Source: Orrella marina (GTDB taxonomy: Bacteria > Pseudomonadota > Gammaproteobacteria > Burkholderiales > Burkholderiaceae_B). Taken from it: DNA of 64,000 bases. The stretch lies in assembly GCF_003058465.1 (NCBI RefSeq), contig NZ_CP028901.1, positions 2,914,001-2,978,000 of the forward strand. Reading direction: 5' to 3'. This document shows positions 1 to 64,000 of this stretch, piece by piece (within the stretch, counting starts at the first letter, position 1; every line of letters begins with the position of its first letter). Under the pieces are notes generated by a model. It did not search any database and was not told where the DNA came from. It saw only the letters and a program-made list of their open reading frames with translations. The position numbers and the translations under genes were made by a program.

Positions 1-1
1 C

Positions 2-40
2 TATCAAGCCGTGATCACCCGGCGATACCCACGAGACTGA
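2..40 (+). CDS. 3' end of an upstream gene (partial)
   Basis: An open frame enters from the window edge and ends at a TGA at 38-40, directly before the ATG at 41. Only about 12 residues are visible, ending in an Arg-Arg-Tyr-Pro-Arg-Asp tail, so no family can be named. The stop-to-start adjacency suggests translational coupling to the next gene, but chance cannot be excluded over so short a stretch. Confidence 0.3.
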   Translation, partial: YQAVITRRYPRD

Positions 41-825
41 ATGATGAAGCGCACCCTGGGACGCAGTCTGCTATTTGTGCTGTTCGTTGTAATGACCAGT
101 GCAGCAATCAAGTGGATCGTCGATGGTGAGCGTATCGCACAGGCGAGCTCGTTAGGCTGGCATCAGTTGCCCCGTAATTCCGCGCAAATCCTGCCACCCT
201 CAACACCAGACTCGGATGCGGTGATCATGGTGATGGCAGCACCGACTTACGGCTGGCGCGGTTACTTTGCAATTCATCCCTGGATCATCTACAAGGAAGG
301 GGGCCAGACTCGCTATGAGCGCTATGAGGTCATTCGCTGGGGGGCGGCGACAGTGTTGTGAGACGAAACCGGGCACAACCTGATGCGCTATGGTTTGGTT
401 CTGAGCCGCAAGTGCTCGCGCGGGTTGAAGGCCCCCTGGCAGCAACCCTGATAGAGCCCGTCAGGCAGGCTATCGCATCGTACCCTTATGACGGGATTTA
501 CCGGACATTTCCCGGTCCTAACAGCAACACATTCCTGGCGCATATCGGCAGAGAGGTTCCCGAACTCTCCCTGGACATGCCGCCCACAGCAATCGGCAAA
601 GACTATCGTCCCCTGACCGACCCGATCGGAAGACCACCTTCTGGAGAAGGTATTCAGTTCTCTCTGGCAGGGTTGCTGGGTCTGATCGCCAGTCCACAGG
701 AAGGAATTGAGTTCAACTTTCTGGGCCTGGGGTTCGGAGTTGATGTGACGTGTCCTGCAATTCGCTTGCCTTTTGTGGGGCGACTAGATTTCACTGGAAC
801 CAGTCACGCAGACGAGTGCGCATGA
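41..825 (+). pseudogene. DUF3750 family protein, frame-broken
   Basis: Two consecutive ORFs (41-361 and 358-825) together read as one DUF3750 protein of unknown function. The first carries an N-terminal hydrophobic segment and ends near a TYGWRGYFAIHPW-type block. The second carries the family hallmarks PGPNSNTFLAHI and LPPTAIGKDYRP and a hydrophobic C-terminal part. The break lies between the run of six G at 339-344 and the TGA at 359-361; one extra G would join the frames through an Asp-Ser-Val-Val-Arg-Arg-Asn stretch. Alternatively the GTGA overlap at 358-361 could allow coupled translation of two pieces. Family assignment is from remembered motifs; whether the break is real or a base-calling error cannot be decided here. 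Confidence 0.7.
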
Positions 826-898
826 TCGCCTGAAGACAGCCACAATGCGCTAACCTGGTATCGCTGGCTTGCCTAAGTCAACGCAAAGTGTAACCGCC

Positions 899-2368
899 AT
901 GAATACACGTAAATACCCGCTCGCAGGACGTATCTTGCACTGGATCGTCGCCATACTGGTCCTGGGACTTGCCAGTACAGGACTTTGGATGGTGAGCAGG
1001 GCCGGTGCAGATCTGTGGGATGATCTGACCAACTCACTCTATGCCTGGCATAAGGCCATGGGATTTGCAGTGCTCCTTCTGATGCTCATCCGGGTACTGG
1101 TCAAGCTGTTCTGTGCTCAGCCCGGGCCGGTCGCATCGCTCTCCCCGGCAACGCGCAAGATAGCCGCCAGTGTTCACGGACTGCTGTATCTGCTGCTTCT
1201 GGTTATTCCCCTAATGGGCTGGGCGGGCGTGACAGCGTTTCCCGCTCTAGGGATTAACGCAAATTTGAGTCTGCCTGCCATGCCAGGCATCAGCACCGAC
1301 CAAGCCCTCGCAAAGCAATTCTTCGAGATACATTCAACACTGGCATTCGTACTGATCGGATTGACCGCACTGCACATCGCTGCTGCACTCAGGCACTGGC
1401 TGATCAACAAAGACGAGGTACTTGATCGTATGCTGTTCTGTCAGGCATCATGCTCACGACAAAGACATAAAGGAGACATCCCCATGACGGCAACACTGAC
1501 CCGACTCACTTTTACACCTCTGCATCGCAGTTTCATGGCTGAAGTCAGCCCGGTTGACCTGCGCACAGTCACCGACGAGGAAACGCTTGGGACAATCCGT
1601 CAGGCTATGAACCAGTACGGGGTCCTGGTGTTTCACGACCAGAAGTTTGAGAATCAGGAGCAGGTCGAGTTCGCCAAGCGCCTTGACGGCAAGCTCCATG
1701 AGAAAACCTCATCGCGAGTGCTTGCCAAGAACCGCTACGGCAACGAGGCGCTCACTGATATTTCAAATGTCAGTGCTGAAGGGGACATTCTGGGCACGCA
1801 GGATCGCCGCCGCATGAACGGCATCTGTAACCGGATCTGGCATACCGACGCATCTTTCGAAGAGCCAGCCGGGCGCTATTCGATGCTGTTTGCCCGTAAT
1901 ATCCCGCCCGTACGTGCTGACACAGAGTTCGCCGACATGCGCGCTGCCTACGACGCTCTGGACGAGCAAACCAAAGAAGCCATTCAGGACCTGCACGCTT
2001 ACCACTCCATTGTCTACTCGCGCCATGTCATGGGATTTGACTTCTCCCCTGAAGAAGCTGCTCAGTTGCCGGGTGCCACACACCCACTGGTCAGGCGCTT
2101 TGATGATGGCCGTCGGGCGCTCTACCTGGCCTCGCATGCAGAACGCATCATCGAGCTTGACGTTCCGAGCGGACGACTCCTGCTTCGGGATCTGATCGAA
2201 CACGCCACACGTCCCGAGTTCCTTAATTCACATGAGTGGGCAAAGGGTGATCTTGTCATCTGGGACAACCGGATGACCATGCATCGGGCACGTCCGTTTG
2301 ATGATGTGAAATACAAGCGCGAGCTGACACGGGTCACGACGCTGGATCTTGCTCGAAACGCAGCATGA
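899..2368 (+). CDS. cytochrome b561-like protein reading in frame into a TfdA-like dioxygenase
   Basis: The first 195 residues from ATG 899 form a four-helix cytochrome b561/YodB type membrane protein. Candidate haem-ligand histidines sit in the GRILHW, YAWHKAMGF, FEIHSTLAF and TALHIAAALRH segments, so it probably moves electrons from quinol or to periplasmic acceptors. There is no stop after the last helix: the frame continues through a short Cys/Arg/Lys-rich linker into the ATG at 1484 of a complete 2-oxoglutarate dioxygenase. An upstream TTG at 869 would add ten residues. A TAA at 1468-1470 in another frame might be the ancestral stop. Either this is a real fusion, or the stop was lost and the dioxygenase is still made from its own start. 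The b561 call is strong; the fusion is only seen, not proven. Confidence 0.7.
   Translation: MNTRKYPLAGRILHWIVAILVLGLASTGLWMVSRAGADLWDDLTNSLYAWHKAMGFAVLLLMLIRVLVKLFCAQPGPVASLSPATRKIAASVHGLLYLLLLVIPLMGWAGVTAFPALGINANLSLPAMPGISTDQALAKQFFEIHSTLAFVLIGLTALHIAAALRHWLINKDEVLDRMLFCQASCSRQRHKGDIPMTATLTRLTFTPLHRSFMAEVSPVDLRTVTDEETLGTIRQAMNQYGVLVFHDQKFENQEQVEFAKRLDGKLHEKTSSRVLAKNRYGNEALTDISNVSAEGDILGTQDRRRMNGICNRIWHTDASFEEPAGRYSMLFARNIPPVRADTEFADMRAAYDALDEQTKEAIQDLHAYHSIVYSRHVMGFDFSPEEAAQLPGATHPLVRRFDDGRRALYLASHAERIIELDVPSGRLLLRDLIEHATRPEFLNSHEWAKGDLVIWDNRMTMHRARPFDDVKYKRELTRVTTLDLARNAA
1470..1476 (+). promoter_or_regulatory. internal ribosome binding site before the dioxygenase ATG
   Basis: AAGGAGA lies 7 bases before the ATG at 1484, inside the long b561-dioxygenase frame. 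It is one of the best Shine-Dalgarno matches in this part of the window and argues that the dioxygenase is also translated independently. Confidence 0.65.
1484..2368 (+). CDS. TauD/TfdA-family Fe(II)/2-oxoglutarate dioxygenase
   Basis: A 294-residue non-haem iron dioxygenase of the TauD/TfdA family, which couples 2-oxoglutarate decarboxylation to substrate hydroxylation in the cytoplasm. The 2-His-1-carboxylate triad is visible: His120 and Asp122 in WHTDASF, and His267 in TMHRARPFD. Arg279/Arg283 are candidates for 2-oxoglutarate binding. The blocks TEFADMRAAYDALD and SGRLLLRDLIEHAT resemble the 2,4-D dioxygenase TfdA more than taurine dioxygenase, but the real substrate is unknown. The start is supported by the AAGGAGA site at 1470. 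It is also reachable as the C-terminal half of a b561 fusion. Its neighbour downstream is a YeeE/YedE permease, which leaves open a role in organosulfur or aryloxy-acid use. Confidence 0.88.
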   Translation: MTATLTRLTFTPLHRSFMAEVSPVDLRTVTDEETLGTIRQAMNQYGVLVFHDQKFENQEQVEFAKRLDGKLHEKTSSRVLAKNRYGNEALTDISNVSAEGDILGTQDRRRMNGICNRIWHTDASFEEPAGRYSMLFARNIPPVRADTEFADMRAAYDALDEQTKEAIQDLHAYHSIVYSRHVMGFDFSPEEAAQLPGATHPLVRRFDDGRRALYLASHAERIIELDVPSGRLLLRDLIEHATRPEFLNSHEWAKGDLVIWDNRMTMHRARPFDDVKYKRELTRVTTLDLARNAA

Positions 2369-2430
2369 CCGCCACACCGCGGTAATAAGCTTCTTGCCCG
2401 CAGTTGTTTGCCAATATGGCCGGGCATCAC

Positions 2431-2480
2431 TACTCTCTTGAGCCGGGGACCTCCAGACTCAAGAGAGTACTGTCCCGGCT
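2431..2480 (+). promoter_or_regulatory. two overlapping, mutually exclusive hairpins in the YeeE leader
   Basis: A perfect 12-bp inverted repeat pairs TACTCTCTTGAG (2431-2442) with CTCAAGAGAGTA (2458-2469). A second repeat pairs AGCCGGGGAC (2441-2450) with GTCCCGGCT (2472-2480), with one bulged G. The second uses bases of the first stem and loop, so both cannot form fully in one simple fold. There is no T tract, so it is not a classic terminator. It lies between the dioxygenase stop and the permease start. Confidence 0.45.
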
Positions 2481-2535
2481 ATAAGTACTGGTGAATCCAG
2501 AGTCATCAAACCTTTATACAGGTAGGCAACACGGG

Positions 2536-3540
2536 ATGGACCCTGGCGACTGGGTAGTTTGGGGTGGACTGGGAACTGGCCTGATTTATGGGGTCGTTGC
2601 GCAGATCAGCGGATTCTGCCTGAATAGTGCCCTGAGAAACCAGATTCGGCACGGAGAAGGCCTCAAGTTGCGCGCCTTCATTCTGGCTTTGCTCATCGCA
2701 ATGATCGGCACCCAGATCATCGGACACGCTGGGCTGGTAGATGTTTCTGAATCCATTTATGCCGCTCAACGGGTGTCCTGGTCGCTGATCGTTTTTGGGG
2801 GCTTGCTGTTTGGCTACGGAATGATTCTGTCCCGGGGATGTGGTGCCAGATCACTGGTCCTGCTTGGGCAGGGAAATCTGCGATCGCTGGTGGTCCTGCT
2901 GTGTCTCGGAATCAGCGCCTACGCCACCCTGACCGGTGTGCTGGGGCCTCTACGTGCCTGGATCACGACCCATACTGCCAGCACACTTGAGCATTACACC
3001 TTTGCATCGGACTTTCACCGCTGGCTACTGACGGCTGTATTTTCGGTGGCAGGGTCCTGGTTCATCCTGCGTGACAAGAATTTCATCACCCAGATCAGGG
3101 ACAGTATGAGCGGACTGTTGATCGGTTTACTCATTGTGGCAGGCTGGCTCGTTACTGGATGGCTGGGTATTGATGAGTTTGAACCGTCCCAGCCCGCGTC
3201 ACTGACATTTGTCGCACCCATCGGCGCAAGCATTCAGTACCTGATGATCGCAACGGGCGCCTCCCTGAGCTTCGGGGTCGTTCTGGTCGCGGGGGTTTTG
3301 ACGGGATCATTTGCCAGCTCCGTTCTGACACGACAGTTCAAGATCACGGGTTTTGATGAAACGTACAGAATGCCTCGTTACATAGCAGGTGGACTCTGCA
3401 TGGGCGCTGGTGGAGCGCTTGCGCTTGGCTGCTCGATTGGCCAGGGATTAACGGGAATGTCGACTTTGTCCTTTGTGTCGATTGTGGCATTCGGCGCGAT
3501 TGTCATCGGTGCCCTGATTGCGCTGAGGCAGGGACACTGA
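2536..3540 (+). CDS. YeeE/YedE family membrane transporter
   Basis: A 334-residue polytopic inner-membrane protein of the YeeE/YedE family, whose characterised members import thiosulfate or are linked to selenium/sulfur handling. Conserved cysteines used for relaying thiosulfate are present: ISGFCLNSAL (Cys about 28), SRGCGARS (about 102) and ALGCSIGQGLTG (about 299). About nine to ten hydrophobic helices alternate with short loops. The ATG at 2536 is preferred; a GTG at 2491 would add 15 polar residues directly behind the hairpin region. No TusA-like partner follows in the window. Substrate is inferred from family only. Confidence 0.85.
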   Translation: MDPGDWVVWGGLGTGLIYGVVAQISGFCLNSALRNQIRHGEGLKLRAFILALLIAMIGTQIIGHAGLVDVSESIYAAQRVSWSLIVFGGLLFGYGMILSRGCGARSLVLLGQGNLRSLVVLLCLGISAYATLTGVLGPLRAWITTHTASTLEHYTFASDFHRWLLTAVFSVAGSWFILRDKNFITQIRDSMSGLLIGLLIVAGWLVTGWLGIDEFEPSQPASLTFVAPIGASIQYLMIATGASLSFGVVLVAGVLTGSFASSVLTRQFKITGFDETYRMPRYIAGGLCMGAGGALALGCSIGQGLTGMSTLSFVSIVAFGAIVIGALIALRQGH

Positions 3541-3657
3541 ACTGGCGGAGTCTGCGTCAAGATCCGGCAAAGTGACCAAAGGAAACGACCCGCCGGTCCT
3601 GACACAGGTGACGCCGATGTGCTAAGTTGGGTTCAAACAACCGGTTCCACGTACTGG

Positions 3658-3674
3658 TTCCGCCCCAGGCGGAA
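3658..3674 (+). repeat. short hairpin upstream of the MFS gene
   Basis: TTCCGCC (3658-3664) and GGCGGAA (3668-3674) form a 7-bp stem with a 3-base loop, about 27 bases before the MFS start. No T tract follows, so it may be an operator or leader hairpin rather than a terminator. Confidence 0.3.
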
Positions 3675-3700
3675 ATACAACAAGAGACAAACCCAGCACA

Positions 3701-4954
3701 ATGAGTAGTTCACGCAGACTCCTGTCAGACAGTACGATCGCCATCATGGTGTTGGTGCTATGTTTCGGCTTCAATATGGCAGGTCGCGGAATCGCTGATA
3801 CCTATGTCGCATTTCTGCTGCCACTCGAATCAGAGTTCGGCTGGAGCCGTACGGCAATCTCGAGTGTGTATTCAATCTACATGCTCGCCAATGGACTATC
3901 TGCACCTTTCATTGGTGTTTTATTTGACCGTTTCGGACCTCGAGTGGTCTACACGGTCGGACTCACCATCATGGGGTCGGCCTATTTTCTGGCGGGATCC
4001 TTACAGAATATCTGGCAACTCTATCTGTGTATCGGACTGGCAGGCGGGATCGGCATCTCGGCGCTTGGCATGGTTCCTGCCACCACACTGATCAGCCGCT
4101 GGTTCCGCACACGAACCAGTACGGCCATCGGACTGGCCTATGCGGGCTTCGGGGCGGGCAGCCTTCTGATTGTGCCTTTTGCCCAGTACATGATCGACTG
4201 GCAAGGCTGGCGAACCGCTTACTACACGCTGGGCACCATTCTGCTGGCAGCCCTGCCTGTCATTCTGGTCCTGCCCTGGAAGCGGATCCACGCAGGTCCT
4301 GCCGATTTTCAGGCTGAGGCAAGACCCGCTGGACAATCCAGAATGAGCATGGAGCCTCTGCGTGCTGCCATGAAAACCCGCGCCTTCTGGTCGTTGGCTC
4401 AAGCATTCTTCTTTACGGCATTTTCCACCTACGTGATCATGGTCCAGACCATCGTGTTTCTGGTCGATTCAGGCTTCACTGCACTTGAGGCGGCAACAGC
4501 CTTCGGATTTGCCGGCATGCTGTCAGTCTTTGGCGTCAGTAGTGCAGGATGGCTTGCAGATCGCTTTGGAGCCCGTAAAACAGTGACCGCTACTTTCGTC
4601 TGTACATTCCTGGGCATCATCCTGCTGTTTGTGCTCTCCTACTATCCACTGCAACTAGTTCTTGCCTGCTACGTTCTGCTGTTTGGCATTTCGCAAGGTG
4701 CTCGTGGACCGATCATTTCCACCATCAGCGCGAGAGTCTTCCCGGGCCGGGCTCAGGCCACCATCTATGGCACCATTTACGCCTGCATGTCACTCGGTGC
4801 GGGATTAGGGGCGTATGCTTCCGGCCTGTTGTACGATTTGAGCGGATCTTACCGATTAGGGTTTGCCGCTTCAATGATAGGCGTATTGCTCGCAGTCTCG
4901 CCGTTCTGGACAACTTCTGCCATCGCCTCCTCACGCATGAAGTCGCAGACATGA
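3701..4954 (+). CDS. MFS transporter, oxalate/formate-antiporter or monocarboxylate type
   Basis: A 417-residue major facilitator with twelve predicted helices in two halves. The loop 2-3 signature appears as GVLFDRFGPRVV, and the second-half counterpart as GWLADRFGARKTV. Residues GWSRTAISSVYSIYML are typical of the subgroup annotated as oxalate/formate antiporter or monocarboxylate carrier. It probably moves a small organic acid across the inner membrane with protons or by exchange. It stands alone between a sulfur-type permease and a lipoprotein, so context does not fix the substrate. Confidence 0.85.
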   Translation: MSSSRRLLSDSTIAIMVLVLCFGFNMAGRGIADTYVAFLLPLESEFGWSRTAISSVYSIYMLANGLSAPFIGVLFDRFGPRVVYTVGLTIMGSAYFLAGSLQNIWQLYLCIGLAGGIGISALGMVPATTLISRWFRTRTSTAIGLAYAGFGAGSLLIVPFAQYMIDWQGWRTAYYTLGTILLAALPVILVLPWKRIHAGPADFQAEARPAGQSRMSMEPLRAAMKTRAFWSLAQAFFFTAFSTYVIMVQTIVFLVDSGFTALEAATAFGFAGMLSVFGVSSAGWLADRFGARKTVTATFVCTFLGIILLFVLSYYPLQLVLACYVLLFGISQGARGPIISTISARVFPGRAQATIYGTIYACMSLGAGLGAYASGLLYDLSGSYRLGFAASMIGVLLAVSPFWTTSAIASSRMKSQT

Positions 4955-4981
4955 CGACTGATTTGCTGGAGCAATCGACTC

Positions 4982-5869
4982 ATGCGATGGATTTCCCGAC
5001 TGATCGCTGCATTGCTTGCATTGATCGTTGCTGGATGCAGTTCTGTTCAGCTTGCCTATAACAACGCGCCATTCTTGCTACAGTATCAGCTCGACCGTTA
5101 TCTGGATCTGGATGACGAACAGGAACGGGTTCTGCGCGCTCAACTGGTCGAACTGCAACAATGGCACAAGTCACACGCCCTACCCCTGTACGCACAGACC
5201 TTGCGTGGCTGGGCTCAGACACTATCGCGCGCACGCACGTTTACTGCGCAGGAGATTCTGGACAAACAGGCTGTCCTTCAGGACGAGGCACTGGCCTTCG
5301 GTCAGAAGGCTGCCCAGTTGCTTGGACCCGTGATCGTCACACTGGGACCGACTCAGCGAGACCGCCTGGCAAGGCGGTTTGAAACTTCAAACAGGGAATA
5401 TGCGCAAGAGTTCCTCAATGCGCCAGACCAGGGGCGGTCCGAACGCCGGGAGCGCTTTGTCAAGAACTATGAGAGATGGCTCGGCCCATTGTCCGAAGAA
5501 CAACTGACCCTTCTGGATCAGTGGCTCGATACCCACCCGAACAATCCCGCCCTCTGGGCGGCGGAACGCCAGGCGCGTCAACAGGCATTGCTCAACCTGA
5601 TCGCCGAGGCACCACAGTTCGAAACACCGGACGAGGCCAGCCTGGCGCTCAATGACTATCTGATTAGTCTGACGAGCTATCAAACACCAACGATACAAGC
5701 CAGGCAACAGGAGCGCAGGATTGCGCTGGCACAACTAAGTGCCGAACTTCTCAACATCATGACAGACACCCAGCGCAAACATCTGCAGGACGAACTGCTT
5801 TCTTATGCTGCTGACTTTGAGTCACTTGCGGGCACCACCGCCACCTCACGCAAACTGTCATCCCCCTGA
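4982..5869 (+). CDS. DUF6279-like lipoprotein
   Basis: A 295-residue exported lipoprotein of unknown function. The N-terminus is a basic-hydrophobic signal ending in the lipobox LIVAGC with Cys19 as the lipidation site. The mature start SSVQLAYNNAPFLLQYQLDRYLDLDDEQ is the recognisable family block. The rest is strongly helical and rich in Gln, Arg and Glu, consistent with an all-alpha periplasmic domain. It starts 27 bases after the MFS gene and could be co-transcribed. The family call is from motif memory; no function should be assumed. Confidence 0.75.
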   Translation: MRWISRLIAALLALIVAGCSSVQLAYNNAPFLLQYQLDRYLDLDDEQERVLRAQLVELQQWHKSHALPLYAQTLRGWAQTLSRARTFTAQEILDKQAVLQDEALAFGQKAAQLLGPVIVTLGPTQRDRLARRFETSNREYAQEFLNAPDQGRSERRERFVKNYERWLGPLSEEQLTLLDQWLDTHPNNPALWAAERQARQQALLNLIAEAPQFETPDEASLALNDYLISLTSYQTPTIQARQQERRIALAQLSAELLNIMTDTQRKHLQDELLSYAADFESLAGTTATSRKLSSP

Positions 5870-5889
5870 GCACCAATGTTGTGCAGATC

Positions 5890-5927
5890 AGTATGGATTT
5901 TGCGCATTTATGCGTGATATCCATACT
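5890..5927 (+). promoter_or_regulatory. 38-bp dyad, candidate operator of the TRAP genes
   Basis: AGTATGGAT (5890-5898) is repeated inverted as ATCCATACT (5919-5927), and an inner CGCAT-TT-ATGCG dyad lies exactly at the centre. Fifteen of nineteen positions per half are symmetric. It sits about 140 bases before the DctQ start. A dimeric regulator such as a GntR, IclR or LacI protein is the likely reader; none is encoded next to it. Confidence 0.5.
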
Positions 5928-6066
5928 ATCCCTCAGGCGTAATTGGCTCGCAGTCGATACAATGCCAAGGTTTCAATTGTCAAGCCCGACCGCACACAAG
6001 AAGCCCGTATGTCATTTGAGCAGTCCATCCGTGCACTGTGATCGCCGCTTCCTGGAGCCAAACTGA

Positions 6067-6633
6067 ATGCTAACTGTCCTGTCCGCGCTCATGCGAACCA
6101 TCAACGGACTGAACAAACTCATCGGCCTGATTTTTTCCTGGGCGGCGGTGGGAATTGTTCTGGTCTGTTTTGCTGTTGTCTTTGAGAGATATGTTTTTGG
6201 TGTCACTCGTCTCTGGGCACAAGACCTTTACGTCTGGCTCAATGGCGCCATGTTCACCGGCGTTGCTGCGTTCGCGCTACTTCGCGGCGATCATGTCCGT
6301 GTCGACATCTTTTATCGACCTGCCTCATCAAGACGCAAGGCGATTGCCGACCTGATCGGTGTGATCGTTTTTCTGCTTCCATTTACCTACGTTGTCTACG
6401 AGTATTGCATAGGCTTCGTGCAGCGCTCGTGGGGGCTTAAGGAAGCCTCGGCCAACGTCGGCGGCATGCCTGGTCTATTCATACTCAAGTCCTTCATCAT
6501 CGCCTTCGCTGTCCTGGTTGCCCTTCAAGGCATTTCAATGGCAGTCCGGTCGATACTGATGCTACGCAACCGCGAAGACCTGATTCCAGAAGACTATCGA
6601 TACACCCCCGTTGCACAGGCTGGCAAGGAATAA
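6067..6633 (+). CDS. dctQ: TRAP transporter small permease (DctQ)
   Basis: A 188-residue four-helix protein matching the DctQ subunit, which scaffolds the large permease of tripartite ATP-independent periplasmic transporters in the inner membrane. The block FERYVFGVTRLWAQDLYVWLNG followed by AFALLRGDHVRVD is diagnostic. It is followed after two bases by the large permease. The related receptor gene lies on the opposite strand about 1.7 kb downstream. The start follows a stop in the same area and gives the usual length. Confidence 0.93.
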   Translation: MLTVLSALMRTINGLNKLIGLIFSWAAVGIVLVCFAVVFERYVFGVTRLWAQDLYVWLNGAMFTGVAAFALLRGDHVRVDIFYRPASSRRKAIADLIGVIVFLLPFTYVVYEYCIGFVQRSWGLKEASANVGGMPGLFILKSFIIAFAVLVALQGISMAVRSILMLRNREDLIPEDYRYTPVAQAGKE

Positions 6634-6635
6634 GT

Positions 6636-8024
6636 ATGGATCCAATCCTCATCGGAGAAATACTCTCCGGACTGATGTTTTTTGGTGTGATCGGCATGCT
6701 CATGCTCGGGTTCCCGGTCGCATTCACGCTCGCAGGCACGTCACTCATCTTTGCTATCGTGGGCTACTGGTTTGGCGTATTTGATTTCAGCAACTTTTCC
6801 TCTCTGGCTGGCCGCTATGTCGGCTTCATGACCAATGAGGTGCTGGTGGCAGTACCGCTGTTCATCTTCATGGGTGTGATGCTGGAACGATCGCGTATAG
6901 CCGAACAGCTCTTGCTGACCATGGGCAAGCTGTTCGGGAATCTGCGAGGTGGTCTGGGCATATCGGTCATTATTGTCGGCACACTACTCGCGGCATCGAC
7001 CGGCGTTGTCGGCGCAACCGTTGTCACGATGGGTCTGATATCTCTTCCGGCCATGCTCAGAGCGGGCTACAACCCCAAGCTGGCAACCGGCGTGATCTGC
7101 GCATCAGGGACGCTTGGGCAGATCATTCCGCCATCCACCGTTTTAATCTTCATGGCGGACATGCTCGCCGGTATCAATGCCCAGGTACAGATGTCCAAGG
7201 GCAACTTCGCCCCCTCGCCTGTCTCGGTTGGGGACTTGTTTGCGGGCGCATTTCTGCCCGGCTTCATGCTTGTAGGGCTCTATCTGCTCTGGATGATATT
7301 CAAGGCGATTACAGACCCGCAATCCTGTCCAGCAACACCTGTATCCAAAGAAGAGAAGGCCACGCTTGGCAAAGAGATTCTGACCGCACTGCTACCACCC
7401 CTGCTTTTGATCATCGCTGTGCTTGGTTCCATTCTGGGCGGTGTGGCGACGCCGACAGAAGCCGCATCTGTAGGTGCGGTGGGTGCTACCGTCCTCGCCG
7501 CGATGAAATGGCGCCTGTCCTGGCAGGTGCTCAAAGACGCAGTCATTTCGACAGCGACCATCACTTCGATGATTTTCATCATCCTGTTCGGCGCATCTGT
7601 GTTCTCGATTGTGTTCCGTCAGATGGGTGGTGACAATCTGGTGCACGAATTTCTCACCGACCTGCCGGGCGGTGCGATCGGCGCCATGATCGTGGTCATG
7701 CTGATCATGTTCCTGCTCGGGTTCATTCTCGACACCTTCGAGATTATCTTCATCGTGATCCCGATCACTGCACCGATCTTGCTGATGCTCGATATTGATC
7801 CGATCTGGCTGGGTGTGATGGTCGGCGTCAATCTTCAAACCAGTTTTCTGACGCCACCATTCGGGTTCGCACTATTCTATTTACGAGGGGTCGCCCCTAA
7901 CCACGTGACGACTGCAAGCATATACAAGGGGGCGATACCGTTCGTCGCACTGCAGGTTATCGCCATCGCGCTTCTGTTCATCTTCCCGGAAATCGTGACC
8001 TGGTTGCCCACTGTACTTTATTAA
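6636..8024 (+). CDS. dctM: TRAP transporter large permease (DctM)
   Basis: A 462-residue polytopic protein of the DctM family, the Na+-dependent translocation subunit of a TRAP carrier. Visible family blocks include NEVLVAVPLFIFMGVMLERS, GVVGATVVTMGLISLPAML, GTLGQIIPPSTVLIFMAD and the C-terminal TPPFGFALFYLRGVAP. Twelve or so hydrophobic segments are evident. It is coupled to dctQ with a two-base gap. The segment after DAVIS through ILFGASVFS and the LLGFILDTFEIIFI block resemble the 2-oxo/hydroxy-acid (TakPQM-like) branch, consistent with the TakP-like receptor nearby. Confidence 0.94.
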   Translation: MDPILIGEILSGLMFFGVIGMLMLGFPVAFTLAGTSLIFAIVGYWFGVFDFSNFSSLAGRYVGFMTNEVLVAVPLFIFMGVMLERSRIAEQLLLTMGKLFGNLRGGLGISVIIVGTLLAASTGVVGATVVTMGLISLPAMLRAGYNPKLATGVICASGTLGQIIPPSTVLIFMADMLAGINAQVQMSKGNFAPSPVSVGDLFAGAFLPGFMLVGLYLLWMIFKAITDPQSCPATPVSKEEKATLGKEILTALLPPLLLIIAVLGSILGGVATPTEAASVGAVGATVLAAMKWRLSWQVLKDAVISTATITSMIFIILFGASVFSIVFRQMGGDNLVHEFLTDLPGGAIGAMIVVMLIMFLLGFILDTFEIIFIVIPITAPILLMLDIDPIWLGVMVGVNLQTSFLTPPFGFALFYLRGVAPNHVTTASIYKGAIPFVALQVIAIALLFIFPEIVTWLPTVLY

Positions 8025-8061
8025 AACGGCTGATTGCCCCCTATCCACCATATTGAAGTCA

Positions 8062-8105
8062 ACTCAAAACAGAACAGCCCCGTCCGGGGCTGTTCTGTTT
8101 TGAGT
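8062..8105. terminator. strong bidirectional intrinsic terminator after dctM
   Basis: A perfect 20-bp stem (8062-8081 with 8086-8105) closes a GTCC loop. The lower stem is CAAAACAG/CTGTTTTG, so a T-rich arm is present on either strand. It separates the dctQM unit from the convergent dctP gene. Confidence 0.85.
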
Positions 8106-8217
8106 CCCGCCCGAGTGACGACTGATCCGCCTCAGAGCACAGACTAGATCATCAGTGCGTCCTGTTGACACCCATTGTTAGTGAATTCTGAGCGATCTGG
8201 CGCCATCAATGAACAAG

Positions 8218-8245
8218 AAAAAAACCCAGACAGAAGCTGCCTGGG
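8218..8245 (-). terminator. intrinsic terminator of the dctP gene
   Basis: Read on the minus strand, CCCAGGCAG, a CTT loop and CTGTCTGGG form a nine-base-pair stem with one G-T pair, followed by seven T. It lies 55 bases past the dctP stop. Confidence 0.8.
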
Positions 8246-8299
8246 GCCGAACCTGAAACACCTGACCCACCTGCAGGTGGGCTTCTGATTTTTATCGAA

Positions 8300-9397
8300 T
8301 CAGAGCTTGAAGTACTTCTTGCGGGCTTCGATAAAGTTGATGTCCGTTCCCTCGGTCTTGATTCTGACAATGTTGAGGGCCTTGGTGAAACTATCCAGTG
8401 TCTTCTTGGTCAGCGCATCACCCTTGTCACCGATCTCGCGCAACACTTCCACGGATGCCTCTGCACCGGCCTTCAGAATGCTGTCGGGGAACTGGGGAAT
8501 TGCAGTCACGCCATGCTGCTTGACCAGCACTTCCAGCGCACGCGGGTCATTGGCGGCAAAGTCAGATGCCACCTGGTCATACTCAGCCTGGCAGACATCG
8601 CGCACGAGCGCCTGAAGATCCTTGGGCAGTTCCTGGAACTTCTTCTTGTTGACAACACACTCGGTCGCCAAGCCTGGCTCCACAAAGCTGGTGGTGTAGT
8701 AAATCTTGCAGACTTTGTAAAAGCCCAGGGCCAGATCGTTATAGGGCCCCACGAATTCGGCGGCATCCAGCGTTCCTGACTGCAACGCCTGAAAAATCTC
8801 GCCAGCAGCCATGTTGGTGACCGATGCACCGAGCTTGGACCAGACCTGACCACCAAGGCCTGGCGTACGGAAACGCATGCCCTTGATATCGTCAAGACTC
8901 GTAATTTCTTTCTTGAACCAGCCACCAGCCTGCGTGCCCGTATCACCCGACAGAAAGCCCTGGAGTCCAAACTGGTCGTACACCTCGTCCCAAACCTCTT
9001 GTCCACCCAGATAGCGCACCCATGCAGCGAGTTCACGGCTGGTCATACCATATGGCACCCCCGTAAAGAATGACAGTGCAGGGCTCTTGTTCTGCCAGTA
9101 ATAGGCTGCACCGTGCGACATCTCGGCACCGCCATCAATCACAGCGTCGATCGACTGAAGAGGTGGGACCAGTTCACCTGCGGAATACACCTGCACAGTC
9201 AGACGCCCACCGGAAGCCTGCGTGATGCGATCACCTAGACGCTGGGCTCCGACACCAAGACCCGGGAAATTCTTAGGCCAGGTCGTGACCATCCGCCACG
9301 TAATCTTGTTCTGGGAGAGTGCGGGAGTCGCAACAGTTGCCAGGCCAGCTACACCGGCTCCAGCCACACCTTTACGGATAAAGGAACGCCTATTCAT
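8300..9397 (-). CDS. TRAP transporter receptor, DctP/TakP type, Tat-exported
   Basis: A 365-residue periplasmic solute receptor for a TRAP carrier. It begins with a twin-arginine signal (RRSFIRKG, then a hydrophobic stretch ending near TPALSQ), as is common for this branch. The mature part opens with ITWRMVTTWPKNFPGLGVGAQRL and contains RFRTPGLGGQVWSKLGAS and AAEFVGPYNDLALGFYKVCKIYY, which resemble TakP-type receptors for 2-oxo or hydroxy monocarboxylates. It is convergent to dctQM rather than in their operon, with two terminators between. The ligand is inferred from family resemblance only. Confidence 0.9.
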   Translation of the reverse strand: MNRRSFIRKGVAGAGVAGLATVATPALSQNKITWRMVTTWPKNFPGLGVGAQRLGDRITQASGGRLTVQVYSAGELVPPLQSIDAVIDGGAEMSHGAAYYWQNKSPALSFFTGVPYGMTSRELAAWVRYLGGQEVWDEVYDQFGLQGFLSGDTGTQAGGWFKKEITSLDDIKGMRFRTPGLGGQVWSKLGASVTNMAAGEIFQALQSGTLDAAEFVGPYNDLALGFYKVCKIYYTTSFVEPGLATECVVNKKKFQELPKDLQALVRDVCQAEYDQVASDFAANDPRALEVLVKQHGVTAIPQFPDSILKAGAEASVEVLREIGDKGDALTKKTLDSFTKALNIVRIKTEGTDINFIEARKKYFKL

Positions 9398-9762
9398 TTG
9401 GGAGTCTCCATCTGGGATTAATGCAACGAAACTTGAAGATTATATGCAGCCACCCAATCGGTCACCTCAAGACAAACCCTTATAGAGGCTCTCCCGTATA
9501 GGTTTCTCGTGTCGTTCTAACGGGAGATTTCGCGGCTCAAAGCCTGGGCCTGACACGTTGCCGCACCAACGATCCGGGTCTCGCCGCCACGCCCGTCCAG
9601 ATGGTGCGCGCAGGTCGGCCGAGCAGTGCCTGGGACAGAAAACGACCGCGTACCGCCCGACTCTGCTGTCATGGTCATGTCATGAACACTCCACATAATG
9701 CGCTCTGAACTGACCGGGTCACTGTGCCGGTCCCGATCCTGTTTTTTCAACGGAGCAACAAG
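9398..9762. other. divergent promoter region between dctP and phnD
   Basis: No convincing gene is seen in these 365 bases. The spacer must hold the promoters of both divergent genes. An 8-bp inverted repeat, TCTCCCGT (9490-9497) with ACGGGAGA (9520-9527), is the clearest structure and could be an operator. An antisense ORF at 9517-9750 lacks any recognisable motif and is treated as chance. Confidence 0.5.
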
Positions 9763-10713
9763 ATGCGTGTTGTATCAAAGGTCGTGCTTGGCCTCATTTC
9801 CGCGGCGGTTTCCTTCAGCGCAGTTGCAATGGATCCGCGATTCAAAGACAGCGATGGTGATCTGGTAGCAGACACCCCCACCAATTCCGCCGACTGGATT
9901 GATCCACCTGTGCTGGTGTTTGCGTACACACCGGTTGAAGATCCGGCCGTCTACGCCAAGGTATGGGAAGAGTTCGTTGACCATCTGGCAACCATGACGG
10001 GCAAGAAGGTCCAGTTCTTCCCGGTGCAAAGCAACGCAGCCCAGCTTGAGGCGATGCGTGCAGGCCGCCTGCATGTGGCCGGATTCAACACGGGATCGAA
10101 TCCGATCGCTGTGAACTGTGCAGGATTTGTGCCCTTTGCCATGATGGCCTCAAAAGACAATGCGTTTGGCTACGAAATGGAGATCATCACCTTCCCGGGC
10201 AGTGGCATCTCCAAGGTCGAAGACATCAAGGGCAAGAAGATGGCTTTCACATCTGAAACCTCGAACTCGGGTTTCAAGGCTCCTTCTGCGCTGCTTAAAG
10301 ACAAGTTCAAGATGGAAGCTGGCAAAGATTTCGAAGCGGTATTCTCCGGCAAGCACGACAATTCCATTCTGGGCGTTGCCAACCAGGACTACCCGGCTGC
10401 CGCCATCGCCAACTCGGTCAAACAGCGTATGATCGCGCGCGATGCGGTCAAACCAGAGCAAATCGAGGTGATCTACAAGTCCGAAACATTTCCGACAACC
10501 GGATACGGCCATGTCTACAACCTCAAGCCTGAGTTAGCGCAGAAGGTCAAGGATGCTTTCTTCAGCTTCGACTGGGAAGGGACGGGATTGCAGAATGAGT
10601 TCACCAAGTCGCAACCGCCGCAAGAGAAGTTCATGCCCATCACGTACAAGGAACACTGGTCAGTCGTGCGCGATATCGACCGTGCGATGGGCGTAACCTA
10701 CGCCTGCAAGTAA
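9763..10713 (+). CDS. phnD: phosphonate-type ABC transporter substrate-binding protein (PhnD)
   Basis: A 316-residue periplasmic binding protein of the PhnD/PtxB family, delivering phosphonate, phosphite or a related oxyanion to the PhnCE importer. A signal peptide covers residues 1-22. Right after it lies an Asp-rich D-S-D-G-D loop (residues 29-33), like an EF-hand calcium site, which many environmental PhnD proteins carry. Binding-fold blocks include VFAYTPVEDPAVYAKVW, AGRLHVAGFNTGSNP and AFTSETSNSGFKAPSALL. The ATG at 9763 is chosen because GGAG precedes it by 7 bases and it gives a clean signal peptide; an ATG at 9724 would add 13 residues. It leads a four-gene operon. Confidence 0.9.
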   Translation: MRVVSKVVLGLISAAVSFSAVAMDPRFKDSDGDLVADTPTNSADWIDPPVLVFAYTPVEDPAVYAKVWEEFVDHLATMTGKKVQFFPVQSNAAQLEAMRAGRLHVAGFNTGSNPIAVNCAGFVPFAMMASKDNAFGYEMEIITFPGSGISKVEDIKGKKMAFTSETSNSGFKAPSALLKDKFKMEAGKDFEAVFSGKHDNSILGVANQDYPAAAIANSVKQRMIARDAVKPEQIEVIYKSETFPTTGYGHVYNLKPELAQKVKDAFFSFDWEGTGLQNEFTKSQPPQEKFMPITYKEHWSVVRDIDRAMGVTYACK

Positions 10714-10746
10714 CCCTGCAAGTATCTGGTCGCTCAGGAGTCGAAC

Positions 10747-11568
10747 GTGCTGGAAATCAAAGGGCTGCTGAAGTCCTACGCCACTGGTGACAAGGCCCTT
10801 CACGGAGTTGATCTCAACCTGGCATCAGGAGAGGTCATTGGCCTGATCGGCCCATCAGGCGCTGGAAAGTCAACACTGATCCGGTGCATCAATCGGCTGG
10901 TTGAACCGACCTCTGGCACTATCACAATCGGCAATCAGCAAGGAACGGCGCTCGGACAGCGTTCGCTGCGCCTCTGGCGCCGGCGCATCGGCATGATCTT
11001 TCAGGAGTTCGCGCTGGTCGAGCGACTGACGGTCATGGAGAATGTCTTGTCCGGTCGACTCGGCCATACCGGGTTCTGGGCGAGCTGGTTTCGGCGTTTC
11101 GATTCTGCCGACATCGCCAGAGCATACGATCTGCTGGAGCGAGTCGGACTCTCTGGCATGGAGAACAAGCGTGCCGATACCTTATCGGGTGGTCAACGGC
11201 AACGGGTCGGGATCGCCAGAGCACTGATTCAGGCCCCAGACCTTCTGCTGGTAGACGAACCGACTGCAAGTCTGGACCCCAAGACCTCGCGTCAGATCAT
11301 GCGCCTGATTGTCGATCTCTGCCAGGAGCAAGGACTGGCAGCCATCATCAATATTCACGATGTGGTCCTGGCAACCGAGTTTCTACCCAGAATCGTTGGC
11401 CTCAAGAAAGGTCAGATCGTGTTTGACGGCCCTGCGTCCCAAGTGAACGAGTCGGTACTGGGCATGATTTATGGCCAGGAAGACTGGTCCGCACTGACCC
11501 GACGCCTCGATCAACAACGCGAGCACGCGACCAGAGAGGAAATCGTGGTGCCGGAACTTTCAGCATGA
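10747..11568 (+). CDS. phnC: phosphonate ABC transporter ATP-binding protein (PhnC)
   Basis: A 273-residue ABC ATPase. The Walker A motif GPSGAGKS is at residues 35-42, the signature [15 protein letters not shown] near 149 and the Walker [13 protein letters not shown] follows. The block [11 protein letters not shown] and the long helical insert after the Q-loop are usual in PhnC. The GTG start at 10747 is preceded by CAGGAG. Its stop overlaps the start of the first permease by four bases, as in a coupled operon. It energises uptake through the two PhnE-type permeases. Confidence 0.93.
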
Positions 11569-12377
11569 GTGCCCACCCCGCCCGGGCATACCCAATCACC
11601 TGGCGCAAGCCAGCGTGGATTGCGTCACCTGTTCTACGCTGGAGCCTGATTCTGGGCGCTTTGCTCTACCTGTTTCTCGGGCTGTCTTCGCTGGAAGTGA
11701 ACTGGACCCGGATTGCGCAAGGCTGGGAGCGTGGCTGGCGATTCATCAGCGCTTTTGGTTCGCCTGATTTCACGTCCCGCTGGAGCGACATCCGCACAGG
11801 GTTTATCGAAAGCCTCACCATGACGGTCACTGCAACGGTCACTGGCGTGATGCTATCCATTCCGTTCGCTGTGGGTGCAGCGCGCAATCTGGCCAATCGC
11901 TGGGTTTACCTGTTTTGCAGAGGCTTCATCGCGTTGTCGAGGACTTTGAACGAGATCATTGTGGCCATTCTGCTGGTGGCGATGTTCGGGCTTGGACCGT
12001 TTGCCGGGTATCTGACGCTGACATTTGCAACGATCGGATTCATGGCCAAGCTACTCGCCGAGGATATCGAAGAGATCGACACCAGCCAGCTCGAGGCATT
12101 ACGTTCCACAGGGGCCAGCTTCATGCAATGGCTGGACTTTGCGGTGCTGTCTCAGGTAAAGCCCCGACTGGTCGGCCTATCACTCTACCGTCTGGACATC
12201 AATTTTCGTGAGTCGTCCGTCATCGGGATCGTTGGTGCGGGCGGCGTGGGGGCAACCTTGAACACGGCAATGGATCGCTATGAATACGATTCGGCGGCTG
12301 CCATTCTCCTGATCATCATCGCAATCGTGTTTGCAACTGAGTACGTCTCAAGTCTGATCCGAAAGCGGCTACAGTGA
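11565..12377 (+). CDS. phnE: phosphonate ABC transporter permease (PhnE, first copy)
   Basis: A 270-residue inner-membrane permease of the PhnE family. It contains an N-terminal anchor helix, the [27 protein letters not shown] block, the coupling-loop [24 protein letters not shown] and the family ending block [20 protein letters not shown]. It begins with an ATGA overlap with phnC and ends with a GTGA overlap with the second permease. The two permeases probably pair as a heterodimer. Confidence 0.92.
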
Positions 12378-13204
12378 GTCCCGCCATGACCTCCGAACTG
12401 AACAGCGCTCATCAGACAGTCTGGCGCTATCGCACCACCCGACAAGAGTGGACCCGGTATGCACTCTGGTTCGCAGGCACCTTGCTGTTTGTCTGGTGCT
12501 TCCAGGTGATGACCGCCCAGACGATCTGGGCGTTTGTGAGTGACGCGCCGCGGCAGGCGGTGGATATCTCATCACGCATGATGCCACCTGACTGGGCGTC
12601 GACCAGTGACCTGCTCTGGCCGCTTTGGGAAACACTCAATATTGCGACCCTGGGCACACTGCTTGGCGTCGTCATCGCCACACCAGTCGCATTTCTAGCC
12701 GCAAGGAACACGACCCCCAGTCAGTGGCTCACCCGACCGGCAGCACTACTGATCACAGTCGCTTCACGTTCAATCAACTCGCTCATCTGGGCGCTGCTCC
12801 TCGTAGCCATCATGGGGCCTGGTCCACTCGCCGGCATATTTGCCATTGCATTACGGTCAATCGGATTTATCGGCAAGCTTCTCTACGAGGCAATTGAAGA
12901 AGTTCACGACGCGCCCATTCAAGCCATACGCAGCACGGGCGCAGGATCGGCCCAGACATTAGTGTGGGCGATCACGCCACAAGTGGCACCCACGCTCGCT
13001 GGTATCACAGTGTTTCGCTGGGATATCAACATCCGGGAGTCTGCAGTACTCGGTCTCGTGGGTGCTGGTGGAATCGGCATGAAGCTTGAGTCCGCACTCA
13101 ACACGCTGGCGTGGCCCAAAGTGTCCATGATTCTGATTGCCATCCTGGCGACCGTAGCAATCAGTGAGTGGATTTCGGCTGTCGTGCGCAAAAAACTCAT
13201 TTGA
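12374..13204 (+). CDS. phnE: phosphonate ABC transporter permease (PhnE, second copy)
   Basis: A 276-residue permease homologous to its upstream neighbour. Matching blocks are WETLNIATLGTLLGVVIATPVAFLAARN, QAIRSTGAGSAQTLVWAITPQ and NIRESAVLGLVGAGGIGMKLE. The GTG at 12374 overlaps the stop of the first permease; an ATG at 12386 is an alternative. It is the last gene of the phnDCEE unit. No C-P lyase, phosphonatase or phosphite dehydrogenase gene is found in the window. Confidence 0.92.
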   Translation: MSPAMTSELNSAHQTVWRYRTTRQEWTRYALWFAGTLLFVWCFQVMTAQTIWAFVSDAPRQAVDISSRMMPPDWASTSDLLWPLWETLNIATLGTLLGVVIATPVAFLAARNTTPSQWLTRPAALLITVASRSINSLIWALLLVAIMGPGPLAGIFAIALRSIGFIGKLLYEAIEEVHDAPIQAIRSTGAGSAQTLVWAITPQVAPTLAGITVFRWDINIRESAVLGLVGAGGIGMKLESALNTLAWPKVSMILIAILATVAISEWISAVVRKKLI

Positions 13205-13319
13205 TCCCCTCAGATCCCCTTGTAAACCCTGACTTTTCAGAAGTGCGACTACGTGCCTAGAATGGTCCGTCCGGCAATGTTCGCGTTGCCGTCCACCCTA
13301 TTCTAAGAACGGAGACAAT

Positions 13320-14270
13320 ATGAAAAAGGTCACTAAGCTCAGCCTGGGCGTCCTCGCTGTTACTGCGGCCCTTGCCGGCGCGCCAGCCAGTGCTCAACAA
13401 CTCACCATGATGACTGGCCCTCAGGGCGGTGTGTGGGTACCACTCGGCGGTGCGCTCAAAGGCATGTGGGAGAAAGCCATTCCTGGTCTGTCCATCACCT
13501 CCAGCCCTGGAGCTGGTATCGCAAACGTACGTGGTGTAGATGAAGGCAAGGCACAGATCGGCTTCTCGAACTCCAGCAGCGCCGTAGACGGCTTGCTCGG
13601 TAAGCCGCCCTTCAAGAACAAGACTACTAAAGTCTGTCAGCTTGCAAACCTGTATCCACAATTCTTTCAGGTGGTTGCCCAGAAAGACGCTAACGTGAAC
13701 TCCTTTGCAGACTTCAAGGGCAAACGTGTCGTCACCCAGCCACGCGGTAACACCGGTGAAGCCCTGACTGCCATGGTGATGGACATCAACGGCATGACCT
13801 ATGATGACCTGGCCAGAATGAACTTCCAGGCCGGTTACACCGATGCTGTCTCGATGATGAAGGACGGTCACGTCGACATCTTCACCCTTGGCACGGCTGC
13901 CCCATCGTCTGCCGTCATGGATCTGGCGAACTCACGTGATGTGGTCATGGTTCCGGCCGACGACAAGACACTGAACGCGATGCGGGAGATCAATCCTGCG
14001 TACACCAAGCTGATCATCAAGGCGGGCACCTACCCAGGACAAACCGCAGACGTTCCTGCAATCGGCTACTACACCCACCTGATCGTCGCCTGCGACCTGC
14101 CAGAAGACATGGTTTATCAGATGGTCAAGACCATGACCGAGAATATTGATTCCATGGCAGCCGTCAACAAGGGCATGGCCAGCCTGACAGCCAAGGACAT
14201 GGCTGCAGACATGGGCGTGAAACTTCACCCTGGTGCCGAGAAGTTCTACAAAGAAGTCGGCGCACTTTGA
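13320..14270 (+). CDS. TAXI-type TRAP transporter solute receptor
   Basis: A 316-residue periplasmic receptor of the TAXI family, with a Sec signal ending near PASAQQ. The first mature block LTMMTGPQGGVWVPLGGALKGMWEKAIPGL and the later AGIANVRGVDEGKAQIGFSNSS are characteristic. It is preceded by CGGAGA seven bases before the ATG. It is followed after about 30 bases by the fused TRAP permease, giving a complete TAXI-TRAP uptake system. The next gene, a 2-hydroxyacid oxidase, suggests that lactate or a similar acid is the cargo; that is inference. Confidence 0.9.
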   Translation: MKKVTKLSLGVLAVTAALAGAPASAQQLTMMTGPQGGVWVPLGGALKGMWEKAIPGLSITSSPGAGIANVRGVDEGKAQIGFSNSSSAVDGLLGKPPFKNKTTKVCQLANLYPQFFQVVAQKDANVNSFADFKGKRVVTQPRGNTGEALTAMVMDINGMTYDDLARMNFQAGYTDAVSMMKDGHVDIFTLGTAAPSSAVMDLANSRDVVMVPADDKTLNAMREINPAYTKLIIKAGTYPGQTADVPAIGYYTHLIVACDLPEDMVYQMVKTMTENIDSMAAVNKGMASLTAKDMAADMGVKLHPGAEKFYKEVGAL

Positions 14271-14299
14271 TCTGTTGAACTGACAACCAGGATGTGAAC

Positions 14300-16198
14300 A
14301 TGAGCACTGTTGTTTCGGATGAAAAGAGCGCACTGGATCCAAGCTCGCGCTTCATGAAGTTGCTGGTCACCGTCATCGCAGTATCGATGTCGCTGTACCA
14401 CATGTATGTTGCGGGTTTCGGGCCACCTGAGGCGATCATCTTCCGGGGCACTCACCTCATGTTCGCACTTGCCCTGGTCTTTCTGCTATTTCCCACCAAG
14501 GGCGGTAACAGCCGGGCATGGCGTTCCTACGACATGCTGCTGCTGGCACTGGGCCTTGGTGGGGTTTTACATATCTTCGTCAATTACGAAGCTTTTACAT
14601 ACCGAATCATCTACATCGATGACCTCACCACAGGCGACAAATTCTGGGGGGTCATCATGGTGTTTATTGTCCTCGAGGCAACACGACGCATCATCGGCTG
14701 GGCCCTACCGATCACGGCCATGGTGTTCGTCGGGTACGCAGCCATCTTCACGCAAGTCAAGCTCCCTGTCCTGCTCGAACAGCTTTACCTTTCCACCGAA
14801 GGCATTTTCGGGTCCACGCTCGGGGTATCAGCCGCCTACGTGATGCTCTTCGTGATCTTTGGCGCGTTCATGGAAAAAAGCGGCACTGGACGCCTTTTCA
14901 TGGATTTTTCCATGTCTTTGACCGGCAAAAGTGCCGGTGGACCTGGCAAGGTTGCCATCGTCAGTTCATCCATGTTTGGTACGGTCTCCGGTAGTGCTGT
15001 CGCCAACGTCATGGTGACCGGCCCCATCACGATTCCACTCATGAAGCGCACTGGCTTTCGGGCCCCGTTTGCGGCTGCAGTGGAATCAGTTGCGTCCACT
15101 GGTGGCCAGATCATGCCGCCCGTCATGGGGGCTGTCGCGTTTGTGATGGCAGAGTTTCTGGCGGTGCCGTATCTCCAGATCACCATCTGGGCGATTGTGC
15201 CCGCCGCGTTGTATTACCTTTCAGTATTCTTTGCCGTGCACTTTGAAGCCAAGCGCTATCGGCTTGCCGGGATCCCTGAGGAGGAGCTGCCCAAGCTGTG
15301 GCAGGTCATGATGGTCCGAGGTCAGCTATTTATACCGATGTTCGTCATCCTGATTGGTCTGGTTCTCGGATATTCGGCACCAATGTGCGCACTCGTTGCC
15401 GCGATCGCCTGCCTTCCCGTTGCGATGCTGAAAAAAGCCACTCGTAAGGATCTGACCTGGCGCACCCCCATCCAGGCGCTTGAAGAAGGCGCTCGTGGCG
15501 CCCTGTCTGTCGCCATGGCCTGTGCCTGTGCTGGCCTTGTGATCGGCTCCATCACCATCACCGGTCTGGGCATCGTGTTCACGCAAATCGTGATTGAACT
15601 GGCCAACAACCACGTGCTTCTGGCATTGATTGTGACGGCGCTGGCCGGCATTATCCTGGGCATGGGCATGCCGACCACACCCGCTTACATCGTGATGGTC
15701 GCCTTGCTGGTACCTGCTCTGATCAAGATGGGCATTGTGGCGCCAGCCGCTCACCTGTTTGCCTTGTACTTTGCGATCCTGTCGGCTATTACTCCACCCG
15801 TTGCCCTGTCTGTCTTTGCTGCAGCGGGCATTGCCAACGCCAACATGTGGAGTGCCGGGCTGGCTGCAGTACGTGCGGCGGCGCCTGCCTACATCGTTCC
15901 GTTCATGTTCGTCTACGAACCGGCTCTGCTGTTCATCCTGGATGAGGACCAGAGTTGGTATCACGCCGTGTGGCCGATTGCAACCGCCTGTATCGGGGTC
16001 ATCGCGCTGGCAGGCGGTCTGTTTGGCTGGATGATCGGCCATGCAAACATGGTCCAGCGTGTGTTGCTGGTCGTGGGAGCATTGAGTCTGATCAAGCCCG
16101 GGGGCCTGACTGATCTGATCGGATTTGGCATACTAGCGGCTGCTTTAGTCTGGCAGTCACTGGAGCGGCGTAAAGCACCGCTTCCACAAACATCCTGA
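14300..16198 (+). CDS. fused 4TM/12TM TRAP transporter permease
   Basis: A 632-residue permease in which the small (DctQ) and large (DctM) modules are fused, the form that always partners TAXI receptors. The N-terminal third carries about four to five helices, then the DctM blocks GRLFMDFSMSLTGKSAGGPGKVAIVSS, FGTVSGSAVANVMVTGPITIP and ASTGGQIMPPVMGAVAFVMAEF. Near the C-terminus LGMGMPTTPAYIVMVALLVPAL and AITPPVALSVFAAAGIA are also typical. An in-frame GTG lies at 14294; the ATG at 14300 has the better spacing to the AGGATG site. Confidence 0.94.
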   Translation: MSTVVSDEKSALDPSSRFMKLLVTVIAVSMSLYHMYVAGFGPPEAIIFRGTHLMFALALVFLLFPTKGGNSRAWRSYDMLLLALGLGGVLHIFVNYEAFTYRIIYIDDLTTGDKFWGVIMVFIVLEATRRIIGWALPITAMVFVGYAAIFTQVKLPVLLEQLYLSTEGIFGSTLGVSAAYVMLFVIFGAFMEKSGTGRLFMDFSMSLTGKSAGGPGKVAIVSSSMFGTVSGSAVANVMVTGPITIPLMKRTGFRAPFAAAVESVASTGGQIMPPVMGAVAFVMAEFLAVPYLQITIWAIVPAALYYLSVFFAVHFEAKRYRLAGIPEEELPKLWQVMMVRGQLFIPMFVILIGLVLGYSAPMCALVAAIACLPVAMLKKATRKDLTWRTPIQALEEGARGALSVAMACACAGLVIGSITITGLGIVFTQIVIELANNHVLLALIVTALAGIILGMGMPTTPAYIVMVALLVPALIKMGIVAPAAHLFALYFAILSAITPPVALSVFAAAGIANANMWSAGLAAVRAAAPAYIVPFMFVYEPALLFILDEDQSWYHAVWPIATACIGVIALAGGLFGWMIGHANMVQRVLLVVGALSLIKPGGLTDLIGFGILAAALVWQSLERRKAPLPQTS

Positions 16199-16223
16199 GA
16201 CTGCCGTCTTCACCGGTTTTGTC

Positions 16224-17381
16224 ATGCCAACGATCACCAACATAGAAGATCTGCGCGTACTCGCTCAAAAACGGGTACCGCGCATGTTTTACGACTACGC
16301 CGATTCGGGCTCATGGACCGAGTCGACCTACCAGAACAATGAAAGCGACTTCCAGAAGATCAAGCTTCGTCAGCGGATTCTGGTGAACATGGAGAATCGC
16401 AGTACACAGACCACCATGATCGGGCAGCAGGTTGCCATGCCAGTAGCCATTGCGCCGACAGGACTGACCGGGATGCAGCATGCCGATGGCGAGATTCTGG
16501 CTGCCCGCGCGGCCAAGGAGTTTGGCATCCCCTTCACGCTGTCGACCATGAGTATCTGCTCGATTGAAGACGTATCGGAGCAGACAGGACGACATCCGTT
16601 CTGGTTTCAGCTCTATGTCATGAAAGACCGGGATTTCATTGAAAGACTCATCGAACGAGCCAAGACAGCCGGGTGTTCCGCACTGGTGCTCACGCTGGAC
16701 CTGCAGATTCTCGGTCAACGTCACAAAGATATTCGTAACGGCCTGAGCGCACCACCTAAACTGACTCTCAAGAATATTCTGAACATCGCGACAAAACCTC
16801 GCTGGGCCATGGGCATGCTGGGAACGTCCAGAAGACAGTTCGGAAACATCGTCGGCCACGTCAAGGGAGTGACCGACATGAGCAGGCTCAGCGAATGGAC
16901 CGCATCTCAGTTTGACCCACGCCTGAACTGGCAGGACGTGGAATGGATCAAGAAACTCTGGGGTGGCAAACTGATCCTGAAGGGCATCATGGATGTGGAG
17001 GATGCCCGTCTTGCAGTGGAGACCGGGGCTGACGCCATCATCGTCAGCAACCACGGTGGACGTCAACTCGACGGCGCAGACTCGAGTATCAATGCATTGC
17101 CAGCAATTGTCGATGCGGTCGGCAACCGTATCGAAGTCCATATGGATGGCGGAGTACGTAGCGGGCAGGATGTCCTGAAGGCCCGCGCACTTGGCGCCCA
17201 GGGGTGCTACATTGGCAGGGCCTTTTTATATGGCCTTGGTGCGATGGGACAGGAGGGTGTCAGCAAAACGCTCGAGATCATTCACAAAGAACTGGATCTC
17301 ACCATGGCGTTTTGTGGGCATACCAACATCGAAACCGTCGACAAGCGTATCCTGTTGCCTGGCACCTTTCCCACACCCTGA
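16224..17381 (+). CDS. lldD: FMN-dependent alpha-hydroxy-acid dehydrogenase (lactate dehydrogenase type)
   Basis: A 385-residue TIM-barrel flavoprotein of the L-lactate dehydrogenase / glycolate oxidase family, oxidising a 2-hydroxyacid to the 2-oxoacid. The FMN block PVAIAPTGLTGMQHADGE, the substrate/flavin segment FWFQLYVMKDRDF and the catalytic SNHGGRQLDGA with His277 are all present, followed by VHMDGGVRSGQDVLKARALGA. It lies 25 bases behind the TAXI-TRAP permease, so uptake and oxidation are probably linked. The exact acid (lactate, mandelate or other) cannot be read from the sequence, so the symbol is provisional. Confidence 0.85.
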   Translation: MPTITNIEDLRVLAQKRVPRMFYDYADSGSWTESTYQNNESDFQKIKLRQRILVNMENRSTQTTMIGQQVAMPVAIAPTGLTGMQHADGEILAARAAKEFGIPFTLSTMSICSIEDVSEQTGRHPFWFQLYVMKDRDFIERLIERAKTAGCSALVLTLDLQILGQRHKDIRNGLSAPPKLTLKNILNIATKPRWAMGMLGTSRRQFGNIVGHVKGVTDMSRLSEWTASQFDPRLNWQDVEWIKKLWGGKLILKGIMDVEDARLAVETGADAIIVSNHGGRQLDGADSSINALPAIVDAVGNRIEVHMDGGVRSGQDVLKARALGAQGCYIGRAFLYGLGAMGQEGVSKTLEIIHKELDLTMAFCGHTNIETVDKRILLPGTFPTP

Positions 17382-17399
17382 CCAATCGCGGGGTCTTCG

Positions 17400-18557
17400 T
17401 TGATCGCACGTCGTTACTCCATCACTCTGGGGCTGATCGCCCTTGCAATCCTTGCATTTTTTGTATGGCGAATCTGGCAGGTACCTGCTGTCGAGGTTGA
17501 GCGCGTCGAGCGCGCTCTACTGGTCCAGAACGTTGTGGCAGCTGGCAGGGTGATTGCGACATCACGGGCTCAGGTCGGCGTGGAAATCACTGGGACTGTC
17601 GCTGAACGGTTCGTCAAGGAGGGCGATCCTGTCAAGCAAGGTGACCTGCTTCTTACGCTGCGTGCAGATGAACTTAAAGCACGTCTGGCCGAGGCCCAGG
17701 CGTCACTGGACAACCTGCGCAACAGTCGCAGACCTCAAGCGATGTCAGCCCTTGAACAAAGCAGACTGGAGCTTGAGCAGGCTCAGCGTGAGGCACAGCG
17801 TCGTCTGGATCTCGTTAAAACACGTTCGATCGCGACCGAACTATATGAAAAAGCGGCCCAGGCTGAAGCCGCAGCGAGAGCAAAAGCCGAACAGGCAGGT
17901 ATCGTCGCTGATGCACTCGCCCCGGGCGCGAGCGAAGAGCGGATCCTGCTGGAGAGGGTGCGTGCTGCCGAGGCTGCGCTAAACAAAACCGAACTCAGGG
18001 CGCAGTTTGACGGACTGGTTCTGACACGAGAAGTTGAGCCCGGTGATCAGGTGCAACCCGGACGGGTACTGTTCGAGATTGCCAGAACAGACGACGCTGA
18101 AGTCCTTGTGCCCGTCGACGAACGAAATCTTGGCCTGCTGGCCGTTGGACAAAAGGCCACCTGTATTGCGGACGCATTCCCGACCGAGCGCTTTGCCGCC
18201 CGTGTCAAATCGATTGCTCCAGCCATTGATCCTCAACGTGGCACGGTCGACGTACGGCTATCAATTGATCAACTTGCGGATTACCTGCGCGAAGACATGA
18301 CCGTTACAGCCACGATCACAACGGCCGAAGTGCCCAATGCAACGCTGGTTCCGAATGACGCCTTGCGAGATGTTCATGGTAACAGCGCCAACGTACTGGT
18401 CCTGCAGCTCAACAAAGCTGTTCAGCGACCGGTCAAGCTCGGACTTCGTGGATTGACTCAGTCCCAGGTTCTGGATGGGCTTCAGGCCGGGGAAACCGTC
18501 ATCACATCCAGTCTGGTCAAGGCAGGTGACCGCGTACGCGCCAACTATGTGGATTGA
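17400..18557 (+). CDS. MacA/HlyD-like periplasmic adaptor
   Basis: A 385-residue membrane-fusion protein. Residues 10-28 form an N-terminal anchor helix, then come a biotinyl-lipoyl half, a long alpha-helical hairpin rich in Ala, Glu, Gln and Arg (about residues 90-190), the second lipoyl half (FDGLVLTREVEPGDQVQPG) and beta-barrel domains ending in LQAGETVITSSLVKAGDRVR. It would bridge an inner-membrane ABC exporter to an outer-membrane channel. No ATG lies near the N-terminus, so TTG at 17400 is used. It overlaps the following permease by 11 bases. Confidence 0.88.
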   Translation: MIARRYSITLGLIALAILAFFVWRIWQVPAVEVERVERALLVQNVVAAGRVIATSRAQVGVEITGTVAERFVKEGDPVKQGDLLLTLRADELKARLAEAQASLDNLRNSRRPQAMSALEQSRLELEQAQREAQRRLDLVKTRSIATELYEKAAQAEAAARAKAEQAGIVADALAPGASEERILLERVRAAEAALNKTELRAQFDGLVLTREVEPGDQVQPGRVLFEIARTDDAEVLVPVDERNLGLLAVGQKATCIADAFPTERFAARVKSIAPAIDPQRGTVDVRLSIDQLADYLREDMTVTATITTAEVPNATLVPNDALRDVHGNSANVLVLQLNKAVQRPVKLGLRGLTQSQVLDGLQAGETVITSSLVKAGDRVRANYVD

Positions 18558-19751
18558 GTTCACGATTGCTCTCAAGTTTCTACGACAGGGGCTGGCCCAG
18601 ACCATCCTGATCCTGCTCGGAATCGGTGTGGGTGTATCTGTCATTGTCTTCATCATCACGCTCGTGACCGGTCTGCAGCACAACCTGATCGACCGCACCC
18701 TGGGCACGCAAGCGCACGTGCGAGTAGAACCCAGGCCTGATGCCAATCTGCCGGCAATCAGCATGGATGATTCCACGGTTCACTTTCTGCTTGAAGATGC
18801 CCGTGCGCAGCGGTTGCGCTCAATCAATAACTGGCAGCAGGTTCTGACATCACTTGAGTCCTTGCCCGACATCACAGCAGCATCACCGGTTGTCTCGGGC
18901 CCCGCATTCGCCAGACGTGCTGACGCAGTCAAGGCGATCTCGCTAGTGGGTGTCATCCCCGAACGTTACGAGCGGATCATCAAGATCAGTGACAGCATGG
19001 TTACCGGACGATTCGATGTCGCGCCTGGCAACGCGGTCATCGGCTCCAAGCTCGCGCAGGACCTGGGACTGAAGGTCGGCAACAAACTGCGTATTGAGGC
19101 AAGTGGTGACCGCAACGCCGTACTGACTATCACAGGCGTCTTCGATCTTGGTGTACGTGAGCTTGACTCTCGCTTCGTGTATCTCGACCTGAAACAGGCT
19201 CAGGCCTTGCTCGACCTGTACGGTGCTGCCACTGTCATTGATCTGACCGTAACCGACATTTTCGATGCCAGCCGTGTTTCCGAGAACATTGCACGGCTGA
19301 CTGGATTGAAGTCAGAGAGCTGGATGCAGATCAATAGCCAACTCATGAATGCACTGCAATCGCAGAGTCTGTCGACCAACCTGATCAGCTTTTTTGTGGG
19401 GTCTCGGTGGCATTCGGGATCGCCAGCGTCCTGGCGATCAGCGTGACTCAACGCACGCGGGAGATCGGTATTCTTCGTGCGATGGGCGCACGCCGCATTC
19501 AGATGTTGCGGGTGTTTCTGATTCAAGGTGCCATACTCGGACTTTTCGGCTCGATGGCGGGCTCTGCAGCCGGATGGAGCATGGTCTGGTCTTTCAACCG
19601 GTTCGGCCCCAAACTGTTCGACATCGAACCGTCGGTTGCGATCCTTCCAGTGACCGTCGCATTCGCCACTCTGACTGGCGTGCTGGCTGCCATTGCGCCA
19701 GCGTGGCGAGCCGCAAAGCTTGATCCTGTGACGGCCATTCGTTATGTATGA
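18547..19751 (+). pseudogene. MacB/FtsX-type ABC exporter permease, frame-broken
   Basis: From ATG 18547 the frame encodes the first helix (FTIALKFLRQGLAQTILILLGIGVGV) and the periplasmic domain, then derails after SLSTNLISFFVG at 19395. The three C-terminal helices with VTQRTREIGILRAMGARRIQM continue in another frame (19407-19751). The break is at a run of six T (19390-19395) followed by GTGGGG; one more T, or a -1 slip on T-TTT-TTG, would join the frames as LISFFCGVSVAFGIASVL. Complete, this would be a 400-residue FtsX-fold subunit working with the adaptor before it and the ATPase after it. Real mutation, sequence error and programmed slip are all possible. Confidence 0.8.
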
Positions 19752-20508
19752 ACTCACCACTGACTCCCCGCCTCTCGCTCACAGCGTTCTGAGACTCGAT
19801 GCACTACGAAAGTCATACAACCTCGATCTGCCGACCGAAGTTGAAGTGTTGCACGGCATCAACTTCGAGGTGCATAGCAGTGAGTTTGCTGCCTTGATCG
19901 GTCCGTCCGGATCGGGCAAAAGTACGCTACTGAACATCATAGGACTGCTGGATCAGCCCACTTCCGGGGAGTTATACCTGCTTGACCGACCTACCCGTGA
20001 GCTCGACGATGAACGTCGCACCGCCCTCAGGCGAGAAAGCATCGGCTTCGTCTTTCAGTTTCACCATCTGATTGAAGCGTTTACGGCACTGGAGAACATT
20101 CTGATGCCCTTGATGGTCAGACACGGCAAGCCCGGGCAGGAACAAAAGGAATGGGCTTTGCACCTGCTGGAGTCGGTTGGGCTCAAAGGGTCTCACGGGA
20201 AGAAACCCAGCGAGCTCTCAGGCGGTCAACAGCAGCGGGTCGCAATTGCGAGAGCGCTTGCGACCCGCCCGGCTCTGCTGCTGGCCGACGAACCGACAGG
20301 CAATCTGGACACCCAGACTGCAGCGAGCATCTTTGAGATGCTCAGACGCTTTCACAAAGATTTTTCATGTGCGGTGCTGATCGTGACCCATGACCCACGC
20401 CTGTCTGAAACATGTGACAGGACGATCACCCTGGTCGATGGGCACATCATCAAGGATCATCGGCACGCCCAGGCACCACAACCTTCGCGTGTGGACTCGG
20501 AAACCTGA
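19744..20508 (+). CDS. ABC exporter ATP-binding protein (LolD/MacB type)
   Basis: A 254-residue ABC ATPase. Walker A GPSGSGKS is at residues 53-60, followed by LLNIIGLLDQPTSGELYLL, the Q-loop FVFQFHHLIEAFTALEN, the signature LSGGQQQRVAIARAL and Walker B LLLADEPTGNLD, all in the LolD/MacB subgroup. It overlaps the permease by 8 bases and completes an adaptor-permease-ATPase exporter. Its last 59 bases overlap the convergent PerM-like gene. Confidence 0.92.
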   Translation: MYELTTDSPPLAHSVLRLDALRKSYNLDLPTEVEVLHGINFEVHSSEFAALIGPSGSGKSTLLNIIGLLDQPTSGELYLLDRPTRELDDERRTALRRESIGFVFQFHHLIEAFTALENILMPLMVRHGKPGQEQKEWALHLLESVGLKGSHGKKPSELSGGQQQRVAIARALATRPALLLADEPTGNLDTQTAASIFEMLRRFHKDFSCAVLIVTHDPRLSETCDRTITLVDGHIIKDHRHAQAPQPSRVDSET

Positions 20509-21550
20509 GGTTGTAGATCCATTCGCGCCAGATGGCGACAACCAGTGCCATGAGCACGGGCCCGACGAACAACCCGACAAACCCCATGGTCTGAACGCCC
20601 CCCACCAGCCCGAAGAATGTGGGCAGGAAAGGCAACTTGACTGGCCCCCCGACGAGTCTGGGACGCAGCGTCTTGTCGACGACGAACAGCTCAATCGTCC
20701 CCCATAGAAAAAGCGCCACCCCTGCGATTGGGCTACCTGATCCAGCGAGATAGAGCGACACTAGCGTGAAACTCAACGGAGCACCGCCCGGAATCATCGC
20801 CATGAAACCGGTGATGACCCCTAGCAGTACCGGATTGGGGACACTTGCAACCCAGTATGCAATGCCCAGAACCACGCCTTCACCGATTGCAATCAGCCCC
20901 ATGCCTGTCACGGTTGCGGTCACAGTCGAAGGGACGACCCGGGAAAACTGCTGCCAACGCCGCGGCAAGATACGCTCACCCACCAGATCAAGCTGTACAG
21001 ACAGAATACGTCCATCCTTATAAACAAAGAACAGCGTCATCAACATGAACAGGATCGAAAGCGAGATGTGAAACACGTTGCCAGTGGCTGAAATCACCAT
21101 CCTGTACATATCACCGATGTGCTGACCGCTGACCAGTTCAATCCACTTGCCAAGCGCATGGGGTTCACCCAGAAAACGGCTCCAGTACTCACCCACGGTC
21201 GGGCCCACACCAGGCAGTGCGATCACCCACTCGGGAACAGCCATACCATTGCGGTTGGCCATCAGAAGCCATCGGACCAGCACACCTGCCTCTGAAATCG
21301 CGTAAGAGAGCGCGATCGACAGGGGAATAATAAGAACAGTCAACACGATTAGCAGTGCGATCGTGGCCGCTAGCGTTGTGCTGCCCCTGACAAGCTGGAC
21401 AAGCCTCTCGTATGCTGGCCAGCTGGCAAAACCGATGATCAGTGCCGCAAGTACCGGAACCAGGAACCCTGAAAAGAAATACGCAGCGGCTGCCAGAACC
21501 AGCAGGAGCAGAATCCGCACCAGTAGCGGTGCTGACAGCACGCTTTCCAT
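20450..21550 (-). CDS. AI-2E/PerM family transporter
   Basis: A 366-residue membrane protein of the AI-2 exporter / PerM family, here with seven to eight helices. Family-like stretches include FFVYKDGRILSVQLDL, VTATVTGMGLIAIGEGVVLGIAYWVASVPNP and the C-terminal LPFLPTFFGLVGGVQTMGFVGLFVGPVLMAL. Its ATG overlaps the stop of the 2-hydroxyacid dehydrogenase (ATGA). Members have been linked to AI-2 export or Na+/H+ exchange, and the role here is unknown. Confidence 0.88.
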   Translation of the reverse strand: MESVLSAPLLVRILLLLVLAAAAYFFSGFLVPVLAALIIGFASWPAYERLVQLVRGSTTLAATIALLIVLTVLIIPLSIALSYAISEAGVLVRWLLMANRNGMAVPEWVIALPGVGPTVGEYWSRFLGEPHALGKWIELVSGQHIGDMYRMVISATGNVFHISLSILFMLMTLFFVYKDGRILSVQLDLVGERILPRRWQQFSRVVPSTVTATVTGMGLIAIGEGVVLGIAYWVASVPNPVLLGVITGFMAMIPGGAPLSFTLVSLYLAGSGSPIAGVALFLWGTIELFVVDKTLRPRLVGGPVKLPFLPTFFGLVGGVQTMGFVGLFVGPVLMALVVAIWREWIYNLRFPSPHAKVVVPGRADDP

Positions 21551-22497
21551 CAATCGATCACCCGGACCGGCTCACCCTTCTTCCAGGCAGCAATCGCCTG
21601 AACTACATTGGGATAGTAGGCCGCGAAGTTCTCCGGGTTGGCATATCCCAGGTGCGGCGTGAGCAACGCATTGGGTACGCGCCGCCATGGATCGTCCGCA
21701 GGCAGGGGCTCGACATCGAACACATCCAGTCCAACGCCAGCAATCTTGCTGGACTCCAGCGCCGAACGCAGCGCGTTCTGATCAATCAGCCCGGCGCGTG
21801 AGGTGTTGACAAGACATGCTGTTGGCTTCATGAGTCCGATCGAGTGTGCATCGACAATGCCTTGGGTCGATGCGCTCAGAACCAGGTTGATAGTGATGAA
21901 GTCCGAACCAGAAAACAACTCGTCCTTTTCGACCCGCCGCACACCCGCCGCGCTGGCTCGTTCTTCGGTCAGATTGGGACTCCAGGCCACCACGTCCATG
22001 TCAAATGCCTTGCCATAGCGAGCCATCAACTGGCCCAGCTTGCCCAGGCCAACAACACCCAGTCGCTTGCTGGACAGAACCGGTGTCATCGCTGTCTGCC
22101 AGTGCCCTTCACGCATATTCTGGGCTTCCTGAGGAATGCGATTGGCCAGCGCCATGAGCAACGCCCATCCAAGTTCTGCTGTCCCCTTGCCGCCATCATC
22201 AGAGCCAGGTGCACCACAGACCATGATCCCTCGCTCCTTGCAGGCCTGCATATCGATCGAGGCATTACGCAATCCCGTCGTGACAATGAGTTTGAGCTCA
22301 GGCAACTGCCCGAGCAGCTCTGCTGACAGGCGACTTCGCTCGCGCATCGCAACAATTACGTCAAATCCGGCCAGAGACTTCACCAGACTGGCCGGTTCGA
22401 TGTAGTCATGGAAGAACTTCACGTCTGCTTTCAATGAAGCCCAGTCTGCCAGGCCCTGCGCAACTTTGAGGTAGTCATCCAGCACTGCGATTTTCAT
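21550..22497 (-). CDS. D-2-hydroxyacid dehydrogenase family protein
   Basis: A 315-residue NAD(P)-dependent oxidoreductase of the D-isomer 2-hydroxyacid dehydrogenase family. The nucleotide site is KRLGVVGLGKLGQLMARYG. The catalytic triad is visible as Arg in VNTSRAGLID, Glu in DVFDVEPLP and His in LLTPHLGYA. The family reduces 2-oxoacids or oxidises D-2-hydroxyacids; 3-phosphoglycerate dehydrogenase is less likely because no regulatory C-terminal domain is present. It is co-oriented and coupled with the PerM-like gene. Confidence 0.87.
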   Translation of the reverse strand: MKIAVLDDYLKVAQGLADWASLKADVKFFHDYIEPASLVKSLAGFDVIVAMRERSRLSAELLGQLPELKLIVTTGLRNASIDMQACKERGIMVCGAPGSDDGGKGTAELGWALLMALANRIPQEAQNMREGHWQTAMTPVLSSKRLGVVGLGKLGQLMARYGKAFDMDVVAWSPNLTEERASAAGVRRVEKDELFSGSDFITINLVLSASTQGIVDAHSIGLMKPTACLVNTSRAGLIDQNALRSALESSKIAGVGLDVFDVEPLPADDPWRRVPNALLTPHLGYANPENFAAYYPNVVQAIAAWKKGEPVRVID

Positions 22498-22540
22498 GTT
22501 GCCCCCTGATTGTTGGTAGTTCGTCTAAAAATACGCTGGA

Positions 22541-23308
22541 TCAGTTGGTCTCCACTGTCCCCAGCTTGCCAAGCAACTGCTCCTTGGACATGGCACCTGG
22601 CACTCGCGAGCCATCCTCAAAAAAAACAGCAGGCGTACCCTGAACCATCAGCTGTCTTCCCGCATTCAGCATTTCCGTGATCGGCGCATCGCATTCGGAT
22701 CTGGATGGGACTTTGCCGTTGAGCATCCAGTCATCCCAGGCCTTTCCGGAATCCTCTGCACACCAGACATCACGAACTTTCTGCGTGGAATCAGCTGACA
22801 AAATGGGGAACAGGAAGGTGTAGATAGTCAGATCGTCAATGCCTTGCATTGTTTTGCGCAACTGTTTGCAATAGCCGCAGTTCGGATCCTCAAAAATCGC
22901 GATCCGGCGACTGCCATCACCACGCACCTGCTTGATAGCCAGATCAAATGGCAACGCATCAAAATCCACCTTGGCCAGCTCGTCCAGTCTTGCCTGGGTC
23001 ATATCCGTCCGGGTTCTGGCGTCGATAATATGCCCGTCCATGACGTACTGAACCATCTCATCGGTGTACAGCAGACTGTTTCCGAGCTGAACCTCAAAAA
23101 TCCCGAATGGCAACTGACGCACGCTACTGATGGGCATGTTGCCAAACCTCTCCTTGAATCGCTCTAGCACGGCCGCTTCACTCGCGGCGACTGCCGGCTC
23201 TTTGCCTGGAGTGATTTCCTTCGCAGGCGTGTCACCCGCGCTTTGTGCCAAGGCAGTTGTTGCAAAGGCCGCTGACACAGCGCACACCATCAATACTTTT
23301 CTAAACAC
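22541..23308 (-). CDS. dsbC: thiol:disulfide interchange protein DsbC
   Basis: A 255-residue periplasmic disulfide isomerase. A signal peptide ends near TALAQS. The N-terminal dimerisation domain (about residues 45-110, with LPFGIFEVQLGNSLLYTDE) precedes a thioredoxin fold with the active CGYC at 144-147 and the cis-Pro loop VQGTPAVFFEDGS. It would reshuffle wrong disulfides in exported proteins, kept reduced by DsbD. Its position behind a UbiH-type gene is common in Bordetella relatives. Confidence 0.94.
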   Translation of the reverse strand: MFRKVLMVCAVSAAFATTALAQSAGDTPAKEITPGKEPAVAASEAAVLERFKERFGNMPISSVRQLPFGIFEVQLGNSLLYTDEMVQYVMDGHIIDARTRTDMTQARLDELAKVDFDALPFDLAIKQVRGDGSRRIAIFEDPNCGYCKQLRKTMQGIDDLTIYTFLFPILSADSTQKVRDVWCAEDSGKAWDDWMLNGKVPSRSECDAPITEMLNAGRQLMVQGTPAVFFEDGSRVPGAMSKEQLLGKLGTVETN

Positions 23309-23331
23309 GCAAATTCTCCAAATATGTTTCG

Positions 23332-24519
23332 TCAGGCCTGCCGACTGAGCCTTGTCGCTGCCTCGACCAGCACCCGTTTCGCTGGTGGCAGACGATCAAG
23401 CAGGCTCATGCCGGCGTTTCGCACCCACACCGCGCCCGGCAAATCCAGATCAAACAGACGTTTCAGACCATCGGTTACCAGGCGCATTTCCAGCAACTCC
23501 TGTGCCCGGGCCCTGCGATAACGGCGCAAAAGGGTTTGATCGCCCATCGCCAGGAAAGGTTCACGCTCGACCATGATCCGGGCAAGATCCCTGGCATCAG
23601 CCAGTCCCAGGTTCAGTCCCTGACCGGCAAGCGGATGTACCCGGTGGGCAGCATCGCCCACCAGCGCCACACGCTGACCGATCATGTCCGACTGCGCCAG
23701 TAGCAGATCGAACCCTCGAATGGGTGTATGCAGTCGCAACTTGCCCAGCCGCCCTCTGGAGAGTTTACCCAGACGCTCGGCCAGCATGTTCTGTTGTGAC
23801 TCGATCGGCATGTCGAGAAGAGGCCGGGCCAGCTCTTTGCGAATTGACCAGACCATCGAAACCTGATGACCTCTGGACGTGTCAGGCAACGGCAGCAAAG
23901 CCAGAATTCCCTTATCCTGAAACCACTGAAATGCTACTCCTTGATGCGGGCGCTCACACGTCAGATGCCCTACCACTCCCATCGAGTCATAGTCACGGAC
24001 ATCAAACCGGATACCTGACCGGGCTCTCAAGGTTGATTCGGTGCCATCAGCAGCCACCCAAAGAGATGCTTTGAGTGATTGCCCAGAGGCGGTCACACCG
24101 GTTTCCTCCCGGAAATCGGTCAGTGTGTCCTGTATCCACTGAACACCGTAGACCCTTAATGCCTGGGCCAGCACATGCTCGATCTGGGCCGACTCCACGA
24201 TCCATGTCAAATCGTTCTGCGCCGCCTGCCACGCCCGGAGATAGATGGCGCCAAACGCATCACCGCGAACCTCCATGGCCTGCACTCGCGTAACCCGATT
24301 CTCGGGCAGCAGCGCCCAGACACCCAGGGTCTGGAGATACGCCTGGCTAGCCGCTGAGATGGCATATACCCTCAGATGGTAATCATCCGGTCCGAGTTCG
24401 GCCACTCTTGGAGGCGGACCCAGCAGCACGACATCGCGCACCCCTCTTCTGGCAAAATCCAGGGCAAGTGCCATGCCGACAATACCGGCGCCGCAAACGA
24501 CAACTGACTGTGTTTTCAT
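23332..24519 (-). CDS. UbiH/UbiF family FAD monooxygenase
   Basis: A 395-residue flavoprotein hydroxylase of the ubiquinone biosynthesis type. The FAD motif GAGIVG is at residues 8-13 and the second FAD/substrate motif VGDAAHRVHPLAGQGLNLGLADAR near 285. It probably inserts a ring hydroxyl in ubiquinone synthesis; UbiH, UbiF and UbiI cannot be told apart by eye. The ATG at 24519 is chosen because it overlaps the mltA stop as ATGA and places the FAD motif at the usual depth; the longer reading from 24561 would overlap mltA. Confidence 0.88.
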   Translation of the reverse strand: MKTQSVVVCGAGIVGMALALDFARRGVRDVVLLGPPPRVAELGPDDYHLRVYAISAASQAYLQTLGVWALLPENRVTRVQAMEVRGDAFGAIYLRAWQAAQNDLTWIVESAQIEHVLAQALRVYGVQWIQDTLTDFREETGVTASGQSLKASLWVAADGTESTLRARSGIRFDVRDYDSMGVVGHLTCERPHQGVAFQWFQDKGILALLPLPDTSRGHQVSMVWSIRKELARPLLDMPIESQQNMLAERLGKLSRGRLGKLRLHTPIRGFDLLLAQSDMIGQRVALVGDAAHRVHPLAGQGLNLGLADARDLARIMVEREPFLAMGDQTLLRRYRRARAQELLEMRLVTDGLKRLFDLDLPGAVWVRNAGMSLLDRLPPAKRVLVEAATRLSRQA

Positions 24520-25793
24520 CGAGCTGATGGCACTCCTGCAGACTTGGGCCACAGCAGCCACATCTGGCCGCGCTGTTTCATGCGCCCGGCCAGCGCGCCA
24601 GCATCCTTGCCCGAACCCCAGTAAAAATCGGCCCTGGCGGCGCCTTTGATTGCCGCGCCTGTGTCCTGCGCAAACACCATCCTGTTCAGTGGCTGGCTAG
24701 ATGCCGGCATGGTCGTGGTGAGATACACGGGTGTACCCAGCGGGACAAATGTCGGATCTACCGCGATCGAGCGACGCGCACCAAGATGGATCGAATAAGC
24801 ACCCTTGGGTCCTTGAAGCTCGTCATTGATCGGCTCCTCCCGGAAGAAAACCACAGCAGGGTTGGCGTTCAGCATTTCCTGAACACGATCAGGATTTTTC
24901 TTCGCCCAGGCCCGTATGTTCTGCATCGAAGCTTGCGAGAGGGGAATTTCACCCTGATTGGCAAGCCAACGCCCGATCGATACATAAGGGTGCCCGTTGT
25001 GGTTGGCATAGGCCAGACGGATCGTTTTGCCTGCATCTGGACCGTCTGCCAGGTAGACACGACCTGAACCCTGGACTTGCAGGAAAAAGTTGTCGACCGG
25101 ATCATCAATCCAGACGATTGCCGGTGGCTGCTTGTCAGAGCGTGCGATCTCGGCCCTGCTGTCGTAGGGTACAACCCGGTTACCGTCAAGCTTGGCGCGC
25201 ACGCGCTTGCCAGCCAGGTCCGGGTACAGATCACCGAGCTCGACATTAAGCAGATCATCCGGCACCGCATACAGTGGCCACTGATATGCGCCACCACGGC
25301 GCCTGGAACCCTGAACCACGGGTTCGTAATACCCTGTCACCATTCCGTCGGCCAGTTTGCGGTCAGTTGTTTCGAGCTGCCAGGGATTCAGGTAAGACTG
25401 CAGAAACTTGCGAATTGCAGCCGAGTCATCTGAATCGGGTGCCGTGGCCGGATCAAGAGCAGCTGAACATACCCCGTGCCAGGCTCTTGGAGCCGCACGC
25501 GCAGGCGTGCTCAAGTTGCCACTGACGGGCCGCATCAGTCCAGTACAGTTGCGCACAAAGTTGGCCCAGTAGTCCGTCAGGTCATCACTCTGCCACCCCG
25601 GCAGCGAACCCCACGCGACTTCTACATAACGCCCAGCCAAAGGCCGAGGCCTGGTTTCTGGCAAACTTGAAAGTGGCGGAACCGTAAACGCATCCACCGA
25701 AACAACCTCGTCAACCGGCCTGTCCCCTGGAGCCGAACACCCTGCCATCACAGCGGCCAAAGCACTCAGGACCAGCACTGACCTCAAACGCAT
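24516..25793 (-). CDS. mltA: membrane-bound lytic murein transglycosylase A
   Basis: A 425-residue outer-membrane lipoprotein that cleaves peptidoglycan to 1,6-anhydromuropeptides. The lipobox AVMAGC ends the signal. Visible MltA/3D-domain blocks are VTGYYEPVVQGSRR, the VYLADG...IRLAYANHNGHPYVSIGRWL segment and the C-terminal IAVDPTFVPLGTPVYL and FAQDTGAAIKGAARADFYWG with catalytic Asp candidates. The ATG at 25793 has a GGAG six bases upstream, whereas the ATG at 25799 touches it. The next gene overlaps its stop. Confidence 0.92.
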   Translation of the reverse strand: MRLRSVLVLSALAAVMAGCSAPGDRPVDEVVSVDAFTVPPLSSLPETRPRPLAGRYVEVAWGSLPGWQSDDLTDYWANFVRNCTGLMRPVSGNLSTPARAAPRAWHGVCSAALDPATAPDSDDSAAIRKFLQSYLNPWQLETTDRKLADGMVTGYYEPVVQGSRRRGGAYQWPLYAVPDDLLNVELGDLYPDLAGKRVRAKLDGNRVVPYDSRAEIARSDKQPPAIVWIDDPVDNFFLQVQGSGRVYLADGPDAGKTIRLAYANHNGHPYVSIGRWLANQGEIPLSQASMQNIRAWAKKNPDRVQEMLNANPAVVFFREEPINDELQGPKGAYSIHLGARRSIAVDPTFVPLGTPVYLTTTMPASSQPLNRMVFAQDTGAAIKGAARADFYWGSGKDAGALAGRMKQRGQMWLLWPKSAGVPSAR

Positions 25794-25818
25794 ACCCATC
25801 TCCGACTACTCCTGAAAT

Positions 25819-26235
25819 TCAATGCAACGTGCGAGGCATGGCTAGCACAAACTCTTCAATGGGCACGGCAAAGGGCTCACCATCTTCACCGACAGCAAGA
25901 TAACTGCCACGCATGGAACCAACCGGCGTATGAAGTGGACAACCGCTGGTGTACTCGAAATGCTCGCCAGGACCAAGTAACGGTTGCTGTCCCACGACCC
26001 CGAGCCCCTTCACATCCTGTCTCTGGTTGTTGCCATCAACAATGATCCAGTGTCTGGCGATCACCTGCGCGGGACGCTCTCCAGTATTGGTGATCCGGAC
26101 GCGATAGGCAAAGACATACGTCTGTTTACCTGGGTCAGATTGCTCCGGAACGTACTCTGACTCAACTTCTACTTTCAGTTCAAAAGGCTTCACGTATTTA
26201 CCCCAAGCCGCTGATTCAAATCGCTGCAGCCCCAT
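25819..26235 (-). CDS. apaG: Co2+/Mg2+ efflux protein ApaG
   Basis: A 138-residue ApaG-domain protein with a fibronectin-like beta sandwich. The blocks [56 protein letters not shown] and [10 protein letters not shown] are diagnostic. The biochemical role is poorly settled; genetic links are to cobalt resistance and diadenosine tetraphosphate. It is divergent from rpe with a 55-base gap and precedes mltA on the same strand. Confidence 0.93.
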
Positions 26236-26290
26236 CTGGTCGCCGCAGCCTGCGATAATGACGTTTTACCGTAACCGATCGTTCGCCATC

Positions 26291-27007
26291 ATGCCAGATT
26301 TCTCCCCACTTGCACCAGCCAAGCTGGCTCCCAGCATTTTATCTGCTGACTTTGCCCGACTGGGCGAGGAAGTGACACAGGTCCTGAAGGACGGAGCCGA
26401 CTGGATTCATTTCGATGTGATGGACAATCACTACGTTCCAAACCTCACCATCGGCCCGCTGGTCTGCGAGGCCATCCGTCCGCTCACTGATGCAGTCATC
26501 GACGTGCACCTCATGGTCGAACCCGTTGACAGCCTGGTTCCCCTGTTCGCCAAAGCAGGGGCCAACGTCATGACATTTCACCCGGAAGCATCTCGCCATC
26601 CCGACCGTACGCTTGCCATGATCCGCGACCACGGGTGCAAGGCTGGACTGGTGCTGAATCCGGCGACTTCGGTTCACTGGCTTGACCATCTCATGGACAA
26701 GGTGGATATGGTGTTGCTCATGTCAGTCAATCCGGGATTCGGGGGCCAGTCCTTCATTGAAAGCACACTGGACAAAGTTCGGCTGGTCAGACAGCGAGTC
26801 GACGAGCACATGGCCAAAGGAGGCACGTTGATCGACATCGAGGTCGATGGTGGCATCAAAATCGACAACATCGGCAAGATCAGGCGGGCGGGTGCCACGG
26901 CGTTCGTTGCCGGTTCGGCCATCTTCGGACAACCCGACTATGCAGGCGTTATCTCGCGGATGCGACAGGAAATCGAGAAGGCCGACCGTGCAGGAGAACA
27001 GGCGTGA
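26291..27007 (+). CDS. rpe: ribulose-phosphate 3-epimerase
   Basis: A 238-residue TIM-barrel enzyme interconverting ribulose 5-phosphate and xylulose 5-phosphate. Signature blocks are [30 protein letters not shown] (metal-binding His and Asp), [21 protein letters not shown] and the phosphate site EVDGGI. The ATG at 26291 starts just before the conserved PSILSAD; an ATG at 26258 would add 11 residues. It overlaps gph by four bases, and rpe-gph-trpE is a standard order in the Burkholderiales. Confidence 0.95.
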
Positions 27008-27747
27008 ATCAGCAATTGAAAGCGACTTGCGCACCAGAAAATGCACTCCAGGCGGTATTGCTGGATCTGGATGGCACGCTGCTCGACACGTTACCGGATC
27101 TGGCAGCAGCTGCGAACGCCATGCGTCGGGAGCTGGGCATGCCAGAGCTGGCATATGAGCTGATTGGAACGTTCATCGGTAAAGGCGTGGACAACCTGGT
27201 CAGACGTACGCTGTCAGGGCAACTGACCACCGAAGCCATTCCAGAAGACGACTTCAATCGGGCAAGATCGGTGTTTTATCGTCACTACACCGAGCTGAAC
27301 GGACAGGCCTGCACCTTCTATCCTGGTGTTCTGGAAGGGATCAAGGCGTTTGCCGGCATGGGGATCCGGCTCGGCGTGGTGACAAACAAACCGACCGTGT
27401 TCACACTGCCTCTGCTTGAACGCACGGGTCTGGCCGAACACATGTCAGTGGTTGTATGCGGCGACACTTGCGAGCGACGCAAACCGGACCCGGACCAGTT
27501 TCTTCTGGCCTGCAACAAGTTGTCAGCGGCGCCCGCAGCAACACTCGCGATCGGAGACTCCATCAACGATGCCCTGGCCGCCAGGGCAGCCGGTTGCACG
27601 GTTCTCGCTGTGCCCTATGGATACAACGAGGGCGAACCTGTCGGGAATCTGCCCGTCGATGGTATAGTTGAAAGCATCATGGAAGCGTCAGTCTGGGCTT
27701 CAAATCGTTTCACCGGGCGCTTTACCGCATCAGGTACGACTGGCTAA
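27004..27747 (+). CDS. gph: phosphoglycolate phosphatase
   Basis: A 247-residue HAD-superfamily phosphatase. The nucleophile motif is DLDGTLLDT with Asp21 and Asp23; motif II is in VVTNKP and the metal-binding motif in [16 protein letters not shown]. The cap contains [13 protein letters not shown], as in Gph. It removes 2-phosphoglycolate formed from damaged DNA ends or oxygenation. The GTG start overlaps the rpe stop. The trp leader peptide begins 41 bases after its end. Confidence 0.93.
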
Positions 27748-27787
27748 CGCTCCGGACAAGCTTCCTGAACTGGCTTCTGAGAATCGA

Positions 27788-27862
27788 ATGATCGTACACC
27801 CTCTGACTGTTGTGACTCTGCAAAGCGCCTGGTGGCGCTGGTGGCGTTCGTCTAACGGGTAG
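27788..27862 (+). CDS. trpL: trp operon leader peptide
   Basis: A 24-codon ORF starting ATG-ATC-GTA ends at TAG 27860-27862. Near its end lie two tandem Trp pairs separated by one Arg codon (27830-27844), four Trp codons in five. This is the hallmark of a translation-coupled attenuator: ribosome stalling at these codons when charged tRNA-Trp is scarce would prevent formation of the terminator at 27946. It lies between gph and trpE. Confidence 0.85.
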   Translation: MIVHPLTVVTLQSAWWRWWRSSNG

Positions 27863-27945
27863 GGTTCATCTGTTCGGTGGCTGCGAGAAACAACACGGGT
27901 CATGAAAAACGAGTTGTTCAGGAACAGTCAGCAAAGTTGTCAGAC

Positions 27946-27977
27946 AAGCCCGCCCTTTCCTGGCCGGGCTTTTTTTG
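27946..27977 (+). terminator. trp attenuator terminator
   Basis: AAGCCCGCC and GGCCGGGCTT form a GC-rich stem with a short CTTTCCT loop, followed directly by a T run. It lies about 85 bases after the leader peptide stop and about 46 bases before trpE, as expected for an attenuator. The competing antiterminator was not worked out. Confidence 0.8.
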
Positions 27978-28023
27978 TGGGACAAACCCGGCATCCGACT
28001 GAATCTATCTTCTACGACGCATC

Positions 28024-29550
28024 ATGACTGAAATCGAATTCAACGCGCTGGCCGCCGAAGGCTACAACCGGATTCCGCTGATCAGCGAAACATATGCTGA
28101 TCTCGACACACCGCTTGCGATCTACCTGAAGCTGGCCCATGCCACCCCGCAAGCCGGGAAATACACTTGTTTGCTCGAGTCAGTCGTCGGCGGGGAGCGG
28201 TTTGGCCGCTACTCCTTCATTGGGCTGCCGGCACGCACCATCATTCGGGCACATGGCACCAACACAGAAGTCATCACCGATGACAAAGTGGTTGAGACGC
28301 ATGAAGGCGATCCGCTGGAATTCATTTCAAGCTATCAGGAACGCTTCAAAGTCGCACTACGACCCGGTATGCCGCGATTTGCTGGTGGCCTCGCAGGCTA
28401 CTTCGGTTACGACACCGTGCGTCACATCGAATCGCGCCTGGGTCCTGCGGTCAAGCCCTTCCCGCAAGGCATGGGAGAAGGCACACCGGACATTCTCTTG
28501 TTACAAGTCGATGAACTGGTGATCGTCGACAACGTGGCAGGCCGTATCTACCTGCTGGTGTACGCCAACCCGTCACAGCCCGAAGCCTACAGCAAAGCCA
28601 GAGCCCGTCTGCAGGAACTTCGCATCAAATTGCGCAAACCAGTAGATACGCCCTACAGCCATGCAAGCGCACCGACCCAGGAGATTCGCAGTTTCAAGAA
28701 AGATGACTACCTGGCGGCGGTTCGCAAAGCCAAGGCCTATATCGAGGCAGGCGACCTGATGCAGGTTCAGGTGGGGCAGGTAATCGTCAAACCCTATAGC
28801 GACTCACCTTTGTCGCTTTACCGCGCCCTGCGCTCTCTGAACCCGTCGCCCTACATGTACTTCTGGAACTTCGGGGATTTTCAGGTGGTCGGTGCATCTC
28901 CAGAAATCCTGGTCCGGCAGGAAATCATCAGCGGTAGCGATCCGAAAGATCCGGAAACGGAAGTCACCATACGTCCGCTGGCCGGGACCCGCAAACGTGG
29001 TGGCACGCCTGAAGAGGATGCAGCCCTCGCAGCTGAACTTCAGGCCGACCCCAAAGAGCGCGCAGAACATGTCATGCTGATCGATCTGGCCAGAAATGAT
29101 GTGGGACGTGTTGCCAAGATCGGAACGGTCAAAGTCACCGATACCATGGTCATCGAGCGATACTCGCATGTCATGCATCTGGTCTCGAACGTCACGGGTA
29201 CGCTCGCGGCAGGCATGAAGAACATGGATGTACTCAGAGCGACCTTCCCCGCCGGCACTCTGACTGGCGCCCCAAAGGTCAGGGCCATGGAGATCATTGA
29301 TGAGCTGGAACCGGTCAAACGCGGTATTTACGGCGGTGCAGCGGGATACCTGAGTTACGGTGGCGAAATGGATGTTGCCATCGCGATTCGTACCGGCATC
29401 ATCAAAGATGGAATGCTTTACGTACAGGCCGCGGCCGGTATCGTGGCGGACTCGGATCCAGAGAAAGAGTGGCTCGAAACCGAAGTCAAGGCACGGGCAG
29501 TCCTGCGGGCAGCAGAGCAGGTACAGAACGGTCTGGATTCGCCAGTCTGA
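28024..29550 (+). CDS. trpE: anthranilate synthase component I
   Basis: A 508-residue chorismate-using enzyme making anthranilate with glutamine-derived ammonia from TrpG. The N-terminal regulatory LLES motif (CLLESVVGGERFGRYSFIG) that binds feedback tryptophan is intact. The catalytic half carries IRPLAGTRKRGGTPEED, LIDLARNDVGRV and FPAGTLTGAPKVRAMEIIDELEP. Length and motifs indicate a functional enzyme. Unusually, its partner gene trpG is not next but 13.7 kb downstream, behind accessory DNA. Confidence 0.96.
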   Translation: MTEIEFNALAAEGYNRIPLISETYADLDTPLAIYLKLAHATPQAGKYTCLLESVVGGERFGRYSFIGLPARTIIRAHGTNTEVITDDKVVETHEGDPLEFISSYQERFKVALRPGMPRFAGGLAGYFGYDTVRHIESRLGPAVKPFPQGMGEGTPDILLLQVDELVIVDNVAGRIYLLVYANPSQPEAYSKARARLQELRIKLRKPVDTPYSHASAPTQEIRSFKKDDYLAAVRKAKAYIEAGDLMQVQVGQVIVKPYSDSPLSLYRALRSLNPSPYMYFWNFGDFQVVGASPEILVRQEIISGSDPKDPETEVTIRPLAGTRKRGGTPEEDAALAAELQADPKERAEHVMLIDLARNDVGRVAKIGTVKVTDTMVIERYSHVMHLVSNVTGTLAAGMKNMDVLRATFPAGTLTGAPKVRAMEIIDELEPVKRGIYGGAAGYLSYGGEMDVAIAIRTGIIKDGMLYVQAAAGIVADSDPEKEWLETEVKARAVLRAAEQVQNGLDSPV

Positions 29551-29569
29551 GTCTCACATCAGCACAAGG

Positions 29570-30100
29570 TCGGTCGCTGACCCGTTGAGGGCGCCTGGTC
29601 CGCGCTCTCAACGACAGGCTGTCCAACGACCAGATCATGATCCTGACCAGGATGGCAGGATCCACTTCGCGTAATCGCTCAAACCCCTGGGCACTCTTGT
29701 CTGTGCCGTAGGCAACTGGCTGATGAAGCAACTGCGTAACCAGCGCAGAATCAATAGCCGGGACGCGTCAAAATCATAAAGATAGCAACCCAGCGTATCA
29801 AGCACTTCCGTCTCCAGAAGATTGACGCCCAGCACATACGTCCCGCCCCGACCCTCTCTCGCATCATCCAGGTCTTGCTGGTGTTGACAAACACGTCAGA
29901 GTTCCCTGCAAGCATCTTTTTCAGCATTGCGCGGGGAAGGATGCGAGCTGTGCAAACTCCGGGTACTTAGCAACGTCCCGGGGCATCCACTCCAGATCAG
30001 CCGACAGACAAAGTACCTGAGTCGCTCAGGCACTGCGGGAAGCACACCTCCTCCCAGACAAGCCATACCGATCGACCTGATAACGGTTGAAAATGCCGTC
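29570..30100 (-). pseudogene. degraded gene of unknown family
   Basis: On the minus strand, protein-like segments follow each other in changing frames. About 30040-29945 gives DLEWMPRDVAKYPEFAQLA. About 29935-29860 gives KKMLAGNSDVFVNTSKTWMM. About 29835-29730 gives NLLETEVLDTLGCYLYDFD. About 29725-29600 gives LHQPVAYGTDKSAQGFERL then a hydrophobic run. At least three frame changes and no full-length frame are seen. The family was not recognised; together the pieces look like one decayed gene at the left edge of the insertion between trpE and trpG. Confidence 0.4.
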
Positions 30101-30148
30101 AGCTGTCACTCCCCATCATTTATTCAACAGCCTTGGCAGGAGTAAGGC

Positions 30149-31336
30149 TTATTGTCCAGCCTGACCTGTCTGAAGGTATTTTTCTCCGATCAGACGCCAG
30201 GTCATGGCCGGACCATCGGCAAGCGCCTGTTCTGGTGCCATGAAAAAGTGCCCGATCAATCCTTTCTGAAAGATGCGCTGAGTAGGCCGTCCTCCCGTCG
30301 CCATCGTCGACCATCCTTCAGGACGACTGAAAAACGTCAATGCGGGTCGCATCACACCCTCGATGCCTGGTCCGAAGAACAGTGCAATATCGGCTGCTGA
30401 CTTGAGGTCGACGTCTGCCGTCGCGACCGCACAGTAGCTGATAGTCAACCCACCGGGGCGATCAACAATCTGATAGCCAGACAACATTCGACCCCCATCA
30501 TCCTGGCCAATGTTGTGTTTGAATTCACCGGCGAGTTGCTTGCGAGTGTCGTAGGGCCAGGTTTGCTCGTGATAGGCCAGCAATCGCATGCAGGCATTTC
30601 GCAATGCCTGCTGCGCACTGGATTCCCAGACCTGCAGCGGCACATTTGGCAGTGCTGTGCGCAACAGATACAAGTCCTGTGCATAGGCAGCGACGAATGC
30701 GTCTTGTGGGCCCATATCCGCAATCCGGCTCAAAACGGTCGGATCGACATTCCAGTGCACCAATTGTTCAATCATTAATGCAATGCTTTCCCGGTTCCCG
30801 CCCAACACCTCCTCGACTCCATGTCTGGCCACCAGATCGCCTAACGAGTCGGGTGTGAAGAAAGGTGCATGAAAGCCCAGTGTGGCCCCTGGTTCGATCG
30901 TTCTGTCGATATACGCGCCAGTCGGACGCCAGGACGAGTAGCCTGACCCGCCAAGAAACGCGAACGCACATGCAGAAAAACACCCGGAACCGTTAGTTAC
31001 CCAGGACGCAATGGCATTCTTACGCAGAAAATGGGCAATATCCAGTCCCTCCACGTAGTTGCCGCCCCCACTGTCAAGCGTGAGGACTGCGCAGTTGGCG
31101 CCAGTATCCGGCAATATTTTGGGATCACAATCCACATGCTGCCGGACAGCCGCAGCCAGACGCTTCAGATCCCCTGGAACGACCTCCCCTTCGTAATGCA
31201 GGTGCGGGACAGGTTTGGCATCGGAGAACCGCATCGATTTAAGCGTGATTGTGGCCGCCTGGGCCGCCTGCATCAGTCCTGATGTCGCAATGGCCAGAGT
31301 GCCGAACACCCAGGGTCTAAGCATTGAAATATTCAT
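30149..31336 (-). CDS. exported ClpP/SppA-like serine peptidase homologue
   Basis: A 395-residue protein with a signal peptide ending near MQAAQA. The middle has a ClpP/crotonase-like fold signature: LTLDSGGGNYVEG (about residue 88), the nucleophile-type GCFSACAFAFLGG (Ser about 121) and GATLGFHAPFF (His about 156), the layout of periplasmic ClpP-like proteins of the COG3904 kind. The C-terminal 200 residues are unrecognised. The ATG at 31336 follows a GGATGAG site; a longer frame starts at 31405. It heads a minus-strand set of three exported proteins that share no obvious pathway. Peptidase activity is inferred, not shown. Confidence 0.7.
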   Translation of the reverse strand: MNISMLRPWVFGTLAIATSGLMQAAQAATITLKSMRFSDAKPVPHLHYEGEVVPGDLKRLAAAVRQHVDCDPKILPDTGANCAVLTLDSGGGNYVEGLDIAHFLRKNAIASWVTNGSGCFSACAFAFLGGSGYSSWRPTGAYIDRTIEPGATLGFHAPFFTPDSLGDLVARHGVEEVLGGNRESIALMIEQLVHWNVDPTVLSRIADMGPQDAFVAAYAQDLYLLRTALPNVPLQVWESSAQQALRNACMRLLAYHEQTWPYDTRKQLAGEFKHNIGQDDGGRMLSGYQIVDRPGGLTISYCAVATADVDLKSAADIALFFGPGIEGVMRPALTFFSRPEGWSTMATGGRPTQRIFQKGLIGHFFMAPEQALADGPAMTWRLIGEKYLQTGQAGQ

Positions 31337-31414
31337 GAACAGTCTCATCCAGTCACAGAACAGGCAGGCGGAAATGCTGGCAAGGCCATCAGGCTGACAC
31401 CGCATAGGCCACGA

Positions 31415-32586
31415 TCAGCTGACAGAAAGCAGCTTTGTTAATGAATCAAACAACGACTGTGGCAAACCTGGCAAGTCCTTTGTTTCACTCGTCCGAATAT
31501 CGCCAGACTGAAAAGCCTTCAGTGCACGTCTGAGTGAAGCCGAAGTCTGAGACTGCAGCCCCGCCTGCCGGCCTTCACTGCGCATTCGCATGAGCTGCAC
31601 ACCGAACTGCGCGCGTGCTTTAGCAACCGAATCTGCGCTGGCATCAGTCACACCAGCCGCCTCGGGTGTCCAGTACTGGTTCAATGCCAGCGCCATGGCT
31701 CGAATCACTTGTGGGCTCCCGATACGATCCGGGAGATACCAGTCATCGGGGCTCAGCGTTTCGGTCCAGGCATATTTCACCAGCAGGGACTGTAATGTTG
31801 ATTCCGCCGATTCCGGGAAATGCACATCGTAGCCAGCGCCTTCGACATACTCCCGGGCGGCTCGTTGAGCGATCGTGAGCAACCGTCGTTTCTCTGAATC
31901 ATCCAGACCATTGCCTTTCTGCACGATCGTCATATACCCCCGGGCCTGCATCGCCAAAGGCAGCCGCTGAAACTGTGAGTCTGCATCCCGGCAAGCATCG
32001 GCGGCAGCATCCAGAAATGGCAGATACGGGCGGTCCTTCTCCGAGGTGATGGCAAATGCCACCGTCTGCGTATCGCTCATCAGCCACCCGCCACAGACTG
32101 ACAGCTCTTTACCGGAAAGGTAAGGATGCATGTGACCTACTCTGGCTAACGCCATCAATCCCTGGAGTATCTCGCTTCGGTTCTTCGAAGCGGCGCCGTG
32201 TGTCAGATTTCCGATACCGGAAGGCGTCGAGACCCGGTACCGGTTTTGACGCAACCTGGCGGGGAGTCGTAGAACCTTTGTGATCTGGCAAAAGCCTGCG
32301 CCAGCTGGTTCACGGCATCCTGATTGAACACCCCTTTGTTTGCCTGAAGAAGTGCACGAAACAGAACCATGTTGGTGTTGGCGCCCAGCATATTGACCCA
32401 GGGATGATCTGGGCAGGCTTGAACATAGGCGTCCATGTCTCTGGCCTTCGCCACCAGCATCTGCGTACTATCCAGGACGACACCTAAAGCATCAGGCAAT
32501 ACCTCGGCATCACAGGCATCGGCATGCACAGGGCTGGCAGCCAGCGTAGTCAGCCCCAGTGTCATAACCAGTATTGTTCGAATCAT
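31415..32586 (-). pseudogene. exported protein of unknown function, frame-broken
   Basis: The N-terminal part (32586 to about 32265) has a signal peptide ending near SPVHADA, then a helical region through LAQAFARSQRFYDSP. The rest, about 270 residues, continues in a second frame (to 31415) from the RLRQNRYRVSTPSGIGNLTHG stretch. The switch is at a run of four C on the minus strand (around 32263-32266); one added C joins both parts into a protein of about 390 residues. The joined protein was not recognised. Two Cys near the N-terminus and few later ones fit a periplasmic protein. It sits between the ClpP-like gene and another small exported protein, all on the same strand. Confidence 0.55.
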
Positions 32587-32708
32587 GAGTCAGACTCCTA
32601 TGAAACCTAATACCGGGCTTCACACGCCCTCACCTCGGAGTCCAGAATGTCCTCAAACCCGGAGAGCCGTTTAGCTCTACGAACTCTTGCCTGGTCCGCC
32701 CAGGCAGC

Positions 32709-33176
32709 TCAGGGGGCTTTCTGGAAGAAGGTCCTCTCACAGGCGGCCAGATCCGCCATCAGTGACTGTTCAAGATCCAGATAGGCCTTGCGTTTGGCAT
32801 ACTCCTGATCGGCGAGCGCTTTTTTCTCGGCCTTGGAGCCGGGTTTACTCTCAATGTCGTATACGAGCCGACCGGCTTCAGCTTTCAAATGCTGGATGTT
32901 GGCAGCCAGCCCCCGGCCCTTTGAGTCCACATCTTTCGCGACCGACTCGAAACTCTGGCCTGCATTCTGATCAACATATCCCTTGATCAAATGCTGGGCT
33001 CGTGCCTGACCAGCCTGGGCCTTTGCCGGATTCATCAGTGCGAAGGCCCAGTAGTTGATCGCACAAGGCAATGCATCAGGCGCAGCACGGGCGGGACCCG
33101 AAACAATAGCGAACGCCCCCGAAAGGCAAACAACTGCCGTCAGTGAAAGGGGGAAAGGTCGGAGACGAGCGGCCAT
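32709..33176 (-). CDS. small exported protein of unknown function
   Basis: A 155-residue protein with a signal peptide ending near GPARAA. The mature part begins with LPCAINYWAFALMNPAKAQA and is nearly all helical, rich in Ala, Lys and Gln, with two Cys, one near each end. No family was recognised. It is the first gene of the three-gene minus-strand exported set. Confidence 0.6.
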   Translation of the reverse strand: MAARLRPFPLSLTAVVCLSGAFAIVSGPARAAPDALPCAINYWAFALMNPAKAQAGQARAQHLIKGYVDQNAGQSFESVAKDVDSKGRGLAANIQHLKAEAGRLVYDIESKPGSKAEKKALADQEYAKRKAYLDLEQSLMADLAACERTFFQKAP

Positions 33177-33574
33177 GACTTTTCCTTGGAGTGCGTATCA
33201 ACAAAAGGTTAGTTGAGCCTGCCCCCCTGAAAATAGTGAATTTCCTTGGGGTTCCTGATTGAACGTGATCGGGAGTAAGCGTGAGTACTGAACCACCCCA
33301 TGGCTAAAGCCCAGGGGGTTCTGAAGGCGTGCGTGCGAGGGGTATCCGGGCTCTGAGTCTGGCGACGTACAGCATCCCGGCCGGGACCTTGCACAAACCT
33401 TCTTTGCCGCGCGATCGACTCTGATGCAATAGCCACTGTGGGATTGCCGCAAGGCGACCCGCTTGTCGATTCGTGAAGCGGTCACAGTCCCGCGCGTTCT
33501 GGTAGCGGTTGCGCAACCGCCCAGCCCTTTGCGAGCCGGTGCCGGGACGGACTGTGCCCGTCTTGCGTGGCGTG
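33177..33574. other. spacer with no recognised gene
   Basis: These 398 bases lie between the exported-protein set and an MscS remnant. No gene was recognised; overlapping ORFs on the minus strand are low-complexity and unsupported. It contains one copy of a 16-bp repeat at 33284-33299 that recurs at 39996. Confidence 0.4.
33284..33299 (+). repeat. 16-bp direct repeat, left copy
   Basis: AGTACTGAACCACCCC occurs here and again, identical and in the same orientation, at 39996-40011. The two copies bracket the MscS remnant and the LysR-to-FAH cassette, 6.7 kb. The sequence is reminiscent of insertion-sequence ends, but no transposase lies beside it. Confidence 0.6.
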
Positions 33575-33905
33575 CTTTGGCAGGAAGTGCTCGCAGGCCT
33601 GGGTGTCGGTGGTCTGGCTGTCGCCCTGGCTGCCCAGTCAACGTTGCAAAACTTCATCTCTGGCATCACGCTCTACTTCGACCAACCTAGCGATTGGGGA
33701 CTACTGCAAATTTGGCAGCAGAGATGGCACAGTCGAGTGCGTCAGGATGCGGTCAACTAGAATCCGTACGCCGGATCGCACGCTCCTAACCGTTCCAAAC
33801 AACGAATTCTCCAACATGCGGTTGGAGAATTACACCAACCGTGACTGCATGGCTCTGAACACGACCTTGCAGGTACGTTATGAAACAACACCCGACCCGT
33901 TTCGG
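33575..33905 (+). pseudogene. MscS-family mechanosensitive channel remnant
   Basis: Two frames carry the core of an MscS channel. The pore-lining LAGLGVGGLAVALAAQSTLQ and NFISGITLYFDQP are in one frame (to about 33690). The beta-domain part GSRDGTVE, RTPDRTLLTVPNNEFSNM, ENYTNRD and LQVRYETTPD is in another (to about 33900). The N-terminal helices and the C-terminal domain are missing, and the frame change is +1 rather than a simple homopolymer loss. Homology stops where the convergent LysR gene begins. This looks like a true truncated gene. Confidence 0.75.
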
Positions 33906-34852
33906 GGAGTACGTACGCTATCGGTCAGTTTTATTGTTTCCGTATCTAGCAAGTGCTCAATACAGGTTTCAATGAATATCTGGGCCGGACTCGATAAAGT
34001 CGCATCGAGCAAATAGGAGGCACAGATTACCCGGGAAAGAGCAAGATCATCAATAGGCACCAATGAAATAGCATCCTGGTTATATACGCGCAGGAACGAA
34101 GATGGAAGAATTCCGATTCCCAGGCCTGCTCCAATAAACCCGATCATCGAGTTAACTCGGTCCACTTCGTAAACAGGTGTGACAGTTAACCCGATTCTTA
34201 AATACTCATGATCGATCAATTGTCGTACGTTGCTGGTTGGTCGCATGGCAACCTGTGGAAACTGGGCAATCTGCTCCCATCGAACCGATTGAAAATGAGT
34301 CAGCGGGTGCCCCTCCGGGCAGATGAGCACGAGTTTATCGACGAACAGTTCACGTTGCATGAGATCGGCTGCTGTCTGCTTCCGAGGTGTCAGCACGACC
34401 TCGACCTGCCGACAACGCAAGGCATCGATACAGTCTTCGTACACTTTTTCAATAAGCTGAACCTCAACTCCGGGTAGCCTGCCACTGAATCGACGTAGAG
34501 CACCAGGCAAAAAACTCGCCATGACTGAAGGCGACGCAGCAATTCGTAATGAGCCTGCATTGCCTGTCACAACGCTCTCAAGCCTCTCGAAAGTAAGGTC
34601 AAATTCGAATAGAAGCTGCCGTCCGAGCTTCAGAAACTCTTTGCCTACCGAGGTGAGCTCTACTGAACGGGTGTGACGATCAAGCAGCCGCGCACCTATG
34701 GTGCGCTCAAGATTACGAATTTTGTCGGAAAGTGTGGGTTGCGAGATATGTAGGTTTTCTGCAGCCCGGCTAAAGCTCAGAGCTTGGGCGACTTCGACAA
34801 ACGCTTCCAGATCACGGATATTGACTCGCCGTCTAGGGTTAATTATCGGCAT
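33878..34852 (-). CDS. LysR-family transcriptional regulator
   Basis: A 324-residue LysR regulator. The N-terminal winged helix is RDLEAFVEVAQALSFSRAAENLHISQPTLSDKIRNLER, then a linker helix and an effector domain of two alpha/beta lobes. It is divergent from the dioxygenase gene with a 130-base gap, the usual arrangement for a regulator that senses the pathway substrate. The last dozen residues are read from DNA that matches the MscS remnant on the other strand, so the natural C-terminus was probably altered when the two segments were joined. Confidence 0.9.
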   Translation of the reverse strand: MPIINPRRRVNIRDLEAFVEVAQALSFSRAAENLHISQPTLSDKIRNLERTIGARLLDRHTRSVELTSVGKEFLKLGRQLLFEFDLTFERLESVVTGNAGSLRIAASPSVMASFLPGALRRFSGRLPGVEVQLIEKVYEDCIDALRCRQVEVVLTPRKQTAADLMQRELFVDKLVLICPEGHPLTHFQSVRWEQIAQFPQVAMRPTSNVRQLIDHEYLRIGLTVTPVYEVDRVNSMIGFIGAGLGIGILPSSFLRVYNQDAISLVPIDDLALSRVICASYLLDATLSSPAQIFIETCIEHLLDTETIKLTDSVRTPRNGSGVVS

Positions 34853-34950
34853 TTCCTATAAATTTGACCTTATAAATCGATAAACAAGGGTCGAACATAG
34901 CACTAATCTACAAGTCAGGAAATACGTCAAGACCGATAGTCGCAACAAAA

Positions 34951-34968
34951 GCTTGATAAATCACAAGC
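34951..34968 (+). promoter_or_regulatory. dyad before the dioxygenase, candidate LysR site
   Basis: GCTTG (34951-34955) and CAAGC (34964-34968) flank eight A/T-rich bases, ending one base before the ribosome binding site of the dioxygenase. It fits the size of a LysR half-site dyad, but only one clear copy is seen. Confidence 0.35.
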
Positions 34969-34982
34969 GAAGGAGACATACG

Positions 34983-35873
34983 ATGAATGCCAGTTCAACC
35001 GATACAAGGTCCATAAGTGTCACTCCTCTCGGCGAAGCACTAGGTGCTGAGATCAGCGGAGTTGACTTCAAGCAACCACTAACCGAATCCGTTCTCGCAG
35101 AGATCAACGAGGCTTGGGCAAAACACCTGGTTCTCAGGTTCAGGGGATTGCAAGGCCTCAGCCCAGAAGAGCTGATCGACTTCTCAAAGAGTTTTGGGAC
35201 GTTGGACGCGCGTCCAATTGCAACTGGAGACAGAGGCGCCTACTTGGAAGTCGATCGTCCGGAATTGACTATCATTTCCAATGTCATCATTGATGGCAAG
35301 CCCATTGGCGGTCTGGGTGCTTATGAGGCTGACTGGCACGCTGACATGACATATGTTGAGCGGCCACCGAAAGGCAGCTGCCTTTATGCCGTGGAAATCC
35401 CGCCCGCAGGCGGCCGAACGTACTTTGCCAACATGTATCTGGCCTACGACACCCTGGACCACGAGACAAAGCAAAAAATCGAGAACCTTACCTGCATTCA
35501 CGATGCCAGTCGAAACAGTGCCGGGCAACTTCGCAACGGATACGAAGAAATTAATGATCCCCGACAGACGATCGGACCATCACATCCACTGGTACGTATC
35601 CACCCAACCACTGGCCGCAGATGCTTGTTGCTGGGACGCCGTCGCAATGCATACATCAACGGGCTCGACCTTGAGGAAAGCGAAGCGTTACTGAACAAGC
35701 TTTGGACGCACGCAACCCAGTCGCAGTTCACATGGGGCCAAGAGTGGGAACTCGGCGACATGATCATGTGGGACAACCGCTGCACCATGCATTACCGGGA
35801 AGCGTTTGACCCGTCCTCACGCAGAATAATGTTTCGCACTCAGATTTCCGGTGAACCTGTTGTCGGTCTTTAA
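34983..35873 (+). CDS. TauD/TfdA-family dioxygenase of the island cassette
   Basis: A 296-residue Fe(II)/2-oxoglutarate dioxygenase. The metal triad is His119 and Asp121 in DWHADMTY and His270 in CTMHYREAF; Arg281/Arg285 in SSRRIMFRTQI are candidates for 2-oxoglutarate binding. The ATG at 34983 has AAGGAG 7 bases upstream; a longer frame from 34953 lacks such a site. It leads a LysR-controlled cassette with an enolase-superfamily enzyme, two Bug receptors and an FAH hydrolase, so it probably performs the first hydroxylation or ether/sulfonate cleavage of the imported acid. It is clearly distinct from the dioxygenase at 1484. Confidence 0.88.
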   Translation: MNASSTDTRSISVTPLGEALGAEISGVDFKQPLTESVLAEINEAWAKHLVLRFRGLQGLSPEELIDFSKSFGTLDARPIATGDRGAYLEVDRPELTIISNVIIDGKPIGGLGAYEADWHADMTYVERPPKGSCLYAVEIPPAGGRTYFANMYLAYDTLDHETKQKIENLTCIHDASRNSAGQLRNGYEEINDPRQTIGPSHPLVRIHPTTGRRCLLLGRRRNAYINGLDLEESEALLNKLWTHATQSQFTWGQEWELGDMIMWDNRCTMHYREAFDPSSRRIMFRTQISGEPVVGL

Positions 35874-35895
35874 GAACTCAGGCGATTGACCAAAG

Positions 35896-36972
35896 ATGAA
35901 AATTAAAGAAATTGACCTGATTCAAGTCAAGGTGCCGCTGACCGTTCCTTACGTGGTTTCCACCCGTACGATCACAGACTTCGACCCCATCCTCATTTGC
36001 GCTCGCGACGAAGATGGCCGCGAAGGATGGGGCGAAGCACTTATTGCGCCTGGCTATACCTATGAAACCCTTGAAGGAGCCTGGACCTTTTGTGAGACGG
36101 CGGCCGGGCTGATATGCGGTGAGTCAATTGACAAGGCTCGCAGCATTGTTTCAGAGAATCTCGCGACAAGTCCGGGCGCTGCCAGCGCTTTGCTCGCTGC
36201 GATGGACATGCTGCAGAATGTTTCGGTGTTGAACCCCAAGGAAGATATTCAAATTCCTTTACTGGCGCCTTTGCAAGGACACTCTCCATCTGAAATCGAG
36301 GAGCAAGTGGAAAAGCTGATTGAACAAGGATTTAAAACGCTCAAGGTCAAGGTGGGCTTCAACTGGGAGGATGACCTTCACCGAGTGGAATTGGTTCAAC
36401 AAGCCATTCGGGGCCGAACAACCATACGACTTGATGCGAATCGAAGTTTCAAAGTTGACGATGCCATCAAGTTCGCACAAAAGTTACAGGCAGAGGGAAT
36501 TGAGCTATTCGAGCAACCCTGCGGTTCAGATGCGTGGGACGACAATGCCGCAGTTGCCGCGAAATCAAACGTAGCCGTCATGCTTGATGAGTCCATCTAC
36601 AACATGGACGACGTACGCCGCGCAGCGGCTATCGACGGCGTCAAGTTTATAAAACTGAAACTCAAGAAAATCGGTAGCGTTGAAATGCTATGCGATGCGC
36701 TGGACGAAATCAGAAACCTCGGTGTTGAGCCCGTTCTGGGTGACGGGACAGCTCTGGAAGTCGGCTGCTGGATGGAAGCGTGTGTGGCTGCGCAGAAAAT
36801 CAACAACGCTGGAGAGATGAACGGGTTTTTAAAGACAACAGACCGTCTCTTTAAAGATCCACTAGCTTTCTCAGAGGGATGCATGCTCATTCCTGCAAAC
36901 TTTCAACCCGATATCGACCATGACGTCGTGCGTTTTTATACACAACGAGTCAAACGATTCAGCAAAGAATAA
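35896..36972 (+). CDS. enolase-superfamily enzyme, mandelate racemase/muconate cycloisomerase type
   Basis: A 358-residue enzyme with the capping domain followed by a modified TIM barrel. Catalytic features: the K-x-K pair (Lys150, Lys152) in LKVKVGF, metal ligands Asp180 (RLDANRSF), Glu206 (FEQPCG) and Asp231/Glu232 (MLDESI), and a second Lys in FIKLKLKKIG near 255. This set is like the muconate-lactonising/dipeptide-epimerase branch rather than mandelate racemase itself. It would racemise, cycloisomerise or dehydrate a carboxylate in the cassette pathway. It lies 22 bases after the dioxygenase. Confidence 0.85.
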   Translation: MKIKEIDLIQVKVPLTVPYVVSTRTITDFDPILICARDEDGREGWGEALIAPGYTYETLEGAWTFCETAAGLICGESIDKARSIVSENLATSPGAASALLAAMDMLQNVSVLNPKEDIQIPLLAPLQGHSPSEIEEQVEKLIEQGFKTLKVKVGFNWEDDLHRVELVQQAIRGRTTIRLDANRSFKVDDAIKFAQKLQAEGIELFEQPCGSDAWDDNAAVAAKSNVAVMLDESIYNMDDVRRAAAIDGVKFIKLKLKKIGSVEMLCDALDEIRNLGVEPVLGDGTALEVGCWMEACVAAQKINNAGEMNGFLKTTDRLFKDPLAFSEGCMLIPANFQPDIDHDVVRFYTQRVKRFSKE

Positions 36973-36989
36973 CTGGAGGGATAATCAAA

Positions 36990-37970
36990 ATGAATTTTAT
37001 TTCACGTGGTGCATTTGTTGGAGCCATCAGTCTGACACTCATGTCGGTACCGCTGACGGCAGCCGCACAGTATCCGACCAAACCTGTAACACTGATTGTT
37101 CCAGGACCTGCGGGTAGTGGAACGGACGGGATCGGACGACTCCTGGCAAAGGAGTTCTCCGAAGAGTGGGGGCAGCCCGTTGTCGTAGAAAACAGAGCGG
37201 GAGCGTCTGGAATGATAGGCACCCAGGCGCTGCTCAGACAGCCAGCCGACGGTTACACCATACTGCTTGGACACGTCTCCACGCACTCTGTCGTCCCGGC
37301 CGTCCAGGATCCGACACCCTACAACCCAGTTGATGACTTTGAAGCCATTGGTCAGGTGGGATCGACATCCAATATCCTGGTCGTACCAACCAGCTCTGAC
37401 ATCCAGTCGGTCGAGGATCTCATTGCGCTTGCAAAAAGTGGCACAACGCTAAGTTATGGATCACCAGGAGTTGGACTAACTCAGCATTTTGCTGGCTATA
37501 CGTTTGGAAAAATCAACGACCTAGATATGTTGCATGTTCCTTACAAGGGCAGCGGTCCGGCATTAATGGACCTGCTTGGCGGTCGGATCAACATGATGTT
37601 TGTCACACCTCCCGCTGCTTACGGTGGCGTCAAAGGTGGCAAGCTACGTGTGCTTGGACAGACATCGGAGAAGCGCCAGACCGCCTTTCCAGATGCCCCG
37701 ACATTCGAAGAGCTAAAGATGCCAGACTTAACCAGCACATCATGGTTCGGGATGTTTGCACCAGCAGGAACCCCGAAGGATGTGGTTGAAAAGATCAATC
37801 AATCACTGCACAAAGCTTTGGAGAAAGAGCCTGTTCGTGAACAGCTTGCTGTCATGGTTATCGAGCCCGCGGACCCGCACTCTCCGGACGACTTTAAAGC
37901 ATTCGTCTCACGCGACTATGAGCGCTGGAAGAAGACTGTAGAAGAGTCTGATATTGCGGCGGGTTCATAA
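36990..37970 (+). CDS. Bug/TctC-type substrate-binding receptor (first copy)
   Basis: A 326-residue periplasmic receptor of the Bug (TctC) family, greatly expanded in the Alcaligenaceae. The signal peptide ends near LTAAAQ, then the hallmark start YPTKPVTLIVPGPAGSGTDGIGRLL. Family blocks QPVVVENRAGASGMIGTQALLRQPADGYTILLG and HVPYKGSGPALMDLLGGRINMMF follow. No TctA/TctB membrane partners are in the cassette, so it may use a carrier encoded elsewhere or act in sensing. Directly follows the enolase-family gene. Confidence 0.92.
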   Translation: MNFISRGAFVGAISLTLMSVPLTAAAQYPTKPVTLIVPGPAGSGTDGIGRLLAKEFSEEWGQPVVVENRAGASGMIGTQALLRQPADGYTILLGHVSTHSVVPAVQDPTPYNPVDDFEAIGQVGSTSNILVVPTSSDIQSVEDLIALAKSGTTLSYGSPGVGLTQHFAGYTFGKINDLDMLHVPYKGSGPALMDLLGGRINMMFVTPPAAYGGVKGGKLRVLGQTSEKRQTAFPDAPTFEELKMPDLTSTSWFGMFAPAGTPKDVVEKINQSLHKALEKEPVREQLAVMVIEPADPHSPDDFKAFVSRDYERWKKTVEESDIAAGS

Positions 37971-38032
37971 CAAACACATAAACAAATATTTAAAAATCAA
38001 CACATTACAAGAAATAATCAGGAGACTTGATT

Positions 38033-39007
38033 ATGTTGAAAAGTATAAATGCTCTAGCAATAGTTACTACCATTTTCGTAGCAGCCATATCACCGGTAAA
38101 AGCGGATGAAGCCTACCCGGACAGACCCATCACCATCGTTGTTGCCTACCCACCTGGGGGCGGAATAGACACGCTGGCACGGCTCATTAGCGTAGAGCTG
38201 TCGGACAGACTTGGACAACCTGTTGTCGTGCTAAACAAGGCAGGTGCCGCCGGCTCAATTGGTACTGCTTCAGTTGCACGAGACAAACCAGATGGCTACA
38301 CAATGCTTCTCAGCGGCGCCAACGCCATTCTGAGCCCATTGGTTGACCCCAATCTAAGCTTTACGATCAAGGACTTCTCTCCCGTTGCTCGTTTGACGGT
38401 CACCCCCTACACCCTTGCGATCTCACCAAGCCTGGGAATCAATACCTTTGAGGAACTGGTCGAATACAGCAAACAGCATCCAGGTGAACTTAACTATGGA
38501 TCGACCGGACTCGGCTCTGTTCAGCATCTCCTCGGCGCTCTTGCACAAAATCGCGCAGACGTCGACTGGACTCACATTCCATACAAAGGAGGCAATGAAG
38601 CACTACGCGAGCTTTCCGCAGAACGGGTTCAGATTATGTTCAGCAATCCAATTCCGTTGACACCTTATCTTCAAAACGAAAGTATCAAGGTGATCGGCGT
38701 GGCGACCGAGGATCGAATTCCGGCCATGCCAGACGTTCCGACACTACTCGAGCAAGGAGTGGAAGACTTCGACATTACAACCTGGGTAGGCCTGTTGTCT
38801 CCTGCAGGTACGCCGGAATCGATTCGTAACAAGATCAGCGATGAAATCGTATCGATCGTCGAAATCCCAAAGATCCGCACCGCAATTGAGCAACTCGGAA
38901 GCATCGTTTCCCCAATGCCGACCAAACAATTTGGTGAATTTCTGATTAAAGATGAGGCCAGGTGGAAAAGCATACTGGACCAGTCAGGCTTCGACAGCAA
39001 GAGCTAG
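38033..39007 (+). CDS. Bug/TctC-type substrate-binding receptor (second copy)
   Basis: A 324-residue paralogue of the preceding receptor. The signal peptide ends near PVKADE, then YPDRPITIVVAYPPGGGIDTLARLI, QPVVVLNKAGAAGSIGTASVARDKPDGYTMLL and THIPYKGGNEALRELSAERVQIMF. The ATG at 38033 has AGGAGA 7 bases upstream; a TTG at 38027 is less likely. The two receptors differ along most of their length, so this is not a recent duplication and they may bind different ligands. Confidence 0.92.
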   Translation: MLKSINALAIVTTIFVAAISPVKADEAYPDRPITIVVAYPPGGGIDTLARLISVELSDRLGQPVVVLNKAGAAGSIGTASVARDKPDGYTMLLSGANAILSPLVDPNLSFTIKDFSPVARLTVTPYTLAISPSLGINTFEELVEYSKQHPGELNYGSTGLGSVQHLLGALAQNRADVDWTHIPYKGGNEALRELSAERVQIMFSNPIPLTPYLQNESIKVIGVATEDRIPAMPDVPTLLEQGVEDFDITTWVGLLSPAGTPESIRNKISDEIVSIVEIPKIRTAIEQLGSIVSPMPTKQFGEFLIKDEARWKSILDQSGFDSKS

Positions 39008-39076
39008 GCAAGCGACGTTTGACTGATGCCGACCCTGAAACATTGCGTATAACTAATCTACTGACTGGAGTTTCAA

Positions 39077-39970
39077 TTGCGCCTGATTTCATTCTTAGAC
39101 CAGGGCCAACCCAGACTTGCAGCACTGAAAGATGGAAACGTGTACCGACTCGATTCCATCCTGGATGACCCGCAGGCAAATCTGATGGATATCCTGAGAC
39201 AGGGTCCAGATGCACTGGCCTCTCTGTCTGACAAGTTTGCCCAAAGCGATTTGCCGGTCGACAAGTCACTGACGCTCGAATCGATGCGGTTTTTGCCACC
39301 CATTGGGCGCCCGGGCAAGATCATTTGCCTCGGGCTTAACTATGCTGACCATGCTGCAGAAGGAGGTCATTCCCGCCCAGAATATCCTAGTGTTTTTCTG
39401 CGTAGCGCGACATCTCTTGTGGCGCACGGTCAGAACATGATTCTTCCTGAATGCTCAGAGCAACTGGATTATGAGGCTGAACTCGCCGTCATCATCGGAA
39501 CTCGTTGCAAGAACGTACCCGTCGAGAAAGCGCAGGAGGTCATAGCCGGTTACAGCTGTTTCAACGATGGAAGCATTCGTGACTACCAGAGAAAAACGGC
39601 GCAGTGGACGGTAGGGAAGAACTTTGATGCGACAGGTGCCTTCGGGCCATTTTTTGTGTCAGTAGAAGAGTTACCACCCGCTGCGAAAGGCTTGCGTATT
39701 CAAACCAGACTCAACGGTGTCGTGATGCAAGACGCGAATACCAGCGACATGCTCTTTCCCGTTGAGGAGGCAATTGCGATTTTGTCGGAGTGCATGACCC
39801 TGGAACCGGGCGATGTCATTGTGACGGGTACCCCTGCAGGAGTTGGTGCTGCGCGCAAACCGCCCGTATGGATGAAAGCTAACGATCTGGTTGAAGTGGA
39901 AATCGAGGGCATCGGCATTCTTTCAAATACCGTAGCGTCTCAAAAACAGCATGGCAGTCAGATCACTTAA
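39077..39970 (+). CDS. fumarylacetoacetate hydrolase (FAH) family protein
   Basis: A 297-residue enzyme with an N-terminal small domain and the FAH fold. Landmark blocks are KIICLGLNYADHAAEGG, the metal-ligand region LDYEAELAVIIG, GYSCFNDGSIRDYQRKTAQWTVGKNFD and the end block TLEPGDVIVTGTPAGVGAARKPPVWMKANDLVEVEIEGIG. The family cleaves C-C bonds of 3-oxoacids or dehydrates sugar acids. The start is TTG at 39077 with GGAG about 9 bases upstream. Probably the last enzyme of the LysR cassette. Confidence 0.88.
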   Translation: MRLISFLDQGQPRLAALKDGNVYRLDSILDDPQANLMDILRQGPDALASLSDKFAQSDLPVDKSLTLESMRFLPPIGRPGKIICLGLNYADHAAEGGHSRPEYPSVFLRSATSLVAHGQNMILPECSEQLDYEAELAVIIGTRCKNVPVEKAQEVIAGYSCFNDGSIRDYQRKTAQWTVGKNFDATGAFGPFFVSVEELPPAAKGLRIQTRLNGVVMQDANTSDMLFPVEEAIAILSECMTLEPGDVIVTGTPAGVGAARKPPVWMKANDLVEVEIEGIGILSNTVASQKQHGSQIT

Positions 39971-40319
39971 GTTGAGAAATCTCTTTCAGAGAGCTAGTAC
40001 TGAACCACCCCGGGCCTTTTCAGAGATGTATCCTTGACTGGAAGGGCAACCGGGTCAACCAGGTCGACTTTTTGAAAAATTGAAATGCGGCTTCAAAATC
40101 GTTTCAAGATGCACTGTGGAGGGTGAATCAGGCTTTAGCATTGACTTGATACTGCAGAATTTTTTCGGGCCCAGACTCTGAGGTCTCATAAAAAAAGCGA
40201 TCTACCCGAAGAAGGTTTACGCACACGACTGCGAAGCCGGCCTCTTTCTTTAAACGCATTCTCCATGGAAATTTTAGTCGACACGTATCAGTCAGTCTGT
40301 GCGGGGGGTGATAAGAAGA
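39971..40319. other. spacer after the FAH gene
   Basis: No gene was recognised in these 349 bases. The right copy of the 16-bp repeat lies at 39996-40011. The rest is A/T-rich and low in coding signal on both strands. Confidence 0.45.
39996..40011 (+). repeat. 16-bp direct repeat, right copy
   Basis: AGTACTGAACCACCCC is identical to 33284-33299. Together they delimit a 6.7-kb segment that includes the whole LysR-to-FAH cassette. Confidence 0.6.
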
Positions 40320-40637
40320 ATGAAAATGGAATGCATCTGTGGCCATCTGATCCTGGACAATCATGACCACCTTTCAAACAAAGGGCATGTCATACCGGAT
40401 CAACTCTGGCTCGACCTGCTGGATCGCATCAACTCTGCTATTGAGCGTCCAGGCAAAACGGATAAAGAACGAGAAACCGCATGCATGGCCGTGCGCAAAA
40501 AGCTGAATGATAGTAAGAGGACGGCCTGGCAGTGTGATACGTGCGAGCGGCTTTATATTGATGACACGAACGGCCGAACACTGGCTTTCGAGAGCGCAAG
40601 CACTGGAGTCGCCACCGGAATCTTTCGTGGATTCTGA
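40320..40637 (+). CDS. small cysteine-pair protein of unknown function
   Basis: A 105-residue protein that opens with M-K-M-E-C-I-C-G-H and later has CDTCERLYID, so a CxC plus CxxC set could bind one zinc. The line NHDHLSNKGHVIPDQLWLDLLDRI is well-formed coding sequence and resembles a group of uncharacterised proteobacterial proteins. The ATG at 40320 is preferred over a start at 40299. It lies just upstream of the IS1380 element. Function unknown. Confidence 0.6.
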   Translation: MKMECICGHLILDNHDHLSNKGHVIPDQLWLDLLDRINSAIERPGKTDKERETACMAVRKKLNDSKRTAWQCDTCERLYIDDTNGRTLAFESASTGVATGIFRGF

Positions 40638-40693
40638 GTAGCCCTGTACGATGAGTGTGATCAGCTAACTTTATGTGTTATTGGTGGAATTTG

Positions 40694-40698
40694 ATCAA
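40694..40698 (+). repeat. target-site duplication, left copy
   Basis: ATCAA directly precedes the left inverted repeat of the insertion sequence and is repeated directly after the right one at 42343-42347. Confidence 0.8.
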
Positions 40699-42342
40699 CC
40701 TAAATCCGTCAGTTGCTTGCTTCCAATTCGGCTAGACGCTAATGTTTATGCGGGTTTGCATCAGATGGGGGTATTCACCAAATGGGTGAGCGTAAAAACA
40801 AGTCAAAAACAGCCGTTGCGACCGTCTCTGAGCCGTTGGTGGTGGACACCATGGGCGGTCGCATACATGTGCACTGGGATGAGTCAGCGCAAGCGACTCC
40901 CAACGGACAGCTGGTCTTTTTTGCCGAGTTTCTTGCCTGCACGGGCGTCTTTGATCGCTGGGTCGAGCGCTGCCCTCTGACCTATACCAGTCCCAACTCG
41001 CCGGGCAACCGGGATGTGCTGGGGACGTTGCTGCTGGCCATCCTGGCGGGTTACCAGCGCTATGCGCATGTGACCGCCTTTCGTAACGATAGAGGGGTGA
41101 TCAGGTCGTAGCGAAATCGCTCGGAACGAACAAAATCATCAGCGAGGACTCCTTGCGCCGGGCACTGGCCCGGATGGACGAGCAAGCTAGTCAGGCGTGG
41201 TTGCGCCCCGCACTCATGTCGAGTGTACGCGAGGCGCTGGATCGCGACTGGATACTGGACATAGATGCGAGCGTTAAGCCTTTATACGGCAAACAGGAAG
41301 GGGCGTTGAAGGGCTACAACCCGCACAAGCCCGGCCGACCCAGTCACGTGCTGCACACGTACTGGGTGAGTCCGCTACGACAGGTTCTGGATGTGCAGCT
41401 GACAGCGGGCAACCAGCATGCGAGTTCCCATGCTCGAGCAGGTCTGGAACAGCTACTGGACGAGCTGGGCGAGAAAGCGCCTGCGCTGGTGCGCGGTGAC
41501 AGTGGTTACGGCAACGAGGGGATTCTGGTGGCGCTTGAGCAACGCCAGCAACCCTATCTGCTGCGGCTGCGCCAGACGGCTAACGTTCAACGCCTGGTGC
41601 GACGCCAGTTTGACCGGCTGGACTGGAGCCGCACCGACTCTCAGGGCTTCCAGGCGGTTCAGGACGAGGTCAAGCTCTCGGGCTGGAGCCAGCCACGGCG
41701 GGTGGTGATCCTGCGTCGCCGGCTACGCGAAGGTATTGCCCGGGAGACATTGGATGACCATGGGCAGTTGCGTCTGGACTTTGCGGATCACCATATCCTG
41801 GATGCCGCCCGGATGTGGGAATACACCGTGCTGGTGACCAACGCGGACTATCGCCTGGAATCGATTGCCCAACTGTATCGGGATCGCTGTGATTGCGAGA
41901 ATGGCTTTGATGAACTGAAGAATCAGTGGGGGCTCTCAGGTTTCACCACCCGGGATCTGAATCGCAGTCAGACGACTGCACGTGCGGGAGCCCTGATCTA
42001 CAACTGGTGGAGCTGGTACTGTCGGGCTGCCCATCCGGGTGGCAGACTCGAGGCGATCACGAGTCGCCCGTTGTTGCTGGCCGCCGTGGGTAAGGCCGCG
42101 AGTCATGCTGGACAGACGACCCTGTATCTGACGTCCATGCACGCCAGAATGGACACTATCAATCAGTTGCTGGTCAACGTTCGTGCGGCTTTACAGCATG
42201 TCAGATTGACCGCGGAGCAGTTCAAGGATGTCGACCGATGGAGCACCCTGCTGAAGTACGTATGCCAGAAAATTGCACCCCGGATTGATGCTCAACCAGC
42301 CTGTCGGACACTGCCGGCGACGGGCTAACTGCTTTTTTTAGG
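40699..42342 (+). mobile_element. IS1380-family insertion sequence
   Basis: A 1,644-bp element bounded by imperfect inverted repeats: CCTAAATCCGTCAGTT at the left (40699-40714) and AACTGCTTTTTTTAGG at the right (42327-42342), which share CCTAAA, five free positions and CAGTT when aligned. ATCAA is duplicated on both sides (5 bp, as known for the family). It carries one transposase gene filling most of its length. The ends were read directly from the sequence. Confidence 0.88.
40782..42328 (+). pseudogene. IS1380-family transposase, frame-broken
   Basis: Two ORFs (40782-41111 and 41153-42328) together encode a DDE transposase of about 515 residues. Hallmarks are the first Asp in DIDASVKPLYGKQEGALKGYNPHKPGRPSH, the second in LVRGDSGYGNE and the Glu in CDCENGFDELKNQWGLSGFTTRD. 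The frame is lost near 41093-41096, where a run of four G would need a fifth to read through to TNKIISEDSLRRAL. If the base loss is real, the copy is inactive. The stop codon lies inside the right inverted repeat. Confidence 0.85.
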
Positions 42343-42347
42343 ATCAA
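42343..42347 (+). repeat. target-site duplication, right copy
   Basis: ATCAA directly follows the right inverted repeat of the IS1380 element and matches 40694-40698. Confidence 0.8.
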
Positions 42348-42474
42348 GAAAGGTGATCGATCGCCAGGACAAACTCCACTTCACACGGGAAGTACCCTGC
42401 CCGACCGGGCCTAACCTCACTCAATCGCTGACACCACGACAAACGATAGGGTCTCGGCACTCTGGGGCACAGGT

Positions 42475-42621
42475 TTACGATGGACTTTGTAGCTCGCAAA
42501 CGACCCGATGCATGCATGTCAGCCTTCGCAGCGAGGGGCAGTCCGTTTTTTGGATCCACTCCTCAAATAGATCCGGATTGGTTTCGGGTGTGAGTCGATA
42601 ACTCATGATCAGGTTGGCCAT
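42475..42621 (-). pseudogene. truncated RedY/HapK-like small protein
   Basis: A 48-codon minus-strand frame starts at ATG 42621 behind a very good GGAGGAAA site. Its start M-A-N-L-I-M-S-Y-R-L-T-P, followed by FEEWIQKTDCPSLRRL, resembles small ferredoxin-like dimeric proteins of the RedY/HapK or EthD kind, which are about 100 residues long. The frame then stops early at 42475. Downstream toward the IS1380 element a second frame ends in EVEFVLAIDHLS, which could be the rest of the domain. The family call is tentative. Confidence 0.4.
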
Positions 42622-43228
42622 ACGGTGTTTCCTCCGACTGGGCTAGTTGAGTCGTCAGAGAACATGTGCGTTCCCCAATCTCGACAACCCGGCAAACCAA
42701 AGCTCAACGAACCGGGTAGATCTGGAACACGCGATCGTCTCTGTTTATCCGGGAGAACCCCTGCAGAGTTCACTACCAGCAGCCAGTATCAACATGGTAT
42801 GATTTTGACCAGTTAGCGGTACACGCGACATGGCAAAAGTACACCTGAACGATTTTCAGGATGGCCTGTCGTCGAGTCAATCTGATTCACCTCCGCAATT
42901 CTTGACTTGCAGGACAGACATGACACAACCGGTTTCTAGCACTGTTTCGTTGTGGTGGCGCTTCCAGTAGGAGGCGACACTGTGTTGCGGCCCCGACCGC
43001 ACCTTGCCGCCGACTCCGGACAGGCAAGGTTCTGCAAAAGTCTCTCCGGCACGGCGGCTCCCAGATTCCAGGAGAAAGCCTGATGACCGCCATCAAACCC
43101 GTTCTAAATCTGATCTGTCTGGAACCTTGCTGTACATGAAGGTACACCAGGCTAACTCGTGCGCCTTTCACGCGCGACTGGAAAAGTTTTGCTTGGTGAC
43201 AAGCGACTGAATATAAGAAGAGGTTTGT
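42622..43228. other. 607-base spacer upstream of trpG
   Basis: No gene was recognised on either strand. A 46-codon frame from ATG 42831 has no family features. The long antisense frame reaching into trpG is a shadow of trpG. A good ribosome binding site AGAAGAGG (43216-43223) lies 5 bases before the trpG GTG. This is the right margin of the DNA that separates trpE from trpG, so any new promoter for trpGDC should be here. Confidence 0.45.
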
Positions 43229-43822
43229 GTGTCCAAGATACTCATGATCGACAACTACGATTCCTTCACCTACAACCTGGTGCAGTACTTCGGGGAACTG
43301 GGTGAAGATGTTCACGTCTACCGCAACGACCAGATCACAATCGAAGAGGTTGAAGCTCTGGCGCCCGATCACATCTGCATTTCGCCCGGTCCGTGCTCTC
43401 CCGCAGAAGCGGGCATTTCGGTTCCTGTCATCAAACACTTTGCCGGCAGGACCCCGATTCTGGGAGTCTGCCTGGGTCATCAGGCAATTGGCGCTGCGTT
43501 TGGTGGGCGAATCGTGCGTGCGAAGGAGATCATGCATGGCAAGACGTCTGTTATCACCCATACCGGATCGGACGTCTTCATGGATCTGCCAAGTCCTTTT
43601 ACCGTGATCCGCTACCACTCTCTGGCCATTGAACGCGAAACCCTGCCGGACTGCCTGACTGTCACAGCACAGACAGCTGATGGCGAGATCATGGGTGTGC
43701 GTCATAAAACCTTGCCAATCTATGGCGTACAGTTTCACCCTGAATCCATACTAAGCGAACATGGTCACGCGCTGCTGCGCAACTTCCTGCGAATCGAGCA
43801 CCACGTGGCGATGGAGGCATGA
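43229..43822 (+). CDS. trpG: anthranilate synthase component II (glutamine amidotransferase)
   Basis: A 197-residue class I amidotransferase that supplies ammonia to TrpE, and often also to PabB. It contains [16 protein letters not shown], the oxyanion region [12 protein letters not shown], the nucleophile Cys in [16 protein letters not shown] and the catalytic His-Pro-Glu in [13 protein letters not shown]. The GTG start has AGAAGAGG upstream. Its stop overlaps trpD by four bases. In close relatives it directly follows trpE; here it does not. Confidence 0.95.
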
Positions 43823-44853
43823 TGACAATCACTCAAACCGAAGCTCTGGCCCGTTGTATTGAGCACCGCGAAATTTTTCATGACGAGATGCTGTACTTGA
43901 TGCGCAGTCTCATGAAAGGAGAGATGGCCCCGACCATGGCGGCCGCTCTGCTGATGGGATTGCGGGTCAAGAAGGAAACCATCGGTGAAATCACCGCAGC
44001 GGCCATGGTCATGCGTGAGTTTGCGACCCCGGTTAAAGTCGACGATCCAGACGAGCTGCTTGATCTTTGCGGAACGGGAGGAGACGGTACCAGCACTTTC
44101 AATATCTCAACCAGCGCCATGTTCGTTGCAGCCGCGGCCGGCGTACAGATTGCCAAGCATGGCGGTCGCAGCGCGTCATCGCCTAGCGGCAGCGTGGATC
44201 TGATCGAAGCACTGGGAGCCCGCGTCGATCTGAACCCGGAGCAAATCAATGAGTGTCTGCGCGAAACAGGGGTAGGCTTCATGTTTGCGCAGAACCATCA
44301 CTCTGCCATGCGGCATGTTGCGCCCATTCGCAAGGAACTCGGGGTCAGGACCATTTTCAACATTCTGGGCCCATTGACCAATCCGGCTGGCGCACGAAAT
44401 CAGATGATGGGCGTGTTCCATCAGGATCTTGTCGGGATCCAGGTCCGGGTACTCAAAGCCCTGGGCTCACGACATGTGCTGATTGTGCATGGTCTGGATG
44501 GCATGGATGAGGCCTCACTCGGCGCACCGACAATGGTCGGGGAACTCAAGGACGGGGAAGTCATTGAGTACGAAATCCACCCTGAAGACTTCGGGATGGA
44601 CATGATTTCAAACCGCTCTATCCGGATAAGCACTCGGGAGGAGTCCAAGGCACTGGTTCTGCAAGCTCTCTCGAACAAACCTGGGGTGGCCCGTGACATC
44701 GTGGCGTATAACGCCGGTATCGCGATTTACGCCGGCAACAAGGCACCATCCATTCAGGAAGGCATCAAAATGGCCTTCGATGCACTGGCCAGTGGTGCTG
44801 CACGAGAGAAACTCGAGCAGTTTTGCGAAGCCACCCGGAGGATTGCAAAATGA
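43819..44853 (+). CDS. trpD: anthranilate phosphoribosyltransferase
   Basis: A 344-residue enzyme joining anthranilate to PRPP. The PRPP/pyrophosphate loop is [48 protein letters not shown] and [20 protein letters not shown] supply substrate contacts. An ATGATG start overlaps the trpG stop, so 43819 or 43822 are both possible. Coupled to trpC by an ATGA overlap. Confidence 0.95.
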
Positions 44854-45662
44854 GCACTGACGTTTTAAGCAAGATCCTGACCGTCAAGGCAGAAGAAGTA
44901 AAGATGGCGCGACAACTGCGCAGTCTGAACGAGCTGATGCGCGAGGCCCAGGCTCGCAAGGATGTTCGCGGTTTCGCCTCAGCGATCGAAGACAAGATTG
45001 CCAGCGGACACGCTGCAGTGATTGCTGAGGTCAAGAAAGCGTCACCTTCAAAAGGGGTGCTCAGAGAACACTTTGATCCGGCAACGATTGCAAAATCCTA
45101 CACAGCCGCTGGCGCCGCCTGCCTGTCAGTCTTGACCGATGTGCAGTTCTTCCAGGGCTCTCATGACTACCTGCGCCAGGCGCGCGCAGCCTGCCCCCTG
45201 CCAGTGTTGCGAAAGGATTTCATGATCGACCCGTATCAGGTCGTTTCTGCCAGAGCCATGGGTGCTGACTGCATTCTGCTGATCGTCGCTGCGCTTGAAC
45301 TGGGCCAGATGCAGGAGCTGGAGTCCTGCGCGGTCGATCTCGGCATGGATGTCCTGGTCGAGGTTCACGACGAGAGCGAACTCGAAAACGCACTGAAACT
45401 CAAGACGTCTCTGCTCGGGATCAACAATCGCAACCTGAAGACGTTCGAAACCACCTTGCAGACAACGTTGGACTTGCTGCCCAGAATTCCGGCAGACAAG
45501 CGTGTTGTGACCGAAAGCGGCATCCTCAAGTCGGATGATGCACAACTCATGCGAGACAACGGCGTGGAGGCATTTCTGATTGGAGAAGCTTTCATGCGAG
45601 CAGAAAACCCGGGACAAGCGCTTTCCGATCTGTTTCAGCACACACGCCAGAAGGCGGCGTAG
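44850..45662 (+). CDS. trpC: indole-3-glycerol phosphate synthase
   Basis: A 270-residue monofunctional TIM-barrel enzyme closing the indole ring. Key blocks are [50 protein letters not shown] and [16 protein letters not shown]. The start at 44850 overlaps the trpD stop and is better than the longer frame from 44823, which lies inside trpD. No trpF, trpB or trpA follows, as usual for the group. Confidence 0.95.
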
Positions 45663-45795
45663 GGCTGATCCGAACCCCAAACGAGCTCAATCGTGTCACG
45701 CCCGCACCAAATTCACACCAGCCATGCCCGGGTCCTGCTCCGGCCACTGATTGGCGTGAATGGTGTCGTGACGTGATGCGTCTTTGGCAGTCCTG

Positions 45796-45993
45796 TCAGG
45801 ACTTCTTGTTGATTCCGCAGCTATTGATACGCAGCAGCGAATAGGCAGGACACACTCGCAAAAGCCCTGTCAACAGCGGCAGCACACCAATCCAGCCCCA
45901 CGGCCCAATCTGGTTGGTCAAGGTCAACACGATCAGCAAAATGCCAACGATGATGCGGATCGCCCGATCAACTGTTCCTACATTGCTATTCAT
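45796..45993 (-). CDS. DUF2892 (YgaP-like) inner-membrane protein
   Basis: A 65-residue protein starting MNSNVGTVDRAIRIIVGILL with two hydrophobic segments and the ending GLLRVCPAYSLLRINSCG. This is the DUF2892 module found alone or as the membrane tail of rhodanese YgaP. The CP motif and the neighbourhood of a BigR-like regulator and a persulfide dioxygenase point to sulfide or persulfide metabolism. It lies 71 bases behind the regulator on the same strand. Confidence 0.85.
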   Translation of the reverse strand: MNSNVGTVDRAIRIIVGILLIVLTLTNQIGPWGWIGVLPLLTGLLRVCPAYSLLRINSCGINKKS

Positions 45994-46064
45994 TGCTCGC
46001 TCCTTGTGCGGTAAGTCTTAAGGTTAGAAAGACCCTGCAACCAGGCAGAGCCGAAAGTACTCGA

Positions 46065-46415
46065 TCAATCCTGCTCCCTTTCTGCCTCACCCTGGGGATG
46101 ACAGAAAAGCCCATGCAGTGTGTACATGATCTGAAGAACGGATTCACTAGCCAGCGTGTAGTAAATGAACTTTCCTTCCCTTCTGGTGTTGACCAGCCCC
46201 TCGTCACGCAAGACACCAAGTTGCTGCGACAGCGTTGGCTGGCGAATTCCAGTGAGCCGCTCGAGTTCCCCTACATTGCGTTCTTCATCGATCAGGTGAC
46301 ACAAAAGCAGCAAGCGGTCTTCATTGGCCATTGTCTTGAGCAAAGAACACGCCCTGCCGGCCGAGTCTCGCAACTCGTTGATCGCAGATGCTGGCAAATT
46401 GGCAACCATATTCAT
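46065..46415 (-). CDS. ArsR-family regulator, BigR/SqrR-like persulfide sensor
   Basis: A 116-residue winged-helix repressor. The recognition region is TGIRQPTLSQQLGVLRDEGLVNTRREGKFIYYTL, nearly the text of BigR. Two Cys placed like the redox pair of BigR/SqrR are present in LLLLCHLIDEE and LFCHPQG; a third is near the N-terminus. Such proteins form a tetrasulfide link and release DNA when sulfide or persulfides rise. The ATG at 46415 follows AGAGGA and is preferred to 46472. It is divergent from the persulfide dioxygenase, its probable target. Confidence 0.85.
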   Translation of the reverse strand: MNMVANLPASAINELRDSAGRACSLLKTMANEDRLLLLCHLIDEERNVGELERLTGIRQPTLSQQLGVLRDEGLVNTRREGKFIYYTLASESVLQIMYTLHGLFCHPQGEAEREQD

Positions 46416-46524
46416 GACAATTTTCCTCTTGATTCCCTCACGACACATCCCTGTTCCGAAGAGACGGTCCACAGGAACCGCTCAATGGAAAAACCTCGTA
46501 TAGCGCGGGTCGAGCCTGATGCAA

Positions 46525-46575
46525 TCATTATATTTACAAATAAATTATGTTTCAATAAAATATTAGCGTACATTT
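46525..46575. promoter_or_regulatory. A/T-rich divergent promoter-operator between the regulator and pdo
   Basis: The bases between the ArsR gene and the dioxygenase include a markedly A/T-rich stretch. Within it ATTTA (46532-46536) and TAAAT (46541-46545) form a dyad around CAAA. BigR-type repressors bind A/T-rich dyads, so this is the likely operator region; the exact site is a guess. Confidence 0.4.
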
Positions 46576-46597
46576 AATTATCGCAAGGAGTTTGATC

Positions 46598-47455
46598 GTG
46601 CGCTGCAAATCTTTTTTTGATGAAATGACTGCCACGTTCACGTACGTCGTGGATGACGGTCCAGGTACACCTTGTGCCATTATTGACTCTGTTCTCAACT
46701 ACGATCCAAAATCTGGACGCACCAGCACTGAAAGTGCTGACCAGATCATTGCATACATCAGACATGAGAACCTCCGGGTCCAGTGGCTGCTTGAAACACA
46801 CGCCCACGCGGACCATCTCTCGGCTGCGCCCTACATCCGACGGGCGGTTGGTGGCAAGATTGCCATTGGATCAGCCATCCAGACTGTTCAGGGCGTTTTC
46901 AAGAAAATCTTCAATCTGGAACCCGAATTTCAGCTTGACGGGTCACAGTTTGACTATCTGTTTGAACCGGACGAAGTGTTTCATATTGGCAACATTCAAG
47001 CCCAGGCATGGCACGTCCCCGGCCACACGCCAGCAGACATGGCATATCTCGTGAACAAAGACACAATGTTTGTCGGTGACACGCTGTTCATGCCAGACGT
47101 TGGATCGGCTCGTTGTGACTTTCCTGGAGGCAGTGCCCCCGCTCTCTACGCATCGGCCAGACGCATTCTGGCCCTGCCGGACCAGACGCGGCTCATGATG
47201 TGTCACGACTATCCGCCAGGTGGTCGGGAAGTACGTCATGAAACAACGGTTGCGCAACAACGTGCACACAACATCCATCTGCGCGACGGGATATCAGAAC
47301 AGGAATTTGTCAACATGCGTACCACCCGTGACGACACGCTGGCCATGCCCACACTGCTGTTGCCGTCGATTCAGGTCAACATCCGGGCAGGAGAATTTCC
47401 CCCGGCGGAGTCAAACGGGATACATTATCTGAAAATCCCGATAAACGCTTTGTGA
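46598..47455 (+). CDS. persulfide dioxygenase (Blh/ETHE1-like metallo-hydrolase)
   Basis: A 285-residue metallo-beta-lactamase-fold protein. The iron site is the HAHADH of LLETHAHADHLSAAPYI, with further ligands in WHVPGHTPADM, FVGDTLFMPDVGSARCDFPGG and MCHDYPPGG. This pattern is that of Blh-type sulfur dioxygenases, which oxidise glutathione persulfide to sulfite. The start is GTG 46598, seven bases after AAGGAG; a TTG at 46592 is too close to that site. Divergent from the BigR-like regulator. Confidence 0.88.
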   Translation: MRCKSFFDEMTATFTYVVDDGPGTPCAIIDSVLNYDPKSGRTSTESADQIIAYIRHENLRVQWLLETHAHADHLSAAPYIRRAVGGKIAIGSAIQTVQGVFKKIFNLEPEFQLDGSQFDYLFEPDEVFHIGNIQAQAWHVPGHTPADMAYLVNKDTMFVGDTLFMPDVGSARCDFPGGSAPALYASARRILALPDQTRLMMCHDYPPGGREVRHETTVAQQRAHNIHLRDGISEQEFVNMRTTRDDTLAMPTLLLPSIQVNIRAGEFPPAESNGIHYLKIPINAL

Positions 47456-47465
47456 GGCCCAGTGC

Positions 47466-48950
47466 ATGTTCGATGACGCCGAGTCCGACCCGAAACTGCT
47501 CAGTGACGAGGCTGACCGGATTATTCCGACCCTTCGCACACAACTGCTCAAAGCACAGTATCAGCATCTGAACAAGCAGGATCGTGCACTACTGATTCTG
47601 GTGGGTGGTATTGATGGTGCGGGCAAGGGCGACACCATCAACTTGCTCAATGACTGGATGGATCCCCGGCATATCAGAACAATTGCTTTTGGGCCGGCCA
47701 ACCGCTCCGACAAGCAATACCCGCCCGCGTACCGTTTCTGGCAGGCACTGCCACCAAAAGGCCAGACCGGCATTGTGTTTGGATCCGGCTATGCGCCTCT
47801 CATCTCAGAGGCCGTCAAAAAGCGCCCCGATACACGCAAACTGGAAGACATGGTGCTGATGGCAAGGCGGTTTGAGGCAGACCTCGTTGCCAACGGGGTA
47901 CAAGTCATCAAACTGTGGTTTCACCTATCGCGAAAGGCCCAGTCGGAACGTACCAGCCGATTGCTCGAGAATCCGTCAACTGCGTGGAAGGTAAGCCCAC
48001 TGGACAAGAAAGTTCATAAACGATTCTCTCGCTTGAGAGACGCAGGACAGCGAATTATCGAGGCGACCGACTCGGCGCATTCGCCGTGGATCATCATCCC
48101 GGCAGCCGACGAGAACATGCGCAACGTGCGAACCGGACAGGCTGTCCTGCAGGCCCTGCGCAGACAATCCATTCGCGTCCCGGCCCTGCATGACCCGGCC
48201 GAGCTCCCAAAGCTCAGACCGTCTATCAATCCACTGACAAAGCTCGATTACACGGTTTCCATCCCGAAGGATGAGTACGACGAGCAGATGCTCCTCTGGC
48301 TGAACAGGCTTGCCGAGGCGGTCAGACATCCCAAGTTCGTCAAACATCACTCGCTGGTGCTTGCTTTCGAGGGCCAGGATGCCGCCGGCAAAGGAGGCAA
48401 CATCCGCCGCCTGACCCGAGCAATGGACGCGCGCCAGTACAAGATCACCCCTATTTCTGCTCCACGGCAGTTCGAACTGAACCGTCCGCACTTGTGGCGT
48501 TTCTGGAGAGAGGTTCCTGCCAAGGGCAAGATCGCGATTTTTGATCGATCATGGTACGGGCGCGTTCTGGTCGAACGCGTCGAGAACCTGACTCCCAAGG
48601 TATCGTGGCGCAGAGGCTATACCGAGATCAATGCTTTCGAACAACAATTAGTCAACCATGGTGCGATTGTTCTCAAATTCTGGCTCGCCATCACAGAAGA
48701 CGAACAACTCAAACGGTTCAAAGAACGCGAGAAGTCACCCTTCAAACAGTTCAAGATCACGGCGGATGACTGGCGAAACCGGGAAAAGTGGAAGGAGTAT
48801 TACCGCGCTGCGGGCGACATGCTTTCGTTCACCCACACCGATCTAGCCCCCTGGCATGTCCTGTCTTCAAATGACAAGCGTTATGCTCGGGTTCAGGTTG
48901 TCAAGCGTGTCACACAGGCGATCGAAAATGCCATCAAGTCCCATGACTGA
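47466..48950 (+). CDS. pap: polyphosphate:AMP phosphotransferase (two-domain PPK2)
   Basis: A 494-residue tandem PPK2 protein. The N-terminal domain has Walker A GGIDGAGKGDTI (about residue 48) and the C-terminal domain EGQDAAGKGGNI (about 303) followed by Walker B and lid IAIFDRSWYGRVLVERVE. In two-domain (class II) members the second half is the active one and transfers phosphate from polyphosphate to AMP. The N-terminal counterpart GIVFGSGYAPLI lacks the Asp-Arg-Ser-Trp-Tyr pattern and is probably regulatory. It starts ten bases after the dioxygenase and overlaps the HIT gene. Confidence 0.9.
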   Translation: MFDDAESDPKLLSDEADRIIPTLRTQLLKAQYQHLNKQDRALLILVGGIDGAGKGDTINLLNDWMDPRHIRTIAFGPANRSDKQYPPAYRFWQALPPKGQTGIVFGSGYAPLISEAVKKRPDTRKLEDMVLMARRFEADLVANGVQVIKLWFHLSRKAQSERTSRLLENPSTAWKVSPLDKKVHKRFSRLRDAGQRIIEATDSAHSPWIIIPAADENMRNVRTGQAVLQALRRQSIRVPALHDPAELPKLRPSINPLTKLDYTVSIPKDEYDEQMLLWLNRLAEAVRHPKFVKHHSLVLAFEGQDAAGKGGNIRRLTRAMDARQYKITPISAPRQFELNRPHLWRFWREVPAKGKIAIFDRSWYGRVLVERVENLTPKVSWRRGYTEINAFEQQLVNHGAIVLKFWLAITEDEQLKRFKEREKSPFKQFKITADDWRNREKWKEYYRAAGDMLSFTHTDLAPWHVLSSNDKRYARVQVVKRVTQAIENAIKSHD

Positions 48951-49392
48951 AACACACTGTGAGCTGTGCCAGACCGAGGGTGGTCAGGTCCTGGTACGAG
49001 CCCGACTCTGGCGAATCATCGACGCTGGTGATCCGGTGTTTGCCGGATTTACCCGGGTGGTCTGGAACGCCCATGTCAAGGAAATGACGGATCTTGACAG
49101 CGATTCTCAAGCCAGGCTGATAGCGATCGTGCTTCGCGTTGAACGTGTCATGCGTGAAACACTTGAACCCCACAAAATCAATCTGGCCAGTCTGGGTAAC
49201 CAGGTTGCTCACCTACACTGGCACGTGATACCACGCTGGGAAGATGATCTGGCGTTTCCCGCCCCGATCTGGAACGCACCGGCACCTGGTCCAGACAAGG
49301 CTACGCTCGCCGGGCTGAGATCAGCAACTGTCAATAGTCGTCTTAGCGATTATCATCAGGCTTTGATCAACGAATTCCAGAACGAGACATGA
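48943..49392 (+). CDS. HIT-family protein
   Basis: A 149-residue histidine-triad protein. It opens with a CELC pair, typical of one HIT branch, and carries the triad in VAHLHWHVIPRWEDD. HIT proteins hydrolyse nucleoside phosphoramidates or dinucleotides. The ATG at 48943 overlaps the pap stop; an ATG at 48928 is also possible. Linkage to the AMP-using Pap suggests nucleotide salvage, which is inference. Confidence 0.88.
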   Translation: MTETHCELCQTEGGQVLVRARLWRIIDAGDPVFAGFTRVVWNAHVKEMTDLDSDSQARLIAIVLRVERVMRETLEPHKINLASLGNQVAHLHWHVIPRWEDDLAFPAPIWNAPAPGPDKATLAGLRSATVNSRLSDYHQALINEFQNET

Positions 49393-50306
49393 CAAAGACC
49401 TCTCCAAGCCAGACCTGGCGCTCGCTGCTGTTTGTTCCGGCTCACAGTGACAAGTTTCTCGAAAGCGCCCTTCGTCGTGATGCAGATGCCATTCAACTGG
49501 ATCTCGAAGATGCCTGCCCACCCGACCAGAAAGAAGCGACTCGTGGGCGTATCGGCGAGATTGCCCAGCGCGCAGCCGATGCTGGTTTTGATGTCATTGT
49601 GCGTGTGAATCGCCCCTGGCGAATGCTGGTGCGTGATCTAGAAGGGTGCGTGCACCCGGCTGTCAAGGCGATCACCTTGCCCAAGGTGCCTGACGGATCG
49701 TTTATTCGCAGTGTTTCCGAAGTGCTCGACGAATGCGAGATCGAAGCAGGGCTGCCAGTCGGACACACCAGACTGATTGCCATGGTCGAAGATGCTGACG
49801 GGCTGGCCAACCTGGATAACATCGCCCAGGCCCACTCAAGGGTGTACGGCATGATCGTGGGCGCCGAAGACCTGGCCGTATCTATGCGCATGGCAGTTGA
49901 TCCAGATGGTCTCTACATCCCGAACGTCATGACTGTCGTTGCATGCCGCCGCGCTGGTATTGTTCCGCTCGGATTTGTCGGGTCAGTGGCAGATTTTGCG
50001 GACCGGGAGAAGTTTCGTGAAACGGTACAACGCGCGGCACGACTCGGATTCGAGGGTGCCTTCTGTGTTCACCCATCGCAAGTTGAAGCGGCTAATGAAG
50101 CCTTCAGCCCCGACCCCAGGGCGGTTGAGCGTGCACGGGCGCTACTTGAGACGTTTGACGCGGAGATGGCAGCAGGACGCGCTGCCTGCAAGTTTGAGGG
50201 ACGGATGGTAGATGCGCCCGTTGCTGCCCAGGCGCGCCTGCTGATCGAACGCGACGAAGCGATTTCTGCCATGAAAGCCCGCCGGACCGCTGCCAAAGGC
50301 ACATAG
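49389..50306 (+). CDS. CitE-like HpcH/HpaI aldolase/citrate lyase family protein
   Basis: A 305-residue TIM-barrel lyase. Characteristic blocks: SLLFVPAHSDKFLESALRRDADAIQLDLEDACPPDQK with the metal-binding Glu, VIVRVNRPW, AMVEDADGLANLDNIA and MIVGAEDLAVSM, then GFEGAFCVHPSQVEAANEAF. CitE-like proteins act on CoA thioesters such as malyl-, citramalyl- or HMG-CoA; no CitD/CitF partners are nearby. It overlaps the HIT gene by four bases. Confidence 0.88.
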   Translation: MTKTSPSQTWRSLLFVPAHSDKFLESALRRDADAIQLDLEDACPPDQKEATRGRIGEIAQRAADAGFDVIVRVNRPWRMLVRDLEGCVHPAVKAITLPKVPDGSFIRSVSEVLDECEIEAGLPVGHTRLIAMVEDADGLANLDNIAQAHSRVYGMIVGAEDLAVSMRMAVDPDGLYIPNVMTVVACRRAGIVPLGFVGSVADFADREKFRETVQRAARLGFEGAFCVHPSQVEAANEAFSPDPRAVERARALLETFDAEMAAGRAACKFEGRMVDAPVAAQARLLIERDEAISAMKARRTAAKGT

Positions 50307-50316
50307 GTCAAGCCAC

Positions 50317-51075
50317 ATGTCGGGCATTCTGCCGGATCACTTGCCGACCAATTGTCTGCGCGACATCGCGGCGCTCGACACACAGACATTGCCCGCCTGC
50401 TGGCGGGCAATTCTGGATGAGCCGTGCGTGGCCGACAAGCTGGCATCCATCCGGCGAACATTACAGCAGCAACTGGACAAGGGGCTCGTTCTGTTTCCGG
50501 ATGACCCCTGGCGGGCGCTTAGACTCACTCCTTTATCGGAGGTCAAGGTCGTCATTCTCGGCCAGGACCCCTATCATGGACCAAATCAGGCGCGTGGGCT
50601 GGCATTTTCTGTGGACAGTCACTGTCCGACGCCACCGAGCCTGCGCAATATTTTCAAGGAGCTGGACCGCGGCAGCGAGCCGGGATTGCGGCCACCTCGA
50701 AGCAACGATCTCACCGAATGGGCCAGACAAGGTGTGCTGCTGCTGAACGCGAGTCTGACCGTACAACAAGGGGCTGCCGCCTCGCATGCGAGGATTGGCT
50801 GGCAGACCGTCACTGACAGGCTCATCAGCGCTGTTGCGGCACGTCATCAGCCAACCGTGTACCTGCTATGGGGACGCCACGCGCAGGAAAAGCGCTCGTT
50901 GATCGAGGCTGGCAACACGGCACCCGATACTGACAGGATGCATAGTATTCTCACGGCCAATCATCCATCACCTCTTTCGGCCATGCGTGGCCCGACACCC
51001 TTCATCGGTTGCGATCATTTCCAACTGACCAATCAGTGGCTTGTCAAAAGGGATCAGACTCCCATCGTGTGGTGA
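50317..51075 (+). CDS. ung: uracil-DNA glycosylase, family 1
   Basis: A 252-residue repair enzyme that removes uracil from DNA. The catalytic water-activating motif VVILGQDPYHGPNQARGLAFSV (Asp and His) and the DNA-intercalation loop ANHPSPLSAMRG are intact, as is the VLLLNASLTVQQG block. The N-terminal 60 residues are more variable, as usual. It begins ten bases after the CitE-like gene. Confidence 0.94.
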   Translation: MSGILPDHLPTNCLRDIAALDTQTLPACWRAILDEPCVADKLASIRRTLQQQLDKGLVLFPDDPWRALRLTPLSEVKVVILGQDPYHGPNQARGLAFSVDSHCPTPPSLRNIFKELDRGSEPGLRPPRSNDLTEWARQGVLLLNASLTVQQGAAASHARIGWQTVTDRLISAVAARHQPTVYLLWGRHAQEKRSLIEAGNTAPDTDRMHSILTANHPSPLSAMRGPTPFIGCDHFQLTNQWLVKRDQTPIVW

Positions 51076-51392
51076 TTAATCCGGATTTGGCAGCGACTCA
51101 AAAGATTTTTTGACGTCTGTTACAAAAAATTTGATCGCCATGCAACATTCCGGAAATTTTCTATGTCCTCATAGGGAAAGTGAAAGAAAAGTGCGACATT
51201 GAACAGGCCGGAGTCCCGGTTGATCTGCTGCGGATGCTGGTCTTTTTGTGAAACCGGGGGTTTACCCTGAAGCGAATTGCGGTTACACTCCGTGCTCTTA
51301 TCGATTTCTGACCCCTTTCCTTTCGCAGCCCTTTTGGCATTTACGCGTTCGGTTGATACGGTCGGCACGATTCAAATCAACCAAGGAAAGTT
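51076..51392 (+). other. 317-base leader region of rhlE
   Basis: No gene is recognised here. A plausible sigma-70 promoter (TTTACC at 51261-51266, TACACT at 51284-51289, 17-base spacer) would give a 5' untranslated leader of about 95 bases. Long leaders are common for cold-inducible RNA helicases; no specific structure was worked out. The ribosome site AAGGAAAG lies just before the ATG at 51393. Confidence 0.4.
51261..51289 (+). promoter_or_regulatory. candidate rhlE promoter
   Basis: TTTACC and TACACT each match four of six consensus bases with the ideal 17-base spacing, about 105 bases upstream of the rhlE start. Confidence 0.4.
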
Positions 51393-52751
51393 ATGTCATT
51401 CCAATCTCTGGGCCTTGCCCCAGCGTTGTTGCGCGCCATTGATAAATCCGGTTTCACGCAACCTACTGAAGTTCAATCACAATCCATTCCTGCCGCTTTA
51501 ACTGGCAAAGACCTGATGGTCAGCGCCCAGACAGGTAGCGGCAAGACAGCTGCGTTCATGCTGCCCGCTCTGCAGAAGCTGGCTGGCAACCCTGGCAATG
51601 CCGGACGCGGCGTTCAAATTCTGGTTCTGACACCCACCCGCGAACTGGCCCAGCAGGTCAGCGACGCAAGTGGTCTGCTTGGCGCAGAACTCGGCGGTCT
51701 GCGTGTGACCACAGTCGTTGGCGGCGTGCCCTATGGTGCGCAACTCAAGGCACTGTCACGGCGCGTCGACGTACTGGTGGCGACACCCGGACGACTGATC
51801 GACCACTTGAACACCAAACGTGTTGACCTGTCGACTGTTCACACACTGATCCTCGACGAAGCGGACCGCATGCTCGACATGGGCTTCATTGATGACATCA
51901 AGATGCTGGTTTCGAAGACCCCTGCAAGCCGTCAGACCCTGCTGTTCTCGGCAACTCTGGATGGCAATGTGGCCAAGCTCGCTGCCAACATGATGCGCGA
52001 CCCGGTCCGCATCGAAGTGAGCGCATCGAACAAGCCTCACGCACAGATTTCGCAAAGCGTGCTTTATGCAGATGATGGCGCCCACAAGCGCCGTCTGCTG
52101 GACCACGTTCTGCGCGACGCCAGCCTGGACCAGGCAATCGTCTTCACCGCGACCAAACGTGGCGCTGACGATCTTGCTGAAGCACTGAATGACGAAGGAT
52201 TCCAGGCGATGGCTTTGCATGGCGACATGAACCAGCGTCAACGTACCCGTACCCTGACTGCCATGCAGCGTGGTCGTATCCGCGTACTGGTTGCTACTGA
52301 CGTTGCCGCTCGCGGCATTGACGTACAAACAATCAGCCACGCCATCAACTTCGATCTTCCGATGCAGGCTGAAGACTACGTACACCGTATTGGTCGTACT
52401 GGACGCGCCGGACGCTCAGGCACGGCGATCACTTTGGTTGAACACCGCGAACGCCACAAGATCCGCCGGATTGAGCATTTTGTCGGCCATCCTATTCCGA
52501 CCAGCGAAATCGAAGGCCTGGAGCCACGACGCATGGCAGAGAAGGCCAAACCACGTCGCACTCCGGGATCAGGACGTCCGAATGCACGTGCTGGTGCACG
52601 CCCAAGCGCACACCCTGGCAGCAAACCCTCTACTCCCGTACATGCACGACGCGCCCCCAGCAAAGAGAATACGTTCAATGAGTTCGGTGCCCGACCACCC
52701 CGCGCAAAGCCACGTCCAGCAGGGCGTGCGCGTCAGCGCAGCAGCGTTTGA
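51393..52751 (+). CDS. rhlE: DEAD-box RNA helicase RhlE
   Basis: A 452-residue ATP-dependent RNA helicase. Motifs in order: Q motif in FTQPTEVQSQSIP, Walker A AQTGSGKT, PTREL, TPGR, DEAD (LILDEADRMLDMGF), SAT (LLFSATLD), and in the second RecA lobe ATDVAARGIDV and HRIGRTGRAG. After residue 380 comes a basic Arg/Pro/Ala-rich tail typical of RhlE, used to grip RNA. It takes part in ribosome maturation or RNA decay. The last 74 bases overlap the next gene if that begins at 52678. Confidence 0.93.
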   Translation: MSFQSLGLAPALLRAIDKSGFTQPTEVQSQSIPAALTGKDLMVSAQTGSGKTAAFMLPALQKLAGNPGNAGRGVQILVLTPTRELAQQVSDASGLLGAELGGLRVTTVVGGVPYGAQLKALSRRVDVLVATPGRLIDHLNTKRVDLSTVHTLILDEADRMLDMGFIDDIKMLVSKTPASRQTLLFSATLDGNVAKLAANMMRDPVRIEVSASNKPHAQISQSVLYADDGAHKRRLLDHVLRDASLDQAIVFTATKRGADDLAEALNDEGFQAMALHGDMNQRQRTRTLTAMQRGRIRVLVATDVAARGIDVQTISHAINFDLPMQAEDYVHRIGRTGRAGRSGTAITLVEHRERHKIRRIEHFVGHPIPTSEIEGLEPRRMAEKAKPRRTPGSGRPNARAGARPSAHPGSKPSTPVHARRAPSKENTFNEFGARPPRAKPRPAGRARQRSSV

Positions 52752-53877
52752 GCATAGCCAACGAGTTTCTGACCACCTGCACCGGTGCATCGCCCGGGCA
52801 GGTGGCTGGCTAAGCTTCAAAGACTGGATGACTGAGGTGCTTTACGCACCCGGCCTCGGTTATTACACAGCTGGTTCGCGCAAACTTGCGCAACGCAGTG
52901 ATCCAGACGTACGGCATCCAGGGGGTGACTTCGTCACCGCTCCTGAACTTAGCCCGGCATTCGGGCGTACCCTGGCCCTCCAGATCAGTCAGGCCATGAC
53001 CCAAAACGGTCTCACCCGGATTCTCGAGTTCGGCGCGGGTTCCGGACAACTGGCCCAGGACATCATCGAGGCACTTCATGCCCTCGGTGTTCACAATTTC
53101 CAGTACAGCATACTTGAGATCTCCCAGGACCTGCGCGAGCGTCAGCAAGCGAAGCTACCGGCGACAGCCAAGGTGCAGTGGATCGACACCCTCCCCGATA
53201 CATTTGAAGGCATCGTGCTCGCTAACGAAGTCCTCGATGCCATGCCTGTGCATGTGCTCAGATGGAACGATGACGCAAGCGGGGTGCTTGAACGAGGCGT
53301 GATATCCCTTGAGAATGACTTCGCCTGGCAAGACCGTCGCGCTGAATCACACCTTGAACAGACACTGCGCGAGCGGATGCCAGCGCTGCCTGGATACACG
53401 ACCGAGATCAACCTGCCAGCAGAAGCCTGGACACGCACACTCGCCAGCCATCTGAAACGCGGTCTGGTTCTGCTGGTTGACTACGGATTCAGTCGTCTGG
53501 AGTACTACCACCCTCAGCGTAATCGCGGCACACTGATGTGCCATATCCAGCACCGTGCCCACGACAATCCGTTCTTTGCCCCCGGCCTGCAGGACATCAC
53601 CGCTCACGTTGACTTTTCTGCTGTGGCAGCCAGTGCCCATCAATCTGGGCTGGACGTGCTGGGGTACACCAGTCAGGCACGTTTTCTGCTGAACGCTGGG
53701 CTACACGATGTGCTGACCCATAGCACGGACCTGCAGACCACGCAGGCAATGCGAGCCGTGGAGAAACTGGTCTCTGAAGCGGAAATGGGTGAGCTTTTTA
53801 AGGTATTAGCACTCGGACGCGACATCGATCCGATACTTCAAGGGTTCGTGCGTGCAGATCGCCTGCATCAACTCTGA
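52678..53877 (+). CDS. SAM-dependent methyltransferase, MidA/DUF185 family
   Basis: A 399-residue protein homologous to MidA/NDUFAF7, which methylates an arginine of a complex I subunit in mitochondria. Family blocks: [45 protein letters not shown], the SAM site [30 protein letters not shown] and [18 protein letters not shown]. The ATG at 52678 overlaps rhlE by 74 bases in another frame; GTG codons at 52726 or 52732 would shorten the overlap and still keep the domain. The bacterial substrate is not known. Confidence 0.85.
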
Positions 53878-54992
53878 GTTTGCCTGACAGCCTCAAGTCG
53901 TGCCTGCCGGACGGCTGAGCTGATTGCTTGCGCGCCCGCGCTGGCCAGAGGCCGGGCGATCGCTCCCGCATCCACGCTGCGTGCAGCACGCAAGGCATTT
54001 ACCCAGCCAATCTGATCGTGACCGAGCAACCAGGCGGTCAGTGTCAGCAATGCCTCCATCCGTTCTGGTCTTCTCAAACCGTCAGCCTTCTCGATCAAAG
54101 AAAGCATTGCTTGCGCAGTGTCGGGTGAGACCTGCTCTGGAGGGCGGGAAAGCGCTTGCAGAATGACAGGAAAGAGCTCGGCCCATTGCGCGCATTCCGA
54201 TGTGGCTCGCAAGCCTGTCGCCAAAGACTTTCGATCTTCGGTACGGTACATGGCAAGCGCATACATTGTCTGCAAAGGCGGATCAAGCTCTCGTCGTGCA
54301 TGATCAAGTTGGTGTCCGAGCGCCTCGTCAAAGACAAAGCCAGGCATGATCACACCGAGTGCGTCACAATCCTGCAGCACCTGAAACATCCGGGATGGCT
54401 TCTCACTTCGCAGCCCGCGCGAGATCTCCTGCCACATCCGCTCCGGCACCAGATGATCCACTTCACCATTTGCCACCATCTTCCTGCATAGTGCCAAGGT
54501 GGTCTCTGCAACGTCGAATTCGGTAAACCGGGCGGCAAATCGCGCCAGCCTCAGAATCCGCACTGGATCTTCCTCAAAAGCAGGTCCAACATGCCGCAGC
54601 ACACGTCGCTCGAGATCCTGCTGTCCGCCATAGGGATCCACAATCTCACCATCTGGGCGCTGGGCCATCGCATTGATAGTAAGATCGCGACGCGCAAGAT
54701 CCTGCTCCAGCGTCACTTCGCACCCGGTATAAAAAGTAAATCCCTTATAACCACGCCCAGACTTACGCTCGGTTCTGGCCAGAGCAAACTCTTCTTTGGT
54801 TACCGGGTGCAAAAACACCGGAAAATCGGCACCGACAGGCAGAAAACCTCGGTCTTGCATCTGGTCAGGACCAGCACCAACTACAACCCAGTCCCGGTCA
54901 CCGCAGACAAGTCCCAGCAATCCATCCCTGACTGCACCACCCACAATGTAAACATCCAGGCCCGCAAGCAAAGGGTCATCGATACGGATCAC
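53868..54992 (-). CDS. cca: CCA-adding enzyme (tRNA nucleotidyltransferase)
   Basis: A 374-residue class II nucleotidyltransferase that builds or repairs the tRNA 3' CCA end. The head carries [14 protein letters not shown] and the catalytic Asp-x-Asp in GDRDWVVVG; the ATP/CTP-selecting [10 protein letters not shown] and [17 protein letters not shown] follow. It lacks an obvious C-terminal HD motif, so it is shorter than the E. coli multifunctional form. The GTG at 54992 is preferred to 55076 because the longer frame lies within the upstream slt gene. Convergent overlap of 10 bases with the MidA-like gene. Confidence 0.88.
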
Positions 54993-55014
54993 GACCCCAA
55001 CTCCTGTCCACGAA

Positions 55015-56984
55015 TCATCTCGGGCGCACCTCACCGAGCCGTTGCTTGAGTGATTGTGGCTCTCCGGTAAAGACACCCGAGTAATACGTCGCGTTAGACA
55101 GAACTTTCTTCACGTAATCGCGGGTTTCACTGAAAGGGATGGTTTCCGCAAAAATCGCGCCCTCTACCGGACTGGACAATGTCGCCCGCCAGCTCTTTGG
55201 ACGGCCCGGACCAGCGTTGTAACCGGCACTGGCCAGAACAAAAGAGCCATCCAGATCATCCAGCACCATACGGAGATAGTTGGTTCCAAGCGCCGTATTG
55301 ACATCAAAGTCGTTAACTCGCGAAGGCCTGAAGTCCTTCATTCCGATCCGTCTTGCAACATACCGTGCAGTAGCCGGCATCAGCTGCATCAACCCCGAAG
55401 CACCGGCAACCGAGCGAGCATCCATCACGAAGCGGGACTCCTGCCTTATCAAACCATATACCCAGGCCGGATCAAGGTTGATAGAGCGAGCCTGTTTAGA
55501 GACGCGCTCCTCAAATGGAGCAATAAACCTTTGAGAAAAATCGAAATTTTCCTGAGTTCTCTCTGATGTGTTTACAACTCGGTCATAGATCTGTTGCTCC
55601 CTCGCAAACTCGGCCGCCGCCAGAAGCTCGCGATCATTCAGCCCTCGCAACCCGTAATTCCACTGGGGAACAGCTTCCGGGCGCCAACCCTGTCTGAATA
55701 AGGCGACGGCCTGTTGCAGGTGTGGATTGCTCCGGGCCTGCTGCAACTCCTGCGCTGTGACCGGGGGGGAGGCACCGGAATCAGAATCGGACGACCGAGC
55801 TCTTCGAGTGCCAGCTGACCGTAAAAATCCAGATCCTTTGCAATCGATGCATAGATTTGATTCGCAGCCTGCTGATCCCCCTGCGCAGCGAGCGCTCGGG
55901 CCTTCCAGTATTGCCAGGTGTTATCAGAACGCAACGCTGGCGGCATCCAGTCGATCGCGGTCTGAACCCATTTCCAGTCAATCACTGGCTGTCGAAGGGC
56001 AGCACGCACTCTCCACTCGTAGTTGGAGGGGCTCAGCTCGATATTACCTGCCTGCCTGTAGAGATGGTCGGCACGTGTCATCTCGAGATTGAGAGCATCC
56101 CGGAACGCAATCTGAACCCTCACCCACGCCAACAACTCCGGCGGCAGACGATTCTGCCAGCTCTTCCCGACGTAAGCAGCCGTACCGGAGAGATCATCAC
56201 GCGCCATGCGCGCCAGGCCCATTGCGGCAATCAGTGCGTCATCGCCAGTCAAGCGCCCCTTCTGGGCACGCACCCAGCGACCGGGATTGGCCATCATGTT
56301 TTTGTAGGTCTGCAACGCAGCCCGATCAAATATATGGCTAGCGATCCGTTCGGCAGTCCTCGTATGATTGATCTCCAGAGCATCCAGCATCATCGGAGTC
56401 AGCTGCCTGCGAGTCAACACGCCATCGGCAACCAGTTGCGCCATCATCGACCAACAGGTCTGGCCCGGCGCGAAGTCCCGCACGGCCTCCTCAGCCGTGG
56501 CTCGCTTGCCGGTCATATGACGCGACTCAATCTTGGCGCAACGCACCTGATTGTTATACCAGATGAATTCGCCGATTTCCTGGATCGTCTTGAAGTCACC
56601 GTGTTCGGCTGCGGCAAGCACCCATTCCGCCCGGACCCGGTCAGCCATATAGCTACCCGGATATCGTTCCAGAAATGCTTGCGCAACCGGAATTTGCTGG
56701 GTGGACAGCGCTTGCTTGATGGCCCCTTGAGCCACCCAGAAGTCTGCGTAGATGCCTAGCACGTCACCTTGCGCCTGATCGGCCAGCGAAGGCAGCCTGC
56801 CCCACTGTCCTTGCCGAACGGCTTCCCGCGCCTGAGCAACAGCTCGAGCTTGTGGTGTATCAATATCGTATTGAAAACCTGAGGAGGTCCCCTGCGCCTG
56901 AGCAGGTGAAAGCAGCAGTGAGCTCACCATCACAGTCAGGCCTACAGTTACACCTCGCCACGAAACTGAACATATCTTTGACAT
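55015..56984 (-). pseudogene. slt: soluble lytic murein transglycosylase, frame-broken
   Basis: The N-terminal 440 residues (from ATG 56984) have a signal peptide ending near SPAQAQ and the alpha-superhelical U and L domains. The catalytic SLT domain, including GLIRQESRFVMDARSVAGASGLMQLMPATA and SAGYNAGPGRPKSW, is in another frame (to 55015). The break is a run of seven C on the minus strand (55763-55769); one more C restores ILIPVPPPPVTAQELQQAR without loss. Completed, this is a normal-length Slt that trims peptidoglycan in the periplasm. A base-count error in the homopolymer is at least as likely as a real mutation. Confidence 0.85.
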
Positions 56985-57111
56985 AAATCTCTGATACCGT
57001 TTACCTTTGGTTGACTGGAAGCAGCCAGCGCGTTGTGCTGAGCTGTTATTTGTACCTGCAACTCGGAATGACCCTACCATCTTTCTATTAGCGACGTTTA
57101 ATCATTTCTCT

Positions 57112-57774
57112 ATGACACAGAATAACTCAGACAAGTTGCGTACGCGCCTGAAGGCCACGCGGATTCATATTCCAGTCGCCAACCGCCAGCGCGGCAGCCT
57201 GTTAATGCGGGCACGGCTGTTCACCTGGTTTGCCATCACGAGCGATGAAGCACGTGACGCGGGTCTGAACGCGCCAACATCGATCGCCGCATTCTGGCCT
57301 TTGAGTGATGAGCCTGATCTACGTCCACTGCTGACCCAATGGGATGATGCGGGGATTCTTGTCACGCTGCCCGTCATGTCAGGACGCGGTGAGCCTCTTA
57401 CGTTCCATCGCTGGACCGCAGACACACGACTTGTCGAGGGTTCGTTCGGCGTCAAGGAGCCGTCTGCAGATTCCGAACAGATTGAGCCCGACGTCGTGCT
57501 GGTGCCAACACTGGGTTTCACCACTCACCTGGACCGGATGGGTTACGGGCAAGGCTATTACGACCGGACCCTGCAGGCAATGGCCGCTCGCGGCCGGGCG
57601 CCTGTCACGATTGGTATTGCATGGAACGAAGGGGCTATTGAGGCGATCGAACCAGATTATCAGCCTGCTTCCCATGACTACCGTCTGGACGGTATTCTTA
57701 CGCCAGACGGCTGGGTTGGAGGCGTAGCACCAGCCTTGTTGCCGTCAACCCAGCCGGGAGGCACATCAGCCTGA
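57112..57774 (+). CDS. 5-formyltetrahydrofolate cyclo-ligase
   Basis: A 220-residue enzyme converting 5-formyl-THF to 5,10-methenyl-THF with ATP. The signature LGFTTHLDRMGYGQGYYDRTL and the N-terminal RQRGSLLMRARLFTWF helix fit the family. The ATG at 57112 gives the usual length; a frame from 57007 would add 35 unlike residues. It is divergent from slt and overlaps metF by nine bases convergently. With metF and ahcY it makes a one-carbon cluster. Confidence 0.88.
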   Translation: MTQNNSDKLRTRLKATRIHIPVANRQRGSLLMRARLFTWFAITSDEARDAGLNAPTSIAAFWPLSDEPDLRPLLTQWDDAGILVTLPVMSGRGEPLTFHRWTADTRLVEGSFGVKEPSADSEQIEPDVVLVPTLGFTTHLDRMGYGQGYYDRTLQAMAARGRAPVTIGIAWNEGAIEAIEPDYQPASHDYRLDGILTPDGWVGGVAPALLPSTQPGGTSA

Positions 57775-58614
57775 GATAGACTTCCAGATCGCCAGCGTCG
57801 CAGCTGAATTATTCAGCGTGTAGAAATGCAGGCCTGGCACCTGGTTTTCCAGTAACGTCTGACAAAGCTCGGCGACCACATCAATACCAAACGCACGGAT
57901 GGATGCACGATCGTCGCCCATTTCTGCCAGCCTGAGCCGGATCCAGCGCGGGATTTCCGCGCCGCACATGTCCGAAAAGCGGATGAGCTGGGAGTAATTG
58001 GTGATTGGCATGATGCCGGGAACGATTGGTATGGTGACACCCAGCATCTGCGCGCGATCCACGAAATCGAAGTACGCATCGGCGTTGAAGAAATACTGGG
58101 TGATCGCAGCATTGGCCCCTGCATTGACCTTTTCCACAAAGTGGCGAAGATCCTTCTGCGGACCGCTTGCCTGCGGATGCATCTCGGGATACGCCGCCAC
58201 TTCAACATGGAACCAGTCACCACTATGTTCACGGATCAGGCGAACCAGATCCACCGCGTGCGCGAGCGATCCCTGCCCTCCCATAGATCCCATTCCCGAG
58301 GGTAGATCACCACGCAAGGCGACAATACGTCGAACCCCCATTTCCCTGTAGTGGTCCAGCATCGCACGCAACTGGTCACGGCTTGAACCAATACACGACA
58401 GATGAGGCGCGGCGTCGAACCCCATACCCGTGAGCGTCTGCACGGTCTCGAGGGTTCCATCCCGCGTGGTACCCCCAGCTCCAAACGTCACACTCACATA
58501 CGACGGGTCGATGACCTTGAGCGACTGGGCACATTCAACCAGACGCGCCTGGGCAGCCTCATCACGGGGCGGAAAAAATTCCAGACTGAACTGCTGGCCT
58601 GTCGAGACACTCAT
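57766..58614 (-). CDS. metF: methylenetetrahydrofolate reductase
   Basis: A 282-residue flavoprotein reducing 5,10-methylene-THF to 5-methyl-THF for methionine synthesis. Blocks: FSLEFFPPRDEAAQ, YVSVTFGAGGTTRDGTLETV, RRIVALRGDLPSG, VEVAAYPEMHPQA and AAITQYFFNADAYFDFVDR. The ATG at 58614 overlaps the stop of the holin-like gene; the frame from 58683 would run through that gene. It is the last gene of ahcY-holin-metF, so it is probably under the SAH riboswitch. Confidence 0.95.
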   Translation of the reverse strand: MSVSTGQQFSLEFFPPRDEAAQARLVECAQSLKVIDPSYVSVTFGAGGTTRDGTLETVQTLTGMGFDAAPHLSCIGSSRDQLRAMLDHYREMGVRRIVALRGDLPSGMGSMGGQGSLAHAVDLVRLIREHSGDWFHVEVAAYPEMHPQASGPQKDLRHFVEKVNAGANAAITQYFFNADAYFDFVDRAQMLGVTIPIVPGIMPITNYSQLIRFSDMCGAEIPRWIRLRLAEMGDDRASIRAFGIDVVAELCQTLLENQVPGLHFYTLNNSAATLAIWKSISG

Positions 58615-58949
58615 GATTGATAAAGCAACATAGAAAACAGCGCCGAGATCAGGCTGTAGAGGATTGCCCCTGCCACAGCCCACCAGAAACCATCAACCTG
58701 AAACCCTCTGAACAAAGATCCTGCCAGCCAGAAAACCAGTGCATTGAGCACCAGCAGGAACAGTCCCATCGTGACGATCGTGATCGGCAGAGTGAGCAAA
58801 ATCAGTACCGGCTTGACCAGCGTGTTGAGCAAGCCCAGCACCAAGGCTGCCACCATTGCCGACCAGAAGCTGGCCAGAGCAATACCTGGCAACAGGTAAG
58901 CCACTGCAAGCAGGGCAACCGCATTCAGTATCCAGACGATGATCAACAC
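58611..58949 (-). CDS. phage-holin-like (PF04020) membrane protein
   Basis: A 112-residue protein with four hydrophobic helices: MLIIVWILNAVALLAVAYLL, ALVLGLLNTLVKPVLILLTLPITIVTMGLF, LVLNALVFWLAGSLF and the end block GFWWAVAGAILYSLISALFSMLL. This matches the holin-4/YvlD family, often found between ahcY and metF in beta-proteobacteria. No lysis role is implied. Overlaps metF as ATGA. Confidence 0.88.
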   Translation of the reverse strand: MLIIVWILNAVALLAVAYLLPGIALASFWSAMVAALVLGLLNTLVKPVLILLTLPITIVTMGLFLLVLNALVFWLAGSLFRGFQVDGFWWAVAGAILYSLISALFSMLLYQS

Positions 58950-58989
58950 GTGCGTTCTCCTTCAGATTGACGGCTAGACCGGGGAAAGT

Positions 58990-60405
58990 TTAGTACCGGT
59001 AGTGCTCTGGCTTGTATGGGCCTTCCTGCGCCACACCAATGTAGGCAGCCTGCTGCGGGGTGAGCTCAGTCAGATTCGCACCAATCTTCTTCAGATGCAA
59101 CCTTGCCACTTTCTCGTCCAGGTGCTTGGGCAGCACATAAACCTCGCCGGCCTTGTACTCATCGTTGCGCGTGAACAGTTCGATCTGGGCAATCGTCTGG
59201 TTAGTGAAGGAGGAGGACATCACGAATGACGGGTGGCCAGTGGCACAACCAAGATTCACAAGTCGTCCTTGTGCCAGCAGGATGATGCGCTTGCCGTCCG
59301 GGAAAATGATGTGATCGACCTGGGGTTTGATCTCTTCCCACTGGAACTGCTCAAGACCTGCGACATCGATTTCGTTGTCGAAGTGACCGATGTTGCAGAC
59401 GATAGCCTGGTCCTTCATTCGCTTCATGTGATCGACTGTGATCACGTGGTAGTTACCTGTAGCTGTGACAAAAATGTCGGCCTTGTCGCAAGCCTCTTCC
59501 ATCGTGACAACTTTGTAACCCTCCATAGCAGCCTGCAGGGCGCAGATGGGGTCGATCTCGGCTACCCATACCTGTGCGCGCAAGGCTGCCAGCGCCTGTG
59601 CCGAACCCTTGCCCACATCTCCGTAGCCGCACACCACTGCAACCTTGCCAGCGATCATCACATCGGTAGCACGTTTGATGCCGTCAACGAGCGACTCTCG
59701 GCAACCATAGAGATTGTCAAACTTGGACTTGGTGACCGCATCGTTCACGTTGATCGCTGCAAATGCCAGCTCACCACGGCGTGACATCTGGTAAAGACGG
59801 TTAACACCCGTCGTCGTCTCTTCAGTCACACCCTGGATCTGGGCGAGTCGGGTCGAGTACCATTTGGGATCGCGAGCAATCGTGGCACGAATGGCGGCGA
59901 ACAAGGCACGCTCTTCTTCCGATCCGGGTTTGTCCAGCACGGAGATATCCTGCTCGGCCTTGGCGCCAAGGTGCAACAAAAGGGTGGCATCACCACCATC
60001 ATCCAGGATCATGTTGGCATAATGTCCGGCTGGCCACTCGAACAGGCGATGAGTGTAGTCCCAATACTCTTCCAGCGTTTCGCCTTTCTTGGCAAAAACG
60101 GGCGTACCAGCGGCAGCAATCGCTGCAGCCGCATGGTCCTGGGTCGAGAAAATGTTGCACGACACCCAGCGTACTTCAGCGCCCAGCGCCTGCAGGGTTT
60201 CGATCAGCACAGCGGTCTGGATGGTCATATGCAGGCTACCCGCGATGCGTGCACCCTTGAGCGGCTTGACCGCCTCGAATTCTTCACGGACAGCCATCAG
60301 GCCGGGCATCTCGGTCTGGGCGATCTCGATCTCGCGACGACCCCAGTCGGCCAGCGAGAGGTCCGCAACCACAAAGTCTTGCACGGATTCGTTTACAGCG
60401 TTCAT
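58990..60405 (-). CDS. ahcY: S-adenosylhomocysteine hydrolase
   Basis: A 471-residue NAD-dependent enzyme that splits S-adenosylhomocysteine to adenosine and homocysteine. Visible blocks: [36 protein letters not shown], the catalytic [34 protein letters not shown], the NAD loop [27 protein letters not shown] and the C-terminal [11 protein letters not shown]. It removes product inhibition of methylation and feeds methionine recycling through metF downstream. A SAH riboswitch lies in its leader. Confidence 0.96.
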
Positions 60406-60483
60406 GTCGGTAGACTCCTGAAATTCGGACCGACAACGCTCACGGCTCTGGGGAGACTCACCACAATCGCCATCGGTCTGGAT

Positions 60484-60583
60484 TGGGTGAGCGCCGTTGT
60501 AGTGAGAGAAGCTCCCACAATGGACCTTTACTGAGCCTGGCAGTCAGGCGTGATTCGCAAGACTGTCGCAACGCTCCTCAGCA
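60484..60583 (-). promoter_or_regulatory. SAH riboswitch in the ahcY leader
   Basis: Read on the minus strand, CTGAGGAGCGTTGCGAC (near 60581-60565), CCAGGCTCAG (60540-60531) and AACGGCGCTCACCC (about 60498-60485) appear in order. They are the conserved strands of the S-adenosylhomocysteine riboswitch, where GAGC pairs with GCTC in two stems. The element ends about 80 bases before the ahcY ATG. It switches the gene on when SAH builds up. Confidence 0.88.
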
Positions 60584-60586
60584 AGG

Positions 60587-60592
60587 ATTGTA
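60587..60592 (-). promoter_or_regulatory. candidate -10 box for the ahcY transcript
   Basis: TACAAT on the minus strand would place the transcript start near 60580, exactly at the first base pairs of the riboswitch. The matching -35 region is weak. Confidence 0.4.
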
Positions 60593-60610
60593 GGCCGGAT
60601 TGTAACGCGT

Positions 60611-61429
60611 TTAGCGCATATTGGGTGCGACGTGCAGTTTCACGATATCGTTCTCGGGAAGCCCTTCAAAAGGATATCTTTTCCGGACCTGCGGATCGTG
60701 GCCAGGGATGATGTGATCTTCAGACGCGGCCAGACGCTTGAGCTTCGCGTAGCCGTCCACCATATCGCCCACGTGATACACAATCGGAAATGGCGAGATA
60801 TTCATCATGTTGTCGTAGTAGTGGCTGGCATCGGACGCCAGCACGACCCAGCCACGCTCGGTGTGAACACGCACTGACTGCAATCCTTTGGTGTGCCCAC
60901 CGACAAGCACCAGTTCGATACCAGGCGCCAGCGTCTGATCACCCTGGTAGAACAGGACTCTCTCTGCGTAGACACGACGCACCAGTTCGACCACATCTTC
61001 CACGTCATAGGCGTGGCGAAACAAGCCCTGACACATGTGGTGTCCACAGGCGTAATGCATTTCATCTTCCTGAATGTGAAAGTGCGCATTCGGAAGCTTA
61101 TGGATATTGCCCGCATGGTCATAGTGCAGGTGGGTAATGATCACATCCTCTACTGTGACAGGATCGATACCCAGCAGCTTGAGCGACTCGACCGGGCAGC
61201 GTAGAAGCTTGCGCTTGCGTGCTTTGGCCGCACGCTCACTGAACCCGGTATCCACCAGTATCGTCCGCTCCTGGTTGCGTATGACCCACACGAAATAATC
61301 CATTGGCATGGGTCCGTCGTGCGGATCGTGCGCGATGAAATTCTCGTTGCGCCGGCGCTCCTCGATCTGAGCATAACGTAACGCGAAGATCTCATAGACC
61401 GGCAGATCTGCCTTCAAATCATGTCCCAC
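60611..61429 (-). CDS. N-acyl-homoserine-lactonase-like metallo-hydrolase
   Basis: A 272-residue metallo-beta-lactamase-fold hydrolase of the AttM/AiiB kind. The dinuclear zinc motif is ITHLHYDHAGNIHKLPNAHFHIQ, with later ligands in VGGHTKGLQ, LASDASHYYDNM and IIPGHDP. It may open lactone rings, of acyl-homoserine lactones or of a catabolic lactone. The start is GTG 61429 with AAGGAGA 6 to 7 bases upstream; the ORF to 61864 overlaps the regulator gene and is not used. It follows the GntR gene on the same strand with an 11-base overlap. Confidence 0.82.
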   Translation of the reverse strand: MGHDLKADLPVYEIFALRYAQIEERRRNENFIAHDPHDGPMPMDYFVWVIRNQERTILVDTGFSERAAKARKRKLLRCPVESLKLLGIDPVTVEDVIITHLHYDHAGNIHKLPNAHFHIQEDEMHYACGHHMCQGLFRHAYDVEDVVELVRRVYAERVLFYQGDQTLAPGIELVLVGGHTKGLQSVRVHTERGWVVLASDASHYYDNMMNISPFPIVYHVGDMVDGYAKLKRLAASEDHIIPGHDPQVRKRYPFEGLPENDIVKLHVAPNMR

Positions 61430-62159
61430 CTGTTTCTCCTTTGTTTTGCCTGACCAAGTCTTCCTTGGCCAGCACGTCCAGTGCAGCTCTTTGCGCGTGC
61501 CAGATATGACGACGCGCGGCTGCTTCCGCCCCCGCAGGATCCCGATTATCGATGCACCGCAGAATTTCCTGAATTTCCTCGATACTCTGGGGCGTGCGGT
61601 CCGGTTTTGAGAATGACGTTGCTCGCAACAGATTGATCCGGGACAGCAGCCCCGGCAGCATCTGGGCAACCAGTTCATTATCACACCCTTCCAGCAAGAT
61701 CTGGTAGAACCGCTGCTTGGCATTGAGCAGGCCCGCCCGGTCCGCGAGCCCTGCCTGTCTGGCAAGCTCTGCAACCTGATTTCGCAATTGCTCGACAAGA
61801 TCACTGTCGGCGTGGCGAGCAAACTCCCGAGCCGCGTAACCCTCAAGCAAACCCCGTAGCGCATACAGATCCAGCGCGGCTTTGCGTGTCACTCTCGCGA
61901 CGCTGGGCCCCCTGTGAGGCTCAATAACGATGAGTCTCTCCGCCTCCAGCGTGCGCAGTGCCTCTCGAAGCGTTGGGCGGCTGACCTGAAGTTGCTCGCA
62001 AAGTTCTGCCTCGCGCAACTTCTGCCCCGCACGCAAATTTCCTTGCATGATGGATTCGCGCAAAAACTCCTCAACCCTTTCACGAAGGGTGGCGGGTTTC
62101 TCGAACGCAATCACGGTGTTCTCTGACATGGTCTGACTGTCGTCCACTCTGTCTTCCAT
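61419..62159 (-). CDS. GntR-family regulator, FadR/FCD subfamily
   Basis: A 246-residue repressor. The winged helix is LRESIMQGNLRAGQKLREAELCEQLQVSRPTLREALRTLEAERLIVIEPHRGPSVA, then an all-helical FCD ligand domain in which an Asp and several His could hold a metal. The start could be ATG 62159 or 62129; the frame to 62273 would run across the operator-like dyads and is unlikely. It is divergent from the carboxymuconolactone decarboxylase-type gene and probably controls it together with its own lactonase gene. The inducer is likely a carboxylate, by family. Confidence 0.87.
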   Translation of the reverse strand: MEDRVDDSQTMSENTVIAFEKPATLRERVEEFLRESIMQGNLRAGQKLREAELCEQLQVSRPTLREALRTLEAERLIVIEPHRGPSVARVTRKAALDLYALRGLLEGYAAREFARHADSDLVEQLRNQVAELARQAGLADRAGLLNAKQRFYQILLEGCDNELVAQMLPGLLSRINLLRATSFSKPDRTPQSIEEIQEILRCIDNRDPAGAEAAARRHIWHAQRAALDVLAKEDLVRQNKGETGGT

Positions 62160-62217
62160 TCGCCTTGGTGACGGTTCGTAACTGGTCGTTGCACAGCCGA
62201 CGCTCACCAGGCAACAA

Positions 62218-62235
62218 GTGCCATACGTTTGGCAC
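62218..62235. promoter_or_regulatory. operator-like dyad in the divergent GntR region (distal)
   Basis: GTGCCA (62218-62223) and TGGCAC (62230-62235) form a perfect 6-bp inverted repeat around six bases, upstream of both divergent genes. Confidence 0.45.
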
Positions 62236-62260
62236 GTTGAGCAATACTTTATCATGTTCA

Positions 62261-62275
62261 GATTGTCTGACAATC
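62261..62275. promoter_or_regulatory. FadR-type operator candidate
   Basis: GATTGTC-T-GACAATC is a perfect 7-bp palindrome around one base. The core TTGTCxGACAA is the size and type bound by FCD-group GntR regulators. It lies between the GntR gene and the decarboxylase-like gene, well placed to regulate both. Confidence 0.65.
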
Positions 62276-62371
62276 ATCTTGACAGAACGCAGACTCTGTC
62301 TCCACAATCCACATAAATCACTTATCCGCTGGCCAGCAGCCAGCGCACGCCCATTGACTCAGGAGAGACAC

Positions 62372-62782
62372 ATGACTGCAAAGCAGGAAACAGAAAAATT
62401 GTTCGAACAGGGTCTGGAGGTTCGTCGCGAGGTGCTCGGCGCAGAGTATGTAGACGGCGGCATGGCCAAAGCAAATGATTTCATGATGGCGTTCCAGCGC
62501 ATCACCACCGAGTGGTGCTGGGGTTATGCCTGGACTCGTGACGGCCTTGATCGCAAAACCCGCAGCATGCTGAACCTGGCGATGCTCACCGCGCTGAACC
62601 GTCCAAATGAAATCAAGCTGCACACCAAAGGCGCACTGGCCAACGGCGTGTCACCAGAAGAGATCAAGGAAATCCTGTTACACGCTACAGTCTATTGCGG
62701 TATCCCGGCAGGTCTTGATGCATTCAAGGTCGCCAACCAGGTGCTTGAAGAGGAAGGTGCATTCAAGGACGCAGGCAAATGA
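62372..62782 (+). CDS. carboxymuconolactone decarboxylase (CMD) family protein
   Basis: A 136-residue protein of the AhpD/PcaC fold. The stretch FMMAFQRITTEWCWGYAWTRDGLDRKTRSMLNLAMLTALNRPNEIKLHTKGALANGVSPEEIKEILLHATVYCGIPAGLDAFKVA is close to PcaC-type 4-carboxymuconolactone decarboxylases and lacks the CxxC of AhpD peroxidases. It may decarboxylate a lactone in the locus shared with the lactonase-like hydrolase. AGGAGAGA lies before the ATG. Its stop overlaps the next gene by four bases. Confidence 0.85.
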   Translation: MTAKQETEKLFEQGLEVRREVLGAEYVDGGMAKANDFMMAFQRITTEWCWGYAWTRDGLDRKTRSMLNLAMLTALNRPNEIKLHTKGALANGVSPEEIKEILLHATVYCGIPAGLDAFKVANQVLEEEGAFKDAGK

Positions 62783-63678
62783 GCAGTTTGCCCACAATCG
62801 GATTTGTCGGCGTAGGCAGCATGGGGTGGCCGATGGCATCCCATCTGCACAAGGCGGGTTACCCGTTGCACATCATTGACGCCGATCAGGAACGCGCAAA
62901 GCAGTTTGCGAGCGAAGTCGGTGGAACGGTCAGCGAGTCCAACAAGGCCCTTGCGCAAGCCAGTGACATCATCATCACGATTTTGCCCACCAGTGCAATC
63001 GTCGAGAAGGTACTCGCGGGTGACCAGGGCGTACTTGCGGGCCTTCGTCCCGATGCCGTGATTATCGAGATGAGCTCGGGGGTTCCTGGCATGACGCTGG
63101 AGTTTGCGAAACTGGCCGAACAGGCAGGCGGACATCTGGTCGACGCGCCAGTATCAGGCGGGGTTCCACGCGCCAGAACCGGTGAACTTGCCATCATGTT
63201 CGGCGGGAGTCAGGCGCTGCTCGATCGCGTCAAGCCTGTTTTGAATTGCATGGGCACTGCCATCCAGCATACCGGTGCAGTCGGAACCGCCCACGCCATG
63301 AAGGCACTGAACAATCTGGTGTCGGCTGGCGGGTTTCTGATTGCAGCTGAAGCGCTCATGATCGGCAAACGCTTCGGACTGAGCCCGCAGACCATGATCG
63401 ATGTGCTCAACGCCTCCACTGGCATGAACAACTCGACCCAGAAAAAGTTCAAGCAGTTCGTTCTGAATGGTCAATACAACGCGGGCTTCGGGCTGGATCT
63501 GATGGTCAAGGATCTGAGCATCGCAATGGGCATCGCGCGTGACACCTCGACTGCCTCACCTTTCTCGGCCATGTGTCGTGAATTGTGGGCGTCAACGGGG
63601 CAAATGCTCGGGCCGGGCCAGGATCATACGGCCATCGCCAAGCTGGTCGAGAACCTCAACAACGACAAGCTGAGTTAA
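62779..63678 (+). CDS. 3-hydroxyisobutyrate dehydrogenase family protein
   Basis: A 299-residue NAD(P)-dependent beta-hydroxyacid dehydrogenase. The Rossmann motif GFVGVGSMGWPMASHLHKAG, the substrate loop VDAPVSGGVPRARTGELAIMFGG, the catalytic Lys in AMKALNNLVSAGGFLIAAEAL and the FGLDLMVKDLSIAM block are intact. Possible substrates are 3-hydroxyisobutyrate, tartronate semialdehyde or a related acid. It is coupled to the CMD-family gene, so both belong to one small catabolic operon under the GntR regulator. Confidence 0.9.
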   Translation: MSSLPTIGFVGVGSMGWPMASHLHKAGYPLHIIDADQERAKQFASEVGGTVSESNKALAQASDIIITILPTSAIVEKVLAGDQGVLAGLRPDAVIIEMSSGVPGMTLEFAKLAEQAGGHLVDAPVSGGVPRARTGELAIMFGGSQALLDRVKPVLNCMGTAIQHTGAVGTAHAMKALNNLVSAGGFLIAAEALMIGKRFGLSPQTMIDVLNASTGMNNSTQKKFKQFVLNGQYNAGFGLDLMVKDLSIAMGIARDTSTASPFSAMCRELWASTGQMLGPGQDHTAIAKLVENLNNDKLS

Positions 63679-63708
63679 ATCACTGACGAGCATCGTGCTC
63701 CAGAAGTC

Positions 63709-63743
63709 AACCGGCCAGTGCCTCAACAAGGTCCTGGCCGGTT
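63709..63743. terminator. hairpin after the dehydrogenase gene
   Basis: AACCGGCCAG (63709-63718) and CTGGCCGGTT (63734-63743) form a perfect 10-bp stem with a 15-base loop between two convergent genes. No strong T tract follows, so termination is probable but not certain. Confidence 0.5.
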
Positions 63744-63764
63744 CGGTTTCAGACACCCTGTTTC

Positions 63765-63986
63765 TCAGGATTCAGGCCGGGTGCGTTGATGTCCGGGCGG
63801 TCGTGGGTACCCTTCCTGGAGAATTCTCTTCCAGACTTCCTGTTTCTCTTGCTGCGTCATGAACACCCAGTTAGACACTTCCATCACCGTGCGTCCGCAT
63901 CCCCTGCAAATGTCGTCGAACAAAGTCGAACAAACCGCCACACAAGGCGAGTCTGCAGTGCTGGGATCTGGCACCACCCGTGCCAC
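63765..63986 (-). CDS. DUF1289 domain protein
   Basis: A 73-residue protein with the DUF1289 pattern: SPCVAVCSTLFDDICRGCGRTVMEVSNWVFMTQQEK, four Cys that may bind a metal. The function is unknown. The GTG at 63986 is the first start seen, but the frame stays open to the window edge, so the true start may lie outside. Confidence 0.8.
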   Translation of the reverse strand: MARVVPDPSTADSPCVAVCSTLFDDICRGCGRTVMEVSNWVFMTQQEKQEVWKRILQEGYPRPPGHQRTRPES

Positions 63987-64000
63987 TGGTCTCGCTGGCC

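Follow-up and report, generated by a model that had tools for sequence, protein, structure and literature searches.

The 5′ end of trpG is quite probably an integration site for mobile DNA: islands that insert there can bring with them a tryptophan-sensing leader, and the window (the whole stretch of 64,000 nucleotides analysed here) appears to hold a decayed one. Islands of this kind would carry a P4-type (Arm-DNA-bind_3) tyrosine integrase and enter at about codons 7–9 of trpG, leaving a short trpG stub behind trpE and parting trpE from trpGDC. Their right end, as judged from two of the three integrase-bearing cases, would then equip trpG with a promoter, a leader peptide (ending in WWRF), an RNA that acts as the switch, a relay ORF and a new set of first codons. 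The window would represent an old, decayed island, whose right end may have been kept because trpG needs it. With less assurance, we lean towards a wider reading, in which the first codons of trpG serve a group of integrative elements as attachment site, and a tryptophan-sensing RNA switch at the trpG end of these elements keeps the interrupted operon regulated. The switch would outlive the element as a scar, and trp regulation in many genera of one Burkholderiales family would thus have its origin in mobile elements.

In the window, 13,678 bases lie between the end of trpE (28024..29550, + strand; TIGR00564, just above its cut-off) and the start of trpG (43229..43822, +), which is followed by trpD (43819..44853, +) and trpC (44823..45662, +; the ORF as listed, whose true start may lie further in). 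The genome is a single contig of 4,227,194 bases, 99.99% complete, and the split between trpE and trpGDC that an earlier note on this DNA had described is real. The same note gives trpE a leader and an attenuator. A leader ORF with four Trp codons, trpL (MIVHPLTVVTLQSAWWRWWRSSNG; 27788..27862, +), is followed 5′ of trpE by what sequence and fold suggest is an intrinsic-terminator-like attenuator, a hairpin and then T7 (27946..27976, +); this hairpin was absent from the + strand output of a consensus terminator scan with a loop limit of 8. The adjacency of trpE and trpG that the note had expected in relatives was found in five genomes of the same genus (G001, G002, G006, G007 and G008), with a gap of 32–157 bases between aligned ends. 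Other genomes of the genus have gaps of about 3 kb (G005), 23 kb (G003) and 32 kb (G004).

The accessory DNA of the window runs from trpE to the trpG leader region (29551..42790, right border approximate). It includes a cassette of lower GC (about 0.49–0.53, versus about 0.565) at 33878..39970, with a LysR gene on the − strand and TauD, enolase-like, two TctC and FAH-type genes on the + strand, and, at 40782..42328 (+), an IS1380-type transposase broken into two open pieces. Six ORFs tested within the trpE–trpG gap had no Pfam match. A tblastn search of the window for an integrase remnant, using the integrases of three relatives, returned weak matches (best E 0.045), and neither a trpG stub nor att-type repeats were recognisable in it.

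Before trpG, we found a second Trp leader, which the earlier note had overlooked. The leader peptide (MTQPVSSTVSLWWRFQ; 42920..42970, +) has tandem Trp codons and ends in WWRFQ, and a conserved leader RNA of about 130 nt (42948..43080, +) scores 108.3 bits with R1, a covariance model built from 23 trpG leader RNA sequences of split genomes. Within it lie hairpin H3, made of region 3 and its local partner (43001..43030, +), and region 4 (43046..43061, +), whose predicted partners are region 3 or, alternatively, the stretch with the Shine-Dalgarno and the start. The Shine-Dalgarno sequence AGGAG (43070..43074, +) belongs to a relay ORF, ORF2 (MTAIKPVLNLICLEPCCT; 43083..43139, +), and a second small ORF, picked out by eye (43136..43210, +), has a start that overlaps the ORF2 stop and spans most of the gap to trpG. 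Across the 23 aligned sequences, the conserved blocks are GTGGTGGCGCTTCC..TAGGAAGCGGCA, CTTGCCGCCGTACCGG and CCGGCACGGCGGCTCC, followed by the Shine-Dalgarno. In Rfam release 15, the window's leader RNA had no match at gathering score and one chance-level match (E 0.38), so no known Rfam RNA is a credible identity for it; nor was a plasmid copy of the element found at E 1e-3. A scan for −35/−10 promoters 5′ of trpG in the window gave no + strand site. By motif, a possible extended −10 (TGGTATGAT) of the trpG leader lies at 42795..42803 (+), farther from the leader than in most other genomes; a −10-like TAnRMT motif occurs within 130 nt 5′ of the leader in 32 of 37 cases, against a mean of 10.7 for letter-shuffled sequence.

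Such leaders recur in relatives. In nine split family genomes, the window's among them, the trpG upstream region held a 16-codon ORF ending WWRF[QLR] in six (the window, G014, G016, G018, G019 and G021), with its start 167–384 nt 5′ of the matched trpG start. No WW leader was seen before trpG in the split genomes G003, G004 and G005, in four contiguous family genomes or in two genomes of other families. Among 20 further trpG upstream regions from split or likely split loci, 17 had WWRF or WWRS near the leader end and three (L066–L068) had neither. The window apart, 28 split family loci were examined for a tandem-Trp leader ORF, and 22 have one, as does the window.

These leaders bear on the claim of the earlier note that accessory DNA broke the operon and left trpGDC on an unrelated promoter, outside attenuation control, with the two anthranilate synthase subunits uncoupled. 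The split itself is real, and G003, G004 and G005 lack a WW leader before trpG, but the window has a WW leader and a conserved RNA of 108 bits; we consider an unregulated trpGDC very improbable here, and a plain broken operon was set aside once the second leader had been found. Neither the loss of control nor the uncoupling was borne out. Because trpG has a WWRFQ leader of its own and a strongly conserved RNA, the sequence suggests that trpE and trpG probably both respond to charged tRNA-Trp, through separate leaders.

The distribution of the RNA was then followed in 268 family genomes with R1, which found matches at E ≤0.001 in 54 of them. Matches of at least 68 bits numbered 52, in 51 of the 268 genomes and 17 of 43 genera, and the remaining matches scored 20–24 bits. 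For 43 of the 52, the matches listed include a trpG on that contig and strand, and in every one of these cases the RNA lies 1–299 nt 5′ of the gene. Seven of the other nine (all but G237 and G239) were inspected: the RNA precedes trpG in G126, G128, G137, G173 and G127:C2, a trpG stub in G127:C4, and no trpG in G080:C7. Outside the family, a sample of the order (399 genomes, family members included) gave one strong match in another family (G397, 123 bits, 5′ of trpG), and in a class sample of 369 genomes the window alone exceeded 28 bits. Of 80 named trpG loci, those of Cupriavidus gilardii (L129) and of a record under the name Pseudomonas fulva (L188) are the two with the RNA directly 5′ of trpG. 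Of the weaker order-sample matches that were opened, L109 precedes trpG and L114 and L120 show nothing alike; other weak matches in the order and class samples score 16–28 bits.

A search of the same 268 family genomes for trpE and trpG found both genes among the matches listed, supplemented by some from the search of the window's genus, in 123, of which 89 are contiguous (gap <500), 29 are split on one contig and five have the genes on different contigs. Among the matches listed, the R1 RNA is carried by 23 of the 29 split and three of the five different-contig genomes and stands at trpG in none of the 89 contiguous ones (the G080 copy sits elsewhere), a contrast that is partly built in because most contiguous gaps are too short for the RNA and R1 was built from split genomes. 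The split genomes without it, among the matches listed, are G003, G004, G005, G265, G271 and G286. The earlier note had named, as evidence that would tell against it, relatives in which trpE and trpG are widely separated by different spacer genes; such relatives exist (29 of 123, among the matches listed). Together with the integrase cases, such split relatives with differing spacers point to repeated insertion at one site.

Integrative islands carry such leaders in two genomes, G102 and G127. Downstream of trpE in G102 come a ribosome site, nine initial trpG codons and a stop, and beyond these lie other DNA and an integrase. The leader RNA has a copy in G127:C4 that leads into seven trpG codons and then an integrase, 86% identical to that of G102. 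G004, from the window's own genus, has a nine-codon trpG stub with changes, followed by an integrase. The integrases tested (G127 and G004) have arm-binding, central and catalytic domains; those of G102 and G127 are of the P4 type (Arm-DNA-bind_3). The islands of G102 and G127 thus break trpG at codons 7–9, and their right ends carry the leader RNA and a new trpG start; G004 has no WW leader at its right end, despite an integrase island at the same trpG site. Repeats of the TGTGTAAT type lie between the relay ORF and the new trpG start in the right ends of G102 and G127:C2, and also 5′ of the integrase in both genomes, that is, at both ends of the island. In G080:C7, a right end of this sort is joined to other DNA. 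On the TrpGD tree, G102 has G065 as its sister row, and there the site is uninterrupted, so that one of two genomes with near-identical TrpGD is occupied and the other empty. The informative matches among ten G127 proteins tested were a relaxase/DUF3363 protein and TraI_2 on the integrase contig and a topoisomerase on the trpGDC contig, and the two contigs presumably bound one conjugative island; no transfer genes were found among ten proteins beside the G102 ends.

Few family genomes (20 of the 268 at E 1e-80) have a close relative of the G127 integrase. Among the matches listed, and where trpE was listed, those outside G102, G127 and G004 are not beside trpE; an integrase next to trpE is also lacking in most of the element-bearing genomes inspected. 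G156 has none there, yet has kept the right-end repeats. Of the island hallmarks, the window shows the Trp leader before trpG and no recognisable left-end integrase, trpG stub or repeats. Since its copy has lost the integrase and att relics, we infer the island origin of the window's leader from these relatives. The earlier note's explanation of the split, accessory DNA between trpE and trpGDC, was right in outline, with integrase-bearing DNA found at the trpG 5′ end in three relatives. Because in relatives such leaders come with islands that insert at the trpG start, the interrupted trp pathway probably remains under tryptophan control.

An alternative origin for these arrangements would be an ancestral split, in which trpGDC stood apart, with a Trp leader to itself, already in an early family member; the genes would since have been rejoined by deletion in many lineages, and a few islands would have acquired the leader on integrating there. 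The wide spread of the element, in 17 of 43 genera, and the lack of an integrase beside trpE in most split genomes looked at would both fit. So would the distribution of the element on a TrpG+TrpD tree of 56 rows, where its label requires 13 changes, against a mean of 18.9 for shuffled labels, of which 3 in 500 came as low. This clustering beyond chance indicates some vertical inheritance; on the same tree, at least nine of these changes are forced by well-supported branches. Set against this, element similarity tracks neither TrpE nor TrpGD. Similarities of TrpE and TrpGD agree across 38 genomes (Spearman 0.81) and in the 20 element-bearing genomes (0.80, Mantel p 0.001), whereas in these same 20 genomes the element correlates at 0.09 with TrpGD (Mantel p 0.25) and at 0.16 with TrpE (p 0.12). 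Over 29 genomes, the TrpGD–element value is 0.12, with a nominal p of 0.015 from non-independent pairs. A low correlation of the element alone does not prove mobility, because a short, constrained element is a noisy marker. Individual pairs also speak against an ancestral split: in the sister rows G155 and G156, TrpGD is 96% shared and the element, of different subtypes, 70%, whereas G156 and G102, of different genera, have near-identical elements (91%) and TrpGD at 82%. The contrast between occupied G102 and empty G065, with TrpGD nearly identical, points the same way. We therefore regard an ancestral split as unlikely and prefer repeated integration at trpG. Joint transfer of trpGDC with its leader is not favoured either, as TrpGD follows TrpE, the window groups with its congeners on the TrpG+TrpD tree and the P. 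fulva row lies among Pseudomonas.

How the RNA may act is suggested by its pairing. The Trp-Arg-Phe codons sit in one arm of hairpin H1, and region 3 has two alternative partners, a local one (H3) or region 4. When partners were swapped among 40 elements, pairing as strong as native was reached in 0 of 2000 swaps for H1, 1 for H2, 0 for H3 and 1 for masking of the start, with weak support for pairing 3:4 (125 of 2000) and none for 2:3 (1852 of 2000), all uncorrected for kinship. In the switch we envisage, ample tryptophan would let the ribosome reach the leader stop, H3 would form, and region 4 would mask the relay ORF (or trpG itself) at its Shine-Dalgarno and start. When tryptophan is short, the ribosome would stall on the Trp codons, region 3 would pair with region 4 and the start would open, so that trpG could be translated directly or by coupling. 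In equilibrium folding, the mean chance of an open Shine-Dalgarno is 0.12 with a ribosome on a Trp codon, 0.09 with one at the stop and 0.09 untranslated, values that differ little between ribosome positions; the mask is weaker in the window (0.34–0.44), and G162 and G163 are mostly open (about 0.75). Because folding at equilibrium leaves the Shine-Dalgarno masked in most, a decision made during transcription has to be assumed. Of 33 loci, five have the start of trpG itself behind the mask. For 21 of the 28 others, the masked start opens a short ORF2 of unconserved sequence that ends −25 to +16 nt from the trpG start, and in the remaining seven, the window included, the gap is 31–89 nt; these counts cover the 33 of 35 loci that fitted the patterns (G016 and G257 were dropped) and were made without a shuffled control. 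By its placement, the relay ORF fits a masked start whose state is passed on, through translational coupling, to trpG.

Leaders of the same plan precede trpS-like genes in L110–L113 (family code f4) and L121 (f32), where R1 scores 24–52 bits; three of three such genes tested (L110, L112 and L121) exceed the TIGR00233 cut-off. Like the trpG type, they end in WWR (KWR in L112) and have GGCGGCA and a GCCGCCGG arm, and most also have a CCGGCGGC arm and a Shine-Dalgarno. They differ in preceding trpS, in their scores (the family trpG type has 68–139 bits) and in a T7 terminator in four. By analogy with these four leaders, in which H3 forms the T7 terminator, H3 suggests the off state of the switch. 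It could also be argued that the trpG RNA itself acts like the trpS leaders and the classical trp attenuator, through transcription termination at H3 (or by Rho), rather than by masking a start. T7 does follow H3 in four of the five trpS-type leaders opened (L110–L113), but no T run of this kind follows H3 in the 23 aligned trpG sequences, start masking has support from the swaps, and the relay ORF keeps its place; termination at trpG accordingly seems to us improbable, and start masking is the mode we prefer. The RNA is a new structured candidate, found in 17 genera of one family and tied to a trpS leader of the same plan.

Inserted DNA that splits a biosynthetic operon should deprive the host of control over the genes downstream. 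In the present case, a substitute amino-acid sensor seems to come with the insert, and this could be the reason that the trpE–trpG junction is so often occupied. This would be operon regulation spread by mobile DNA. The integrative element SXT also supplies a new promoter and first codons to its target gene. SXT/R391 elements insert at the 5′ end of prfC (PMC4344509), and the islands described here resemble them as tyrosine-integrase elements that enter the 5′ end of a host gene; they differ in that the target, trpG, lies inside a biosynthetic operon and the supplied 5′ region has an amino-acid-sensing leader. In the open papers searched, we found no report of trpG or trpE as an integrative attachment site, and PMC7344871 alone on trpG together with integrases and genomic islands. 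In Pseudomonas aeruginosa, an R2 pyocin cluster lies between trpE and trpG, and is thus likewise accessory, phage-like DNA between the same two genes; the portion of PMC7344871 consulted describes no integrase scar or Trp leader there. In Pseudomonas putida, trpE and trpGDC are reported to be attenuated separately (Olekhnovich and Gussin 2001, cited in PMC8297930), similar to the window in being split with a leader for each part. In the Pseudomonas loci L171 and L184, the leader is a different one, which ends RWRWRG or RWRWRA and has no R1 match. These leaders we take to be of the known P. putida type; unlike them, the record named Pseudomonas fulva (L188) has the leader type of the window.

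The element, a conserved leader RNA of about 130 nt with a WW-type Trp leader peptide upstream of trpG, was present twice in G127, a genome in which a P4-type integrase island interrupts trpG: the copy on contig C4 (L104) ends in a seven-codon trpG stub with the integrase adjoining, and that on contig C2 (L103) lies upstream of trpGDC. Integrases with 54-59% identity to the G127 integrase were found in G221:C41, G251:C43, G167:C16, G160:C49, G158:C17 and G254:C423, away from trpE wherever the position of trpE is known; their target sites could reveal further genes with supplied leaders. An element copy without trpG was seen in G080 (L102, contig C7, 3373-3501), where, after the first trpG codons, an island-type right end continues into different DNA. 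In this genome, trpE and trpG adjoin each other on a different contig.

When the region before trpG was inspected in G003 and G005 (loci L035 and L044), two genomes of the window's genus with trpE and trpG far apart, no WW leader was found. A comparison by eye revealed that both carry GTTAAAATCGGTTAC immediately upstream of trpG, which is perhaps another replacement promoter.

Outside the window's family, trpS-like genes in L110-L113 and L121 are preceded by leaders with a WWR end (KWR in L112), followed in L110-L113 by a hairpin and then T7. Rfam returned no credible match for the leaders of L110, L111, L113 and L121. In the window itself, the sole Rfam match reaching the gathering threshold was an SAH riboswitch (60482-60585, minus strand, 64.1 bits).
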